NCBI GenBank assembly: GCA_900316305.1
Contig: ONCM01000017.1
Coordinates: 1-54,320, forward strand
Reading direction: 5' to 3'
DNA: 54,320 nt
DNA from: an uncultured Bacteroidales bacterium
GTDB lineage: Bacteria; Bacteroidota; Bacteroidia; Bacteroidales; WCHB1-69
Of this stretch, positions 1-54,320 are shown piece by piece; positions within the stretch are counted from its first letter, which is position 1, and every line of letters starts with the position of its first letter. The notes below the pieces were generated by a model, which searched no databases, had not been told where the DNA came from, and saw only the letters and a list, made by a program, of their open reading frames with translations. A program made the translations under genes and the position numbers.

Positions 1-1241
1 TTGTTGAAAGCGAAAGAGGAGGAACTCCCTTCGAGAGTGGGCGGAACCTCGCAATATATGTCAAGAAATCTGAGTCCTTGTCCTGATGTCGCCAAGAAGG
101 CCTTAGAGCCAATGGAGGTAACCGAGGCGGGAATGGAGACTTGTGCCAGCATGTCTGCCCCTGCAAAGGCGAATCTGCCGATGGCTGTCAACTGCGAGGG
201 CAGTACGACGCTGCTTAAATCGGTACAAGCAGCGAAACAGGACTCCGGGATGGTGTCGATCAACGGCGGGATGACCACCTGTTGAAGACCAGTGAGCTCA
301 AAGCAGCTTTTGCCGATCTGGGTGATATTGTCAGACAGCACAACCGTCGTCAGATGTGAGAATCCGAGGAAGCAGTTGTCTCCCAGTTCCAAGGGGTCGG
401 GGCCCTCCTTGAATTCCACATAGCGGCACAGGACAGTGTCCTCTGGAATGATCCAACCCTCGTTGAGTGCATTGATTTTCCGCAAGCTGCTGGGGAAAAC
501 CAGCGAATCGATGTGTTGCGGCGGAATAGCCATCTGTTCAATCTCTTGAAGGCCTTCGTGTAAGGTGATTTTGGTCAAGGGGCAGCGCCAGAAAGCCTGG
601 TAGGGTAATACCGTCACCGAGGCTGGAATATCCACTTCGCGGAGAGAGGACCCATAGAATGCCCATATTCCGATGTGGGTCAGTCCAGCAGGCAGTTCGA
701 TGGACTCCAAAGGGGTGGACATGAATGCGTAATAGTTGATGCGTTTCACATTGGGGGACATCCCAATCTGATGAATCGTGGACCGGTGGAAAGCCCCGGA
801 GTCGATGGTCTCCACAGTGGAGGGGAGTATCACGGTGTGCATGTTCTTCTGCATGAAGAAGGCCTCCTTGTCGATGGCGGTCACGGTGTAGGTCTTTCCC
901 CCGTATGTCACGGAGGCGGGGATGGTGATCAGCGAGTCGTAGTCATAGACGGGGTAGAGGAACCCGGGTTGTCCTACCTCGTATTCGATAGTGGGTACGG
1001 GTAGAGTATGGTAAACGGAATCGTGGCAGCGTGTGACGGCCACGGTATAGGGTGCCGTGCCGGAGGTGATGCGGTAGTAGAGCGTGTCCCCGTCGGCGTT
1101 GGCGGCCTTGAAGTCATAGTCAGGCCAAGGGTTCTGTGCGGAGAGGCTGCCTGCGAGGAGGGAAAGCAGCAGGGCCATGAAGGCCGTTGCGGCGGCGAAC
1201 CGTCCGCCGCTTTTGTCGGAGGGTGTCATAATCTTTTTCAT
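1..1241 (-). CDS. BspA-like leucine-rich repeat surface protein (3' end beyond left edge)
   Basis: An open frame runs from an ATG at 1241 off the left edge (413 codons visible, no stop). The start gives MKKIMTPSDK followed by a hydrophobic stretch ending in AGSLSAQ, a clear Sec signal peptide. From about residue 110 the protein is built of repeated units of the form I.IPASV..IG..AF......L..V.LP, typical of the LRR_5/BspA family found on Bacteroidota and protozoan surfaces, where it serves adhesion or host contact. The C-terminus is off the edge, so whether it ends in a T9SS sorting domain cannot be seen. Its upstream region closely resembles that of the next gene (start 2517), suggesting shared control. 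Family assignment is firm; the ligand is unknown. Confidence 0.85.
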   Translation of the reverse strand, partial: MKKIMTPSDKSGGRFAAATAFMALLLSLLAGSLSAQNPWPDYDFKAANADGDTLYYRITSGTAPYTVAVTRCHDSVYHTLPVPTIEYEVGQPGFLYPVYDYDSLITIPASVTYGGKTYTVTAIDKEAFFMQKNMHTVILPSTVETIDSGAFHRSTIHQIGMSPNVKRINYYAFMSTPLESIELPAGLTHIGIWAFYGSSLREVDIPASVTVLPYQAFWRCPLTKITLHEGLQEIEQMAIPPQHIDSLVFPSSLRKINALNEGWIIPEDTVLCRYVEFKEGPDPLELGDNCFLGFSHLTTVVLSDNITQIGKSCFELTGLQQVVIPPLIDTIPESCFAACTDLSSVVLPSQLTAIGRFAFAGADMLAQVSIPASVTSIGSKAFLATSGQGLRFLDIYCEVPPTLEGSSSSFAFN

Positions 1242-1335
1242 TGTTTTGTTATTTTAAGGGTTTGATAATTATCTCGCAGCGAAAATACATTATTTTTTGG
1301 AATTATGAATTTTGAATGATGAATATTTGGGGAGT

Positions 1336-1367
1336 TTGTAGGGGCGAATGATTATTCGCCCTTACAA
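1336..1367. repeat. REP-like palindrome, GTAGGGGCGAAT type
   Basis: Inverted repeat with 14-bp arms (1336-1349 and 1354-1367), one mismatch and a 4-nt loop. It sits between the stop of the T9SS gene (1378) and the leucine-rich repeat gene start. It is closely similar to the palindrome at 2595-2625. Confidence 0.85.
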
Positions 1368-1377
1368 TATCGAGTCT

Positions 1378-2517
1378 CTATTCCTTTAAAAATTTCTTTG
1401 TAACCTTTCTTTTTCCATCCGTATATGTCAGAAAATACATTCCCGCAGGCAAATCGGATACTGTAATTTGGCAATTGATCCCTTTTACTCTCTGTTGAAA
1501 GCATTGTCTTCCCAACATATCCATGATCACCACTGAACCGAACATTTCCTCCCCCGTGCTCATGTCCAACACCACATACTCCGTGACGGGATTGGGGTAC
1601 AAGTTCATAACCGCCTGAGGATGTGTCGGAATATCTTCCCAAAAGTAGGAATTATCACCCATGCAGGTTTGGGCGCATCCCAAATCCTCGTGAGCCAAAT
1701 AAACCAAAGAATCATCCTTGTACATGCACTGCAGAAGCGGTAGCCATGGGTAAAAATAATAATAATAAGCAAAGACACCAGGAATATCAAGTGGGGCGGG
1801 GTATTCACAAAATTGATGAAATCCATACGTCGGTCCGACTCCTTCTATAAAACGAATAGAAAGATGATAGTCGGACAACTGGCCGGAACTGCCGGTGCCG
1901 AAAAAATAATCGTCCTGATGGTCTATCAAAGAGAGAAAAATCACCTTCCGTCCATAGATGTACCGGACACTGTCCGCCAACATGTAAATGTCGAAAGAGA
2001 GATTAAGAGAAGAATCCCACGGATAGTAATCACCAGGGCTATCCACGCATGGATTGTTACAGATACCTTTCAATACAAAAGTATCCCCTTCCGAAAGGGA
2101 CATGTCGCAAATCAATTTATGATGATTCCCTTGGTACAGGCGTCCATGTAGGGTGTCTTCATAAAGGGTGACTTGAGCGTCCCCATAATCTATAGTATTG
2201 TTATAAACCGACACAAATGCCTCTTCTGCTGGGCAATCTCCATGCCAATAATTAGAGTCAGCGTGATGCTCTTTCTGAAATCGATATGAAAATGTGACAC
2301 AATACACACCCAGCTGGTTGGGCTCCTCTGGTGGATTGTTTACATAATCTATCGGCGGCTGGCTAATGCACGTAATATTGTATTCCCACGTGCTGTCACC
2401 GAAAAAAGACATGTACTGTGCACTGGCGGGTGAGAAAGCAGACAGCAAAACAGTAAAGAACGTTGCATAAGCAAAACGCTTGCAATTTTTCTTTGTTTTG
2501 GTAATAATCTTTTTCAT
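1378..2517 (-). CDS. Secreted protein with T9SS type A sorting domain
   Basis: The 379-residue product starts with a basic region and signal peptide (MKKIITKTKKNCKRF, cleavage after SPASAQ near residue 34). The last ~75 residues are a T9SS type A C-terminal domain: NLYPNPVTEYVVLDM near the beginning, GSVVIMDMLGRQ in the middle and LPAGMYFLTYTDGKRKVTKKF at the end. Such domains are recognised by the type IX machinery and removed as the protein is attached to the cell surface. The middle ~270 residues, rich in Tyr, Trp, Asp and Cys, match no family I recognise. It follows a split lipoprotein gene on the same strand. Export route is well supported; function unknown. Confidence 0.85.
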   Translation of the reverse strand: MKKIITKTKKNCKRFAYATFFTVLLSAFSPASAQYMSFFGDSTWEYNITCISQPPIDYVNNPPEEPNQLGVYCVTFSYRFQKEHHADSNYWHGDCPAEEAFVSVYNNTIDYGDAQVTLYEDTLHGRLYQGNHHKLICDMSLSEGDTFVLKGICNNPCVDSPGDYYPWDSSLNLSFDIYMLADSVRYIYGRKVIFLSLIDHQDDYFFGTGSSGQLSDYHLSIRFIEGVGPTYGFHQFCEYPAPLDIPGVFAYYYYFYPWLPLLQCMYKDDSLVYLAHEDLGCAQTCMGDNSYFWEDIPTHPQAVMNLYPNPVTEYVVLDMSTGEEMFGSVVIMDMLGRQCFQQRVKGINCQITVSDLPAGMYFLTYTDGKRKVTKKFLKE

Positions 2518-2590
2518 TGTTTTGTTATTTTAAGGGTTTGAAATATTTTTCTTGGCAAAATACATTATTTATAGGAATTATGAATTTTTC

Positions 2591-2630
2591 GGGGTTTGTA
2601 GGGGCGAATCATTCGCCCCTACAAATCCCC
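2591..2630. repeat. REP-like palindrome, perfect 15-bp arms
   Basis: TTTGTAGGGGCGAAT at 2595-2609, one spacer base, then its exact reverse complement at 2611-2625. The flanks (GGGG before, CCCC after) extend the pairing with one bulge. It lies between the lipoprotein stop (2639) and the T9SS gene start (2517). Confidence 0.9.
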
Positions 2631-2638
2631 ATTAACCG

Positions 2639-3128
2639 TTAATCGTTATTGTACGCCGCCGTGGTGCTGAAAAACAGCCCCGTGAACGTGAACTGCAATG
2701 TGGTGGTGTCGCGATAGACCAACTGCTCTGGGATGTTCAGGAAGATGCGGTTGTTGTTCTCGTCCACGTAGTCCAAAGAACGGTCCGGCATCAGGAAGAA
2801 ATCGTCCGAGGTCAGGTCGAAAGTGTCCGTGGTTACGGCTATCGTTTCAAAATTTGAATTTGTAACGATGTTGACACTCACTGCTTTATAACATTTGGAA
2901 CCGGCTCCATAACACTCTATATGTGTAGGCTTACCTAATAGCATCACATCTCCCGGACAGTTTTTCCCATCGTGTCCGGAATAAAACCAAAGGACGGAAT
3001 GGTTGGACGTTTTACTTTCATCTTGGACACACACCACGCGATTGCCATTAACATGATAATCTTTTTTTTTGGCATCCACTAACAAATAATGCCGTCAAGG
3101 CTAATCCTAATAAAAATTTCTTTTTCAT
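2639..3128 (-). pseudogene. Lipoprotein gene split by a 9-A homopolymer frameshift (phase-variable, decayed, or sequence error)
   Basis: From an ATG at 3128 the frame encodes a textbook lipoprotein signal (MKKKFLLGLALTALFVSGC) with lipobox V-S-G-C, then enters nine A residues (3062-3070 on the plus strand, as T) and stops five codons later. The next frame, open from 3085 to 2639, carries the remaining ~140 residues. With eight A's instead of nine, the two join seamlessly as ...VSGCQKKDYHVNGN. A -7 box at 3159-3166 fits a start at 3128, not at 3085. The mature part has no domain I recognise. The state could be reversible slippage, real loss, or a sequencing error; the sequence alone cannot decide. 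Confidence 0.75.
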
Positions 3129-3158
3129 ACTTAATACTTTTTGGTTTGTTTTATGTCG

Positions 3159-3166
3159 CAAAAATA
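3159..3166 (-). promoter_or_regulatory. -7 box TATTTTTG for the split lipoprotein
   Basis: Exact match to the Bacteroidota TAnnTTTG -7 box on the minus strand, 30 bp before the ATG at 3128. It supports the upstream start and therefore the frameshift reading. Confidence 0.65.
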
Positions 3167-3398
3167 CAAGATACTCTTATTCAAAATCCGCTATCCTGCT
3201 TGATAAGCGTGCTATAAGCGAATAAAAGGACAAATCGTATGAATTTGATAGAAAAAATGATAAAATGAATGATAGAATAAATAGTCCGCTATATTACTGA
3301 TATGTAATAATATGGTCACAACATCAGCTCGTGACTTGATAAGATAAGCTGATTTTGTACTTTTTTTCTGTAGTGTGTAATGTGTCGTATGTATTTTA

Positions 3399-3406
3399 TA
3401 TCTTTG
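3399..3406 (+). promoter_or_regulatory. -7 box TATCTTTG for the membrane regulator
   Basis: Exact TAnnTTTG match 20 bp before the ATG at 3427. An alternative start further upstream at 3355 would lie before this promoter, so 3427 is preferred. Confidence 0.7.
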
Positions 3407-3426
3407 CAAAAAGAAAATTGATTTTT

Positions 3427-4599
3427 ATGTTCTTGAAAATCACAAACTTAAAAAGAGGTTTTTATGAGTTGGTGTGCATTGCTGTCTTTGTCACGCTCTT
3501 CTCCTTCGTTACCATATTGCGCCCACCTGCCGTTGGAGCAATGTATAAGGAAGTCATAATAGCTGTCTTAGTGCTCTGTCTGTACTATGTCAATCGATAT
3601 GTTCTGTATCCTCACTTCTATTTGAAATTAAATATCGGAAAGTACATTATCTTTTCGCTACTGTGCATATTCTTTGTCGCAGTTGCTGAAATTATCTTGA
3701 TATACCCTCAGCTTGATAATATACTGTCGGCTATCTCCACTCCTGATGAATCTAAAAGAGCTTTCCTTGTTTACTTTTTGCTTATTTGTAGTCGTGATAT
3801 GGCCCTTTTTCTCATTACTTATATCCTCTGTAATATGCTTGTATGGCGTACTCTTAACGAAAAGTACGAATTTCGTTTGCGAAGAACTTATAATGAGATA
3901 ATGGCATTCGACATCTCCTCGCCGATTAGTCTTGACTCTGGTTACCGTACGTCTGCGGAAGAAATGTCTCCTGTTTCTTCGGAGAAGGTATTAGGCAGGG
4001 ATTTAGAAACTGACAATAGTGCATTTATTGAAGCTACTCATTATGTTAGTGTCATTGATATTCTTTATTGTGAGCAATTCAAAAATTCTACTATGGTACA
4101 CACTGTTGACATGAATATTTTGATTCACAATAGTTCATTGAAAAAAACAATAGTGTTACTTGGGAAAGAAAATGTTTTGCAAATCTCCAAAGATGTTATC
4201 GTCTCAAAAACATATATTGATGATTTTGATGGCCAGCATCTTACCATTACAGTTCCGAAAAACAACACAACAACAACGTTAGAGGTATCTTCAAAATACA
4301 AAGAAAATGTACTTCTTGTATTGGAACAATTGAAGTCTTCCCAACAGAAGAATTCGATTCCTGATGTGAATGAAAAGTCAGCGGAATGGAGAATGTCTAA
4401 ATTGTTGCAGAAGGAAAAGCATCATAAAGTGTATTTCTATGTTCGGAATAATCCCTTGTGCAAGGCGGAAGAGTTGTCAGACAAATTAAATATACGGGCG
4501 GCAACCCTCAACCGCATCCTCAAGCAGCTCAAGGCGGACGGGCTCATCACGTATGAGGGGAGCAAGAAGACGGGAGGATACAGAGTAGTTAGCAGTTAG
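3427..4599 (+). CDS. Membrane-anchored regulator: four TM segments, LytTR-like domain, C-terminal winged helix
   Basis: The 390-residue product has four predicted membrane segments (about 15-31, 43-60, 72-93 and 110-139) in a layout like LytTR-type Bacteroidota sensors. Residues ~204-300 (YVSVIDILYCEQFKNSTMVHT ... SLKKTIVLLG ... VSKTYIDDFDGQHLTIT) resemble a diverged LytTR DNA-binding domain. Residues ~320-390 look like a winged helix-turn-helix (CKAEELSDKLNIRAATLNRILKQLKADGLI). Two DNA-binding-type domains on one membrane anchor is unusual. The last five codons, VVSS plus TAG, are written by the 7-bp repeat that follows. The YitT gene 75 bp downstream has its own -7 box. The LytTR call is by pattern and moderately sure; the target genes are unknown. 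Confidence 0.7.
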   Translation: MFLKITNLKRGFYELVCIAVFVTLFSFVTILRPPAVGAMYKEVIIAVLVLCLYYVNRYVLYPHFYLKLNIGKYIIFSLLCIFFVAVAEIILIYPQLDNILSAISTPDESKRAFLVYFLLICSRDMALFLITYILCNMLVWRTLNEKYEFRLRRTYNEIMAFDISSPISLDSGYRTSAEEMSPVSSEKVLGRDLETDNSAFIEATHYVSVIDILYCEQFKNSTMVHTVDMNILIHNSSLKKTIVLLGKENVLQISKDVIVSKTYIDDFDGQHLTITVPKNNTTTTLEVSSKYKENVLLVLEQLKSSQQKNSIPDVNEKSAEWRMSKLLQKEKHHKVYFYVRNNPLCKAEELSDKLNIRAATLNRILKQLKADGLITYEGSKKTGGYRVVSS

Positions 4600-4629
4600 T
4601 AGTTAGCAGTTAGTAGTTGGCAGTTAGTT
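4584..4629. repeat. 7-bp tandem word block (GTTAGCA/GTTAGTA)
   Basis: About six tandem copies of AGTTAG[CT], starting inside the last codons of the regulator gene (its stop TAG is at 4597-4599) and ending just before the YitT promoter. Confidence 0.85.
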
Positions 4630-4641
4630 CCCAAAAAATAG

Positions 4642-4649
4642 TATCTTTG
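4642..4649 (+). promoter_or_regulatory. -7 box TATCTTTG for the YitT-family gene
   Basis: Exact TAnnTTTG match, 24 bp before the ATG at 4674 and directly after the tandem-word block. It argues against an upstream start at 4617. Confidence 0.7.
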
Positions 4650-4673
4650 CCGCCGAAATACAACGAAAACAGT

Positions 4674-5591
4674 ATGGAATTATCAAAGGAAAAACGAAAA
4701 GAGATTTTCAAAACATACGGCCTCATCATTTTGGGCACCTTCATCATGTCCATCGGGTTCGTGGTGTTCATTTCGCCGCTGAAGCTCGCGCCCGGCGGCG
4801 TGTATGGTATCGCCATCATCCTGCACCACCTCTTCAACTTCCCCATCGGTCTGTCAGGTATCTGTCTCGACCTGCCGCTGCTGCTCATCGGAACGCTGTG
4901 GCTCGGTCCCCGCTTCGGCATGAAAACCCTCGTGGGCGTCATCTCCCTGCCGGCCTTTATCTCGCTGTGGGAGAGGTTCTATGGCTACGCCCCGCTGATC
5001 GGACTGCCCAATGATCCCATGATCCCCGACCCATCGGCCACCTTCATCCTTGCCCTTTTCGGCGGCGTGATTATCGGCATCGGCCTGGGACTCATCTTCA
5101 AAACTCAAGCCACCTCCGGCGGTACGGATATTATCGCCATGATTATCGGCAAGTATTTGAAACACATCCCGTTAGGCACTATTCTCATCTTTGTGGATTC
5201 CACCATCGTCCTCTTTGCTTTGGTTGCCTTCAAAGACTGGACCATCCCGCTTTACTCTTGGCTGGTGATTTACGTGACGGGCGTGGTGATGGACAAGGTC
5301 ATCACGGGCTTCCGCGCCAACAAGGCGGTACTGATCATCTCCGAAAAATACGAGGAGATCCGCCAGCGCATCTTCGACGAACTGGACCGCGGCGGCACCT
5401 ACCTCAAAGGTGAAGGTATGTACAACCACGATGAAAAGAAGATCATCTTCACCTCCATCTCCCGCAAACAACTGCCTACACTTATCCACTTCGTCCATGA
5501 GATTGATGACAGGGCTTTCGTCACTATCTTGGATGCTTCTGAGACGCTTGGTGACGGTTTCAATTCCCTTAGAGAGAAGGCGTTGAGCTAA
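4674..5591 (+). CDS. YitT family membrane protein (YitT membrane domain + DUF2179)
   Basis: The 305-residue product starts MELSKEKRKEIFKTYG and has five to six hydrophobic segments over residues ~15-190, including FISPLKLAPGGVYGIAIILHH and the conserved TQATSGGTDIIAMI segment typical of YitT proteins. The C-terminal ~80 residues (ISEKYEEIRQRIFDELDRGGTYLKGEGMY ... ISRKQLPTLIHFVHEIDDRAFVTI) form the soluble DUF2179 domain. YitT proteins are inner-membrane proteins of uncertain transport role. The start was set by the -7 box at 4642. A strong hairpin terminator follows the stop, so the gene is probably monocistronic. Confidence 0.9.
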   Translation: MELSKEKRKEIFKTYGLIILGTFIMSIGFVVFISPLKLAPGGVYGIAIILHHLFNFPIGLSGICLDLPLLLIGTLWLGPRFGMKTLVGVISLPAFISLWERFYGYAPLIGLPNDPMIPDPSATFILALFGGVIIGIGLGLIFKTQATSGGTDIIAMIIGKYLKHIPLGTILIFVDSTIVLFALVAFKDWTIPLYSWLVIYVTGVVMDKVITGFRANKAVLIISEKYEEIRQRIFDELDRGGTYLKGEGMYNHDEKKIIFTSISRKQLPTLIHFVHEIDDRAFVTILDASETLGDGFNSLREKALS

Positions 5592-5609
5592 CGAATAATC
5601 CCAATAAAG

Positions 5610-5650
5610 AAAAACCGCAACGATCAGACGACCGTTGCGGTTTTTGTTTG
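5610..5650 (+). terminator. Rho-independent terminator after the YitT gene, likely bidirectional
   Basis: GC-rich stem built on ACCGCAACG and CGTTGCGGT, with an A tract before and a T tract after. It can also serve the opposing subtilase gene whose stop is at 5694. Confidence 0.85.
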
Positions 5651-5651
5651 T

Positions 5652-5685
5652 TTTGTAGAGACGCGCCATGGTGCGTCCCTACAAA
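5652..5685. repeat. REP-like palindrome, GTAGAGACG type
   Basis: Two 17-bp arms (5652-5668, 5669-5685) with no loop and two mismatches, centred on CCATGG. It sits between the terminator and the convergent subtilase stop. Confidence 0.85.
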
Positions 5686-5693
5686 CGGAATGA

Positions 5694-7994
5694 TTAGAAA
5701 ATCTGAAGACCAATTTCCCATTTCGGGAGGTCGGGAGTGATTGTGCCTTTCACTTTCAGCAGGTTGGAAATGCGATATTGTCCGTAAATAGCGAACCGTC
5801 TGGTGATACCCACACGCATACGCACACCGTAGTCAACAGGATTCATCCAATTATAGTTCAGGTAATGCTTCTTCACGTATGTAATCTGTTGATTATTATC
5901 GTCCTTCAACACGAGTTTGTAGCGGCTACCGGTATTCCATTCGCCGTAGATGCCGGCATCCAAATACCACCATTCCGAACCGGCACTGCTCAAAATGAAA
6001 CGGTTCACAAGCTCCAAATCGAATTTCGTGACCTTGACATTCCGTTTATATATCGCGTCTTCATTTCCAGGCAAAAGCAAAAGTATGTTGCCAGCAACGT
6101 TGTATTCGGGACCATCAATCAATGGATTATAAGTAGGAATAATATCGTCGGAAACGGCATACCAAGAGGAACCGAAACCGATACGGAAGCCAAACGCATA
6201 GCATCTGGCCAAACGCCAACTGTTGTCAAAGGCGAAGGTGAGACCGTGCGAGAGCCGTTTGGAACTCCAGATATTGCCTTGCGGACCCCACATAGAGGGC
6301 AACATGAACGAATTGTTCAGCACAAAACTAAATTTGTAGGATTTCGGGTATTTGCGCGTGTAGATGTCGTTGTCGGGAGCAGAGATTTTGCTTGCACAGC
6401 TGCAATAGCTGGCGTTTGCAGCAGTGATACTATCCACCTGAGGCAGCGATTTCTGTCCGACGACATATTTCAGATGCTGACCGTCGCTCCAGATTTCCAG
6501 TGTTTGGCCGTTTTGCAACCGGCTTTTGGAGAAACGGAGGGAGCCTTCGTCCTCATTGACAACCTTTTGATTATAACTCTCTATGGTGCCGTCGCCGTTG
6601 ACAATCTTGAAAAAGATGCTGGCATCGCCTTTTTTGCAGGTAGCATATACTGCGTCGTCATCCTCCGACAGGGAAATGTTGTTCCCAACTTCCGGTTTTT
6701 CGCCGAAGAAGTAGCCGGCCTGCGGCACGCCGTAACCGAACGCATAGTCGAAATAAGGATAGTGGTTAGCGGATTTCTCAATCTCGGTCTTCAGCTGCCA
6801 GGCGGTGTATTCAGGATGTAATTGCTTAACGCACGCGGCGAAACCGGCCATCATCGGGGAGGAGAAAGAGGTACCGGAGGCCTGCGTGAAGTTGCCCTTG
6901 CTACCGGCCACCCAGTTGTCATCGCCCATGGCTACCACATTGGGTTTCATGCGACCGTCCGCAGTCGGACCGAAGGAGCTGAAACTGGCGATTCTGTCGA
7001 TGCTTTTAACGGCACCCACGGAGAGGACACTGTCGGCATCGGCGGGGGTGATGAGCATTCGCCACTCCCTGTCATCGCCTTCGTTGCCCATGGAGTTGCA
7101 GACCAAAATACCCTTGCGGGCGGCAGTGTTAGCAGCCTTGGCCACTCTGGATGTCTGACCGTCCATATTCTTGAGCATGTAACGCTGTTTGCCATAACCG
7201 AGAGAGCTGTTCAAGATGTCGGCACCGTTTTGGTCGGCCCATTCAAGTCCCTGCACCCACCAGATCTCCTCTTTCAAGGGCTCGGAGGCCACTTCAGTGC
7301 GTGCCAACAGGAACTGTGCGTCGGGGGCCATGCCGAGCATCTGGCTTCCGTTCATGATGCCCGCGATGCAGCTCAGCACCATGCGACCGTGTGATTCCGC
7401 CTCATAGACGTACTCTTTCTTTTTCACGAAGTTCCAAGTCTTCACAATTTGGCCGTTGTCGCGTAGATGCTGGAACGCGGGGTGCGTGTCGGCTTCCTTG
7501 AAACCGCCGTCCAAGATGGCGATGCGCACGCCCTTGCCGGTGATTTTGTGCTCCTTGAACAGCTCGCCGTGGTGGATGCTGATCTGCTCACCGGCGTAGT
7601 CGCTGGTCACATTTTCGGTAATGTTGTTTTCGGCAAGCTCCATGTCGCTGGCAATCAGCTGGATATCTGCCACGAACGGGAATTGCCTAATTTTGGCAAT
7701 TTGCTCTTCCGTAGCCATCACGCCAGCCGCGTTGAGCCACCGCGATGTGCCCACCAGCTCCTCACAAGCTGTTTTCACCTGTGAGGCATAGTTGCTGTTC
7801 ACGGGATAGTTGGTGATGTCGTACAAATCCGCCCCGCACTGCGCGTAACGCTCAATGGCCTTCGCATCAAAGTATTGATACGGGTCAAACGTGGTGTTCT
7901 GCTTGTCCGTGAAGAACACCCAATAGCTGTTCTGCGCACTCGCGATGCCAAGAATGGCGCAGAAGAGGGTAAATAATAATGTAATTTTTTTCAT
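5694..7994 (-). CDS. Secreted S8 subtilisin-like protease with a C-terminal outer-membrane-type beta-barrel
   Basis: The 766-residue product begins with a signal peptide (cleavage after GIASA, residue 20). The subtilase catalytic triad is visible: D162 in AILDGGF, H202 in SHGRM and S376 in GTSFSSPMMAG, with the oxyanion Asn at N304 in MGNEG. The protease ends near residue 420 and is followed by a ~110-residue linker region containing CSC. Residues ~550-766 show alternating hydrophobic and aromatic strands (YKFSFVLNNSF, AFGFRIGFGSSWYAV, WWYLDAGIYGEWN, GVRMRVGITRRFAIYGQYRI) and end in a terminal Phe, as outer-membrane beta-barrels do. No T9SS sorting domain is present, so the barrel may anchor the enzyme. 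Protease call firm; barrel inferred from pattern. Confidence 0.9.
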   Translation of the reverse strand: MKKITLLFTLFCAILGIASAQNSYWVFFTDKQNTTFDPYQYFDAKAIERYAQCGADLYDITNYPVNSNYASQVKTACEELVGTSRWLNAAGVMATEEQIAKIRQFPFVADIQLIASDMELAENNITENVTSDYAGEQISIHHGELFKEHKITGKGVRIAILDGGFKEADTHPAFQHLRDNGQIVKTWNFVKKKEYVYEAESHGRMVLSCIAGIMNGSQMLGMAPDAQFLLARTEVASEPLKEEIWWVQGLEWADQNGADILNSSLGYGKQRYMLKNMDGQTSRVAKAANTAARKGILVCNSMGNEGDDREWRMLITPADADSVLSVGAVKSIDRIASFSSFGPTADGRMKPNVVAMGDDNWVAGSKGNFTQASGTSFSSPMMAGFAACVKQLHPEYTAWQLKTEIEKSANHYPYFDYAFGYGVPQAGYFFGEKPEVGNNISLSEDDDAVYATCKKGDASIFFKIVNGDGTIESYNQKVVNEDEGSLRFSKSRLQNGQTLEIWSDGQHLKYVVGQKSLPQVDSITAANASYCSCASKISAPDNDIYTRKYPKSYKFSFVLNNSFMLPSMWGPQGNIWSSKRLSHGLTFAFDNSWRLARCYAFGFRIGFGSSWYAVSDDIIPTYNPLIDGPEYNVAGNILLLLPGNEDAIYKRNVKVTKFDLELVNRFILSSAGSEWWYLDAGIYGEWNTGSRYKLVLKDDNNQQITYVKKHYLNYNWMNPVDYGVRMRVGITRRFAIYGQYRISNLLKVKGTITPDLPKWEIGLQIF

Positions 7995-8013
7995 ATTTGA
8001 AGAAATTTATTTT

Positions 8014-8046
8014 CAGTTAGCAGTTAGTAGTTAGCAATTAGCAGTT
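8014..8046. repeat. 7-bp tandem word block (CAGTTAG), left arm of an inverted pair
   Basis: Four to five copies of AGTTAG[CT]A upstream of the subtilase start. The block at 8117-8151 carries the same word on the other strand, so the two could pair around the subtilase promoter. Confidence 0.8.
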
Positions 8047-8086
8047 GAATCGTGATTCGTTAATATTAACTATACGTAACAAACTG

Positions 8087-8094
8087 CAAAATTA
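8087..8094 (-). promoter_or_regulatory. -7 box TAATTTTG for the subtilase gene
   Basis: Exact TAnnTTTG match on the minus strand, 92 bp before the ATG at 7994. It is placed between two oppositely oriented repeat blocks, which would put one block in the 5' leader. Confidence 0.55.
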
Positions 8095-8116
8095 CATATT
8101 TATTTCTTTTCGCCAA

Positions 8117-8151
8117 AACTACTAACTACTAACTGCTAACTGCTAACTATT
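8117..8151. repeat. 7-bp tandem word block (CTAACTG), right arm of an inverted pair
   Basis: Copies of CTAACT[AG] on the plus strand. The stop codon of the GntR regulator gene (8147-8149, TAG on the minus strand) lies inside the block. Confidence 0.8.
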
Positions 8152-8494
8152 TCGCCATCGCCACAATCTCCTGAATGTCAATCCCCAGCAACTTGAGATT
8201 CTTCAAAAACTCCGGCACCTCCTCCTCCATGAACTCCTTCTTTCGGATGGCGTGGATTTTCTCGGGGGCGTCCTCGTTGACGAAGAAGCCGATGCCGCGC
8301 TTGTTGGTGATAATCTCTTGGTTCTGAAGATGTTCGTAGGAGCGCATGACGGTGTTGGGGTTCACCTCGAAGGCGACGGCCAGCTCACGCACGGATTTGG
8401 CCCGCTCGCCCGGCTTCCACGCGCCCGACAAGATTTGCTCGAACACCCAGTTCTCGATCTGCCGGTAGATGGTTTGTGTGCTCTTGAAATCCAT
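8147..8494 (-). CDS. GntR family transcriptional regulator, YtrA type
   Basis: A 115-residue protein with the short YtrA-type GntR layout. An N-terminal winged helix covers residues ~1-75: IYRQIENWVFEQILSGAWKPGE, then SVRELAVAFEVNPNTVMRSYEHLQ as recognition helix, and the wing ITNKRGIGFFV. A short helical tail of ~40 residues follows, not a full ligand-binding domain. YtrA proteins repress neighbouring ABC transporter genes, which fits its place as last gene of an ABC operon, one base after the permease-like gene. It is more usual for this regulator to be first. Its stop codon is supplied by the adjoining repeat. Confidence 0.9.
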   Translation of the reverse strand: MDFKSTQTIYRQIENWVFEQILSGAWKPGERAKSVRELAVAFEVNPNTVMRSYEHLQNQEIITNKRGIGFFVNEDAPEKIHAIRKKEFMEEEVPEFLKNLKLLGIDIQEIVAMAK

Positions 8495-8495
8495 A

Positions 8496-9248
8496 CTATG
8501 CCTCCGTTTCTCTCATTCTCAGAAAACTCATCGCGTAGAAATAGATAATCGTCACACTGTAGGCCACATACGGAAACCAATTACTGGAAATGACTATGTT
8601 GTGCTCTACTACCTTATAGAAATGACCATTACGGATTTCTGCAGGCACCGTCAACAGTACATTCAACCATTCTACACCGGCCATGATGGTACCAAAAACC
8701 AATGAAATGACAAAACCAGTCAACAGCAATTTCCAGAACGGACTCTTCTTAAAATAGATAGCAGCGAAAAACATGGTGGAAATACTGGCAAAGAACATCA
8801 GCACAAGCTCTACATCGATGGGGGAAACTTGCCATTTTAAGAATTCACCTAAATTGTGGATTCCGTATGGCGCGAAAATGTCAGGTTTATACATATTCAC
8901 TATGCCATATCCCAAGATCTGCCCAATCAGCACAGACAAAACAATGCCTGCCACGAAGTATATGTTGGTCAATAACATACCTGTCACCACTTTTTCGGCG
9001 TTGGTCACGGGTGTCATTAAGAAGTGTATCCTGCTTGAAGGCTGGTGCAGCTTGGAATAGAAGCGGCATGGGTAATAAACCATAAACACAATGGCCGCTA
9101 TTTTTATCTCTGTCAAATTTGGAATGTTAGACACAATCGTCATGACCAGGGATAATGCTGCCATGATGCCGAATGAATAGATAAGATCATTCCGCCAGTT
9201 TTCGTAAAAATAGGCCTTGATTAATTTGATTATATTGTTGATATTCAT
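8496..9248 (-). CDS. ABC transporter permease-like integral membrane protein
   Basis: A 250-residue protein with about six hydrophobic segments (around residues 20-40, 45-62, 95-118, 148-170, 175-200 and 222-242). It has no strong family motif visible to me. It lies in the same operon, 33 bp after the small membrane protein and one base before the GntR gene, so it is most likely the membrane subunit served by the ATPase encoded at 9546-10430. Substrate unknown. Confidence 0.75.
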   Translation of the reverse strand: MNINNIIKLIKAYFYENWRNDLIYSFGIMAALSLVMTIVSNIPNLTEIKIAAIVFMVYYPCRFYSKLHQPSSRIHFLMTPVTNAEKVVTGMLLTNIYFVAGIVLSVLIGQILGYGIVNMYKPDIFAPYGIHNLGEFLKWQVSPIDVELVLMFFASISTMFFAAIYFKKSPFWKLLLTGFVISLVFGTIMAGVEWLNVLLTVPAEIRNGHFYKVVEHNIVISSNWFPYVAYSVTIIYFYAMSFLRMRETEA

Positions 9249-9281
9249 AATATTACGATTTTATTGATGAGACAATTCGGG

Positions 9282-9527
9282 TTAATTTTCAGTGGATGAT
9301 TCGTCTTGCTGAGACGCACCTTGGCTCGTCTCTACGGAATCGGCGTATGCCTCTATTTCATCCAGACCATTAAAATGAAGCACTTGCGTCGAATCCTTTT
9401 CGATTTTCTCATATTTAATTCTGCCGCTGCGGTAGCCGGTCTGGAAATCAATGGTATAACCGATAACCAAACCCAACAACAAAACGATGGCGGTGATGAT
9501 TAAAATCTTATTGGTGTATTTTTTCAT
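9282..9527 (-). CDS. Small single-pass membrane protein in the ABC operon
   Basis: 81 residues with one membrane segment (about residues 8-25, ILIITAIVLLLGLVIGYTI) and an acidic hydrophilic tail. It sits 18 bp after the ATPase and 33 bp before the permease-like gene, so it may be an accessory subunit. The codons for VETSQGASQ near the C-terminus coincide with a GTAG-headed palindrome (9311-9335), so a mobile-type repeat appears to have become part of the reading frame. No family recognised. Confidence 0.7.
   Translation of the reverse strand: MKKYTNKILIITAIVLLLGLVIGYTIDFQTGYRSGRIKYEKIEKDSTQVLHFNGLDEIEAYADSVETSQGASQQDESSTEN
9311..9335. repeat. REP-like palindrome inside a coding sequence
   Basis: GAGACG and CGTCTC arms separated by a degenerate core (CACCTTGGCT). 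The minus strand reads GTAGAGACGAGCC, matching the head of the GTAGAGACG family. It lies within the last ~17 codons of the 81-residue membrane protein. Confidence 0.75.
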
Positions 9528-9545
9528 AATCTTCAGATTTTAAGG

Positions 9546-10430
9546 TTATTTGAACATTTCCGTGAACTCATTTTTGTTAAGGACTGCGGCGTTGAAAAGT
9601 AATTCCAAATCGAGGGAAGAATCGAGGTGGTTGACGTTTTCTTTTACCTGATAGATGCCGCGTGGGGTCTCATCGGTGTAGTAAAGCTTGCCCACCTTTA
9701 CTAATTCGGCTTTGCCCTCTTTCTTCATATTTTCTTCGAATTTATTAATTATTTCGTCATCCTTATCGAAAAGCAGCTTGTCGGTGATAATGTCACCGGG
9801 GGCGTTGAGAATCATACGGCCGTTGTCGATGATAGAGACCGCATCGATAAGGCTGTGCAGGTCGCGCACCTGGTGCGTGGAGATGAGCACGGTCTTCTGC
9901 TCGTCGGCGTAGGCCGCCATGATTTTGCGGAAGATGCTCTTGGTGGGGATGTCGAGACCGTTGGTGGGCTCATCCATGATAAGCAACGGCACATTAGTGG
10001 CTAAGGCGAAGGCGATCATCACCTTCTTTTTCTGTCCGTGCGAAAATTTGTCGATGAAACCCACCATGTTGTCCATCTCCATTTCCCTCAGATACTCCAC
10101 GAACTGCTCGTGGCTGAAGTTGGGATAAAACGGCGCGAAAGCAGCCTCGAACTGGTTGATTTTCAGATGAGGAACGTAAATTTCCTCCTGAAGGAAATAG
10201 ACATCACTCATCTGTTGAGCAGTGCGTTTGTACGCGGGTTCGCCGTCAATGATAGCGTCGCCCGACTGCGGGAACAACAGACCCGTCATGATTTTCAACA
10301 GGGTGGTCTTGCCGGCGCCGTTGCGACCGAGCAATCCGTACATGTGACCGGGTTCCAACTGCAAGTTCACCCCGTTGAAGAGCTTGCGGTTTTTGTCGTA
10401 CCCGAATTGGACATTGTTTAATTGTATCAT
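9546..10430 (-). CDS. ABC transporter ATP-binding protein, YtrB-like
   Basis: 294 residues with all ATPase motifs: Walker A GRNGAGKT (35-42), a signature reading SHGQ (130-133, FSHGQKKK) in place of the usual SGGQ, Walker B LLIMDEP (149-155) and switch histidine H186 (STHQVRD). The ~80-residue C-terminal extension is typical of YtrB-like ATPases. It is the first gene of a minus-strand operon (ATPase, small membrane protein, permease-like protein, GntR regulator), with a -7 box at 10474-10481. ATPase call firm; substrate unknown. Confidence 0.93.
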   Translation of the reverse strand: MIQLNNVQFGYDKNRKLFNGVNLQLEPGHMYGLLGRNGAGKTTLLKIMTGLLFPQSGDAIIDGEPAYKRTAQQMSDVYFLQEEIYVPHLKINQFEAAFAPFYPNFSHEQFVEYLREMEMDNMVGFIDKFSHGQKKKVMIAFALATNVPLLIMDEPTNGLDIPTKSIFRKIMAAYADEQKTVLISTHQVRDLHSLIDAVSIIDNGRMILNAPGDIITDKLLFDKDDEIINKFEENMKKEGKAELVKVGKLYYTDETPRGIYQVKENVNHLDSSLDLELLFNAAVLNKNEFTEMFK

Positions 10431-10473
10431 ATCGTTTAATATTTAATTAGTGTACTAGTGAACTAAGACACTG

Positions 10474-10481
10474 CAAAAGTA
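10474..10481 (-). promoter_or_regulatory. -7 box TACTTTTG for the ABC operon
   Basis: Exact TAnnTTTG match on the minus strand, 43 bp before the ATPase start at 10430. Confidence 0.65.
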
Positions 10482-10623
10482 ATACACGGAACAATACGAT
10501 GAACAAATTTTTAAAATTTTTTTCTCGCTGAAAATCAACAATATACGAGAATTTGTAAATTTTTATTATCAAAAACGGGTGAAATTTTCGCAGAAATTTT
10601 GAAAAATTGACGCAAAACCGATC

Positions 10624-10676
10624 GTAGAGACGTGCCATGGAAACATTTATGAGACGTTTCAGGAAACGTCTCTACA
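10624..10676. repeat. Composite REP-like element: half unit plus complete hairpin
   Basis: GTAGAGACGTGCCATGG (10624-10640) is the left half of a palindrome like that at 48077-48104. It is followed by a perfect 10-bp hairpin, GAGACGTTTC/GAAACGTCTC (10651-10672), and TAC. The second part matches the core of the palindrome at 36775-36806. It looks like two family members joined. Confidence 0.8.
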
Positions 10677-10727
10677 GAATGGCGTTTGAACCCAATAATT
10701 CCTAACTCGTAATATCCGAAAAAATCG

Positions 10728-10735
10728 TATTTTTG
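10728..10735 (+). promoter_or_regulatory. -7 box TATTTTTG for the rluB-like gene
   Basis: Exact TAnnTTTG match, 28 bp before the ATG at 10764. Confidence 0.65.
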
Positions 10736-10763
10736 CAGGTTTTTTATAAAGGTATTATATAGA

Positions 10764-11948
10764 ATGACCAGAAAGTTTAATAAGGATAATTCAGAGGAGG
10801 ATTTTGGTCCGAAATTCTCCAAAAAACGCTATTCCCACGACAATGACGGGGAACGCAAGTTCGGACGGGAAAGAGGGCGTGACCGTGACCGCGATCGCGA
10901 CAAAGAGCGTGGACGCGGACGTGACCGCAAATTTGACCGTGATGACGATAATGAGCGTAAACGTGGGCGCGATCGCAAATTTGACCGTGATCGCGACAAC
11001 AATAGAGGCAATAAAGGTCGTGACCGCTCTTTCAAGCGCGGATTCCGCAAGGAAGATGACGATTCCAAGCCGCGTCGCCGCAATGTAGTGGCCGAGTCCG
11101 AGATCTTGAGCGAAATCATCGAACGTCGTCGTAGCGAAGGTCGTACTTTGCCTCGCAAACAGCGTGTCTTGTCGCTGGAATACGAGGAAAAGCACGGTCC
11201 TATCCGGCTGAACAAATACATCGCTAATGCCGGCATCTGCTCTCGTCGCGAGGCGGACGTGCTCATTGCCACGGGTGCCATCACCGTGAATGGCGAGGTG
11301 GTCACCGAAATGGGCCACAAAGTGATGCCCACCGATGAGGTTCGTTATGGCGATCAGGTGCTGCAACGTGAAAAGCCGGTTTACGTACTGCTCAACAAAC
11401 CAAAGGATTACATCACCACCACCGATGATGAGCGCGGTCGCGCCAATGTGATGGAGCTCGTGCGCGATGCTTGCGAGGAACGCATCTACCCTGTAGGTCG
11501 CCTCGACCGTGACACCACAGGTCTGCTGCTCTTCACGAACGATGGGGAACTTACGAAAAAGCTCACCCACCCGAGTTCTCAAATTGAGAAAACCTATGCG
11601 GTGGAACTCGACAAACCGTTTGCTTCCGTCGATATGGATATGCTTCGCAACAACGGTGTTGAGCTTCGCGATGGCCTCATTGTCCCTGATGATGTGGAAT
11701 ACGTTGGCGAGGGTAAGAAAGAGGTCGGCATCACGATTCATTCGGGCAAGAACCGCATCGTGCGCCGGATTTTCGAATCTCTCGGCTACGAGGTGGTCAA
11801 GCTTGACCGCGTGATTTTCGCAGGTCTGACCAAGAAGGACCTCCCGCGTGGCAGATGGCGTTTTCTTACCAAAAACGAGGTCAATTTCCTGAAAATGTTG
11901 GCCAAACCGAAAACTGATACCGAAAAAACCGAAAGCCCCATCCAATGA
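10764..11948 (+). CDS. rluB: RsuA/RluB-family 23S rRNA pseudouridine synthase with Arg/Asp-repeat N-terminus
   Basis: A 394-residue protein in two parts. Residues ~1-108 are a disordered, highly charged tract of alternating Arg and Asp (runs of RDRDRD, GRGRDRKFDRD). Residues ~147-190 are an S4 RNA-binding domain (IRLNKYIANAGICSRREAD), and the catalytic domain carries GRLDRDTTGLLLFTNDG with the catalytic Asp at D248. Family members isomerise a uridine in 23S or 16S rRNA; RluB is the closest match by length and motifs, though RluE/F are possible. The charged tail is absent from E. coli RluB and probably adds RNA contact. It overlaps the next gene by ATGA, so the two are translationally coupled. 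Confidence 0.9.
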   Translation: MTRKFNKDNSEEDFGPKFSKKRYSHDNDGERKFGRERGRDRDRDRDKERGRGRDRKFDRDDDNERKRGRDRKFDRDRDNNRGNKGRDRSFKRGFRKEDDDSKPRRRNVVAESEILSEIIERRRSEGRTLPRKQRVLSLEYEEKHGPIRLNKYIANAGICSRREADVLIATGAITVNGEVVTEMGHKVMPTDEVRYGDQVLQREKPVYVLLNKPKDYITTTDDERGRANVMELVRDACEERIYPVGRLDRDTTGLLLFTNDGELTKKLTHPSSQIEKTYAVELDKPFASVDMDMLRNNGVELRDGLIVPDDVEYVGEGKKEVGITIHSGKNRIVRRIFESLGYEVVKLDRVIFAGLTKKDLPRGRWRFLTKNEVNFLKMLAKPKTDTEKTESPIQ

Positions 11949-13189
11949 TGCCTGTGGAAATCATGTCGCCGGTAGGCTCCTACGAGTCGCTTTCCGCGGC
12001 TATTGCCGCCGGTGCCGGTTCGGTCTATTTCGGTGTGGGCGCCATGAACATGCGCTCCCGTTCTGCCGCCAATTTCTCTTTGGAGGATTTGGCCAATATC
12101 GTTCGTATCTGCAAAGAACATCAGGTGAAGAGCTATCTCACCGTCAACACCATTATATATAACGATGAGATTCAGCAGATGCATGAACTGTTGGATGCGG
12201 CAAAGGCCTGCGGGGTCACTGCCATCATCGCCTCCGACATGGCGGTCATCCAATATGCTCGCGAAAAAGGCATAGAAATCCACCTTTCCACGCAATGCAA
12301 CGTTACTAACGTGGAGGCGGTGCGCTATTACGCGCAGTTCGCTGATGTGATTGTGTTAGGTCGTGAGTGCCAGCTTCGACAGGTGGCAGACATCTGTCAG
12401 GCAATTGGAAGCCAGCAGATTAAAGGTCCGAAAGGGGAGCTCGTCAAGATCGAGATTTTCGTGCACGGCGCCCTCTGCATGGCCGTTTCTGGCAGATGCT
12501 ATCTCAGCCTCGACAACTACAACTCGCCTGCCAATCGGGGAGCGTGTCTGCAACCTTGCCGTCGTGCCTATGAGGTGCGTGACGTAGAAGACGGTTTAGA
12601 GCTGCAGGTCGATAACCCTTACATCTTCTCGCCCAAGGACTTGTGCACCATCGGCTATCTCGACAAAATCGTGAAGGCTGGCGTTTCCGTGCTCAAGATT
12701 GAAGGTCGTGGTCGTTCGCCGGAATATGTGAAGATGGTGACGGAATGTTACCACGAAGCTTTGGAAGCCATTTACGATCAGACTTTTAACATAGAGAAAA
12801 TCAATGCGTGGATGGATCGTCTGCGTAGTGTCTATAACCGCGATTTTTGGGATGGTTATTATCTTGGGAGAACCACGGGCGAATGGTCGGAGCGCTACGG
12901 TTCGCAAGCTACCCGTATGAAACGGCGTATCGGTAAGATTACCAACTACTTCAGTAAGCTCGGCGTGGCGGAAATCTGCATGGAAGAGGATGTCCTCTCT
13001 GTTGGCGATGACCTCCTGATCATCGGACCTACCACGGGCGTGTATGAGGACAAGGTTGCGGAGATTCGGGTGGAGGATCAGGCCGTGGAAAGCGTCACCA
13101 AGGGAATCTATTGTTCTGTCAGGGTCAAGGAGTTGGTGCGTCGCGGCGACCAAGTTTATCGTTGGATTTTGGTAAAAGATGAGTTCTGA
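11945..13189 (+). CDS. Peptidase U32 family protein (TrhP/RlhA-like RNA hydroxylation factor)
   Basis: 414 residues with a U32 signature at ~170-188 (EIFVHGALCMAVSGRCYLS). Four cysteines (C178, C185, C201, C205) sit in the positions that bind iron-sulfur in characterised U32 proteins. Despite the name, well-studied members are not proteases: TrhP (YegQ) takes part in 5-hydroxyuridine formation in tRNA, and RlhA in 23S rRNA hydroxylation. The N-terminus (EIMSPVGSYESLSAAIAAGAGSVYFG) is standard. Coupling by ATGA to the pseudouridine synthase supports an RNA-modification role. Which RNA is modified is not shown by the sequence. Confidence 0.88.
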   Translation: MMPVEIMSPVGSYESLSAAIAAGAGSVYFGVGAMNMRSRSAANFSLEDLANIVRICKEHQVKSYLTVNTIIYNDEIQQMHELLDAAKACGVTAIIASDMAVIQYAREKGIEIHLSTQCNVTNVEAVRYYAQFADVIVLGRECQLRQVADICQAIGSQQIKGPKGELVKIEIFVHGALCMAVSGRCYLSLDNYNSPANRGACLQPCRRAYEVRDVEDGLELQVDNPYIFSPKDLCTIGYLDKIVKAGVSVLKIEGRGRSPEYVKMVTECYHEALEAIYDQTFNIEKINAWMDRLRSVYNRDFWDGYYLGRTTGEWSERYGSQATRMKRRIGKITNYFSKLGVAEICMEEDVLSVGDDLLIIGPTTGVYEDKVAEIRVEDQAVESVTKGIYCSVRVKELVRRGDQVYRWILVKDEF

Positions 13190-13295
13190 TAGGATTGGGG
13201 AAAGCTGTTGGGACTAGTAACTGTAACTTTTTGAAGCATAGCACGTATAAGAGTAAGAATTTTTATATTATTGCAAGTTTATTAAAAACATAAAA

Positions 13296-14321
13296 ATGGG
13301 TTTATTTTCATTGTTTACTAGAGAGATAGCTATAGATCTGGGCACGGCCAACACCGTCATTTTGCATGACAACAAGGTTGTGGTGGATGAGCCGTCTATC
13401 ATCGCCATCGATTCCCGTACAAAGTCAGTGGTGGCGGTTGGTAAGAAGGCCCTGATGATGGAGGGAAAAACCTCCGGAGAGATATATACGGTACGTCCTC
13501 TGCGGAACGGTGTGATTGCCGACTTCCAGCCTACTGAGCTGATGCTGAGAGAGTTCATCAAGATGACCAACACCAAGCACTCTTTGATTACTCCAGCGAT
13601 GAAGATGGTGATTTGTATTCCGTCCGGTATCACTGAGGTGGAGGAGCGTGCTGTCCGTGAATCTGCGGAACAGGCTGGTGCCAAAGAAGTTCGCTTGATT
13701 TACGAGCCGATGGCTGCTGCTATTGGTAGCGGTATAGATGTGTTGGATGCCAACGGTAACATGATTATTGACATCGGTGGTGGTACCAGTGAGGTGGCTG
13801 TCATCGCCCTCGGTTCCATCGCTTCCAAGAAGTCTGTACAGGTGGCTGGCGACCGGCTCAACACTGACATCAAGGAGTTCATGCGTCGCGAGCATAACCT
13901 CGACATCGGTATTCCCACGGCAGAGCAGATCAAGATCAATGTGGGTGCCGCTATCACGCATCTGGACAACCCACCGGCCGATTACGAAGTGTATGGCCGC
14001 GATTTGGTGCATGGTATTCCGCGTAGCATCATGATCAACTACCAAGAGATTGCCACCGCCCTCAATAATTCTATTAACGCTATTGAAGACGCAGTGATGC
14101 AAGCTCTTAACGTCACTCCGCCGGAGTTGTCCGCCGATATTTTCAAGACTGGTATCTATTTGGCCGGTGGTGGTTCTCTGTTGCGCGGTCTGGACAAGCG
14201 TATCAACAAGATTACGCAATTGCCTGTCCATGTGGTAGAGGATCCGTTGCGCGCCGTGGCTCGCGGTACTGCTATCGCCCTCAAGAACCTCGACAAATTC
14301 GAGTCATTGACGAAATACTAA
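13296..14321 (+). CDS. mreB: Rod shape-determining protein MreB
   Basis: 341 residues, full length for MreB, beginning MGLFSLFTREIAIDLGTANT with the actin-fold phosphate-1 motif DLGTANT, the second phosphate loop DIGGGTSEVAVIALG and the adenosine-binding GIYLAGGGSLLRGLD. MreB filaments guide lateral cell-wall synthesis beneath the inner membrane. Unlike most genomes, mreC, mreD, pbp2 and rodA do not follow: a hairpin terminator lies 37 bp after the stop and then an unrelated gene. The gene therefore seems to be transcribed alone. Confidence 0.97.
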   Translation: MGLFSLFTREIAIDLGTANTVILHDNKVVVDEPSIIAIDSRTKSVVAVGKKALMMEGKTSGEIYTVRPLRNGVIADFQPTELMLREFIKMTNTKHSLITPAMKMVICIPSGITEVEERAVRESAEQAGAKEVRLIYEPMAAAIGSGIDVLDANGNMIIDIGGGTSEVAVIALGSIASKKSVQVAGDRLNTDIKEFMRREHNLDIGIPTAEQIKINVGAAITHLDNPPADYEVYGRDLVHGIPRSIMINYQEIATALNNSINAIEDAVMQALNVTPPELSADIFKTGIYLAGGGSLLRGLDKRINKITQLPVHVVEDPLRAVARGTAIALKNLDKFESLTKY

Positions 14322-14323
14322 CA

Positions 14324-14350
14324 TTGGCTTTTAGCTTTTGGCTATTGGCA
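14324..14350. repeat. 7-bp tandem word block (TTGGCTTTTAGC)
   Basis: Short block of TTGGC/TTAGC words, three bases after the mreB stop and directly before its terminator. Confidence 0.65.
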
Positions 14351-14357
14351 AAAAACA

Positions 14358-14390
14358 AAGGAATATTACAACAATATTCCTTATTTTTTT
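14358..14390 (+). terminator. Rho-independent terminator after mreB
   Basis: Perfect 10-bp stem AAGGAATATT/AATATTCCTT with a 5-nt loop, followed by a T-rich run. It ends only 7 bp before the next start codon. Confidence 0.85.
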
Positions 14391-14396
14391 ATCAAT

Positions 14397-15128
14397 ATGA
14401 AAGTTTTAAATCCTTTATATATTATCCTTTTCTGGTTCTGTTTGTGGATGCCTGCCGTTCTCGTGGCGCAGCAGGATACGTTTCCCTATAGTTTCTGTCC
14501 GTCGGCGCCGATTGTGAAGGATCACGAGGGTAACCGTTACCGTACCGTGCAGATCGGGACGCAATGTTGGATGGCGGAGAACATGCGCTGTTCCACTTCC
14601 CCGACGGGCAAGCACTGGCTCTACAACCCTCGTTTTACGGCTATGCAGCCGCTATATGCGGCCTATTATGCTATGCCGACAAATTCCCGGAACGGCCTTC
14701 TCTACAGTTGGGCGGCGGCCATCGACCGCAATGACCATGTAAAGTCCGGAAAAGCCTTGTCAAAGCCTGTGCGCGGCATCTGTCCGGAAGGCTGGCATCT
14801 GCCTGACAATGAAGAGTGGGGTTTGCTGTTTAGAACGTTGGGGGGTAGTGCTGTGGCCGGCGAGATGATGAAAGCACCCACGAAACAATGGCAACCTCAC
14901 TTGGTGATCAAGAAAGAGTATTTGTCCGGTTTTGAAGCCTCTCCAGCCGGTGCCTATACGGAGGAGGGATGCCAATATGCCGGTTATCAGGCCTATTTCT
15001 GGAGTTCGGACAACTTCAGCCGTGACGAGGCCTGGTCCTGTGTTATCTATGATTATAAAAACGAAGGCTATAACTATTTGGGGTACAAATGTTACGGGCA
15101 TTCGGTGAGGTGCGTGAAGGACGAATGA
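14397..15128 (+). CDS. Secreted FISUMP-domain protein (Fibrobacter succinogenes major paralogous domain)
   Basis: 243 residues with a signal peptide (hydrophobic ~7-24, cleavage after VLVAQ). The FISUMP pattern is clear: VKDHEGNRYRTVQIGTQCWMAENM, then GLLYSWAAAIDRN, GICPEGWHLPDNEEWGLLF, FEASPAGAY and FWSSDNFSRDEAWSCVIYD, ending HSVRCVKDE. These domains occur on secreted or outer-membrane proteins of Bacteroidota and Fibrobacterota; their biochemical role is not established. The stop codon TGA lies within the start of a 10-bp tandem repeat. Confidence 0.88.
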   Translation: MKVLNPLYIILFWFCLWMPAVLVAQQDTFPYSFCPSAPIVKDHEGNRYRTVQIGTQCWMAENMRCSTSPTGKHWLYNPRFTAMQPLYAAYYAMPTNSRNGLLYSWAAAIDRNDHVKSGKALSKPVRGICPEGWHLPDNEEWGLLFRTLGGSAVAGEMMKAPTKQWQPHLVIKKEYLSGFEASPAGAYTEEGCQYAGYQAYFWSSDNFSRDEAWSCVIYDYKNEGYNYLGYKCYGHSVRCVKDE

Positions 15129-15250
15129 AAAGCGATGAAAAGCGATGAAAAGCGATGAAAAGCGATGAAAAGCGATGAAAAACGATGAAAAACGATGAAA
15201 AGCGATGAAAAACGATGAAAAGCGATGAAAAGCGATGAAAAACGATGAAT
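15123..15250. repeat. 10-bp tandem array A[AG]CGATGAAA, about 12.5 units
   Basis: Twelve contiguous 10-bp units from 15131 to 15250, differing only at the second base (G or A) apart from the final base of the last unit, with a partial unit before them. It overlaps the stop of the FISUMP gene and runs up to a terminator. The same word recurs at 29483-29607 and 53799-53846. Confidence 0.95.
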
Positions 15251-15284
15251 AAAAAAAAGAGGAACATTTGTTCCTCTTTTTTTT
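15250..15284. terminator. Bidirectional terminator between the FISUMP gene and tRNA-Asp
   Basis: Stem AGAGGAACA/TGTTCCTCT with a 2-nt loop, flanked by eight A's on one side and eight T's on the other. It can stop transcription from both convergent units. Confidence 0.88.
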
Positions 15285-15285
15285 G

Positions 15286-15360
15286 CGGACCGGACGAGAC
15301 TCGAACTCGCGACCCCATGCGTGACAGGCATGTATTCTAACCAAACTGAACTACCGATCC
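15286..15360 (-). tRNA. tRNA-Asp (GTC)
   Basis: 75 nt on the minus strand. Acceptor GGATCGG pairs with CCGGTCC (one G-U pair); the anticodon stem CATGC/GCATG encloses loop CTGTCAC with anticodon GTC; the T arm holds GTTCGAGTC. Discriminator is G and CCA is not encoded. A -7 box lies upstream at 15379-15386. Confidence 0.95.
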
Positions 15361-15378
15361 GTTCGTTGTTTGATGGCG

Positions 15379-15386
15379 CAAAAATA
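15379..15386 (-). promoter_or_regulatory. -7 box TATTTTTG for tRNA-Asp
   Basis: Exact TAnnTTTG match on the minus strand, 18 bp before the tRNA 5' end at 15360. Confidence 0.6.
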
Positions 15387-15479
15387 CACTTTTTTTTGAT
15401 TGCGCGACATCCGATTTGAATTTTTTTTATTTTTCTTGTATATTTTTGAAATTCAATATCTTATATTGACAATTCTAAC

Positions 15480-17771
15480 TTAGAAACGCCAGGTGACGCC
15501 AAAATAGTAAAGGAACGGCAGCTGATAAATGACATCATTTGTCGATCTGTTTACATAAAACACGTTCTTATAGTTATAAACATTGGTCATAGAAACGCTG
15601 ACTTCGAGGGTTTGGCGCTGGGTAAGGAAGAACTTCTTTTTCGCACCGAGGTCGAGGCGTTGGTAACTGGGCAGTCGGGCACCGTTGAATTCGGCCAGCA
15701 TGAAATAGACATCCTCGTTGACCGTGGTGTAGTCCTCGCTGAGGTTAGACGGGTCATAGTGCGGATAGAAGGCCTGAGTCTGCGTGAACGGGAATCCCGT
15801 ACCGAAGTTCCAACGGCAATTGATTTCCCAAGAACGACGTTTTCCGAAAGCGTAGGAGGCCACCAAGTTGATATTATGGCGACGGTCGAAATGCGGATAG
15901 TAGATGATCCTGCCGTCATTGCGCTTCACCCAGCCCAAGGAATAAACAAACCAAATATATACGCCTTTCTGCTCGTATTTGACGGAGATGTCACCGCCGT
16001 ATGCCTGTCCTTTTTCCCAGATGAATTCGCTATCTTCATCCGTCATTTTGTAACGATTGGCGGAAATCAGTTGGGAGAAATTCTTGAAGTAACCTTCAAT
16101 GTTGATACTCAACGGGTTGATGGGGTCATATTCCAAACCGAGAATCACGTGCTGCGATTTCTGCAGACGACCTTTGATCTCTTGGTCGCTGTTCAACATG
16201 GTGCTAGGTAGCAAATCCTCATCCAACGGCGAGGAGATAAAACCGTTGAACAGACTGACCACATCTTGGTCGGAGCTGATTGCCACGAGGTTTTGGGAGT
16301 ACATGCCCGCCGCCATTTTCAGGCGTAAATTCTTGAGTATGTTATATTTGATAGCTAAACGCGGTTCGGGAGAAACCTCGCCGAGCGAATAGTAATACTG
16401 CAGTCTGAAACTCGGTTCGATCAACAGTTTATTGCGGAAATTGTATTTGTATTTGACGAAAATGGACATGTCAGTGGTGTGGTCCTCAATTTCGCGCAAT
16501 GAATTATATATGGTGTAATACTGGTAGTCCGTGTTGTAACCAACCACATCAATACCCATCTTTAAGAAGCTGTTACCCAAGTAGTAATTGAAGCCCAAGT
16601 CGAAAGTGAAACCGCCCATGGAACTCTTTTTGGGTTTATAGTTGATATCGTGGAGTTCGGATTCGTATTTGGAATAGGCCAGAGAGCCCTCAATGGTGGT
16701 GGGAGCATCACCGGGTACAATGAGGAAATTAGTCCCGATGCCCCAGTTGTTCCATCCGTAATTAGCTATAGAACTGTATTTTACACGATCGTCATAGTTG
16801 AAACCAAACAGATTCCAGCGGGTACCGTTTTTCGAAGCAAGCGTGATTTTGCCATAAAGATCCAGGAAGCTGTAGGGTAGTCCTTCGGGATTTTCGACGT
16901 AGGGATAGAACACTTTGGAGGAGTGGTTGAGGAAAGATCCTTTTCCGGAAAGGATGAAGCTGAGGGAGGTTTTGCGGTCGTCCTTGAGCTTCACCAGGGG
17001 ACCTTCGAGAAGAAGCTGGGCACCGATATTGCTGACATCGACCTTACCAGCAAGCCGTTTCATGTTACCGTCGCGGGTTTTGATGTCCATCACCGAGGAG
17101 ATTCTGCCGCCGAACTCCGCTCCGAAACCGGCGGTATAGACATCCGCACTGCTCATGATGTCCATGTCAAAAACGGAGAAAATGCCTATGGAGTGGAACG
17201 GGTTGAAAAGGATGACACCGTCGAGAAGCAGCATATTCTGCACAGGAGTACCGCCGCGCACGTAGAGTTGTCCGCCTTGGTCGCCTGTGGAGATGATACC
17301 GGGGAGCACTTGCAGATATTGTGCGAAATCGGGTTGTCCGCCGATAGCCGGCATCTTGCTCATGTCTTTCGGGGTAACGCTGATGACAGCGGTGCGGGTT
17401 TCCTGTTCCTTGCGGGTGTTCTCGCCCACAATCTGCACAGCGTCAAGTGTTTGCGAACTTGGAGAGACCGTGTATCGTTTGGTTATGGTACCGTTGCTTG
17501 AAAAAACAACTGTGTCCAAAAGATCTACGTAGCCCAGTTGAGAGACTTTTACGGTGTAGGTTCCTGCAGGTATTTTGTTGATGAGGAACGCACCCGAAAC
17601 GTCCGACAGAGCACCGTAGGTGGTGCCCATCAGCTGGATAGTACAATAGGGCAGGATTTCGCCCGTGGACTCATCATATGTGAAACCTTTGAGGACGGCA
17701 TTCTGTGCAAAACCGGCGAATGCCATGAAAAATAACAGAATAAAGAGAGTACAATTGTTTTTTATAGTCAT
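15480..17771 (-). CDS. TonB-dependent outer-membrane receptor with N-terminal carboxypeptidase-regulatory-like domain
   Basis: 763 residues: signal peptide (cleavage after FAGFAQ), then an Ig-like CarbopepD_reg domain (~25-105, LKGFTYDESTGEILPYCTIQLMGTTYG ... SQLGYVDL), then a plug (~125-235, with LQVLPGIISTGDQGGQLYVRGG and NMLLLDGVILFNPFHSIG), then a 22-strand-type barrel with a terminal aromatic (VTWRF). Such receptors import large substrates or interact with them at the outer membrane using ExbB/ExbD/TonB energy. No SusD partner lies next to it, so a SusC role is not indicated. A small T9SS-sorted protein is encoded 27 bp upstream, probably in the same operon. Confidence 0.92.
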   Translation of the reverse strand: MTIKNNCTLFILLFFMAFAGFAQNAVLKGFTYDESTGEILPYCTIQLMGTTYGALSDVSGAFLINKIPAGTYTVKVSQLGYVDLLDTVVFSSNGTITKRYTVSPSSQTLDAVQIVGENTRKEQETRTAVISVTPKDMSKMPAIGGQPDFAQYLQVLPGIISTGDQGGQLYVRGGTPVQNMLLLDGVILFNPFHSIGIFSVFDMDIMSSADVYTAGFGAEFGGRISSVMDIKTRDGNMKRLAGKVDVSNIGAQLLLEGPLVKLKDDRKTSLSFILSGKGSFLNHSSKVFYPYVENPEGLPYSFLDLYGKITLASKNGTRWNLFGFNYDDRVKYSSIANYGWNNWGIGTNFLIVPGDAPTTIEGSLAYSKYESELHDINYKPKKSSMGGFTFDLGFNYYLGNSFLKMGIDVVGYNTDYQYYTIYNSLREIEDHTTDMSIFVKYKYNFRNKLLIEPSFRLQYYYSLGEVSPEPRLAIKYNILKNLRLKMAAGMYSQNLVAISSDQDVVSLFNGFISSPLDEDLLPSTMLNSDQEIKGRLQKSQHVILGLEYDPINPLSINIEGYFKNFSQLISANRYKMTDEDSEFIWEKGQAYGGDISVKYEQKGVYIWFVYSLGWVKRNDGRIIYYPHFDRRHNINLVASYAFGKRRSWEINCRWNFGTGFPFTQTQAFYPHYDPSNLSEDYTTVNEDVYFMLAEFNGARLPSYQRLDLGAKKKFFLTQRQTLEVSVSMTNVYNYKNVFYVNRSTNDVIYQLPFLYYFGVTWRF

Positions 17772-17798
17772 AAAAACAAACGATAGAATAAAAAGTAG

Positions 17799-18284
17799 CT
17801 ATTTTCTGACGACTTTGAAAGTTTTTAAGGATTGGTTTCCAGATTTCAGTTCCAGCAGGTAGTTGCCTGTTGCATAGTGGCCGATTTGGAAAGTGGTCAG
17901 GTCACTCGTGACATTGACGACTTGCAGCAATTTGCCGTTGCCGTCGAACAGGTATGCCTGCAGGCCATCGTTAGGGATTTCGAAACCGTTGAGTTCCAAT
18001 TGTGCAAGGTTCTCCGTGGGGTTCGGATAGACCTTTGCGTTAAGGGTAATCCCCGGATAATGGTTCACTCCGACGGTCATGATTTCGTAAGGCTGTTGCA
18101 CGCCTTCTGCAACGGAAATAGACCCGTTATTGTTGGAGGCTGTGCTTGCGGCAACTTGTCCTACCGTATAACTGACACTGCCTGTGTTGCTTTGAGCGTC
18201 CCCACCTACGGGTACCAAAGCACTTTGCGCATACATGAACGCAGCGGATAAACCAAAAACCAATAATAAAGCTACTTTTTTCAT
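17799..18284 (-). CDS. Small secreted protein with T9SS type A sorting domain
   Basis: 161 residues: signal peptide (cleavage after AAFMYAQ), a short module of ~50 residues (GGDAQSNTGSVSYTVGQVA ... SVAEGVQQPYEI) and a T9SS CTD (AKVYPNPTENLAQLEL ... YLFDGNGKLLQ ... ATGNYLLELKSGNQSLKTFKVVRK). The GSVSYTVGQ and GVQQPYEI pattern is one I know from many small Bacteroidota surface proteins of unknown role. It precedes the TonB-dependent receptor by 27 bp on the same strand, and a -7 box lies 23 bp before its start. Confidence 0.85.
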   Translation of the reverse strand: MKKVALLLVFGLSAAFMYAQSALVPVGGDAQSNTGSVSYTVGQVAASTASNNNGSISVAEGVQQPYEIMTVGVNHYPGITLNAKVYPNPTENLAQLELNGFEIPNDGLQAYLFDGNGKLLQVVNVTSDLTTFQIGHYATGNYLLELKSGNQSLKTFKVVRK

Positions 18285-18307
18285 AAAGCTGATATTTTTA
18301 GAAACGG

Positions 18308-18315
18308 CAAAAATA
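18308..18315 (-). promoter_or_regulatory. -7 box TATTTTTG for the small T9SS protein and receptor
   Basis: Exact TAnnTTTG match on the minus strand, 23 bp before the ATG at 18284. Confidence 0.65.
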
Positions 18316-18354
18316 CGATTTTTTTATTACTTCGGGCATATTTTTTTGAGGGAC

Positions 18355-18390
18355 AAAGAAAAAGGCAGACTTTAGCAGTCTGCCCTTTCT
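18355..18390 (-). terminator. Rho-independent terminator after serA
   Basis: Stem GGCAGAC/GTCTGCC (18364-18370, 18378-18384), 7-nt loop, with a T-rich run on the minus strand. It closes the serC-serA unit. Confidence 0.8.
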
Positions 18391-18414
18391 TATAAAAAAT
18401 AGCGGTATGGACGA

Positions 18415-19332
18415 TTATTTGTTCACTTGGAACTTTTTATCGCCATTGACAAAGAAGTTTACGATTTGGGTGGCAGCGGCCAGACCGGCGTTCATGTTGG
18501 CTTCAGCGGTTTCAGCACCCTGTTTTTTCGGGGTGGCGAAGAAGCGTTTTTCGAATTTGTTGAATTCGTCCAATGCGTCGGGGGCGATGTCGGTGCAATA
18601 TTTGAGGTCTTCTCTCTCAGCCATGAGGGCGAGGAGTTCTTCCTCATTGATGACCTCCTTGCGGGCGGTGTTGATCACGCAGCCGCCTTTGGGCATAAGA
18701 CCCACAAGTGCCTTGTTGATGGACTTTTTGGTCTGGTCGTTGGCGGGGATATGCAGGGAGATGTAGTTGCAGTTCTTGTACATTTCCTCCAGGGTGGCGG
18801 GAACGACAACGCCTTCAGCTTCCATTTTCTCTTTCGGGACAAACGGGTCGAAAGCCCAGACTTCCATACCGAGGGCGCGGGCCTTTTCAGCCACGAGGCG
18901 ACCGACGTTACCGTAAGCTTGGATACCGACTTTTTTGCCTTTGAGCTCGGCACCGGTGCCGGGTTTGAAGGTGTTGCGGGCCATGTAGATCATCATGCCG
19001 AGGGCGAGTTCTGCCACAGCATTGGAGTTTTGGCCGGGGGTATTCATTGCCACGATGTTGTTGGCGGTGCAGGCGGCGAGGTCGAGGTTGTCGAAGCCGG
19101 CGCCGGCGCGAACGACCACCTTGAGGTTCTTGGCGGCGTCAATGACTTGGGCCGTCACCTTGTCGGAACGGACAATCATGGCGTCCACGTCTGCCACAGC
19201 GGCGTACAGCTGCTCAGGAGTTTCGTACTTCTCCAGCAGAACCAGTTCATAACCAGCTTTTTCCACAATAGCGCGAATGCCATCGACAGCAGCTTTCGCG
19301 AAAGGTTTTTGGGTTGCAACTAATACTTTCAT
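18415..19332 (-). CDS. serA: D-3-phosphoglycerate dehydrogenase (short form)
   Basis: 305 residues, the short SerA form without regulatory ACT domain. It catalyses the first step of serine synthesis, 3-phosphoglycerate to 3-phosphohydroxypyruvate, with NAD. Visible are VVRAGAGFDNLDL, TPGQNSNAVAELALG, the nucleotide-binding loop VGIQAYGNVGRLV and NTARKEVINEEEL with the catalytic Arg. The segment that normally carries the catalytic His (usually PHIGAST) reads TPKKQGAETAEAN, so the His is replaced. I recall the same TPKK form in Bacteroides homologues, so this is probably a lineage variant and not decay. It follows serC across a repeat block. Confidence 0.92.
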   Translation of the reverse strand: MKVLVATQKPFAKAAVDGIRAIVEKAGYELVLLEKYETPEQLYAAVADVDAMIVRSDKVTAQVIDAAKNLKVVVRAGAGFDNLDLAACTANNIVAMNTPGQNSNAVAELALGMMIYMARNTFKPGTGAELKGKKVGIQAYGNVGRLVAEKARALGMEVWAFDPFVPKEKMEAEGVVVPATLEEMYKNCNYISLHIPANDQTKKSINKALVGLMPKGGCVINTARKEVINEEELLALMAEREDLKYCTDIAPDALDEFNKFEKRFFATPKKQGAETAEANMNAGLAAATQIVNFFVNGDKKFQVNK

Positions 19333-19364
19333 TATTTATCGGATTAAAAGTTAAATACTTTACT

Positions 19365-19411
19365 TTGGCTTTTGGCTAATAGCCAATAGCTAATGGCCAA
19401 AAGCTAAACTA
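19365..19411. repeat. 7-bp tandem word block (TTGGCTTTTGGCTAATAGCC) forming a hairpin
   Basis: Block between serC and serA. GCTTTTGGC (19368-19376) pairs perfectly with GCCAAAAGC (19397-19405). The serC stop (19409-19411) is at its edge. Confidence 0.8.
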
Positions 19412-20527
19412 TTTGTTTGCTTTTTCGAAGTCCTGCATGCAAGCCACGAGAGCCTCAACGTCTTCGACGGTGCAAGCGTTGTAGAGGGAAGCACGGAAGC
19501 CGCCGACGGAGCGGTGACCCTTGATGCCGACCATGCCGCGCTCTTTGGCGAAGGCCATGAAAGCATCCTGCTTGTCCTCGTAGCCGGGAGCCATCACCCA
19601 GCAGTGGTTCATGATGGAACGGTCAGCCTTGTCGGCGACGGTGCCCACGAACATGCTGTTGCGGTCGATTTCTTCGTACAGCAGGCTGGATTTCTTCAGG
19701 TTGATCTTGTTCATTTCAGCGACACCGCCGATGGTGTTCTTGAGCCAGGTGAGGGTTTCGTGCATTACGAAGATGGGGAGCACGGGAGGAGTATTGAACA
19801 TGGAGATGTTCTTGGCTTCCTCAGCGGCGTGGGTGCGGTAGTCGATCATGGTGGGCAGCGGGTTCATATAGGCGCGGTCACCAATGTTGCCGAGGATGTC
19901 CTTGCGCACGATGACGAAGGTGACACCGGCAGGGCCGACGTTCTTCTGAGCACCACCGTAGATGAGACCGTATTTGGTCACATCGACGGGACGGCTCATG
20001 ATGTCGGAGGACATGTCAGCGACGAGCATCACATTGTTGCACTCAGCAGCGGTGAAATCTTTGCGGATTTCGGTGCCGTAGATGGTGTTGTTGGTAGTGA
20101 TGTGGAAATAGTCGGCATCAGCGGGGACGGTCCAACCTTTCGGAATATAATTATAGGTCTTGTCCTCAGAAGAAGCGACGATTTCGGTGGTACCGAAGTT
20201 TTTGGCTTCCTTAGCGGCTTTCTTAGCCCAGACACCGGTTTGGAGGTAAGCGGCTTTGGTCTTCAGCAGGTTGGCGGGCACCATGAAGAACTGGGTGCTG
20301 GCACCACCACCGAGGAAGAGCACCTCGTAGTTGTCGGGGATGTTGAGCAAATCGCGCCACAGTTGGCGGGTCTCAGCCATCAATCTTTCCCAACCGGGGG
20401 TACGGTGGGAGATCTCCATCAAACCGATTCCGGTGTTGTCAAAATTGCGGATTGCGTTGATTGTGGACTCAACAGCTTCTTTCGGGAGGACGCAAGGTCC
20501 TGCGTTAAAATTGTGTACTTCTTTCAT
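19409..20527 (-). CDS. serC: Phosphoserine aminotransferase
   Basis: 372 residues beginning [15 protein letters not shown], the typical SerC start; an alternative ATG two codons earlier (20533) is possible. PLP-enzyme features: [14 protein letters not shown] for the phosphate-binding loop and [12 protein letters not shown] with the Schiff-base Lys. It converts 3-phosphohydroxypyruvate and glutamate to phosphoserine and 2-oxoglutarate, the step after SerA, encoded next on the same strand. The C-terminal [17 protein letters not shown] is characteristic. Confidence 0.97.
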
Positions 20528-20582
20528 AACCAATAATATACGTTACTTTTATAAAGATGAATAATGAAATTTTTCGATTCGG

Positions 20583-20590
20583 CAAAGATA
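20583..20590 (-). promoter_or_regulatory. -7 box TATCTTTG for serC-serA
   Basis: Exact TAnnTTTG match on the minus strand, 55 bp before the serC start at 20527. Confidence 0.65.
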
Positions 20591-20693
20591 CAAAAAAAGC
20601 GCGTGATAAGGTGGATTTTAGTCCGTTAAATTTTTTTTTGAGAAAATGGTTTGTGGATTAAAAAAAATTGTATTTTTACACCCTGAAATTTTC

Positions 20694-20781
20694 GGAGAGA
20701 TGGCCGAGTGGTCGAAGGCGCGCGCCTGGAGAGCGCGTAAGCGCCAAAAGCGCTTCATGGGTTCGAATCCCATTCTCTCCG
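20694..20781 (+). tRNA. tRNA-Ser (GGA)
   Basis: 88 nt with the long variable arm of class II tRNAs. Acceptor GGAGAGA pairs with TCTCTCC; anticodon stem CGCGC/GCGCG encloses CTGGAGA with anticodon GGA; variable arm around AAGCGCCAAAAGCGCTT; T loop GTTCGAATC. CCA is not encoded. It lies 66 bp upstream of exbB. Confidence 0.95.
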
Positions 20782-20847
20782 CTAGACCTAAAGGTTTGAA
20801 AATCAATAAAGTAAAAATAATTTAATTTCAACAAATCAAAATCAATT

Positions 20848-21666
20848 ATGAAAAAGCTTATCGCCTTACTTACCGTTTTCGGTTTCTTAACCTTCGGTAT
20901 TGCAAACACAGCATTTGCTCAAAAACAACAAGAATCTGCCGAAAATGCCGCCACCGAGCAGGTTGCGGAAGAGGTCGCTGAGGCTGCTCCCGCCGCCGCA
21001 CAGGCAGAACTGACATCTGATCCCGATGAAGCCATCAACCAAAGTTTACATTATACTTTGAAAGACAAATTCATCCAGGGTGGTGCCGTGTGGATGACCC
21101 CTGTGTTGATTTGCTTGATCTTAGGTTTGGCTTTCGTCATTGAGCGTATTTTCTACCTCAACCTTTCTTCTGTCAATTCCAAGAAATTACTCGACAAAAT
21201 TGAAGACACTATTAAGACCAAGGGTGTCGGCGCCGCCAAGGAACTCTGCCGCGACACGAAAGGCCCCCTCGCCGCTGTCTTCTATCAAGGTCTCGACCGT
21301 TATGATGAAGGTCTCGAATCCGTTGAGAAATCCCTCACCTCTTACGGTGCCGTCCAAATGGCTAAGCTGGAAAACAATATGACTTGGATCAGCCTGTTCA
21401 TCGCCCTCGCTCCTTCCTTGGGATTCTTGGGAACCGTCATCGGTATGGTGCAGGCATTCGATGATATCGAGCGCGCAGGTGATATCTCCCCGACCATCGT
21501 CGCTGGTGGTATGAAAGTGGCTTTGTTGACCACCGTGTTCGGTTTGATCACCGCCATGATCCTCCAAGTGTTCTACAACTACCTCCTTACCCGTATCGAC
21601 GCCATCGTCAATGACATGGAAGATGCTACCATCTCCTTCATGGATATTCTCGTTAAAAACAAATAA
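20848..21666 (+). CDS. exbB: ExbB/TolQ/MotA-family proton channel protein
   Basis: 272 residues. An N-terminal signal-like segment ending TAFAQ is followed by an Ala/Glu-rich low-complexity stretch (~25-65), then a membrane segment (~78-100, WMTPVLICLILGLAFVIERIFYL), a cytoplasmic loop, and two more membrane segments (~176-198, LFIALAPSLGFLGTVIGMVQAF; ~222-245, GMKVALLTTVFGLITAMILQVFY) matching ExbB. With ExbD it converts proton flow into work on TonB. First gene of exbB-unknown-exbD-exbD. The cleavable-looking extension is common in Bacteroidota ExbB. Confidence 0.93.
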   Translation: MKKLIALLTVFGFLTFGIANTAFAQKQQESAENAATEQVAEEVAEAAPAAAQAELTSDPDEAINQSLHYTLKDKFIQGGAVWMTPVLICLILGLAFVIERIFYLNLSSVNSKKLLDKIEDTIKTKGVGAAKELCRDTKGPLAAVFYQGLDRYDEGLESVEKSLTSYGAVQMAKLENNMTWISLFIALAPSLGFLGTVIGMVQAFDDIERAGDISPTIVAGGMKVALLTTVFGLITAMILQVFYNYLLTRIDAIVNDMEDATISFMDILVKNK

Positions 21667-21722
21667 TAAAGGTATAAAGCCTTAATATATTATATATACA
21701 ATAATTTTTAAAACGTTGTATA

Positions 21723-22673
21723 ATGAATAATAGAATAATCAATATCGTCATATTTGTGGTCGCTATCCTGGCGTGCTGTGTGGCTATTGCATTCTCTTTC
21801 TTCTCATTCGACAGTGACAAGAAAGACAGCTACATCCAAGTGCAGGAAGTGAAAGCCCAGACACCTCAGATGGTGACGGACTTCGAGACGGCCACCGTGC
21901 AGACCCTCCCCAATGTCATTGAAAAATATCAGAAAGAGACCGCCGAAAGAAGTGAGAAGCAGAAAGATGTCCAGATGGAAAAGGATATTCTCTACACCTA
22001 TCTTCAAGATCTGAAGAATCTGGATGAGAACAGCTTCGAAACCTATAAGGCCAATTTCCCTCAACGTTCTGCTGCCTTGTTCGCCAAATCCCAGAACAAA
22101 CAGAAATATGTGGACGGTTTCAATAAGGTGCAATCTTTCAAAGATCTGGATAAATATATCGAAGAAGTAAATGCTGATTACGCTCAGATCAAGCAGGACT
22201 ATCTGGTGGAACGCAATTACATCAAATCCGCCAACGCTTTGATCAACAAGGCTGTGGCTATCGATGGTAATGCATCCGAATCCAAGAAAGCCAGCGAGAT
22301 GGAATCCTTCCAGACCGATCTGAAGAGCTTCGGCAAGAGCGCTCGTCTGCAGAACTTCTTCATCGTCCTGACCTACATCCTCGGTATCGGCGCCCTCGTC
22401 TTGATGCTGTTCTTCCTGTTGGCCAACATGATCACCAACTTCAAGACCTCCTACAAGATTCTGGTGGGTCTGCTTTTCTTGGTTGTGACTTTCTTTATCG
22501 GCTATCTGGTCGGTACTCCTACCCTCAGTCCTTCAGCTATCAAAGCGGGTATGACCGGTTCCGGATACAAGATGGTGAATGCAGCCTGCTTCACAGTCTA
22601 TGTGTGTTTGTTTGTCGCAGTAGCTTCTATTATTGTGACATTAATTATGAACGCTGTTAAAAATAGAAATTAA
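21723..22673 (+). CDS. Unknown membrane protein embedded in the exbB-exbD operon
   Basis: 316 residues. One membrane segment at ~7-28, then a ~180-residue charged, helix-rich region (about 35-205) likely to form coiled coils, then three membrane segments (~211-236, 244-263, 287-311). I recognise no family. It lies 56 bp after exbB and ends one base before the first exbD start, so it is translated with the channel proteins. A structural or regulatory subunit of this Exb complex is the simplest inference. Confidence 0.8.
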   Translation: MNNRIINIVIFVVAILACCVAIAFSFFSFDSDKKDSYIQVQEVKAQTPQMVTDFETATVQTLPNVIEKYQKETAERSEKQKDVQMEKDILYTYLQDLKNLDENSFETYKANFPQRSAALFAKSQNKQKYVDGFNKVQSFKDLDKYIEEVNADYAQIKQDYLVERNYIKSANALINKAVAIDGNASESKKASEMESFQTDLKSFGKSARLQNFFIVLTYILGIGALVLMLFFLLANMITNFKTSYKILVGLLFLVVTFFIGYLVGTPTLSPSAIKAGMTGSGYKMVNAACFTVYVCLFVAVASIIVTLIMNAVKNRN

Positions 22674-22674
22674 C

Positions 22675-23262
22675 ATGAGTAAAAGAAAAACCCCGGGCTT
22701 GAATACGGGTGCAATGTCAGATATTTCCTTTCTGCTGTTGACCTTCTTCCTGCTTACCTCCTCCATTAACACGGAGCAAGGTATCCCGAGAAAGTTGCCG
22801 CCGCCAAAAGCTGACGACGCGAAGGAGCAGAAAGTGGATATCAACAAGAGAAACGTTCTGAACGTGTTGGTGAACTTCCGTGACGAGATCTCTGTGAACG
22901 GTGATGTTATCCTGATTACCGATCTGAAGTCCAGAGCCAAAGAGTTTTTCGCAAACCCCGCCAACGACCCGAACCTTCCGGAAAAAGTCAGCAAACCTAT
23001 TGATGGTATCGGCGACTTCCAGGTGTCAAAGGGCGTTGTGTCTCTGACGAACGACCAGGGAACGAGTTACAATATGTACGTGCAGGTGCAGAACGAGTTG
23101 CAGCGTGCTGTCAATGAGTTGCGTGACGAGACCGCGTTGCAGTATTTCGGCAAGAAATACGAAGCACTGGATTCCGCCGCACAACGTGCTGTCACCACCG
23201 CTATTCCGATGAGCATCTCCGAGGCCCCGCCAATCGACTACGGTTCCAATGGCGCACAATAA
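22675..23262 (+). CDS. exbD: ExbD/TolR-family protein, first copy
   Basis: 195 residues with the ExbD layout: short cytoplasmic start (MSKRKTPGLNTGA), then MSDISFLLLTFFLLTSSINTEQG in which the Asp of MSDI is the conserved proton-carrying residue of the single membrane helix, then a periplasmic domain. The periplasmic part has an insert (NDPNLPEKVSKPIDGIGDFQVSK) that makes it longer than E. coli ExbD (141 aa). Separated by one base from the unknown protein and by 18 bp from the second exbD. Confidence 0.92.
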   Translation: MSKRKTPGLNTGAMSDISFLLLTFFLLTSSINTEQGIPRKLPPPKADDAKEQKVDINKRNVLNVLVNFRDEISVNGDVILITDLKSRAKEFFANPANDPNLPEKVSKPIDGIGDFQVSKGVVSLTNDQGTSYNMYVQVQNELQRAVNELRDETALQYFGKKYEALDSAAQRAVTTAIPMSISEAPPIDYGSNGAQ

Positions 23263-23280
23263 CCTTTAAAACGCAAGATT

Positions 23281-23766
23281 ATGTCAAGATTCAGAAAAGA
23301 AGGAAAAAAAGAGACACCCGAACTCAACATGGGTTCCATGTCTGATATTATCTTCATGTTTTTGTTCTTCTTCATGGTGATCACCACCATGCGTGAAGCG
23401 TCCTTGAAGGTTCATTTCACGCCGCCTAAGGCTACTGAAATTCAGAAACTGGAGAAAAAGTCCCTTGTGGCTAATATCTACATAGGTGCTCCTATCAACA
23501 AAAACGAGAACACGCTTCCTCCCGGAGAGGTTTCTGTTCAGCTGAATGACCAAACGATCAAGTCTGAAGATTTGGTTCGCGATGTGCGCGAGTTCATCGG
23601 TACCGAGAAAGAGTCCCGCGACGCTCAAGATAGAGACCGTCTGACTTTCTCCCTGAAAGTGGACCAAGATGTCCAGATGAGATATGTGAATACGATCAAA
23701 CAAGAGTTGCGTAAGAATAATGCCTTAAAAATTAATTACGCAGCCGGTAAGAAAGTAACAAATTAA
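23281..23766 (+). CDS. exbD: ExbD/TolR-family protein, second copy
   Basis: 161 residues starting MSRFRKEGKKETPELNMGS, then MSDIIFMFLFFFMVITTMRE with the conserved membrane Asp, then a periplasmic domain. Two different exbD genes next to one exbB is frequent in Bacteroidota and suggests a mixed ExbD dimer. A hairpin follows the stop and no tonB gene is in this cluster. Confidence 0.92.
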   Translation: MSRFRKEGKKETPELNMGSMSDIIFMFLFFFMVITTMREASLKVHFTPPKATEIQKLEKKSLVANIYIGAPINKNENTLPPGEVSVQLNDQTIKSEDLVRDVREFIGTEKESRDAQDRDRLTFSLKVDQDVQMRYVNTIKQELRKNNALKINYAAGKKVTN

Positions 23767-23778
23767 TATTGAATACCG

Positions 23779-23824
23779 AATTTCAGGGCGGTGTGCACAT
23801 CGTCCTGAAATTTTCAGTTTTAAA
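23779..23824 (+). terminator. Terminator-like hairpin after the exb operon
   Basis: AATTTCAGG pairs with CCTGAAATT across a 16-nt loop (23779-23812), followed by a short T-rich stretch. Confidence 0.6.
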
Positions 23825-23855
23825 AAATCATTAGTATTAACCAAAATCATAAGTT

Positions 23856-25865
23856 ATGAAGAAACTTTTACTTGCTGTTACAGTGCTGTTTATGGTCAGC
23901 GCAGTGTCCGCTCAAGTGGACAAAGTAAACGGACGCGCTAATGCGGTCTCTGCTCCCTATCACAAAGTTCAACTGAAAGGTACTGAGGAAGTTGCTGTTC
24001 CTCATGCCAGTGTTCCGATGATGCGCTCTCACAGCCGCAATTTCGTCGGTACTACCTATTACGATTGCCAATCCAACGGTTCTATGGCTCAGAGAGTGGT
24101 TGCCCATAATGATGGAACTGTTTCCGCCATTTGGACTACCGATAACGAGAACTTCAATCACCGTGGTACGGGTTACAACTATTTCAATGGTACCAGCTGG
24201 ATTAATCCGTCCAGCAGCACCGATCGTATTGAGAACGTTCGTACGGGTTGGCCTGCTATTACCACTGTTGGTGATGCTGAAATCGTGGTTTCCCACAACG
24301 GTTCAAATGCATTGGTGATCGGTATCCGTCCTCAAAAAGGTACTGGTGATTGGACCTTTACTACTAAACAAGGACCTGTTGCTTCCGATGGAACTCACAA
24401 CAGTACTTGTCTTTTGTGGCCCTCTATCGTTGCTTCTGGCAACACTTTGCACATGATTGCTTGCACGGAGTCTGACTCAGGTTATCTGTACAATGGTATT
24501 AATACCTGCTTGGTTTATTATCGTGGTACATTTAATACTTCCAATAACACTATCACTTGGGAAGAACCCCGTGTCGTTGGTAATGTTGACCCCAATGAGT
24601 ATCCCAGATTCTCTGGCGACTCTTATGCAATTGATGCTAAGGGTGATAATGTGGCTATCGTTGCTTGCCCCTCCAGCACTATGGATGTTTTCCTTTGGAA
24701 ATCAACTGATGGTGGTACAAACTTCACAAAGACTGTCGTTATCGAATCTGCTATCAAGAACGGCAACTTGACCGCTATGATGGATACCACGCTCTATGTG
24801 AACGATGGTTGCTGTGCCGTTGCTATTGGTGATGATGGCATTGCCCATGTCGCTATTGGTGCTTACCTTGTGGTTTCTGATGTCGATTCCGGCGATTCTT
24901 GGTACTGGTATCCTGGTATCGGTTATCTGCTTTATTGGAAAGATAACCAAGCTCCTATTATGTATAATAACAACGAGGAGTATATGCAACCCGATGTGTT
25001 GACCGCTGCTGGTTATACGGTTATTGAACGTTTCAATCTGGATTGTGGTGATGAGCTTTTTGCCCCCACTTCTTGGGGTTCCGATGCTTATCCTAACTAT
25101 GGTGTGGGTGCTATTTCTTTCCCGCAGTTGGTGGCACAAGGTGGTAATGTCTATATGGTTTTCTGCTCAACATTGCAATATCCTTTCTCTGATTTGGTCA
25201 ATGATATGTACTATAGAGGTGTATTTGCCTGCAAGTCCACCGACAATGGCCAAACCTTCGGCGATAAAAGCTGGCTTTCTTATAACAAGGATTGTACCTA
25301 CATGGATTCATGGGATTGGGCTCCTCTGACTGAAGAAAACATCGAAACAAATGTTGAGTTGATGCGTGAAGCTGTCAATACCGAAGGTGAAAGTGTGTAT
25401 CCTTCAGTGGCTTCCAACATTGTTAATGGCAAACTGGTTATGACTTGGCAACAAGACTATTTTGCTGGTACTTACATTAAGGATGAGAGTTCACCCAGCG
25501 AAACGTTCGACTATTATTTCAGCATTGATGCTTCTGAAATTGGTGTGTACAATAACACCAACGAGGTTTGCCAAGGCTTGTGGATTGATCCTACGGGCGT
25601 TTCTAACGAGATGATTTCAGGTATGAAGATTTATCCGAACCCTGCTTCTGATGCTGTAAACATCACTTTCTCTTCTGAGGAATCTGCTGATGCTGTGGTG
25701 AGCGTCATGAACCTGATGGGTCAGACCGTTTACACCTCCAACGTGAGCATGCACGAAGGTTATAACATGGTGAATGTTCCTGTCAAACATCTCGGTGCTG
25801 GTGTTTATATGGTGAACATCAAATCCAACAAGGGCACTTCCACCCAAAAGTTGATTGTTAAGTAA
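23856..25865 (+). CDS. Large secreted beta-propeller-like protein with T9SS type A sorting domain
   Basis: 669 residues: signal peptide (cleavage after AVSAQ), a long beta-rich body with Asp-box-like motifs (KSTDGGTNFTKT and KSTDNGQTFGDKSW) as in sialidase-type propellers, and a T9SS CTD (MKIYPNPASDAVNITF ... VVSVMNLMGQTVYTS ... LGAGVYMVNIKSNKGTSTQKLIVK). The FRIP and catalytic residues of true sialidases are not evident, so enzymatic activity is not claimed. Codons are biased to T-ending forms (GGT, GCT, TCT) more than in neighbouring genes, which hints at high expression. Own transcript: hairpins lie on both sides. Confidence 0.85.
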   Translation: MKKLLLAVTVLFMVSAVSAQVDKVNGRANAVSAPYHKVQLKGTEEVAVPHASVPMMRSHSRNFVGTTYYDCQSNGSMAQRVVAHNDGTVSAIWTTDNENFNHRGTGYNYFNGTSWINPSSSTDRIENVRTGWPAITTVGDAEIVVSHNGSNALVIGIRPQKGTGDWTFTTKQGPVASDGTHNSTCLLWPSIVASGNTLHMIACTESDSGYLYNGINTCLVYYRGTFNTSNNTITWEEPRVVGNVDPNEYPRFSGDSYAIDAKGDNVAIVACPSSTMDVFLWKSTDGGTNFTKTVVIESAIKNGNLTAMMDTTLYVNDGCCAVAIGDDGIAHVAIGAYLVVSDVDSGDSWYWYPGIGYLLYWKDNQAPIMYNNNEEYMQPDVLTAAGYTVIERFNLDCGDELFAPTSWGSDAYPNYGVGAISFPQLVAQGGNVYMVFCSTLQYPFSDLVNDMYYRGVFACKSTDNGQTFGDKSWLSYNKDCTYMDSWDWAPLTEENIETNVELMREAVNTEGESVYPSVASNIVNGKLVMTWQQDYFAGTYIKDESSPSETFDYYFSIDASEIGVYNNTNEVCQGLWIDPTGVSNEMISGMKIYPNPASDAVNITFSSEESADAVVSVMNLMGQTVYTSNVSMHEGYNMVNVPVKHLGAGVYMVNIKSNKGTSTQKLIVK

Positions 25866-25887
25866 TTTTTACCAAAACAAATGCATA

Positions 25888-25919
25888 AAGGCAGGCCGTA
25901 GTGCGACCTGCCTTTTTTC
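25888..25919 (+). terminator. Rho-independent terminator after the propeller-like gene
   Basis: AAGGCAGG pairs with CCTGCCTT, followed by a run of T's. It separates this gene from yicC. Confidence 0.85.
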
Positions 25920-25937
25920 TGTATAAAGAGATAAAAT

Positions 25938-26813
25938 ATGATTAAATCAATGACCGGCTTTGGCCGGAGCGTTTTAGAGAACGATGGAAAGGTCATCACG
26001 GTGGAAATCCGGACGTTGAACAGTAAGCAACTGGATCTCAATACCCGTATTCCGTTGTTGTTCAAGAATTACGAAAATGAGATTCGCTCTATTCTCTCCA
26101 AAGAATTAGAACGTGCCAAGGCGGATTTCACCATTACGGTCGAAAATCGATCTGTCAACAGCACAGTTGCCATCAACAAAGAATTGGCAAAGTCTTATTA
26201 TCAGACTCTTACGGATCTTTCCGAGGAGTTGCACAATCCTGTTACCAGTGACATCTTCCTGCATGTGCTGCGGATGCCCGATGTGGTCTCCACCCCGCAA
26301 GAGGAGGTCAGCGACGAGCTTTGGAATGAGGTGCGGAACACCATTCTCGAAGCCTGCAATCAGGTGAATGCATTCCGAATTTCTGAGGGCAAAGTGCTGG
26401 AGCAGGATTTTGTGAAGCGCATCACGCTCATCCGCGACATGATTGACGAGGTGACCCCGTTTGAGGAGAACCGCATCGTCCGAATTCGTGAAAAGTTCGA
26501 AAACGCGTTGAAAGATCTTGCCCCGAAAGTGCAGTACGATCCCAACCGTTTGGAACAGGAGATGTTCTATTATCTTGAGAAACTGGACGTTACAGAAGAA
26601 AAAGTCCGTCTGCGCAAACATTGCGACTATTTCATCGAGACCCTCAACGATAACCAGTCCAACGGCAAAAAGCTCGGTTTCATCGTGCAGGAGTGCGGTC
26701 GCGAAATCAACACCCTTGGCTCCAAGAGCAACGACTTCGACATCCAGCAGATTGTGGTACGAATGAAAGACGAGCTGGAGAAATTGAAGGAACAGTTGGC
26801 GAACATTTTGTAA
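25938..26813 (+). CDS. yicC: YicC-family endoribonuclease
   Basis: 291 residues, matching the YicC family over its whole length: MIKSMTGFGRS at the start, the central RNA-binding fold, and the conserved end GKKLGFIVQECGREINTLGSKSNDFDIQQIVVRMKDELEKLKEQ. YicC proteins are stress-related RNA endonucleases. In many genomes gmk follows yicC; here der follows instead across a repeat block. Confidence 0.93.
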   Translation: MIKSMTGFGRSVLENDGKVITVEIRTLNSKQLDLNTRIPLLFKNYENEIRSILSKELERAKADFTITVENRSVNSTVAINKELAKSYYQTLTDLSEELHNPVTSDIFLHVLRMPDVVSTPQEEVSDELWNEVRNTILEACNQVNAFRISEGKVLEQDFVKRITLIRDMIDEVTPFEENRIVRIREKFENALKDLAPKVQYDPNRLEQEMFYYLEKLDVTEEKVRLRKHCDYFIETLNDNQSNGKKLGFIVQECGREINTLGSKSNDFDIQQIVVRMKDELEKLKEQLANIL

Positions 26814-26814
26814 T

Positions 26815-26870
26815 GGTTATAGGTTATAGAGGCTGGTAATTGTACATTGTTCATTGTACATTGTAAATTG
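26815..26870. repeat. Two adjacent 7-bp tandem word blocks (GGTTATA and TGTACAT)
   Basis: Two GGTTATA copies starting just after the yicC stop, then four TGTACAT/TGTTCAT/TGTAAAT copies ending 8 bp before the der start. Confidence 0.75.
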
Positions 26871-26877
26871 AAATAAA

Positions 26878-28182
26878 ATGGGAAACATATTATCATTAAT
26901 TGGTCGGCCGAATGTGGGGAAATCGACCTTTTTCAACCGTTTGATACAGGCGCGTGAGGCCATTGTGGATGCCACGGCTGGCGTGACGCGCGACCGCCAT
27001 TACGGGAAATCTGACTGGAACGGTTACGACTTTTCTGTCATTGATACTGGCGGTTATGTGGTGGGGTCGGACGACATTTTCGAGTCCGAAATTCGCAAAC
27101 AGGCGGCATTGGCTATTGAAGAGTCCGATGTCATCGTCTTCATGGTTGATGGTCGCGAGGGGCTGACCCCGCTGGACGAGGAGATTGCCGACATTTTGCG
27201 CAAGTCCAAGAAACCCTATTACTTGGCGGTGAACAAGATTGACAGTCCGAGCAACTACTTGGATTACACGGAGTTCTACGCTTTGGGAATAGGGGATATT
27301 TATCCCATTTCCGCTGTTTCAGGCAGTGGCACGGGCGACCTGTTGGATGAGGTGGTGAAACACTTTTCGAAGGACAAGGATGACCTACCCGACGATCTGC
27401 CGCGCATCGCTATCGTGGGCAAGCCCAATGTCGGTAAGTCTTCGATTATCAATGCTTTCCTCGGCGAGGATCGCCATATTGTCACGCCGTTGGCCGGTAC
27501 AACCCGCGATACCATTTTCACCCGTTACAAAAGCTTCGGTTTCGACTTTTATTTGATTGACACTGCCGGTCTGCGCAAAAAGAGCAAGGTGGAGGAGAGT
27601 TTGGAGTTCTATTCCGTGATGCGTGCGGTACGCTCTATCGAGAATTCCGATGTCTGCATCGTGATGGCAGATGCTTCTCAAGGTTTTGATTCCCAAGATC
27701 TTAATATTTTTGGATTGTGTGCTCGGAACCACAAAGGTATTGTGCTGGTGATGAACAAGTGGGATTTGGTGGAAAAAGACACGCACACGCACAAAAACTT
27801 TGAGGATGCGGTCAAAAGTCGGATTGCCCCCTTTACGGATGTGCCGATTATTTTCACCTCAGTGACGGAAAAACAGCGTATTTACAAAGTGTTGGAGACG
27901 GCCATCCAGGTTTATCAGAACCGTCAGCGCCGTGTTTCCACTTCCGAGCTGAACGACACGTTGCTGCCCATCATCGAGCACACACCGCCGCCCATGAACA
28001 AGGATAAGGTCATCCGGATCAAGTACATCACACAGCTGCCGGTGGCTTATCCCACCTTCGCGTTTTTCTGCAATTTGCCGCAGTACGTGGTGGATTCCTA
28101 CAAACGTTTCCTCGAGAACCAGATCCGCAAAAATTGGGATTTCTCCGGTGTGCCGATTGAAATTTACTTCCGAAAAAAATAA
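26878..28182 (+). CDS. der: Ribosome-associated GTPase Der (EngA)
   Basis: 434 residues with the two tandem GTPase domains unique to Der. The first has P-loop GRPNVGKST (9-17), DTGG and NKID; the second has GKPNVGKSS (181-189), DTAGLRKKSKVEE and NKWD. A KH-like C-terminal domain (~355-434) ends VPIEIYFRKK. Der is needed for 50S subunit maturation. Three bases separate it from miaB, so the two are likely co-transcribed. Confidence 0.97.
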   Translation: MGNILSLIGRPNVGKSTFFNRLIQAREAIVDATAGVTRDRHYGKSDWNGYDFSVIDTGGYVVGSDDIFESEIRKQAALAIEESDVIVFMVDGREGLTPLDEEIADILRKSKKPYYLAVNKIDSPSNYLDYTEFYALGIGDIYPISAVSGSGTGDLLDEVVKHFSKDKDDLPDDLPRIAIVGKPNVGKSSIINAFLGEDRHIVTPLAGTTRDTIFTRYKSFGFDFYLIDTAGLRKKSKVEESLEFYSVMRAVRSIENSDVCIVMADASQGFDSQDLNIFGLCARNHKGIVLVMNKWDLVEKDTHTHKNFEDAVKSRIAPFTDVPIIFTSVTEKQRIYKVLETAIQVYQNRQRRVSTSELNDTLLPIIEHTPPPMNKDKVIRIKYITQLPVAYPTFAFFCNLPQYVVDSYKRFLENQIRKNWDFSGVPIEIYFRKK

Positions 28183-28185
28183 TCC

Positions 28186-29499
28186 ATGAAAAAATTGTTC
28201 ATAGAAACATACGGTTGTCAAATGAATTTCGCGGACAGCGAAGTGGTCGCCTCCATTTTGAAGGATCAATACTCGCTGACGAAAGAGATCCAGGAGGCCG
28301 ATTTAATCCTCATAAACACGTGTTCTATCCGTGATAAGGCCGAACAACGCATCCACAAGCGTTTAAAGGAATTAGAGGCGTATAAGCGCAAAAAACGGAC
28401 GTTGCAGGTGGGCTTGCTCGGTTGCATGGCGGAACGGATGAAGGAGGAGTTGTTGCAAACGGAACCGGTGTTGGATTTCATTGCCGGTCCGGATGCTTAC
28501 CGTTCCTTGCCGCAGCTGATTGAAGATTCTCAACACGGGCATACATCTTTCAACGTATTGCTCTCAAAGGAAGAGACTTACGACAACATCATGCCGGTGC
28601 GTTACGATGCCAACGGTGTGTCGGCGTATGTTTCCATCATGCGCGGTTGTAACAATTTCTGCTCCTACTGCGTGGTGCCCTATACCCGCGGTCGCGAGCG
28701 CAGCCGTAGCCCCAAAACCATCCTCAGCGAGATTGAGGATTTGTTGAAGGATAACTACAAGGAAGTTACGCTGTTAGGACAGAACGTAAACTCTTACTAT
28801 TGGAAAGAGGGCGACGAAGAGGTCTCCTTTGCCAAGCTGATGGCGATGGTAGCGGAGATGTCGCCGGAGCTGCGTGTGCGGTTTGCCACATCGCATCCGA
28901 AGGACATTTCGGACGAGCTAATTGAAACCATTGCGCGTTACGACAATATTTGCAAATGCATCCATCTGCCGGTGCAGTCGGGCAGCAACGAGATGTTGCA
29001 GAAGATGCGCCGTGTTTATACTCGCGAGAGCTATCTGGAGCGCGTCCGCAAGATTAAGGAAGTGTTGCCGGATTGTGCCATCACTACCGACATTATTGTC
29101 GGATTCTGTGGAGAAACACTTGAGAACCATCAAGATACGTTGTCCATTATGCGCGAGGTCGGCTACGAATATGCTTACATGTTCAAGTACTCCGAGCGTG
29201 GCGGCACGCTGGCTTCCAAACAGTATCCCGATGATATTTCCGACGAAGAGAAGACCCGCCGGTTAGAGGAGGTGATCGCGTTGCAAGGCGAACTCTCGAT
29301 GGAGAGCAATCGTCGTGATATTGGCAAAACCTTCCGAGTGTTGGTTGAAGGTGCCTCCAAACGTTCTGATGATCAGCTCTTTGGTCGCAACAGCCAGAAC
29401 AAGGTGATTATTTTCCCGAGAGGGGAACACCAGATTGGGGAGTACGTGGATGTGACGGTGACGGAATGCACGCCGGCAACGTTGATGGCGATGAAATGA
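28186..29499 (+). CDS. miaB: tRNA-2-methylthio-N6-dimethylallyladenosine synthase MiaB
   Basis: 437 residues. The N-terminal cluster cysteines are C11, C46 and C80; the radical-SAM cysteines are C155, C159 and C162 in RGCNNFCSYCVVPYTRGRERSR. The C-terminal TRAM domain ends YVDVTVTECTPATLMAMK. MiaB adds the methylthio group at A37 of tRNAs reading UNN codons. The final residues MAMK and the stop TGA are written by the start of a 10-bp repeat array that runs into rlmN. Confidence 0.97.
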   Translation: MKKLFIETYGCQMNFADSEVVASILKDQYSLTKEIQEADLILINTCSIRDKAEQRIHKRLKELEAYKRKKRTLQVGLLGCMAERMKEELLQTEPVLDFIAGPDAYRSLPQLIEDSQHGHTSFNVLLSKEETYDNIMPVRYDANGVSAYVSIMRGCNNFCSYCVVPYTRGRERSRSPKTILSEIEDLLKDNYKEVTLLGQNVNSYYWKEGDEEVSFAKLMAMVAEMSPELRVRFATSHPKDISDELIETIARYDNICKCIHLPVQSGSNEMLQKMRRVYTRESYLERVRKIKEVLPDCAITTDIIVGFCGETLENHQDTLSIMREVGYEYAYMFKYSERGGTLASKQYPDDISDEEKTRRLEEVIALQGELSMESNRRDIGKTFRVLVEGASKRSDDQLFGRNSQNKVIIFPRGEHQIGEYVDVTVTECTPATLMAMK

Positions 29500-29607
29500 C
29501 GATGAATGGGCGATGAATGGGCGATGAATGACGATGAATGGGCGATGAATGACGATGAATGGGCGATGAATGACGATGAATGGGCGATGAAAAACGATGA
29601 ATGATAT
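29483..29607. repeat. 10/11-bp tandem array (CGATGAATGGG/CGATGAATGA) between miaB and rlmN
   Basis: About eleven copies of CGATGAATG[AG], beginning in the last miaB codons and ending in the first rlmN codons. Units contain ATGAATGA, so start and stop triplets overlap in many copies. Confidence 0.92.
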
Positions 29608-30637
29608 TCGATATATAGGGTACGACCAGTTGGTGTCGTTTTTGCGCGAGAATGGTGAGAAGCCGTTTCGGGCGAAGCAGATTTGGACATGGTTGTGGAA
29701 GCGGGGTGCGGGCTCGTTTGACGAAATGACCGACCTCTCCATGGCGTTGCGGACAACGTTGCAGGAGAATTTCACGTTTCACCGTGCCGAAATTGCCGAA
29801 GAGGTGCGGAGCAGCGACAAAACGACCAAATTCCTGCTGAAATTTTCGGATGGTAAGTTGGTGGAGGGGGTGCTGATTCCGAGCAAGGAGCGCGTTACCG
29901 CGTGCCTTTCCACGCAAATCGGTTGTCCGCTGCATTGCGCGTTTTGCGCTACGGGCACCATGGGCTTCCTCCGCAACCTGCATTACAGCGAAGTCATTGA
30001 CGAGTATGTACTGCTCAATAATCGTGCGCAAGAGATTTACAACCAGCATATTACCAATATCGTTTTCATGGGGATGGGGGAGCCGTTGCTCAACTTCGAC
30101 AATATGATGACGGCCATTGATATTTTGACCGGCAAAGACTATTTTGGACTTTCTCCGGCACGTATCACGCTTTCCACGGCAGGCATTATCAAGGGGATTA
30201 AAGCCTTGGCGGACAGATGTTTCCGTTGTGGTTTGGCCATCTCGTTGCATAGTGCCGATCCGGTGGTGCGCGGACAGATTATGCCGGTGACGGAGGGTAA
30301 TCCGTTGCACGATTTGCAGGCGGCGCTGGCGTATTACCATCAGAAAACTGGCGAGCGCATCACCATTGAGTATTTATTGCTTTCCAAGGTGAACGATTCA
30401 GAGAAGGCGGCTGAGCAGTTGGCTCGTTTCTGTCGTCCTTTCCCCGTAAAAATCAACATCATAGAATATAATTCCACCCCAGATTCACTCTTCCATAAGT
30501 CGGATCCGGTGCGTTGGCAAGGTTTCATTTCCGTCCTGGAGCGTTGCAACATGGTGGTCAACATCCGTCAGAGCAAGGGGCAGGATATCGCCGCCGCCTG
30601 CGGACAATTGGTGAAACAGCAAAAGAACGACAACTAA
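29597..30637 (+). CDS. rlmN: 23S rRNA (adenine2503-C2)-methyltransferase RlmN
   Basis: 346 residues. The radical-SAM cluster cysteines are C110, C114 and C117 (GCPLHCAFCATGTMGF). C103 and C335 occupy the places of the two catalytic cysteines of E. coli RlmN (C118 and C355). It methylates A2503 of 23S rRNA and A37 of some tRNAs. The ATG chosen lies inside the 10-bp repeat and no Shine-Dalgarno-like sequence precedes it. Twelve bases separate it from the next gene. Confidence 0.96.
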   Translation: MNDIRYIGYDQLVSFLRENGEKPFRAKQIWTWLWKRGAGSFDEMTDLSMALRTTLQENFTFHRAEIAEEVRSSDKTTKFLLKFSDGKLVEGVLIPSKERVTACLSTQIGCPLHCAFCATGTMGFLRNLHYSEVIDEYVLLNNRAQEIYNQHITNIVFMGMGEPLLNFDNMMTAIDILTGKDYFGLSPARITLSTAGIIKGIKALADRCFRCGLAISLHSADPVVRGQIMPVTEGNPLHDLQAALAYYHQKTGERITIEYLLLSKVNDSEKAAEQLARFCRPFPVKINIIEYNSTPDSLFHKSDPVRWQGFISVLERCNMVVNIRQSKGQDIAAACGQLVKQQKNDN

Positions 30638-30649
30638 AACTTCATAGCA

Positions 30650-31969
30650 ATGAAAATAGAGCTCAAACTGGCCCTTTTGTGGGTGTTTTTCATGACGTTT
30701 ATTGGTGTACAGGCGCAAGTGGTCACCGATTTTGACGTAACCTACGCGCAGGAGCTGCTCAAGCCGGGTACTCCCGCGCCCGATTTCCAACTTCAAACAC
30801 CTGACGGAAAAACGGTGAAATTCAGTGAGTTTTCTAAAGGGAAATACGTCGTCATCGATTTTTGGGCTTCTTGGTGTCCCGACTGTCGCAAGGATCTTCC
30901 CGAAATTATCCGGCTCTACAACAAGTTCCACAATTATGGCGTGGAGTTTCTCGGGGTTTCCTTTGACACAGACAAAGAGAAATGGACGGACTACATTGCT
31001 AAATCGGGGGTCCCTTACACGCAGGTGAGCGAACTGAAACGGATGAACCAATCGGAGGTAGCCAAAGCTTACGGCGTGCGTTGGATTCCGTCGATTTACC
31101 TCATCGGACCTGATGGTAAAGTGTTGGTTAGCACGGTGTTGTCGTATAAGATAGAGTGTGAATTGACAACATCCTTTAAAAATGATAAACCGGGTACCAC
31201 CCATGATTATATGCTTCATGTGATTGATGGGAGCAAGGGTAAATTGGCGGCGAGATTGTATCAGCCTGACTTAAAACCTGGTGAACGTTGTGACCTTGTG
31301 ATTTTGTGTCACGGACTCAATGCTGACAAAAGCTTTCCTTTGTTAGTGGAGGTGGCTGATCAATTGCACGCCCAAGGTATTGCTACACTGGAGTTTGACT
31401 TCAACGGTCATGGCGAAAGTGACGGCAAGTTCTCCGAGATGACCATTCCTAACGAAATTGAGGACTTGGAGCAGGTTCTCGCCTACGCGCAAGACCTCCG
31501 CTTCGTTCGCAATATTGCGTTGGTGGGTCACTCGGAGGGTGCCATTGTGGCGGCGATGGTCGCGGGCAACCATCCCGACGACATCAAGGCGGTGACATTG
31601 CTGTCGCCGGCCTCTTCAGTGCGCGATGATATTGCCCGTGGCAATCTCTTCGGTATCGAGTTCAACCCGCTTGATCCGCCCGACAGTCTCGTGTTAGTCA
31701 ACGGTATCGCACTCGGTCGGCGCTATCTCAAAACCGCACTTTATCTTCCCATTTTCGAAACATCAGCCAAGTATCATGGCAGTGCCTGCGTCGTTCATGG
31801 CAATGGCGACCGCTTGGTGCCGTTTACCTGCGGCGAGCGTTTCCACCAGCTTTGGGAGAACAGCGAATATTACGAATTGGAATATTACGACCACAATTTC
31901 ACGAACTGTATTTATCGTCCCGTGGAAATCACCGTCGATTATTTAAAAAGAACGCTACAACCGAAATAG
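30650..31969 (+). CDS. Thioredoxin-like/alpha-beta hydrolase fusion protein (exported)
   Basis: 439 residues. Signal peptide (cleavage after GVQAQ, ~23). Residues ~38-170 are a TlpA/ResA-type thioredoxin domain: PGTPAPDFQLQTPDG, active-site WCPDC with C76 and C79, and the cis-Pro loop at WIPS (P147). Residues ~185-439 are an alpha/beta hydrolase: nucleophile S295 in GHSEG, acid D387 in HGNGDRLVP and base H415 in YDHNF, with an HG oxyanion segment ILCHGLN. The two domains are in one continuous frame with a short linker. Both sets of catalytic residues are intact, so a two-activity periplasmic enzyme is plausible; substrate unknown. Confidence 0.88.
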   Translation: MKIELKLALLWVFFMTFIGVQAQVVTDFDVTYAQELLKPGTPAPDFQLQTPDGKTVKFSEFSKGKYVVIDFWASWCPDCRKDLPEIIRLYNKFHNYGVEFLGVSFDTDKEKWTDYIAKSGVPYTQVSELKRMNQSEVAKAYGVRWIPSIYLIGPDGKVLVSTVLSYKIECELTTSFKNDKPGTTHDYMLHVIDGSKGKLAARLYQPDLKPGERCDLVILCHGLNADKSFPLLVEVADQLHAQGIATLEFDFNGHGESDGKFSEMTIPNEIEDLEQVLAYAQDLRFVRNIALVGHSEGAIVAAMVAGNHPDDIKAVTLLSPASSVRDDIARGNLFGIEFNPLDPPDSLVLVNGIALGRRYLKTALYLPIFETSAKYHGSACVVHGNGDRLVPFTCGERFHQLWENSEYYELEYYDHNFTNCIYRPVEITVDYLKRTLQPK

Positions 31970-31983
31970 GGCTGTAGCGTTCT
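31949..31983 (-). terminator. Terminator of the MFS gene overlapping the end of the fusion gene
   Basis: AGAACGCTACA pairs with TGTAGCGTTCT (31949-31959, 31973-31983). Read on the minus strand the stem is followed by a T run, so it ends transcripts of the transporter gene (stop 32011). The stem overlaps the last seven codons of the plus-strand fusion gene. Confidence 0.8.
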
Positions 31984-32010
31984 GCTTATTTCAATTGATT
32001 TTCTTTCAAC

Positions 32011-33258
32011 TTATTGTTTTTCGATTCTATAGCCAACAGTGGCGAAGAAGAGAATGTAGGCGTAGCTGACGAATAACAGGGCGTAAGCTACGTGTTGGTT
32101 TACCGCATCGGCGATTTTGCCGAAAATCAACGGCATGATGGCGCCGCCTACGATGGCCATCACCATCAGTGCGGAGGCGAACTCCGTGTGGTCGCCGAGG
32201 TCGCGGATGGCCAACGGCCAGATAGCGGGCCACATGATGGCGTGTGCGAAACTCAAGCAGATGATGGCGATGATGGAGACAATACCGGACGTGCATAACG
32301 CCACAGTTACCAGAGCTACAGAGAGTAGCAGTTGTATGATTAACGCTTGGCGTTGTGAAATCACCTTAGGTACAAACAGGATGCCGCAGACATACCCCAC
32401 CAGAAGGGCGATCAGTGCATAAACGCCGAAATAGTGGGACACGGAGGTTGGGATGCCGTAGTAGTCGCCGTAGGGGATCAATGTGTCGATGGCGATTACT
32501 TCTGCGCCAACGTAGAAGAAGATGGCGAGAACGCCGAGCCACATATACGGATAGTTGAAAATGCTGGTTTTATGTCCGTCGATTTTCTTTTCTTCCTCCA
32601 CAATATCAGGCAGATGCGCTGTTTTGATGAAAAGCACCAAGGCGATGAGTACAGCGGTCATGATGAGGTAGGGGATAATGACGCCGTTGGAAAGCTGTTG
32701 CAGCATAGCCTCTTTGTCAGGACCTGCGGGTGCCACCTTGATAGCCTCGATGAGCTCCTCTTTGCCGCCGAAAAGGGCCTTATAGAGCACGAGGATACCG
32801 ATCATGCCCGCCACTTTGTTGCAGATGCCCATGACGCTCATACGGCGTGCGGCGGACTCAATCGGTCCAATGACCGTGACGTACGGATTGCTGGCGGTCT
32901 GCAGCAGTGAAAGTCCGCTACCCTGCAGGAAAAGTCCCAACAGGAACATCGGATAGCTGCGCATCTGTGCCCCGGGGATGAACATCATGCAGCCGATGGC
33001 CATAACGACCAATCCGAGTGCCATACCATTGCTGTAGCCGGTCTTCTTCAGTACAAAAGAGGACGGAATTGACATTACAAAGTAGGCGATATAGAAGGCG
33101 AAGGTCACCAGGTAGCCTTGCACTTGCGTGGTGAGCTCGCACGAGGTCCGCATGTAGGGGATCAGAATGTTATTGAGCCATGTCACGAAACCGAATACGA
33201 AAAACAGCGATCCGATGACGAACATGCAATAAGCGGTGCTTCTTTTCTTTTCTTCCAT
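32011..33258 (-). CDS. Sugar MFS transporter, FHS (fucose/glucose-galactose) family
   Basis: 415 residues with 12 predicted membrane segments, matching the FucP/GluP group: FVFGFVTWLNNILIPYMR in helix 1, GYLVTFAFYIAYFVMSIPSSFVLKKTGY, and LFLQGSGLSLLQTASNPYVTVIGP. It imports a hexose by proton (or sodium) symport at the inner membrane. It is last in a unit with rpe and a SHOCT protein on the minus strand. The exact sugar cannot be told from sequence. Confidence 0.9.
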   Translation of the reverse strand: MEEKKRSTAYCMFVIGSLFFVFGFVTWLNNILIPYMRTSCELTTQVQGYLVTFAFYIAYFVMSIPSSFVLKKTGYSNGMALGLVVMAIGCMMFIPGAQMRSYPMFLLGLFLQGSGLSLLQTASNPYVTVIGPIESAARRMSVMGICNKVAGMIGILVLYKALFGGKEELIEAIKVAPAGPDKEAMLQQLSNGVIIPYLIMTAVLIALVLFIKTAHLPDIVEEEKKIDGHKTSIFNYPYMWLGVLAIFFYVGAEVIAIDTLIPYGDYYGIPTSVSHYFGVYALIALLVGYVCGILFVPKVISQRQALIIQLLLSVALVTVALCTSGIVSIIAIICLSFAHAIMWPAIWPLAIRDLGDHTEFASALMVMAIVGGAIMPLIFGKIADAVNQHVAYALLFVSYAYILFFATVGYRIEKQ

Positions 33259-33271
33259 AGATATTGTGGGA

Positions 33272-33898
33272 TTATTTGATTAATTTCATCAGTTCAGCCT
33301 TTTTGGCGTCATACTCCTCTTGGGTGATGATTTGGAGGTCCAGTTTTTCCTTCCACTTTTTCAGCTCCTGGAGGGCAGCTTCGGAGGCCACATCTTCCGG
33401 GTTGGCTTTGATGACAATCTCCTTCGTCGCGATGGCCTCCTCGAAATTGGTGCAGGCCAGACCGCCGCGGTTCAGCACGAGATAGATCTTGCAACCGCAG
33501 GTTTTCCGGTTAAACGGATCCACGGGCAGACATTCGATTTTCTTGATGGTGGCCACGCCGCCGGCACGGTTCTCCACGCGCTCGGCTCTCTCCTGACTGG
33601 TCGCACGATCCGTAGAGCTGGCATTTTCGTCTTCTGCTATGGAATTTAAAACACTGCCGGTCACATCTTTAAAATAAACGTAATACTTGCCGTTGGTAGG
33701 GTAACCGTACGTGATGGTGGATCCTATTCTGTACGTCACCCCGTCAGAGGCCACATACTCGGTGATTTTGTCGCCACCGACTTTGCCTGTCAATTCCTTG
33801 GCCGATTTCTGGTCCAGAATATCCTGATACGTAACCGTTTGCGCCCAAGAGCACAAGAACAGACCTAACGTCAAGAATAATGTGAAAAGCATTTTCAT
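33272..33898 (-). CDS. Secreted protein with C-terminal SHOCT domain
   Basis: 208 residues: signal peptide (cleavage after FLCSWAQ), a ~140-residue body of no recognised family with a C.C pair (KTCGCKIYLVLN), and a short C-terminal SHOCT motif (~175-208, LQELKKWKEKLDLQIITQEEYDAKKAELMKLI). SHOCT motifs occur at protein ends and are thought to mediate oligomer or ligand contacts. Located four bases after rpe and 13 bp before the transporter on the same strand. Confidence 0.8.
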   Translation of the reverse strand: MKMLFTLFLTLGLFLCSWAQTVTYQDILDQKSAKELTGKVGGDKITEYVASDGVTYRIGSTITYGYPTNGKYYVYFKDVTGSVLNSIAEDENASSTDRATSQERAERVENRAGGVATIKKIECLPVDPFNRKTCGCKIYLVLNRGGLACTNFEEAIATKEIVIKANPEDVASEAALQELKKWKEKLDLQIITQEEYDAKKAELMKLIK

Positions 33899-33902
33899 AT
33901 TA

Positions 33903-34556
33903 CTATTGTTTTAATTGATGAATCGTATTTTCGGGGTTTTCGGATTTGAAGACGGCGTTTCCGGCCACCACGGCATCCGCGCCGGCCTTGATGATGTCGG
34001 TGATATTGTCCAGGTTCACGCCGCCATCGACTTCGATCAGCGCGTTGGATTTGTTGCGTTTGATCATGTCGCGCAGTTCGCTGATGCGGTGCAGGGCACG
34101 GGGGATGAATTTCTGTCCGCCGAAGCCAGGGTTCACCGACATAATCAGTACGAGGTCAAGGTCTTGAATCACGTCTTCCAGTCCGGAGATGGGTGTGTGC
34201 GGGTTGAGTGCGACGCCGGCGAGCATATCCTCCTCCTTAATTTGGTAAATGGTGCGGTGCAGGTGGGTGCATGCCTCCCAGTGGACTGTCAGCATATCGC
34301 ATCCTATCTCCTTGAACGTGTGGATATAACGTTCGGGTTGAACAATCATGAGATGGGTATCCAGCGGTTTTTCGGAGAGTTTGCGCACGGCCTTGATGAC
34401 GGGCATTCCGAAGGAGATATTCGGCACAAAGACGCCGTCCATCACGTCCAGATGAATCCAGTCCGCTTCCGAGCGGTTCAGCATTTCCATCTCTTCTCCC
34501 AGACGGTTGAAGTCGGCCGACAACAACGACGGGGCAATAATCGGTTTCACACTCAT
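33903..34556 (-). CDS. rpe: Ribulose-phosphate 3-epimerase
   Basis: 217 residues from MSVKPIIAPSLLSADFNRLGEE, the standard Rpe start. Motifs HLDVMDGVFVPN, DTHLMI, MSVNPGFGGQKF and EVDGGVN carry the metal-binding and catalytic residues. It interconverts ribulose 5-phosphate and xylulose 5-phosphate in the pentose phosphate pathway. A longer frame reaches 34580 but would overlap the -7 box at 34578-34585, so 34556 is preferred. Confidence 0.97.
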   Translation of the reverse strand: MSVKPIIAPSLLSADFNRLGEEMEMLNRSEADWIHLDVMDGVFVPNISFGMPVIKAVRKLSEKPLDTHLMIVQPERYIHTFKEIGCDMLTVHWEACTHLHRTIYQIKEEDMLAGVALNPHTPISGLEDVIQDLDLVLIMSVNPGFGGQKFIPRALHRISELRDMIKRNKSNALIEVDGGVNLDNITDIIKAGADAVVAGNAVFKSENPENTIHQLKQ

Positions 34557-34577
34557 TTTCTTCACATTTTGAGGCCG

Positions 34578-34585
34578 CAAAAGTA
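34578..34585 (-). promoter_or_regulatory. -7 box TACTTTTG for rpe
   Basis: Exact TAnnTTTG match on the minus strand, 21 bp before the rpe start at 34556. Confidence 0.7.
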
Positions 34586-34601
34586 CGAAATTTTAAAACA
34601 C

Positions 34602-34629
34602 GTAGAGACGCAATGCTTTGCGTCTCTAC
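34602..34629. repeat. REP-like palindrome, perfect 12-bp arms
   Basis: GTAGAGACGCAA (34602-34613), loop TGCT, TTGCGTCTCTAC (34618-34629). Located between the rubredoxin stop and the rpe promoter. Confidence 0.92.
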
Positions 34630-34658
34630 AGGATTGTTAATGAAATTTTCTCCGAAAA

Positions 34659-34817
34659 CTACTTCTTCGAGAAACTGGACTTATCGACGCCGCAGAGCGG
34701 ACAGGTCCAATTGGCGGGAAGATCTTCAAAGGCGGTGCCGGGGGCGATGCCGTTGTCGGGGTCGCCGACTTCGGGATCATATACGTAACCGCACAGGTCG
34801 CAAACGTATTTATCCAT
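34659..34817 (-). CDS. Rubredoxin
   Basis: A 52-residue protein too short for most gene-length cut-offs. It has two Cys-x-x-Cys-Gly knuckles, C6/C9 ([15 protein letters not shown]) and C39/C42 ([12 protein letters not shown]), which bind the single iron of rubredoxin, plus the conserved [15 protein letters not shown] between them. Rubredoxins pass electrons to oxygen- and peroxide-reducing enzymes or other partners in the cytoplasm of anaerobes. It lies downstream of gapA on the same strand across a repeat hairpin. Confidence 0.95.
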
Positions 34818-34864
34818 GTTTTAAGAATTTAATGGTGTATTTGTTATTAATTTGAGTTTATGAT

Positions 34865-34931
34865 TTGGCTGTTGGCTGTTAGCTTTTAGCTGTTGGCTTT
34901 TAGCTAACAGCCAATGGCCAATAGCTAACAG

Positions 34932-34934
<3 letters not shown>
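34865..34934. repeat. 7-bp tandem word block (TTGGCTGTTAGC) with strong hairpin
   Basis: TTGGCTGTTAGC (34872-34883) pairs perfectly with GCTAACAGCCAA (34903-34914), 19-nt loop. The block spans gapA stop (34932-34934) to near the rubredoxin start. Confidence 0.85.
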
Positions 34935-35948
<1,014 letters not shown>

Positions 35949-35983
35949 TTATTTTTATTAATTTGAGATGTTCAAAAATCGGG

Positions 35984-35991
35984 CAAAGATA
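35984..35991 (-). promoter_or_regulatory. -7 box TATCTTTG for gapA
   Basis: Exact TAnnTTTG match on the minus strand, 38 bp before gapA. The divergent gldF box is 24 bp away. Confidence 0.7.
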
Positions 35992-36015
35992 CAAAATAAT
36001 ATCACCCAATTTTTG

Positions 36016-36023
36016 TATTTTTG
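36016..36023 (+). promoter_or_regulatory. -7 box TATTTTTG for gldF
   Basis: Exact TAnnTTTG match, 19 bp before the ATG at 36043. Confidence 0.7.
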
Positions 36024-36042
36024 CGAAATTTTTTGATTTAGT

Positions 36043-36774
36043 ATGTACAGTCTGTATATTAAAGAACTTAAGGCCTTTTTGAGCTCCATCATTGGATACA
36101 TTTTCATTGGAGTTTTTCTCATCGTTTCGGGATTGTTTATCTGGGTTTTTCCGAACGTGAATAATGTGGTTGAATCGGGACTAGCTGATTTACAGGGACT
36201 TTTCAACCTTTCTCAATTTCTGTTCCTCTTTCTGGTGCCGGCCATCACGATGCGCTCCTTCGCGGAGGAAAAACGCACGGGCACGATGGACTACCTGCTC
36301 ACGCTGCCGCTGACCGACATGCAGATTGTGTGGGCCAAGTTCCTCGCTTGCCTCACGTTGCTGGTCATCGCGTTGCTTCCCACGTTGGTTTATGTGGTCA
36401 CCGTTTATTGGATCGGCAATCCAGTGGGCAACATCGACATGGGCAGCACTTGGGGCTCCTATCTCGGACTGCTCTTCCTCGGCGCGTCGTTCATTGCGGT
36501 GGGACTTTTCTCCTCCAGCATCACCAACAACCAGATTGTGGCGTTTATCATCGCCGCCCTGCTCTGCTTTATCTTGTCGTTCGGCTTCGCCTTCATCTAC
36601 TCTTTCGAGGCCCTCGGCAATTTCGGATATTATCTCAAAACGCTCGGTATTGAGCACCATTATGCTTCTATCAGTCAGGGTGTTATCGATACCCGCGATG
36701 TCGTCTATTTCTGTAGTGTGATTTTTATTTTCTTGTATGCCACCCGTTTGGTCTTATTGAGTCGTAAATGGTAA
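36043..36774 (+). CDS. gldF: Gliding-motility-associated ABC transporter permease GldF
   Basis: 243 residues with six membrane segments. The start MYSLYIKELKAFLSSIIGYIFIGVFL and the loop MRSFAEEKRTGTMDYLLTLPL are typical of ABC-2 permeases of the GldF type. GldF and GldG form an ABC transporter with the ATPase GldA, needed for gliding in Flavobacterium. Here gldG follows but gldA is not in this window. A perfect 32-bp palindrome begins at the base after its stop. Confidence 0.92.
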   Translation: MYSLYIKELKAFLSSIIGYIFIGVFLIVSGLFIWVFPNVNNVVESGLADLQGLFNLSQFLFLFLVPAITMRSFAEEKRTGTMDYLLTLPLTDMQIVWAKFLACLTLLVIALLPTLVYVVTVYWIGNPVGNIDMGSTWGSYLGLLFLGASFIAVGLFSSSITNNQIVAFIIAALLCFILSFGFAFIYSFEALGNFGYYLKTLGIEHHYASISQGVIDTRDVVYFCSVIFIFLYATRLVLLSRKW

Positions 36775-36806
36775 CTGTAGAGACGTTTCATGAAACGTCT
36801 CTACAG
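36775..36806. repeat. REP-like palindrome, perfect 16-bp arms without loop
   Basis: CTGTAGAGACGTTTCA joined directly to its exact reverse complement. It starts on the base after the gldF stop and lies between gldF and gldG, so it will be present in a shared transcript. Confidence 0.95.
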
Positions 36807-36846
36807 ACCATACGTTAATAGGTTTCGTAAATACATATTGAATATT

Positions 36847-38625
36847 ATGAGTAAAAAAATCAATACACAGAGCAAACAGTTCAAGAGAAACACCATTTTG
36901 GGATTTGTGGCTGTTATTATAGCGGTCATTCTGGTGAACATCTTATCGTCCTTTTTCTTCTATCGCATTGATTTAACGAAAGATAAACGTCATTCGCTGT
37001 CGAAGAGCACCATTGAGATGCTGAAGAATCTGGAAGATCGCGTCTATTTCCGTGTTTATCTCAAAGGAAAGGATCAACCTGCTGATTACCAACTTTTTGC
37101 CAAGCAGGTAGAACAGATGTTGCAGACGTTCCGCAGCTATTCCAAAAATGTCTATTACGAATTTATCGACCCGATAGAGGGCAAGACCAATGAGGAGTTG
37201 AAAGGCATCTTGGGTGAGTTTGTGAAGAAGGGGTTGGAGCCGATTCCCATCAGTCGGGAGGATGCAGGCGGCTACTCTACGCACGTGGTGATTCCGGGTG
37301 CGATTGTCTCCTACCGCAACCACGAATATCCCGCCAAGTTGGTGGTGGCCGATCCTTCGGGAGCCGACTGGCTGAAGTATTCCAATGAGGAGTTGGAGTA
37401 CAATTTGGTTGCTCCTGTGCGCCGTCTGATGAAGACAGAGAAGCCCAAAGTGGCTTATTTGGACGGTCATGGCGAGTTGGATTTCTGGAGTACCTGTTGG
37501 ACGGCCATGCAGTTGCAGCGTTTCTATAACGTCACCCGCATCACACTGGACGGCAAGGTTAACGCGTTGCGCAACATCACGATTGACGACACGATATCGG
37601 GCAATTTGGTGCTTGGCGAAAACAAATACGACGTACTCATCGTGGCTCAGCCCACGCAGCCGTTCCGCGAATATGACAAGTACATTATCGACCAGTTCAT
37701 CATGCGTGGCGGTAAAGTGCTGTGGCTCATTGACAATACGACCGCTTCGTTGGATAGTTTGCAACATGCGGGCGAGTTTTTCGCCACGCCGCGGGCGCTC
37801 TATATCAACGACCTGTTTTTCACTTACGGCGTGCGTATCAATACCGACCTGATTCAGGATTTGAGCTGCATGCCGGTGCCGCAGCAGGTGAGCGTCATTG
37901 GCGACCAGCCGCAGTACAAGTTCATGGCATTCCCGTATTGCCTTGATATTGTGAACTTTGGTAACCATCCTATTGTCCGTAACCTCAAAGACATCAAGTC
38001 TGATTTTGCAGGCAGTATTGACTTGGTGGGCAACAATGCCGATCTGACCAAGACGGTGCTGATGACCACTTCGGAACGGACCAAGGTGGTGCCTACGCCC
38101 TCCATCGTGACCCTTAAGGTGGGCATGGTGAAGCCGAATATGCAGGAATACTCCTACCGGAATGTGCCGATAGCCGTACTTGTGGAGGGTAAGTTCCAGT
38201 CGGCATTCAAGGGCATCCTGCCGATAGAGTTTGATACCATCAAGGAGCTGGACTACCGTCCTGAGAGCGAATACACCCGCCAGATTTTCGTTTCCGACGG
38301 TGACATCATCCGCAACCCGTTCGACAGCAAGCGCAACCAGCCCTATCCGGCCGGTTACGACATCTATACCCGCCAAACCTTTGATAATACGGACTTTATC
38401 GTCAACTGCGTCAACTATTTGTGCGCGGATGACGATTTGTTGCAACTTCGTGCCAAGAATTTCAAGATTGGTTCGTTGAGCAACGAGAAGACCCGTAACC
38501 ACAAAGTGTTGTTGGCGGTGATCAACATCGGTATTCCGTTGTTACTCATCAGTTTGATGGGCACGGTGCTGATTGTGATGCGTCGCGTGCGCTTCTCCAA
38601 GAAGGCGAGCGAAGCCAAAGAATAA
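36847..38625 (+). CDS. gldG: Gliding-motility-associated ABC transporter substrate-binding protein GldG
   Basis: 592 residues from MSKKINTQSKQFKRNTILGF. One membrane segment near the N-terminus (~16-36), then RIDLTKDKRHSLSKSTIEMLKNLEDRVYFRVYLKG as in GldG, a long extracytoplasmic domain (KVAYLDGHGELDFWS ... VLIVAQPTQPFREYDKYIIDQFIMRGGKVLWLIDNT) and a C-terminal membrane segment (~557-580). A longer frame beginning at 36790 is rejected because its first codons lie in the palindrome at 36775-36806. Confidence 0.92.
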   Translation: MSKKINTQSKQFKRNTILGFVAVIIAVILVNILSSFFFYRIDLTKDKRHSLSKSTIEMLKNLEDRVYFRVYLKGKDQPADYQLFAKQVEQMLQTFRSYSKNVYYEFIDPIEGKTNEELKGILGEFVKKGLEPIPISREDAGGYSTHVVIPGAIVSYRNHEYPAKLVVADPSGADWLKYSNEELEYNLVAPVRRLMKTEKPKVAYLDGHGELDFWSTCWTAMQLQRFYNVTRITLDGKVNALRNITIDDTISGNLVLGENKYDVLIVAQPTQPFREYDKYIIDQFIMRGGKVLWLIDNTTASLDSLQHAGEFFATPRALYINDLFFTYGVRINTDLIQDLSCMPVPQQVSVIGDQPQYKFMAFPYCLDIVNFGNHPIVRNLKDIKSDFAGSIDLVGNNADLTKTVLMTTSERTKVVPTPSIVTLKVGMVKPNMQEYSYRNVPIAVLVEGKFQSAFKGILPIEFDTIKELDYRPESEYTRQIFVSDGDIIRNPFDSKRNQPYPAGYDIYTRQTFDNTDFIVNCVNYLCADDDLLQLRAKNFKIGSLSNEKTRNHKVLLAVINIGIPLLLISLMGTVLIVMRRVRFSKKASEAKE

Positions 38626-38632
38626 GCTCAAT

Positions 38633-39421
38633 TTATACGTACTTTTTTTTCACCAGATTGATGACAAATCCTGGTAAAAGGAAGCATAACAGCAGGAAAA
38701 AGTAATTGATGGCCCCCGGAATTTTGACTTTCCGGTTGTGCAAGGTGGCGCGTACGCCTCTGTGGGCGATTTGTGCCGGCGAGAGCATCACGCCGATAGC
38801 GCGGAGTCTTTTGCGTAGTTTTACCGGCAAATTGTAGAGGTCGGTATCTACTGCTCCTGGGCAGACGCAACAGACGTTCACCCCGTAATGGCTTAATTCA
38901 TAGTGAATTCCTTTTGAAAACTTCAATAAAAACGACTTGGAGGCTTGATAGACGGCGATAGTGGGAAAACTCATGAAGGCCGTGATGGAAGAGGCATTGA
39001 GGATATAACCGTTGCCACGATCTTTCATGGCTTTGCCGAAGAGGATGCACAGGTTCATGGGCGTATTGCAGTGCAGCATTGTCATTTTCTGGCTCAGCGT
39101 TGCCGGTTTTTCCACTGCCGCGCCGAAATAGAACATGCCCGCATTGTTGACCAGTACTTCTATGATGAGGTTTTCGCTGACGCAGAAGTCGTACAATTCT
39201 TGTGCCGCTTCGGGCAAGGCAAGATCCTGATAGCGGATTCGGATTTGCTGTTCAGGGAATAGGGACTGCAGCTTGTTCTGCGCTTCCGCGTTCAAGTCTT
39301 CGCGATTGCTGACAATCAGGATGTTGTACCCTTTTCGCGCCCACTCTTCCGCGTATGCGTATCCGATTCCGGAGCTGCCGCCGGTGATCAAGGCAAAGAT
39401 ATCTTTCTTCGAAATACTCAT
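38633..39421 (-). CDS. Short-chain dehydrogenase/reductase
   Basis: 262 residues from MSISKKDIFALITGGSSGIGYAYAEEW, with the cofactor motif TGGSSGIG, NNAGMF, catalytic Ser in LNASSITAF and the YxxxK pair in VYQASK. The second half ends with a hydrophobic stretch (YFFLLLCFLLPGFVINLVKK) that may anchor it in the membrane. Substrate unknown; the layout resembles membrane-attached SDRs acting on lipids or steroids. It follows sufS across a repeat hairpin. A longer frame to 39469 is less likely because its upstream part is repeat sequence. Confidence 0.85.
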   Translation of the reverse strand: MSISKKDIFALITGGSSGIGYAYAEEWARKGYNILIVSNREDLNAEAQNKLQSLFPEQQIRIRYQDLALPEAAQELYDFCVSENLIIEVLVNNAGMFYFGAAVEKPATLSQKMTMLHCNTPMNLCILFGKAMKDRGNGYILNASSITAFMSFPTIAVYQASKSFLLKFSKGIHYELSHYGVNVCCVCPGAVDTDLYNLPVKLRKRLRAIGVMLSPAQIAHRGVRATLHNRKVKIPGAINYFFLLLCFLLPGFVINLVKKKYV

Positions 39422-39434
39422 AGTTATATTTTTT

Positions 39435-39482
39435 CGGCTATTAGCTTTTGGCCAACAGCTAATAGCCAACGGCCAACAGCCA
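39435..39482. repeat. 7-bp tandem word block (GGCTATTAGC) with hairpin
   Basis: GGCTATTAGC (39436-39445) pairs perfectly with GCTAATAGCC (39458-39467), 12-nt loop. Located between the sufS stop and the SDR start. Confidence 0.8.
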
Positions 39483-39484
39483 TT

Positions 39485-40687
39485 TCAGATTAACATATTC
39501 TTGGCTTTTTCGACGGCTGCAACAAGCATGTCGGCCTCTTCGAACGTGTTGTAGAGGGCGAAGGAGGCGCGGACGGTGCCGGGAATCCCGAAATGGGTCA
39601 TGATGGGTTGCGTGCAGTGGTGGCCGGTACGAACGGCAACTCCTTGATGGTCAAGAAGAACACCCATGTCATAAGGGTGAATGTTTCCTACAAGGAAGGA
39701 AATCACACCCGTTTTATGGGCAGCCTCGCCGATGAAACGCATACCGTCAATTTTGGACAGCTTTTCGGTGGTGTAGGTCAGCAGCTCTTGTTCGTATGCG
39801 GCAATTTGCTCTAACCCAATGCTTTGGATGTATTCGATAGCTTTGCGCAGTCCGATGACATCGCCGACGGACGGGGTACCGGCTTCGAACTTGAAGGGCA
39901 GTTCGTTGTAGGTGGTCTTCTCGAAAGTCACGTCCTTAATCATTTCGCCGCCGCCTTGATATGGTTGCATCTCGTTGAGCCATTGCGATTTACCGTACAT
40001 GATGCCGATACCCATCGGGGCATACATCTTGTGGCCGGAGAAGCAGTAGAAGTCGCAATCGAGGGCTTGCACATCCACGGGGCAGTGCGCCACAGCCTGT
40101 GCGCCATCAATGAGGACGGGCACGTTGTGAGCGTGCGCGATACGGATGATTTCCTCAATCGGGTTGACGGTGCCCATTGAGTTGGAGACGTGAGCCACGG
40201 CCACAATCTTGGTTCTGTCCGTGATAAGCTGTTCTAACTCGTTGATTATCAATTCTCCTTTGTCGTTGAACGGCAACACTTTGAGTTTGGCGCCGTGTTC
40301 CTCGCAGGTCAATTGCCAAGGCACGATATTGGAGTGGTGTTCCATTTCCGAAACGATGACCTCATCGCCTTCGTGCAGGTAGGTGTGTCCGAAGGAGGCG
40401 GCCACAAGGTTGATGGATTCCGTGGCACCGCGCGTGAAAATGACCTCCTGTGTACTTGTCGCGTGGATATATTGTCGCACGGTTTCGCGTGCTTTTTCAA
40501 ACTCGTTGGTCGCCAACTGACTGAGACAGTGCACCCCGCGATGAATATTGCTATTGATGTGCAGGTAATAGTCGTTCAATGCATCTATCACGGCTTGCGG
40601 CTTCTGCGTCGTTGCTGCATTGTCCAGATAGACTAGCGTTTTGCCATAAACTTTTTCGTTCAATATAGGAAAATCTTCTCTATTCAT
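39485..40687 (-). CDS. sufS: Cysteine desulfurase SufS
   Basis: 400 residues, the class II cysteine desulfurase form. PLP Lys K220 lies in CFSGHKMYAPMGIG and catalytic C358 in RTGHHCTQP. It takes sulfur from cysteine for Fe-S cluster assembly (normally passing it to SufE/SufU and SufBCD). It overlaps the preceding membrane-protein gene by 8 bp. No other suf gene is adjacent. Confidence 0.95.
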   Translation of the reverse strand: MNREDFPILNEKVYGKTLVYLDNAATTQKPQAVIDALNDYYLHINSNIHRGVHCLSQLATNEFEKARETVRQYIHATSTQEVIFTRGATESINLVAASFGHTYLHEGDEVIVSEMEHHSNIVPWQLTCEEHGAKLKVLPFNDKGELIINELEQLITDRTKIVAVAHVSNSMGTVNPIEEIIRIAHAHNVPVLIDGAQAVAHCPVDVQALDCDFYCFSGHKMYAPMGIGIMYGKSQWLNEMQPYQGGGEMIKDVTFEKTTYNELPFKFEAGTPSVGDVIGLRKAIEYIQSIGLEQIAAYEQELLTYTTEKLSKIDGMRFIGEAAHKTGVISFLVGNIHPYDMGVLLDHQGVAVRTGHHCTQPIMTHFGIPGTVRASFALYNTFEEADMLVAAVEKAKNMLI

Positions 40688-41183
40688 AGGATGATGTATT
40701 ATCGGGAAAGTTTTGTTCGGAAAAATTATTATTATGATTGTCAGGTTGTTGAATATAACGAAGTTGGGTAGCGTACATTAAGACCCACAACACGGACATG
40801 ATGATGCCGTTCACATTCATAGCCGCCAAGCCGCCAATGGCAAAATTTAACACACAGAATTCCAGAATTTTACCTATCGTGTAAACGTGAAACCCCACTT
40901 TGTTCAGTTTCACCAGCATCAGGAACGCACCAGTGAACAACATGATTTCAACGACAGTCAGCAACAGGTATTGCCAACTGCTGATAGACGTATATAATGA
41001 CAGGATTTGATCAGCCTGTTCAGCTGAAAACAGGTTCATCTCCTTGATAATGTCCATGGATTTCAGCATGGAATTTGGAGCAATGGCCCAACAAAGGTAG
41101 GCAATGGCGGAAAACAGAGAGTCCACCATAGTGATGATGCCCAAAATCCATAATATTGGGGTTCGATGCGGTTTATTATCCAT
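40680..41183 (-). CDS. Unknown membrane protein between tilS and sufS
   Basis: 167 residues with four membrane segments (~11-34, 66-88, 95-115, 117-139) and a hydrophilic Asn-rich tail (DNHNNNFSEQNFPDNTSSYE). No family recognised. It starts 7 bp after tilS stops and overlaps sufS by 8 bp, so it is translated as part of the same transcript. Confidence 0.8.
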   Translation of the reverse strand: MDNKPHRTPILWILGIITMVDSLFSAIAYLCWAIAPNSMLKSMDIIKEMNLFSAEQADQILSLYTSISSWQYLLLTVVEIMLFTGAFLMLVKLNKVGFHVYTIGKILEFCVLNFAIGGLAAMNVNGIIMSVLWVLMYATQLRYIQQPDNHNNNFSEQNFPDNTSSYE

Positions 41184-41189
41184 AGTTGA

Positions 41190-42518
41190 CTATAGTTTTC
41201 GGTTACATATTTTATAACATATCGTATTCTTTTCCTGTATTTTGAAACGTTCGTCGGAGCGCCATCCAATAATCCAGATGATTTGGTCTTCGGAACACAA
41301 TAGGCGAATTTTCGATTTCGTGAAACGGTCGATTTTATGGTCGGTGAAGAAATCGCTAAGCTTTTGGCGACCTTTCGTACCGAGGGGATAAAAATAGTCG
41401 CCTGAACGCCAAAAACGGATTTGTAGTGGAAACGTCAACTTATCCTTCGGTAAATATAGAATATCAGGGTTCTTTTCAAAAACCATATCTTTTTGATATT
41501 CAAACTCTTCTATATCAAAATATTGACTTAATTCTTCTTGAGAGACTATATTTACACAAGCTTCTTCCGAATTTGCTTTAGGTTGAATTAATAGAAAATC
41601 TCTATCAATCAGAAGAATATGCGTATCGGAGAAAAACTGTTTGCCTGGTTGAAAGAAAGAATTCACAGATAGTTTTTCACTAACGATAGCAGGGAAACCA
41701 TATTCATTAAGTATTTCGTATAGAACAAGTTCTAGGTCGTCACATTCAGCTAATTTGCTGCGGTTGATGCGGCATTGTCCGTTTTGTTCAGAAACAACTT
41801 TCTGAATATCTGCCGCTATATGTTTTTGATAATAAGCATATTGTTGCTGAAGAATTTTACGGGTGCGGGCATTGGTGTCCAAAAATTGAGGATTAATGGA
41901 TTCGAGCTGCGGAATCACCGAATGACGGATACGGTTGCGGGAGATTTCTTCATCGCGGTTTGTAATATCCTCAACGTAAGCAATATGGTGATCTTCAGCG
42001 TATTGACGAATTTCCTCTGCGGTAAAGACGAGCATCGGTCGGATGATTTTCCCATTTTTGGATGGGATGCCACAGAGTCCTTTGAGTCCGGTGCCTCGGC
42101 AGAGGTTGAGGAGCATCGTTTCAGCCGCATCTGTGCTTTGATGGGCAGTGACGATGAAGTCGTAATCGCCAGCGATTTCCGAAAACCAAGTGTAGCGCAA
42201 TTCACGGGCGACCATCTCCACCGATTTTCCGGAGTTTTTCTGCAGGGTCAGGGTGTCGAATTCCTGAAGGTAAAGCGGAACCTGCCATTGAGCGGCCAGT
42301 TGTTGCACAAACCGCATGTCGCGGTCGGAATCCGCGCCGCGCAAGTGAAAGTTGCAGTGCGCTATGGCGAAGGAGAGTCCGGCTTCGTGGAACAGTGTGG
42401 CCATAACGGTAGAATCCGCACCGCCGCTCACCGCCAAGAGGTAGCGTTTATGCAATGCGTTCTCGCCTGCCAAAGCCTGTAATTCCTGCAAAAACCGGTT
42501 CAGCATATTACGATTCAA
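41190..42518 (-). CDS. tilS: tRNA(Ile)-lysidine synthetase TilS
   Basis: 442 residues with the PP-loop SGGADS (31-36), HCNFHLRGADSDRDM and the C-terminal domain (PLQIRFWRSGDYFYPLGTKGRQKLSDFFTDHKI). It puts lysine on C34 of the AUA-reading tRNA-Ile. Its ATG overlaps the end of the preceding lipoprotein gene by 11 bp; an internal ATG four codons later (42506) is the alternative. Confidence 0.96.
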   Translation of the reverse strand: MNRNMLNRFLQELQALAGENALHKRYLLAVSGGADSTVMATLFHEAGLSFAIAHCNFHLRGADSDRDMRFVQQLAAQWQVPLYLQEFDTLTLQKNSGKSVEMVARELRYTWFSEIAGDYDFIVTAHQSTDAAETMLLNLCRGTGLKGLCGIPSKNGKIIRPMLVFTAEEIRQYAEDHHIAYVEDITNRDEEISRNRIRHSVIPQLESINPQFLDTNARTRKILQQQYAYYQKHIAADIQKVVSEQNGQCRINRSKLAECDDLELVLYEILNEYGFPAIVSEKLSVNSFFQPGKQFFSDTHILLIDRDFLLIQPKANSEEACVNIVSQEELSQYFDIEEFEYQKDMVFEKNPDILYLPKDKLTFPLQIRFWRSGDYFYPLGTKGRQKLSDFFTDHKIDRFTKSKIRLLCSEDQIIWIIGWRSDERFKIQEKNTICYKICNRKL

Positions 42519-43479
42519 GACCAGAACGAAGTTTGAAATAGCGGCGGAGTTCCATCTGCATATATTCGTGAGAGCCGAAGTTGATGGTCTTTGGGGTCTC
42601 GCCTTTGCGCATCATCACCATGCCGTTGGTGGTGCCGTTGATGTAAGGGGTGATGTCGGTCTCCAGAGCGAAAGTGAGTTCGAAATCACGCACAGTCACG
42701 CGGTCGAAGTTGCCGCTGACCTCTTCGAAAAGAATGCCGTTTTCCTCGCAGAAAGACTGCAGCATCGGGACCGTTTCATCCCACATTTCGGGTTTTTCAT
42801 GTGGATTGAAGAAGAACACCACAGCGTTATAGTCGGGTAGGGTATCTACAATTTCCGACATTTCGAAACGCCCCTGATCATTGATGAAGAACTGCTCTAC
42901 CGTTCTTGATTTCCGGTGGTACTTTTCCGGGTCGCGGATGAAATCCTGCTTGGTGGCCTTGGATAGGGAGCGAGTCCATTCGTACTCTTTTGTGGTGCGG
43001 AATTGTCCGTCGGCCAGACGCAAGGTTTGCCATTGTTCGGTTTCTAGGATTTCGTTCTGCTGGTTCGCAACGCTGACTGCCACGGGCAGCACGTCCAGGA
43101 TGCGTTGGGTACCGAAACCGGAAGTGGTGACGAGGTACAGCCATTCGCGGTTTTCCGATTGCAACAGCCATAGTTCGCGGCCTTCAGGCAGCCGTTCCAC
43201 GCATTCCACGCCCCATTTGTCGGGCAAATCAACCTTTGCGGTCCATCTTTTCCCTTGGAAATCGTTTGCTTTCTCCAAAAAGGTCTCCAAAACATTGTCC
43301 TCCAACGGATAGAGTGTTTTCTGGTCGTGCACATTGGCGGTCAACGTGTCACGAATCACCTCCATGGGATAAATAACAGTTTCCTCACTATTATTATTGT
43401 CGTTTTTCTTTGAATGACAATTGGTTAGGAAAAACGCCAAAACGAGGCAAATGTAGATGGTTATATGGTTTCGGTTCAT
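42508..43479 (-). CDS. Unknown lipoprotein upstream of tilS
   Basis: 323 residues with a lipoprotein signal (lipobox LTNC, Cys at 21) and an Asn/Lys-rich linker. The last ~110 residues (YNAVVFFFNPHEKPEMWDETVPMLQSFCEENGILFEEVSG ... GMVMMRKGETPKTINFGSHEYMQMELRRYF) resemble a thioredoxin-like fold lacking a CxxC. I recognise no named family. A -7 box lies 14 bp before the start and tilS overlaps its end, so it leads the tilS-sufS transcript. Confidence 0.85.
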   Translation of the reverse strand: MNRNHITIYICLVLAFFLTNCHSKKNDNNNSEETVIYPMEVIRDTLTANVHDQKTLYPLEDNVLETFLEKANDFQGKRWTAKVDLPDKWGVECVERLPEGRELWLLQSENREWLYLVTTSGFGTQRILDVLPVAVSVANQQNEILETEQWQTLRLADGQFRTTKEYEWTRSLSKATKQDFIRDPEKYHRKSRTVEQFFINDQGRFEMSEIVDTLPDYNAVVFFFNPHEKPEMWDETVPMLQSFCEENGILFEEVSGNFDRVTVRDFELTFALETDITPYINGTTNGMVMMRKGETPKTINFGSHEYMQMELRRYFKLRSGLES

Positions 43480-43493
43480 TTTGATTTTTTCGG

Positions 43494-43501
43494 CAAAGAT
43501 A
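43494..43501 (-). promoter_or_regulatory. -7 box TATCTTTG for the lipoprotein-tilS-sufS unit
   Basis: Exact TAnnTTTG match on the minus strand, 14 bp before the ATG at 43479. Confidence 0.65.
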
Positions 43502-43511
43502 GTATTTTTAA

Positions 43512-43571
43512 TGGTTATAGGTTATAGGTTATTGGTTATTGAAGGTCAATGGTCAATAGTCAATGGTCAAA
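43512..43571. repeat. Adjacent 7-bp tandem word blocks (GGTTATA and ATTGACC)
   Basis: GGTTATA/GGTTATT copies, then GGTCAATGGTCAATAGTCAATGG. The second block overlaps the folP stop (43553-43555) and its last codons, which encode LTIDY. Confidence 0.85.
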
Positions 43572-44371
43572 CAGATTTTCCGTACTTCAACGGCTTCGCG
43601 GACGTCATGGACGCGTAGGATGTCAGCCCCTTTCATCAGGGCGATGGTGTTGAGGGCGGTGGTGCCGTTGAGGGCGTGTTCGGGTGTTGTGCCGAACAGT
43701 TTGTAAATCATAGATTTACGCGAGATTCCGACGAGTAGAGGGAGTTCCAGTTGTTGGAATACTTCCAGATTTTTCATCAGGAAGTAGTTCTGTTCCAGAG
43801 TTTTGCCGAAACCGAAGCCTGGATCAAGGATAATGTCGTGGACATGGTGTTGATGCAGTTTTTCCACCTGTTCGCCGAAGAACTTCAGAATGTCTGCGAG
43901 AATGTCCTCGTATTGGGTATGTTGCTGCATGACATCTGGTTTTGCGGTGGTATGCATCAGACAATAGGGCACTTGCAGTTCGCCGATAGTGGGAATCATG
44001 TCGGGGTCGAAAGTACCGCCGGAAATATCGTTGATCATATCGGCACCAGCCTCCACCGTTGCTTTCGCCACGGACGCGCGGTAGGTGTCGATAGAGAGGA
44101 CCGCTTCGGGGAATTTTGCGCGAATAGCGTTCACCGCCCGCAGAATACGCTCTTTTTCGACCTCTTCTGAAATTTCCAATGCATTCGGGCGCGTGGACAT
44201 GGCCCCGATGTCGATGATATCGCCACCTTCCGCCAGAATCTGCTCCGCCCGTTTCAAGGTGTTTTCTTCCGAGATATATTTTCCCCCGTCATAGAAGGAG
44301 TCTTCCGTGACGTTCAGGATGCCCATGATGAATGGGCCGTTGCCAGAAAGTTTTCCGTTGAAATTGTACAT
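43553..44371 (-). CDS. folP: Dihydropteroate synthase
   Basis: 272 residues with the pterin-binding motifs IMGILNVTEDSFYDGG, DIGAMSTRPNA, SIDTYRASVAKA, DMINDISGG, DPGFGFGKTLEQN and GISRKSMI. It joins p-aminobenzoate to dihydropterin pyrophosphate in folate synthesis. The last codons, LTIDY and the TGA, come from the ATTGACC repeat; the serine hydrolase at 48135-49406 ends with the same residues for the same reason. Confidence 0.97.
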   Translation of the reverse strand: MYNFNGKLSGNGPFIMGILNVTEDSFYDGGKYISEENTLKRAEQILAEGGDIIDIGAMSTRPNALEISEEVEKERILRAVNAIRAKFPEAVLSIDTYRASVAKATVEAGADMINDISGGTFDPDMIPTIGELQVPYCLMHTTAKPDVMQQHTQYEDILADILKFFGEQVEKLHQHHVHDIILDPGFGFGKTLEQNYFLMKNLEVFQQLELPLLVGISRKSMIYKLFGTTPEHALNGTTALNTIALMKGADILRVHDVREAVEVRKICLTIDY

Positions 44372-44383
44372 TTGTAATGTTTA

Positions 44384-44547
44384 TTGGTTAGAGGTTATTG
44401 GTTATTGAAGCGGGGTTATAGTTTACAGTTTACAGTTTATAGTTTATAGTTTACAGTTCATAGTTCATAGTTTATAGTTTATAGTTTATTGTAAACGAAA
44501 GTACTACCCCCATAACTGCTAACTACTAACTGCTAACTGCTAACTAA
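44384..44547. repeat. Three tandem word blocks in a row (GGTTATT, AGTTTAC/AGTTTAT, CTAACTG)
   Basis: A GGTTA-type block (44386-44408), an eleven-copy AGTTTA[CT]/AGTTCAT block (44415-44494) and a CTAACT[AG] block (44512-44547). This fills most of the 229-bp gap between the T9SS gene and folP; no gene is seen here. Confidence 0.88.
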
Positions 44548-44580
44548 AAGAGGGACAGCCTTCCGACCGTCCCTCTTTTT
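44547..44580 (-). terminator. Rho-independent terminator after the T9SS gene
   Basis: AAAAGAGGGAC pairs with GTCCCTCTTTT (44547-44557, 44570-44580), 20 bp after the stop at 44601. Confidence 0.85.
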
Positions 44581-44600
44581 AATATATTGTATCAACAAAA

Positions 44601-45884
44601 TTATTTCACAATAACTTTGGTGGTATAGACTTTACCGTTTTGGTTGATCTTGAGCATGTAAACGCCGCTGTTGAGGTTAGCCACGTTCACTTGAGCGGTA
44701 CCGGTGATGGTTTCGCTGTAAACTTGTTGACCAACGATGTTGAAGAGTTGGATGTTAGCCTTCTCGTCGTTGCCAAGGTTGACGGTGAAGTTGTTGGTGG
44801 CAGGGTTCGGGTAAACAGTGGGGTTGTTCTTCTCAATTTCAGGAACATTCACGATTTCGCAGTTGTTGCAAGAAACTTTGGCAAGAAGCCAAGGATAATG
44901 GGTAGTTTTGTTCCAAATTTGGGCAGGATAGAGATATTCACAGTACCACGCATCTGGATTGGGTTGGTTCAAATTATCATCACCGATGATGGAACCGTGG
45001 TTACCGTTGCCCCATGCGTCTGGAGCAGCAGGAATAATATTGCCATCGTTATCATAAGGAGCGTAATTAGAACGGGGATCTCTGTACAACCAAGCATAGA
45101 ATCGGGAGTAGTTGTTAATGTCTTCATCCATTGGAATGGCATCAGCGTGTTTAAAAGTGTAGGTAATGTTGATAACCTTGTTTGTAATATCGCTTAAATT
45201 AAGGGGCAAAACAAATTCAGAAGCAAATATGTGGTTTTCCTCGTCTGTACGACTGGTATCAGCAGAAGTCAATGGTATCTTATAAATAATAGCATCGGTA
45301 ACTAAGTGAGTGTTCACATCATAGGGGACACCGTGATATTTTATGATATCAAGATCTCCAATAGACAATGTGACCCAAGAATCAGCGGAGAGGCTAGTGG
45401 TATTAACAGCAACAATGAGTGTGTCAACACTACCTTCGGGTACGCTATTGCCACGATAATAGCTGCCTATGATGGCAACGGAGTCAAGGTTATAATTGTT
45501 GGTGTAATTCATAGAAATACCTCCTTCAGGAGTGACATCGTCCCATACGCTGTGGTTAAAATCGAATGTTTGACCCCAGCCGAAAAAGAAACCATGACCT
45601 GTAGTACCATCGGAATAGTGAGTCAAACCGTTAGAGTCAACAGCAACACGGCCTATATTAATATCATCCTCACCTGGTTCGCCACCCCAATATGCCCAAA
45701 TGGCATCGCCATAGCATAACCATTCACCTGCGGCAGCCGTTTTACTGTTGGAAGTGTATTTGTGACTGAATTCAGGCTTTCCAGCGATTTTGTGAGGATC
45801 CTGATGGAAGACTCTCGGCTGGATTTGTGCGAAGCTGAAGGAAACCACCAGCATTGCAGCAATTAACAAGTAAAGCTTTTTCAT
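44601..45884 (-). CDS. Secreted protein with T9SS type A sorting domain
   Basis: 427 residues: signal peptide (cleavage after VSFSFAQ), a ~310-residue beta-rich body of no recognised family with a CNNC pair near 334-337, and a T9SS CTD (PTVYPNPATNNFTVNLG ... IQLFNIVGQQVYSETI ... LNSGVYMLKINQNGKVYTTKVIVK). Own promoter (-7 box 53 bp upstream) and terminator, so it is transcribed alone. Confidence 0.87.
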   Translation of the reverse strand: MKKLYLLIAAMLVVSFSFAQIQPRVFHQDPHKIAGKPEFSHKYTSNSKTAAAGEWLCYGDAIWAYWGGEPGEDDINIGRVAVDSNGLTHYSDGTTGHGFFFGWGQTFDFNHSVWDDVTPEGGISMNYTNNYNLDSVAIIGSYYRGNSVPEGSVDTLIVAVNTTSLSADSWVTLSIGDLDIIKYHGVPYDVNTHLVTDAIIYKIPLTSADTSRTDEENHIFASEFVLPLNLSDITNKVINITYTFKHADAIPMDEDINNYSRFYAWLYRDPRSNYAPYDNDGNIIPAAPDAWGNGNHGSIIGDDNLNQPNPDAWYCEYLYPAQIWNKTTHYPWLLAKVSCNNCEIVNVPEIEKNNPTVYPNPATNNFTVNLGNDEKANIQLFNIVGQQVYSETITGTAQVNVANLNSGVYMLKINQNGKVYTTKVIVK

Positions 45885-45937
45885 TTTTTGATAAATTTGG
45901 TTATTAATAAATTTTTGGTTCGATTCTAATTCGGCGG

Positions 45938-45945
45938 CAAAGATA
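45938..45945 (-). promoter_or_regulatory. -7 box TATCTTTG for the T9SS gene
   Basis: Exact TAnnTTTG match on the minus strand, 53 bp before the ATG at 45884. Confidence 0.65.
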
Positions 45946-46096
45946 CTGTTTTTATCATTCCATCGGCATTTTTTTTTGCTAAAAATTCTTAAAAGCGAAA
46001 TGTTGATAATTGCGGTTTACGTTTTGCGATTATCATAAATTGTAAAACGATAAATCACAAATCGAAAAAAGTGTTTGGAGTATTCGAAAAATATTG

Positions 46097-46104
46097 TATT
46101 TTTG
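46097..46104 (+). promoter_or_regulatory. -7 box TATTTTTG for rho
   Basis: Exact TAnnTTTG match. It predicts a leader of about 125 nt before the rho start at 46236, the longest in this window. Confidence 0.6.
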
Positions 46105-46143
46105 CGCCGCTTTTCAAAACGAATGTTTCGTGGCGGAAAAACA

Positions 46144-46161
46144 CTCTGAAATCTTTCAGAG
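46144..46161 (+). promoter_or_regulatory. Hairpin in the rho leader
   Basis: CTCTGAAA, TC, TTTCAGAG: perfect 8-bp arms with a 2-nt gap, ~75 nt before the rho ATG. It has no T run after it, so it is not a plain terminator. Rho genes are often autoregulated through their leader, which would fit, but this is inference. Confidence 0.5.
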
Positions 46162-46235
46162 AAGTTCAATGAACTTGGTTGCGTCACGAAAAATCCAATG
46201 CAAGTTTTATAAAAACAAAAGAGACAATAATTATA

Positions 46236-48077
46236 ATGTCAGACATTAACGAAAACAAACCCAGAAGAAGAAGAGTGGTTAGAGGTGGCGAAGGATTGTT
46301 GGCCACTTCGAATGAGACGAAAATGAAGGGAAAAGCCCGCGTAGCGGAGAAACCCAATGTGCCTTTGTTTGGAAATGCCAAGGCTGAGCCGGTGGCGAAA
46401 AATACACAGGAAGAACCTCATCAGGAGGAAATCATCCAATTTGCCAATCCGCTACCCGTTGCTGAAAAACCTACCCCTGCCCGCGGTCGTTTGGGTCGTG
46501 CGAAAAAAGAAGCCCAACAGGCATCTCAAGCGACTGACGAACCCTCGTCCGCACCGGTGGAGAAAAAACGTCGCGGTCGCCCCAAAAAACAGGTGGTGAT
46601 CGAATCGGAGGCTCCCGTCGAAGCTGTGGTGGAAGAGTTGATGCCTGAAACCCCGAAGCAACCCGCTGAATATACGCTGTTTGATGAGGAGGCTCCCGTG
46701 GAACCCGCTCCTGCACAAGTGGAGAAAAAACGTCGCGGCCGCCCCAAAAAGAACGTCGCCGAAAAACCTGCCGAAACCACAACGGTAGCTGAACCGCAAC
46801 CCGTCGAAAAAGACGAGAAAGACGAAAAAATCGAAAAAGAACCGAAACACAAAGAGGAAAAATATCCTAAAAAAAGGAAAACGGATTATCAGGTTTCTCA
46901 AGAGGAAACGGAAGCCCAAGTGCAAGATGGCCCCGTTCCCTATATGGCTGATGCCCAGTACGATGGTTCTGTCATGGCCGAAGGTGTGCTCGAAATCACC
47001 AGTGAGAACTGCGGTTTCCTGCGCTCCTCCGACTATAACTACCTCTCTTCGCCTGACGATATCTACGTTTCCATGTCGCAGATCAAACTTTTCGGTCTGA
47101 AGAACGGCGATACCGTCTATGGCGCCATTCGTCCGCCGAAACCGGGCGAAAAGTACTTCCCGCTGACCAAAATCGACAAGATTAATGGCTGTCTGCCCGA
47201 AGATATCCGCGATCGTATTCCGTTCGACTACCTCACCCCGATGTTCCCGGACGAGAAAATCAATATCACTGGTCACCCCGGATGCAAGCTTTCCACCCGC
47301 ATCATCGACCTTTTTGCTCCCATCGGCAAGGGTCAGCGCGGTTTGATCGTTGCACAGCCAAAAACGGGTAAGACAGTGTTACTGAAGGATATAGCAAACG
47401 CTATCGCATACAACCACCCGGAAATTTATCTGATCATCCTGCTCATCGATGAGCGTCCTGAGGAAGTGACGGACATGCAGCGCAGTGTGAACGCCGAGGT
47501 GATCTCCTCCACGTTCGACGAACCTGCGGAGCGTCACGTGAAAATTGCCAACATGGTGCTTGACAAGGCAAAACGCATGGTGGAATGCGGTCACGATGTC
47601 TGCATCCTGCTCGACTCCATCACCCGTCTGGCCCGCGCTTTCAATACTATGGCACCCGCATCCGGCAAGGTGCTCTCCGGTGGTGTGGAGGCCAACGCCC
47701 TGCAGAAGCCCAAACGCTTCTTCGGCGCTGCCCGTAACGTGGAAAACGGTGGCTCCCTGACGATTATCTCTACGGCCTTGATCGATACCGGCTCCCGTAT
47801 GGATGAGGTGATCTTTGAAGAGTTCAAGGGCACCGGTAACATGGAGCTGCAGCTCGACCGTAAGCTCGCCAACAAGCGTATCTATCCGGCTGTCGATATC
47901 GTGGCTTCCAGTACGCGCCGCGATGACTTGCTGCAAGATGCCGCTACACTACAAAAAGTGTGGATCCTGCGCAACCATATTGCCGACATGACCACTATTG
48001 AAGCGATGAATCTGGTTATCAGTAATATGGAAGATACTAAAACGAATGAAGAATTTTTGAATTCTATGAACGGTTAG
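46236..48077 (+). CDS. rho: Transcription termination factor Rho with long disordered, AT-hook-like N-terminal region
   Basis: 613 residues from [18 protein letters not shown], far longer than E. coli Rho (419). Residues ~1-230 are low-complexity and charged and contain a duplicated [11 protein letters not shown] (108-118 and 162-172), which matches the AT-hook core RGRP. Then a cold-shock-type RNA-binding domain (~235-315) and the RecA-type ATPase with Walker A QPKTGKT (374-380), Walker [12 protein letters not shown] and [19 protein letters not shown] large N-terminal insert is known in Bacteroides Rho, where it has been linked to condensate formation. A longer frame from 46179 lacks support. 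A palindrome shares the last base of its stop. Confidence 0.96.
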
Positions 48078-48104
48078 TAGAGACGTGCCATGGTGCGTCT
48101 CTAC
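48077..48104. repeat. REP-like palindrome, GTAGAGACG type
   Basis: Arms GTAGAGACGTGCCA and TGGTGCGTCTCTAC joined without loop, one mismatched pair. Its first G is the last base of the rho stop codon. Confidence 0.9.
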
Positions 48105-48134
48105 GGAAAAAATCATCCGTTTGCGTATATTTTG

Positions 48135-49406
48135 ATGAAAAAAGCAATTTTCACTATAGCCGTGTTAATGTGTCTTGTCACGATCTTGAAGGCAGACACT
48201 TACACGGTTTTTTTTGATGAAGAAAAGTACAACCAGTACCTTTTGGACACCATCGGTGACCGTTATGATATTGAGGGACTGGAGTTTGTGGCAAATGAGA
48301 TTTCGGAGAAACTCAACGGCGTGATGTTGGTGGCGGTGCGCGACACGGTGTTGTTGGAGCATGCCTACGGAGAATTGTGTCTGACGGGACAACCGCCGCG
48401 TCAATGCATGACCGATAATAATGTCATCACCAACAATACACTTTTCGATTTGGCTTCCATATCGAAACAGTTCACGGCCGTGTCCATCTTGCAACTCTGT
48501 AGCCAGGGACTGATTGACCTTAATGATACGATTACCCAGTATTTCCCCGATTTGCCATACAAAGGTGTGACAATCAAGCATTTGTTGACCCATACTTCCG
48601 GTATTCCCGAATATTTCAAGTTCAAATACACACTGTATGGATCGACCGCTTTTGTCGATAACCAGCAGTTATTACGCGTGTTAGAGAAACAGAAATATGC
48701 CAAAACGTTCCCAACGGGAACGAAATTCGAGTATGTGAATACCAATTATGCGATTTTGGCGGCGTTGGTGGCCCAAGTTTCCGGAGTTCCTTTTGAGGAG
48801 TACGTGCATGAGCATATTTTTAAGCCCGCCGGGATGGAAAACACTTGTTTTTTCACGGAATTGGTGGGAATTGATGCCAAGCACGGCAAAACATACGCAA
48901 ATGTGGATCCAAAATCGGAATCTGTGTCGGTGCAGCCTTTGAACGAAGTGACGGTTCCGGTGGCGCGTGGACATCGGAAAGTGCCTGTGGTGGCCGAATA
49001 TGATCGACTGAACGGGGTGCTTGGCGACAAAGGAATCTATTCCAATGTGGAAGACATGTTGCGCTGGGCTAATGCCATGTTCATCGACTATAAGATTTTG
49101 CCGAAAGAGTGGGTGGACCTTGCCTCACAGCGTGAGAACCAGCTGAAGGATGGTTCATTGCCCAAGAGCATTTATGGTTACGGCTACCGTATTGAGGAGA
49201 GCCCTGAGCACGGAAAGTTGGTCTATCACGGCGGACTTTGGAACGGTTTCCAGAACCTGTTCGTCTATCGTCCTTCCGACAATGTGGTGATTATCTTCTT
49301 GAGCAATCTCTATAATAGAGCCCACGCCGGCCGCAGTAACGAATTCCTCAATATTTTGGACGGCGCTTATGACGTTGACCATGATCCTTTGACCATTGAC
49401 TATTGA
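48135..49406 (+). CDS. Exported serine hydrolase, beta-lactamase/class C family
   Basis: 423 residues from MKKAIFTIAVLMCL with a signal peptide (cleavage after TILKA). Class C beta-lactamase-fold motifs: S108-x-x-K111 in DLASISKQFTA, Y200-x-N202 in FEYVNTNYAIL and HGG in KLVYHGGLWNGF. Family members are peptidases, esterases or cell-wall hydrolases; true lactamase activity is not implied. The frame extends upstream to 48090, but that part is palindrome sequence. The last residues LTIDY are written by a repeat block. Confidence 0.88.
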   Translation: MKKAIFTIAVLMCLVTILKADTYTVFFDEEKYNQYLLDTIGDRYDIEGLEFVANEISEKLNGVMLVAVRDTVLLEHAYGELCLTGQPPRQCMTDNNVITNNTLFDLASISKQFTAVSILQLCSQGLIDLNDTITQYFPDLPYKGVTIKHLLTHTSGIPEYFKFKYTLYGSTAFVDNQQLLRVLEKQKYAKTFPTGTKFEYVNTNYAILAALVAQVSGVPFEEYVHEHIFKPAGMENTCFFTELVGIDAKHGKTYANVDPKSESVSVQPLNEVTVPVARGHRKVPVVAEYDRLNGVLGDKGIYSNVEDMLRWANAMFIDYKILPKEWVDLASQRENQLKDGSLPKSIYGYGYRIEESPEHGKLVYHGGLWNGFQNLFVYRPSDNVVIIFLSNLYNRAHAGRSNEFLNILDGAYDVDHDPLTIDY

Positions 49407-49437
49407 CCATTGACCATTGACTTGAAACTTGAAACCT
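49388..49437. repeat. 7-bp tandem word block (ATTGACC/ATTGACT, then TTGAAAC)
   Basis: About four copies starting in the last codons of the serine hydrolase (stop 49404-49406), then two copies of CTTGAAA. It ends two bases before the start of the PHP gene. Confidence 0.88.
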
Positions 49438-49438
49438 T

Positions 49439-50278
49439 ATGACTTTTTACAAAGCAAATTATCATACCCACAGTTTGTATTGTGATGGCAAAAGCACGTT
49501 GGAGGAGCAAGTGCGTGCTGCCGAGCAATGCGGTTTGCATCAGCTGGGTCTCTCCTCGCATGCACCGGTGCCGTTCGAGAATAATTTCGCTATGGCGGAG
49601 GAGAAACTGCCCGAGTACATCCAAGAAATCGACTGTTTGCAGCGGACTACAGATGTCACGTTACTGAAATCGCTGGAATGCGACTATATTCCCGAAGTAA
49701 CGACGGAATTTGCTGACAGACAGGCACAAAACGGACTCGACTACATTATCGGCGGTGTCCATCAGGTGAAGCAACTCCATGGCGACGGTCTCTGGTTCAT
49801 TGACGGTTCCAAACAGGAGACCTACGACAATGGTTTGCGTGACCTTTTCGACATGGACATCAAGAAGGCGGTGACAGCGTTTTGGGAGCAAACCTTTGAG
49901 ATGTTGGAGACCCAGAAAATGGACATTATCGCCCATTTCGACAAGATCAAGATGCACAACCGTAACCGTTTCTTTACGGAAGATGAAGGGTGGTATAAGA
50001 TATTGGCTGACAAAGCGATACAGTTGATTAAACGGCACGATGTCATCATTGAGGTGAACACCCGTGGACTGTACAAGAAGCGCAGCGACAGTTTCTATCC
50101 CTCCACGGAGCTGCTGATGAAGGCTCGCAAGGCGGATATTCCCGTGATTGTCAGCAGCGACGCGCACAGGGCGGAAGAGCTGATGCTTTTCGTGCCCGAG
50201 GCATTGGAGGAGCTTCAGCGTTGCGGTTTTGATCATACCGCACGATTCGATGTGGAAAAAGGAAGGTTCGTATATTAG
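49439..50278 (+). CDS. PHP-domain phosphatase, histidinol-phosphatase (HisJ/HisK) type
   Basis: 279 residues. PHP metal-binding motifs: YHTHSLYCDG at the N-terminus (H9, H11), SSHAP (H41), ECDYIPE, GGVHQV, HFDKIKMHNR and SSDAHRAEEL. The closest known activity is histidinol-phosphate hydrolysis in histidine synthesis, but no his gene is nearby and other phosphoesters are possible. No ribosome-binding site is visible, as the repeat block runs up to the ATG. The stop TAG is the first repeat unit after the gene. Confidence 0.85.
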   Translation: MTFYKANYHTHSLYCDGKSTLEEQVRAAEQCGLHQLGLSSHAPVPFENNFAMAEEKLPEYIQEIDCLQRTTDVTLLKSLECDYIPEVTTEFADRQAQNGLDYIIGGVHQVKQLHGDGLWFIDGSKQETYDNGLRDLFDMDIKKAVTAFWEQTFEMLETQKMDIIAHFDKIKMHNRNRFFTEDEGWYKILADKAIQLIKRHDVIIEVNTRGLYKKRSDSFYPSTELLMKARKADIPVIVSSDAHRAEELMLFVPEALEELQRCGFDHTARFDVEKGRFVY

Positions 50279-50388
50279 TAGTTAGTAGTTAGCAGTTAGT
50301 AGTTAGTAGTTGGCGGTTGGTAGTTGGTAGTTGAAATTTGACCCTAAGCTACTAAACTATTAAACTACTAAACTTCTAAGCTTTAAGC
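50275..50388. repeat. Tandem word blocks: 7-bp TTAGTAG/TTGGTAG, then 8-bp CTAAACTA
   Basis: A seven- to eight-copy 7-bp block (50275-50332) containing the PHP gene stop, followed by an 8-bp block (50346-50388). They fill the gap up to the promoter of the CBS-domain gene. Confidence 0.88.
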
Positions 50389-50398
50389 CTTTTTTTTG

Positions 50399-50406
50399 TA
50401 CTTTTG
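50399..50406 (+). promoter_or_regulatory. -7 box TACTTTTG for the CBS-domain gene
   Basis: Exact TAnnTTTG match, 20 bp before the ATG at 50427. It separates the repeat block from the gene. Confidence 0.7.
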
Positions 50407-50426
50407 CCGTACAAAATGTCAAAGAG

Positions 50427-51107
50427 ATGGAAAACAAGGCCGGACAATTTTTAGAACGATACCGCGAGATTGAGGAGTGGGTACTCAACAATCTGAATAT
50501 CACGGAGATGAAGGATTTGGAGCAGATGCCGCAGTATAAAAATATACGCAGTAATCTGGCGTTCTGCCGGCTGTTGCGCAACTTGTTATCGCATTACGAT
50601 TGGTCGAAGGCGGGCAACGACATGATTATCGTCACCGACCAGGCGGTGCGCCAAGTGAATAATCTCTACTATTCGCTCAACCCCATGACGCTGATGCGCG
50701 TGGCCATCCGCGTGGGACAAATTTTCGCGCCCTCGCCGGAGGATTCCGTGCTTGCCGCCGTCAAAGTGATGCAGCGCAACGACTACTCCTACACCCCCAT
50801 CGTGGAAAACCATCGAATTGTTGGGGTGTTCAGCACCAAAACCCTGATGCGTCTGGTGGCAGAAAACAACGGAATAAATATCACGGAGTCATTGAAATTC
50901 AGAGAAATAGCCGAATATACAAAACTGGTTGACGAACCGAATGCCCATTACGGTTTTATCAATCCGAACACGACGGTGGAGGATGTCAGCCTCAAATTCC
51001 AACGTTCAAAAACCCGCAAAGTTCGTTTGGACATGTTGTTTATCACGGACAATGGTCGTTCCGATGGCACCTTGCAGGGGATGGTTACACCGGTGGAGAT
51101 TCTGTAG
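50427..51107 (+). CDS. CBS-domain protein
   Basis: 226 residues. Residues ~1-75 are helical (FLERYREIEEWVLNNL ... NLAFCRLLRNLLSHYDW). Two CBS repeats follow: ~95-150 (FAPSPEDSVLAAVKVMQRNDYSYTPIVENHRIVGVFSTKTLM) and a more divergent one ~175-226 (INPNTTVEDVSLKFQ ... MLFITDNGRSDGTLQGMVTPVEIL). CBS pairs bind adenosine nucleotides and regulate other proteins; no effector domain is attached, so the partner is unknown. The stop lies at the edge of a repeat. Confidence 0.82.
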   Translation: MENKAGQFLERYREIEEWVLNNLNITEMKDLEQMPQYKNIRSNLAFCRLLRNLLSHYDWSKAGNDMIIVTDQAVRQVNNLYYSLNPMTLMRVAIRVGQIFAPSPEDSVLAAVKVMQRNDYSYTPIVENHRIVGVFSTKTLMRLVAENNGINITESLKFREIAEYTKLVDEPNAHYGFINPNTTVEDVSLKFQRSKTRKVRLDMLFITDNGRSDGTLQGMVTPVEIL

Positions 51108-51141
51108 TTGGCTGTTGGCTGTTAGCTATTGGCTGTTAATG
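51105..51141. repeat. 7-bp tandem word block (TTGGCTG/TTAGCTA)
   Basis: Four to five copies of TTGGCTG-type words starting with the stop codon of the CBS gene (51105-51107). Confidence 0.8.
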
Positions 51142-51168
51142 GGCAAAAAGAAGTTTATTTTCTGAGTT

Positions 51169-51606
51169 TTATTCTTCCCAGTCGGCGTATGAAGTATCGG
51201 TTTCGCGCAGGCGGATACGACAGAGTTTAACCGCTACAGGAAGCCTTTTCTTTAATTTCTCGGAGATGAAAATCAGGAGATTTTCGGTGGTCGGCTGGAA
51301 ATCCACGGTGACAATTTTCTCGTAATTTTGTTTTAAGGTATCAATGAGTTGCGCATCTGTTTTGGCATTGAGTACCAAAGCGTGGTCTAGCAATGAGATA
51401 ACCTCCTCATTGACAAGTCGTTTTAAGTCGCCGAAATCCATCACCATGCCATTTTTGGGAGAACTTTCATCCTGTAAAGGCTGTCCGGCAAGGGTGATGT
51501 CCATTTTGTAGGAGTGGCCGTGGATATTGCGGCACAGACCGTCGTAGTTGCGCAAGGCATGCGCCATTTCAAAGGAAAATTGCTTGGTTATTTTAATGAT
51601 ACTCAT
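51169..51606 (-). CDS. queD: 6-carboxytetrahydropterin synthase QueD
   Basis: 145 residues with zinc ligands H16, H29 and H31 and catalytic C25 in SFEMAHALRNYDGLCRNIHGH, plus the conserved LDHALVLN and PTTENLL segments. It makes the pterin precursor of the tRNA base queuosine. It overlaps the end of the nuclease gene by ATGA, so its translation is coupled to that of an exported nuclease, an odd pairing. Other que genes are not in this window. Confidence 0.95.
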   Translation of the reverse strand: MSIIKITKQFSFEMAHALRNYDGLCRNIHGHSYKMDITLAGQPLQDESSPKNGMVMDFGDLKRLVNEEVISLLDHALVLNAKTDAQLIDTLKQNYEKIVTVDFQPTTENLLIFISEKLKKRLPVAVKLCRIRLRETDTSYADWEE

Positions 51607-52676
51607 CGCTTTAAGATTTTATAGGTGTAGATGTTTTGTTCGGAAGACAGTTTTATGAGATAGAGTCCGGAGGGAAATTGTGAAAGGTCTATTTGAATGT
51701 TGTCGGAAGGGTCTTTTTGTTGGGAAAACAAGGTTCTTCCAGCTATGTCTTGAATCTCAATTGTTAACTTATCCGTCTGATAATTAACAGATTGTATGTT
51801 GATTTTAGATGTAGTAGGATTCGGATAGATGTTCCATACGTTTTCGTTAGAGTAGGTTGGGATGGAGACTAAGAATGCCGAGTTCGTATCGTTGCCGAAA
51901 ATCATCTCCGCCAGTTCTGGGAAATCGATGAAGGGATTGCGATTGTGTTGGATCTGAAATACGGCATTGTTGCGGTCGATCTCCTTTTGGCTGACAGGGT
52001 CCATAGCCGCCCATTGGAGCAATAAATCTTTCGCCCACGGTTTGAGGTTTCCGCCCAAAAAATTGGATTGGGTCTCCACACCGAGGTTTTTGTCCATGTA
52101 GCAGACCGCCATGTAGAAGTAGGTCCGGGCAAAGTCGCCTTTGAAACTGTCAATAGGTTCGAACACTTGTCCGGAATAGCCTGATATATTGGAAGTTCCC
52201 ACTTTGGAGCCGTTGGTACTGGTCCAGGTCGCATTCGTTACTTTGCCGATGGGCAGATTGCCACGTTTGGAGTTGACGAAACCATCGGTGGGGTAGAGGT
52301 GGAAGAGGTCGGTGTACATGGGGGCCACGCTACCGCCGAACCAGCTTTTGGGCACGGAGTGTTCGCGGTTGTAACAATCGCCCTCCCCGGAATAGTTGCC
52401 GCATTGGTCGCTGCCGAACGTGAAATAGTAGGCGGGCGTAGAGCCGGGTCGGTCGGAGTAGATGTCCCACACCTTGCCGTTGTCGGGACGGCTGTCCGTG
52501 GTGTAGAATGCTTGCCATAACCCATTGTAAGACAATGCGGAATGACCTTTAATGATATTGTACATCGCTACGCGCAAGGCATTACCGTTCTTGCCTACCG
52601 CGGGGGCGTAATAACCGGCAGGAGGCTGTGCGAAGGAGAGGGTTGCCGTGAATAGGCATAACAACATAAATGCCAT
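51603..52676 (-). CDS. Secreted endonuclease I family nuclease with T9SS sorting domain
   Basis: 357 residues from MAFMLLCLFTATLSFAQ (signal peptide). The endonuclease I/NucM core is at ~35-280, with the His-Me finger motif DCYNREHSVPKSWF (H106 the general base) and DLFHLYPTDGFVNSKRGNLP. The C-terminus is a T9SS sorting domain (WNIYPNPTTSKINIQ ... FPSGLYLIKLSSEQNIYTYKILKR). It probably degrades extracellular DNA for nutrients. The frame continues upstream to 52739, but a palindrome lies there, so the start at 52676 is preferred. Confidence 0.92.
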   Translation of the reverse strand: MAFMLLCLFTATLSFAQPPAGYYAPAVGKNGNALRVAMYNIIKGHSALSYNGLWQAFYTTDSRPDNGKVWDIYSDRPGSTPAYYFTFGSDQCGNYSGEGDCYNREHSVPKSWFGGSVAPMYTDLFHLYPTDGFVNSKRGNLPIGKVTNATWTSTNGSKVGTSNISGYSGQVFEPIDSFKGDFARTYFYMAVCYMDKNLGVETQSNFLGGNLKPWAKDLLLQWAAMDPVSQKEIDRNNAVFQIQHNRNPFIDFPELAEMIFGNDTNSAFLVSIPTYSNENVWNIYPNPTTSKINIQSVNYQTDKLTIEIQDIAGRTLFSQQKDPSDNIQIDLSQFPSGLYLIKLSSEQNIYTYKILKR

Positions 52677-52678
52677 TT

Positions 52679-52706
52679 GTGGAGACGCGGTACACCACGT
52701 CTCTAC
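52679..52706. repeat. REP-like palindrome, GTGGAGACG variant
   Basis: Arms GTGGAGACGCGGT and ACCACGTCTCTAC with a 2-nt loop and two mismatched pairs, between holA and the nuclease start. Confidence 0.85.
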
Positions 52707-52731
52707 GAGGGAAAATCGAATATTTCTCATT

Positions 52732-53760
52732 TTATACATGGGTAATCTTGTATATCATCTCTTTCAACAATTCACCTTCATCATTATTGGCATCCACGCC
52801 TTTGGATTTTAAATCGTATTCCCTTAATATAGAGATAATTCTCGTCAGTTGCGGTATCGTATGGTTGTTGGCAATGCTGACGTTGCGGGCAATGATGGAG
52901 GGTGGTAAATTACCGAAAACGGTTCTCAGGGCATCGTTGCTCTTGTCGGGTGATAGGTGGTATCGGAGCATTTTGTGGTAGTAGGAATACAGCATGGAGA
53001 TGGTGCGGATGTTGGGATTTTCCTTCAAGTGCATCGTGAAGTTCAGCATGATGTTATAGACTTTCGAGAGATTTCGGCTGCCTAAAGCGTCTTGAAGTTC
53101 GAAAATATTGTATTCCTTGCTGATTCCGATGTACTTTTCCACGATGGCGGGTGTGATTTCGCTTCCAGGAGGAAGGGCTACTTGCAGTTTCTGGAACTCG
53201 GTGAAGATGCGGGAAAGGTCATTGCCGATATGCTCGCTGAGTACGGCGGCGGTCTGCGGACTCAGTTGGTAGTTAAAGGTCTGACTTGCAAGATCTTGGA
53301 TCCATGCGGCCAGATTCCAGTCTTTTACCCCTTCCGACACAAAAACGACCCCATGACTGGCGTAAGCTTTGGTTTGGGCCGCTTTCAGTTTTCCGTATTT
53401 ATGGCAGACAATCAGAATAGTTTGCGGACTCGGACTTTGCACGTATGCATCGAGCAATTCTATGTTTTTCAACTCTTTAGCCTCTTTCAGGATGACTACG
53501 CGATAGGGACTTCCGAAGGGGAACTGTTTGGCATTGGCCAGCACCATGTCCACGGAGGTATCCTTTCCATAGAGCACCACTTGGTTGAAATCACGCTCCT
53601 CCGGTTCCAAGATGCTGTCTTCGAACATCTTGCATAGACGGTCGATGAAAAACGGTTCCTCGCCGTGCAATAGATAGACGGGCGCAAACTGTTTGTTTTT
53701 TATTTGCGCTACGAGGTCGCTATAACTAATTGAACTACTGCTGTTTTTTTTAGCTGCCAT
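52732..53760 (-). CDS. holA: DNA polymerase III subunit delta
   Basis: 342 residues matching HolA: the N-terminal VYLLHGEEPFFIDRLCKMFED, the domain-II segment SPSPQTILIVCHKYGKLKAAQTKAY and the C-terminal IFELQDALGSRNLSKVYNIML ... SMLYSYYHKMLRYHL. Delta opens the beta clamp during loading. Runs of Ser (SSSSIS) follow the start. Gene order (unknown small protein, holA, nuclease, queD) is on one strand. Confidence 0.95.
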   Translation of the reverse strand: MAAKKNSSSSISYSDLVAQIKNKQFAPVYLLHGEEPFFIDRLCKMFEDSILEPEERDFNQVVLYGKDTSVDMVLANAKQFPFGSPYRVVILKEAKELKNIELLDAYVQSPSPQTILIVCHKYGKLKAAQTKAYASHGVVFVSEGVKDWNLAAWIQDLASQTFNYQLSPQTAAVLSEHIGNDLSRIFTEFQKLQVALPPGSEITPAIVEKYIGISKEYNIFELQDALGSRNLSKVYNIMLNFTMHLKENPNIRTISMLYSYYHKMLRYHLSPDKSNDALRTVFGNLPPSIIARNVSIANNHTIPQLTRIISILREYDLKSKGVDANNDEGELLKEMIYKITHV

Positions 53761-53774
53761 AATTATCGTGTTTT

Positions 53775-53798
53775 GGCGTATGCGATACGCCCCTACAA
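53775..53798. repeat. REP-like palindrome remnant, GTAGGGGCGTAT type
   Basis: GGCGTAT, GCG, ATACGCC (53775-53791) followed by CCTACAA. Only one arm keeps the GTAGGGG head (read on the minus strand), so it is a degenerate copy. Confidence 0.65.
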
Positions 53799-53846
53799 TT
53801 CATCGTTTTTCATCGCTTCTTCATCGCCTCATCGTGTCATCGTTAG
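53799..53846. repeat. 10-bp tandem word block (CATCGTTTTT/CATCGCTTCT)
   Basis: Four to five degenerate copies of the GATGAAAARC word on the minus strand. The stop of the small unknown gene (53843-53845) lies within it. Confidence 0.75.
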
Positions 53847-54112
53847 AAATAATGTTCCGCCACCTGGAAAATCACCTTTTCGTCGGGTTCGTACAGACCT
53901 TTTTCGTTGGTGAGGATGAAATCGGCGATGTTGTGGCGGCGGTAGTCTTCGGGGATTTTGCTCGGACTGTCGAGGATGATGTCGAAGGTTTTCGGATGGA
54001 TGCCCACTTCCAAATCTGTGGCGTAGCTGGTGAAATGATGTAGAAAGTGGTCGATTTTTTCCACTAATGCGTTGCCGAGGGCGGCAGCGGTTTCAATTTT
54101 CTTTTCGTTCAT
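53843..54112 (-). CDS. Small conserved-looking protein of unknown function
   Basis: 89 residues, soluble, acidic in the middle (LEVGIHPKTFDIILDSPSKIPEDYRRHNIADFIL). No signal, membrane segment or motif recognised. A -7 box 20 bp before the ATG and a plausible charged composition support it as a real gene. It is followed by a repeat block and then holA. Confidence 0.75.
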   Translation of the reverse strand: MNEKKIETAAALGNALVEKIDHFLHHFTSYATDLEVGIHPKTFDIILDSPSKIPEDYRRHNIADFILTNEKGLYEPDEKVIFQVAEHYF

Positions 54113-54132
54113 AACCGTTATTTTTCAGGCCG

Positions 54133-54140
54133 CAAAGGTA
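54133..54140 (-). promoter_or_regulatory. -7 box TACCTTTG for the small unknown gene
   Basis: Exact TAnnTTTG match on the minus strand, 20 bp before the ATG at 54112. Confidence 0.65.
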
Positions 54141-54163
54141 CATAAAATACAAATATTGAAGGC

Positions 54164-54197
54164 ATAAAAAAACGCCGCACTCTTGCGAATGCGGCGT
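54164..54197 (-). terminator. Rho-independent terminator after the Hsp20 gene
   Basis: ACGCCGCA pairs with TGCGGCGT (54172-54179, 54190-54197), followed on the minus strand by seven T's. Confidence 0.85.
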
Positions 54198-54221
54198 AAA
54201 ATCATTAACCTTTGTTGAAGG

Positions 54222-54320
54222 TTACCCGATGGCGATGGTGCGGGCGATTTTGGGCTCCTCTTTCTGCACTCTCGGCAGGGTGATGGTGAGGATTCCGTGC
54301 TCCACTTTTGCTTCGATGTG
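54222..54320 (-). CDS. Hsp20/alpha-crystallin family heat shock protein, C-terminal part only
   Basis: The last 32 codons of a gene that continues past the right edge. The residues HIEAKVEHGILTITLPRV, then a Lys/Glu stretch and a final ARTIAIG, match the end of the alpha-crystallin domain (ENGVLTVTLPK) and the conserved I-x-I/V tail of small heat shock proteins, ATP-independent holdases. It has its own terminator. Confidence 0.85.
   Translation of the reverse strand, partial: HIEAKVEHGILTITLPRVQKEEPKIARTIAIG

Follow-up and report, generated by a model that had tools for sequence, protein, structure and literature searches.

What are the short tandem arrays that occupy the gaps between genes in this Bacteroidota genome, and from what do they derive? 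The window, the whole stretch of 54,320 nucleotides that was analysed, had been described as holding about sixteen gaps with short, mostly 7-bp arrays, and TRF run on the window confirmed this. Period-7 arrays were found at 4584-4628, 8014-8046, 8117-8149, 14323-14349, 19375-19407, 26815-26829, 26839-26870, 34864-34934, 39451-39482, 43508-43570, 44381-44407, 44416-44489, 44513-44545, 49375-49421, 50275-50333 and 51107-51137. TRF also recovered the 8-bp array (50344-50379) and the 10-11-bp arrays (15125-15249 and 29485-29603, with mixed 8/11 units at 53799-53843). The word TTAGCAG recurs at 4.6, 8.0, 8.1, 44.5 and 50.3 kb, as noted before. Many words are present, but the preliminary description went too far in calling them unrelated, because some arrays mix TTAGCAG- and TTGGCTG-type words.

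The arrays are a genome-scale feature. In a 454-kb sample of this genome (G000, 97% complete), the 242 gaps of at least 30 bp, 75.7 kb including gene edges, held 135 period-7 TRF rows, compared with 1.0 on average over 10 dinucleotide shuffles, which bears out the anticipated 7-bp excess. Coding interiors held a single period-7 row in 362 kb. Of the 119 period-7 arrays kept, 113 were intergenic, five lay mostly over gene ends and one was inside a gene call at a sequence edge. As a correction to the first description, several arrays run over gene ends and even supply the stop codon. Word families common to several loci were also found as expected; two tandem copies of TTAGCAG, for example, occur 97 times in the 3.28-Mb genome, and the reversed pattern 0 times.

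Within the window, several arrays adjoin stop codons. On the plus strand, the gene that ends at 4599 takes its TAG stop from a TTAGCAG/TTAGTAG array in its G-rich form (4584..4628), a TTGGCTA/TTAGCTT array (14323..14349) lies directly past the mreB stop (mreB ends at 14321), and a TTGGCTG array (51107..51137) begins on the stop codon where another gene ends, at 51107. A TTGACCA array covers the 3' end of the 48090-49406 gene and leads into TTGAAAC copies (49375..49435, +). The 10-bp array ATGAAAAGCG (15125..15249, +) begins at the stop codon that closes a gene at 15128; its core, CGATGAA, is also the core of the arms at an S23 gene on another contig (G000:C36). The TTCATCGC array (53799..53846, -) reads on its sense strand as a G-rich CGATGAA array where the 53843-54112 gene call reaches its stop. 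Two minus-strand gaps change words in sense order: 43508..43570 passes from TTGACCA over the stop of the 43553-44371 gene to C-rich CCAATAA/CCTATAA before the start of the 42508-43479 gene, and the composite gap 44381..44545 passes from TTAGCAG after the stop through CTATAAA to CCAATAA before the start.

Comparison of sister species showed that orthologous gaps may hold unrelated words. GGTTATA and ATTGTAC arrays lie between an upstream gene and der (26815..26870, +), and the words of this gap vary by sister-species group: G021, G014 and G010 are alike, and G020 and G017 retain the TTGTACA part. The 10/11-bp array CGATGAATGG follows miaB (29485..29603, +), where sister species carry 8-bp AATTGATA/AATGGATA arrays or 7-bp TTAGCAG, TTTAAGG or TTAGTGG arrays.

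One explanation is that replication slippage lengthens 7-bp words wherever gaps are free of constraint, giving a system of short tandem repeats specific to this lineage. The strong 7-bp excess, the confinement to gaps and the unrelated words in some orthologous gaps agree with this, as does the available text of PMC4679880, where Cyanothece strain differences are mostly 7-nt-increment indels. A slippage- or copy-driven origin had also been proposed in the preliminary description, and orthologous arrays do differ between species. Slippage alone, however, leaves unexplained the rule of strand and position: arrays tend towards G where they follow stop codons and towards C where they precede starts. 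Among stand-alone arrays (arms of S23 genes left out), 52 of the 77 after stops were G-skewed and 23 C-skewed, compared with 5 and 23 of the 28 before starts; array-free flanks gave 0.03 in this comparison. Nor does it explain the identical word at many loci, or the locus-matched inverted arms that surround one gene family, S23, in several phyla. We consider pure slippage unlikely.

Other arrays in the window form inverted pairs. The start of the 5694-7994 (-) gene is preceded, at 19 bp, by a C-rich arm (8014..8046, -; sense-strand sequence AACTGCTAACT). The partner of this arm is a G-rich TTAGCAG arm (8117..8149, -) found where the 8147-8494 (-) gene has its stop codon; the two are 88% complementary with 70 nt between them (RNA fold z -7.4). 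Inverted TTGGCTG pairs lie at the stop of the 34932-35945 (-) gene (34864..34934, -; z -6.4) and after the 39485-40687 (-) gene (39436..39482, -; z -5.2). An inverted TTGGCTT pair forms a hairpin at 19361..19411 (-; z -3.8), and the orthologous gap holds an inverted repeat in six sister species, mostly of other words. The TTAGTAG array that runs from the stop at 50278 into the C-rich 8-bp array CTAAACTA (50275..50379, +) has only partial complementarity (z -0.9). When gaps up to 700 bp were searched, complementary pairs scoring at least 17 were found in 8 of 91 array-bearing gaps, compared with 0 of 91 shuffled and 3 of 131 array-free gaps; this threshold is strict, since the 19.3-kb hairpin itself scores 12.5 on a similar measure. 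With 83 of the 91 gaps lacking a strong complementary pair, most dispersed arrays are single arms at best.

The arrays could be kept by the host as RNA-binding-protein sites, terminators or mRNA stability hairpins. This would suit the opposite skews at stops and starts, the one gap that keeps an inverted repeat in 7/7 species with different words, and the folding of the window hairpins, 4/5 of which fold better than all 200 shuffles. MacGregor in 2015 proposed binding sites for a post-transcriptional regulator (PMC4679880, available text). A sequence-specific binder would need conserved words, though, and words are unconserved at the compared sites; the gaps of related species are sometimes without any arrays. 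Host-selected regulation is, in our judgement, quite improbable.

The S23 genes offer a different origin. S23 (PF05635/TIGR02436; structures 2gsc and 2rld) is a four-helix-bundle protein, known as the protein of 23S rRNA intervening sequences (IVSs). It has no match in the window, and all seven matches in the genome lie on other contigs. Inverted-flank scores of at least 18 were reached at 20 of 29 S23 loci of the genus, compared with 5 of 299 ordinary genes of the genome under study. In G021, the 10 S23 loci fetched of 16 matches all scored at least 19.5, and nearly all had their own 7-8-bp word (L137 has longer units, and L129 is the same locus as L070 of the genus set). Beyond the genus, we used 80 named S23 loci from about 16 phylum-level groups, of which 78 were usable. 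Inverted scores exceeded 15, the 99th percentile of mispaired flanks, at 51 of the 78, and 15 did so in direct orientation; among other ORFs of those loci, 5 of 180 were above threshold (Fisher p 4e-28). A period-7/8 TRF match lay within 220 bp at 70 of the 80 loci, and the density of such matches was 8.2 per kb up to 100 bp from S23, fell to 2.6 between 100 and 200 bp, and farther out was mostly under 1. The arms share the polarity of the stand-alone arrays: 5' rows were G-skewed in 76 of 91 cases and 3' rows C-skewed in 82 of 95. Both neighbours were co-directional with S23 at 55 of 80 loci and both opposite at none.

Arms are not universal. The 27 of 78 loci below threshold include both from Nitrospirota and those from SAR324, Calditrichia, KSB1 and Lentisphaerota, and one match in the genome under study (C35, 49 bits) has no arms. 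G128, with 11 S23 matches, has a period-7 array density of just 1.7 per 100 kb (one array in 60 kb sampled); two of its seven fetched S23 loci score above 15 and five at or below, and others show short degenerate arms by eye. The number of S23 genes does not predict the number of arrays.

Stand-alone arrays and S23 arms have words in common. A 14-mer was shared with an S23 arm of the genus by 79 of 112 stand-alone arrays, compared with 13 of 112 when arms were reversed. The test was informative for TTAGYAG (30/31, control 1), TTRGCTN (13/15, control 0) and TTCATAA/TTCTWCA (18/24, control 1); for TTATWGG (8/9, control 7) and TTTAYRG (7/8, control 4) the high controls make the test uninformative. 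No S23-borne 14-mer was found in the pool for TTGACYN (0/10) or TTTCARG (0/7) arrays. At one orthologous site in 17 close species, we found seven full elements, one relic and one S23-less hairpin (G062), which has the words of the full element and retains interior sequence of it. The remaining species had an inverted pair of other words without S23 (G014), a single array of other words, or no arrays (six species). No target-site duplication was readable at element sites.

These results suggest that the arrays come from hairpin elements that carry S23 when complete, and are either their arms or what is left of such arms; we give this reading a probability of roughly two in three. Alternatively, heptad arrays and hairpins may arise by themselves through slippage and inverted copying, and S23 elements may only insert into the hairpin loops, using arrays they do not make, by analogy with 23S rRNA IVSs in rRNA helices. 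That arrays far outnumber S23 genes (119 in 454 kb compared with seven matches genome-wide) fits this, as do the S23-free inverted pair in G014 and the two word families without an S23-borne copy. It fits less well with array-poor G128, which still has S23 loci above 15, or with the interior sequence retained in G062. Related S23 copies at non-homologous sites also have words in common more often: arm 11-mers were shared by 5 of 36 pairs at 55% identity or more, 7 of 230 at 40-55% and 1 of 265 below 40%, although the pairs are not independent. Insertion into pre-existing hairpins is possible but doubtful.

Several known systems resemble these loci. In REPIN-RAYT systems, a repeat scattered between genes also flanks a gene in inverted copies. 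The same holds for S23, but its gene is a four-helix-bundle protein rather than a Y1 transposase, and the repeats are tandem 7-8-mers of variable word. Dispersal of the arrays as REPs by RAYT (Y1) transposases is hardly credible and largely refuted: the genome has four Y1_Tnp matches, with inverted flanks above 15 at three and a fragment (L280) near a 13-bp-period array with a CGATGAA core, but period-7 arrays at 0/4, and none of these Y1 genes is flanked by the dispersed repeat. Inverted flanks as such are thus not special to S23. A likeness to the Avd protein of diversity-generating retroelements, remarked on in the available text of PMC10053308, is suggested by weak matches of three of four S23 proteins to Avd profiles (1e-3 to 1e-9; NF033474 below cut-off in 3/4, phrog_3206 matching in 3/4). 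The systems differ in the reverse transcriptase, as RVT_1 (PF00078) had 0 matches in the genome, 97% complete.

The closest likeness is to 23S rRNA IVSs, RNA stems whose loop carries an S23-family ORF; versions without an ORF also exist. The S23-bearing loci fit this type in having a PF05635 ORF between inverted repeats, and G062 provides an ORF-less version. In the Coxiella IVS, tandem heptamers stand beside the S23 ORF and RNase III cuts the IVS; the protein has no known function (PMC4990558, available text). Here, in contrast, the elements occur in several copies per genome and between protein genes, with tandem-word arms on both sides and words that differ between most loci. We read the S23 hairpin elements as cousins of 23S rRNA IVSs and call them only 'IVS-like', because the loci read adjoin protein ORFs or annotated genes.

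Heptanucleotide repeats of cyanobacteria, known as short tandemly repeated repetitive (STRR) sequences, are likewise short, intergenic and present at many loci, and the likeness drawn to them in the preliminary description is borne out. Its view of an analogous, lineage-specific system appears too narrow, because heptad-armed S23 genes are also found in Nostoc, Anabaena and Calothrix, a group with described STRRs; 10 of 12 cyanobacterial plasmid S23 loci fetched had inverted scores above 15 that exceeded the direct score. TAACTGA is one dominant word in its host (PMC4679880), whereas many words occur per genome here. GGGNATC of Xanthomonas and Nostoc lies on the sense strand up to 50 bp from stops and antisense up to 50 bp upstream of ORFs (PMC4692102), the polarity found here, and no general association with mobile elements is reported for it in the available text. 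The available portions of these two papers make no link of heptamer repeats to S23, and 'S23' and 'four helix' occur 0 times in that of PMC4679880.

When complete, the proposed element has tandem 7-8-bp words as its 5' arm, usually in the G-rich orientation on the sense strand, followed by the S23 gene and then by a 3' arm in which the 5' word returns as its inverted complement. It sits in intergenic gaps, mostly co-directional with both neighbours, and may begin at an upstream stop codon that its first word then supplies. Such an element would be mobile and is probably transcribed with its operon, forming a long hairpin that holds S23 in its loop, like a 23S rRNA IVS, and may be processed by RNase III. 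Deletion of S23 would leave an S23-less hairpin, and further decay single arms, from which the single arrays would derive. Words would grow, shrink and change in 7-8-bp steps, with copying across the hairpin probably maintaining complementarity and S23 perhaps acting on its own arms. More tentatively, and less likely than not, S23 (IVP) proteins could be trans-acting partners of bacteria-wide minimal mobile hairpins whose arms are made and rewritten by S23-dependent fixed-step copying, with the long-unexplained heptamers of cyanobacteria, Beggiatoaceae, Xanthomonas and Bacteroidota, and the 23S rRNA IVSs, all members or relics.

The hairpin element would be a widespread and largely unrecognised one, and several bacterial repeat families still lacking an explanation would be tied to a single kind of genetic element. 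Two old puzzles, the nature of heptanucleotide repeats in cyanobacteria and others and the job of the S23 protein, may then be one. With this link, S23 acquires its own arms as a candidate substrate, and one can predict where the partner of each repeat family is to be sought. The natural series, which runs from the full element through the S23-less hairpin and the relic to the empty gap, allows gains, losses and changes of word to be traced. The link also suggests a route by which operon gaps and bacterial gene ends may be rewritten in short steps.

The period-7 arrays named in the preliminary description were all detected by TRF in the window, as were one 8-bp and three 10-11-bp arrays, and the word TTAGCAG was present at all five sites reported for it (4.6, 8.0, 8.1, 44.5 and 50.3 kb). 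In the 3.28-Mb draft assembly of this genome (G000; 99 contigs), the window corresponds to contig C52, and it encodes a type IX sorting domain and GldG, features pointing to Bacteroidota. To the window we added 20 further stretches of this genome, giving a 454-kb sample with genes called by a home-made hexamer caller. The expected excess of period 7 in gaps was borne out, with 135 TRF rows compared to 1.0 after dinucleotide shuffling, and the 362 kb of coding interiors held one period-7 row. None of the arrays had been said to lie wholly inside a gene. Of the 119 period-7 arrays retained from the sample, 113 are intergenic; five lie mostly over gene ends and one is inside a gene call at a sequence edge. 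Two consecutive copies of TTAGCAG matched 97 times in the whole genome, and the reversed pattern never. The doubled word TTRGCWG matched 0 to 172 times per genome in 36 genomes of the genus, G000 included, and 0 to 4 times in 24 genomes from 24 other families of the order.

Two general properties of the words were considered and dropped. A common grammar with TT in phase is uninformative since 73% of random 7-mers with this composition contain TT or AA, and stop codons in all frames are not a general array function because TTGGCTG-like words lack a stop. By eye, several forward arrays, with ends near 8046, 26870, 43540, 44407, 49421 and 50333, appear to terminate in TTGAA. Elsewhere in the window, the transcription terminator Rho (46179-48077) carries about 230 residues ahead of its conserved part, and a 48-bp tandem repeat within a gene (10886-10999) encodes what by eye is a charged stretch.

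At two neighbouring sites in G000, inverted TTAGCAG arrays enclose an interior of about 480 bp. The ORF in this interior encodes a PF05635 protein, here called S23, and four further members belong to TIGR02436; the solved structures 2gsc and 2rld are homologous to these proteins. PF05635 matches were found in all 40 genomes of the genus (2-18 per genome); across the phylum, 116 of 148 genomes had at least one. Each gene's left 300-bp flank was scored against its right 300-bp flank in reverse complement, with S23 borders fixed. Of 29 S23 loci from the genus (a thirtieth, L084, had no clean ORF and was left out), 20 scored at least 18, versus 5 of 299 ordinary genes of G000; one of these five sits between the two S23 elements. 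In G021, another genome of the genus, all 10 S23 loci fetched, out of 16 matches, scored at least 19.5, with words varying from locus to locus. The arm words of G000 include the core CGATGAA on contig C36, GAATGTA on C67, TTAGCAG at both C58 matches and AATGTAC at a sub-cut-off S23 fragment on C43, all of which also occur in stand-alone arrays, away from S23, in the window or sample. A divergent match on C35 has no arms, and the C25 match is situated at the edge of its contig.

For one conserved gene, we examined the upstream gap in 30 of the 37 genomes that carry it, among them 17 close species. S23 with TTAGCAG-type arms fills this gap in seven of the 17. Among the others, G002 has what by eye is a shrunken relic, G062 a TTAGCAG-type hairpin (fold z -7.1) that lacks S23 and retains a piece of the element interior, G014 an S23-free inverted pair built of other words, and G021 a single array of a different kind. 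TRF found no array in the remaining six, and sense-strand S23 was not found in the 13 more distant species read. In the seven filled gaps and in G062, the TAG of the first word is the stop codon of the upstream gene. The array-free gaps follow TGA (G007, G013 and G017), TAA (G031) or TAG (G009 and G063), and the latter two may be old relics. Since the G062 hairpin keeps part of the element interior and its first word supplies the stop, full elements can give rise to S23-less hairpins, and arrays are able to rewrite the ends of genes. No target-site duplication was legible at this gap. In a downstream gap of G062 (L249; G062:C55:32529-32840), S23 lies reversed beside TTAGCAG-type arms, an arrangement that loop inversion by recombination between the two inverted arms would be expected to produce.

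Words turn over between six sister species with median protein identities of 92-94% across 10-14 genes. The gap after miaB holds a 10-mer array in G000, the 8-mers AATTGATA or AATGGATA in three sister species, and TTAGCAG, TTTAAGG and TTAGTGG arrays in the other three. Upstream of der, G021, G014 and G010 share similar word mixtures, a TTGTACA part is retained in G020 and G017, as in G000, and the mixtures of G013 and G031 are quite different from the others. One long array in the der gap of G013 (L025) mixes 7-bp CACCAAT with 8-bp CACAATTC units, which suggests that 7- and 8-bp steps interconvert. The same gap in G031 (L029) contains long TTTAGGG/TTTAGAG/TTTAAGG arrays; TTTAGGG is identical to the plant-type telomere repeat, probably by chance. 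The gap at 19.3 kb retains an inverted repeat in all seven species, although the words differ, and 0 or 1 of 200 shuffles was as good. For five window hairpins compared with 200 shuffles each, the fold was better than that of every shuffle in four (z -3.8 to -7.4) and not in the fifth (z -0.9).

We estimate a probability of about two in three that the arrays are arms or relics of S23 hairpin elements. Of 112 stand-alone arrays, 79 had a 14-mer in common with S23 arms from the genus, and 13 with reversed arms; the arm pool comprised 122 TRF rows from 40 S23 loci (L129 and L070 being one locus) and may hold neighbouring non-arm arrays. The signal is carried by TTAGYAG (30/31, reversed 1), TTRGCTN (13/15, reversed 0), TTCATAA/TTCTWCA (18/24, reversed 1), TTGTACA (2/2, reversed 0) and TTGCCTN (1/4, reversed 0). 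TTATWGG (8/9, reversed 7) and TTTAYRG (7/8, reversed 4) are uninformative. The absence of shared 14-mers from TTGACYN (0/10) and TTTCARG (0/7) speaks against an S23 origin for these families. The origin of all arrays from S23 elements is partly supported. Nor are all dispersed arrays S23-less hairpins, an idea we rejected as a strong complementary pair is present in 8 of 91 array gaps and missing in 83. Closer relatedness of S23 predicts that words are shared between non-homologous sites: from high to low S23 identity, words were shared by 5/36, 7/230 and 1/265 pairs, drawn from 34 loci with TRF arms and few independent loci. A correlation between S23 and array numbers across genomes was unsupported by eye, and genome G128 has 11 S23 matches (7 fetched) yet few arrays. 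Replication slippage alone, as the origin of the arrays, appears unlikely to us.

The placement of words is non-random. Near stops, the sense strand carries TTAGYAG, TTRGCTN and TTGACYN arrays 47 times in this form and 8 times in the complementary form, and most begin only a few bases from the stop codon. Close to starts, the 32 runs counted for these families, TTATWGG and TTTAYRG are without exception in the complementary form. With S23 arms excluded, the sense strand is G-rich in arrays closest to a stop (skew positive in 52 of 77, negative in 23) and C-rich in those closest to a start (negative in 23 of 28, positive in 5); array-free flanks are unskewed (0.03). GGGNATC repeats in Xanthomonas and Nostoc have been reported to follow the same strand and position rule (PMC4692102).

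Beyond the genus, we collected 80 S23 loci from named genomes, the best 80 of at least 579 relatives and therefore biased to query-like S23 proteins; to judge from the record titles, these loci come from about 16 phylum-level groups. With a threshold at the 99th percentile of mispaired flanks, 51 of 78 usable loci had inverted flanks above it and 15 of 78 direct ones (L159 and L169 were dropped for short flanks), compared to 5 of 180 other ORFs of the same loci (Fisher p 4e-28). The dominant arm period of the 51 was 7 in 37, 8 in 10, 9 in 3 and 6 in 1. By record title, these loci represent 12 groups: Bacteroidota, Bacillota, Chloroflexota, Planctomycetota, Acidobacteriota, Desulfobacterota-type, Verrucomicrobia, Kiritimatiellaeota, Cloacimonadota, Acetothermia, Alphaproteobacteria and one Candidatus Uhrbacteria bacterium. 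Among the 78 loci, those of Nitrospirota, SAR324, Calditrichia, KSB1, Lentisphaerota and Balneolaceae had no arms above threshold. Period-7/8 TRF density was 8.2 per kb within 100 bp of S23 and mostly below 1 per kb past 200 bp; 70 of the 80 loci had a match within 220 bp, and 41 had matches also or only farther off. Arm rows were G-skewed on the 5' side (76/91) and C-skewed on the 3' side (82/95). Taking the longest ORFs as neighbours, S23 was co-directional with both at 55 of the 80 loci, and at no locus did it run opposite to both.

One S23 query matched 42 of 72,556 plasmid records, which among the matches listed were mostly cyanobacterial, with Nostoc first (n=16). Of 12 cyanobacterial plasmid loci fetched from the 42 records (L237 and L238 being near-duplicates of one locus), 10 had heptad arms whose inverted score exceeded both 15 and the direct score; L236 has direct arrays and L242 fails. 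In L236 (1285-1966) and L240 (1131-1908), the S23 gene and heptad arrays lie between cas6 and cas4, inside a CRISPR operon, annotated as type I-D in the Anabaena sp. 90 plasmid.

G000 contains four Y1 (RAYT-like) transposase matches. Dispersal of the arrays by a RAYT/REP system was rejected as highly improbable, as these four loci lack period-7 arrays; three have other inverted flanks. Short REP-like palindromes GTAGAGACG...CGTCTCTAC form a separate family in the window (5655, 10624-10675, 34602-34629, 36775-36806, 48077-48104 and others). S23 is distantly similar to the DGR protein Avd (profile matches here; PMC10053308). Reverse-transcriptase copying as in DGRs was not adopted despite this resemblance, as no reverse transcriptase was found in G000.

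Among the matches listed, only PMC4990558 couples S23 with heptameric repeats. According to its available text, tandem heptamers of strain-dependent copy number adjoin the S23 ORF in the Coxiella 23S rRNA IVS, which is cut by RNase III, and the solved S23 of X. campestris is pentameric. No title or abstract opening among the matches listed tied S23 genes to dispersed heptamer arrays, with subscription literature mostly outside and an earlier description possible; no paper was found on pairing the four-helix-bundle name of the protein with inverted repeats. The arrays as arms or relics of S23 elements would fit a hairpin element of the IVS type that is transcribed and processed. Its arms would lengthen and shorten in 7-8-bp steps, and copying across the hairpin would keep them complementary. 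S23 may bind and act on its own arms, and the element may be mobile.
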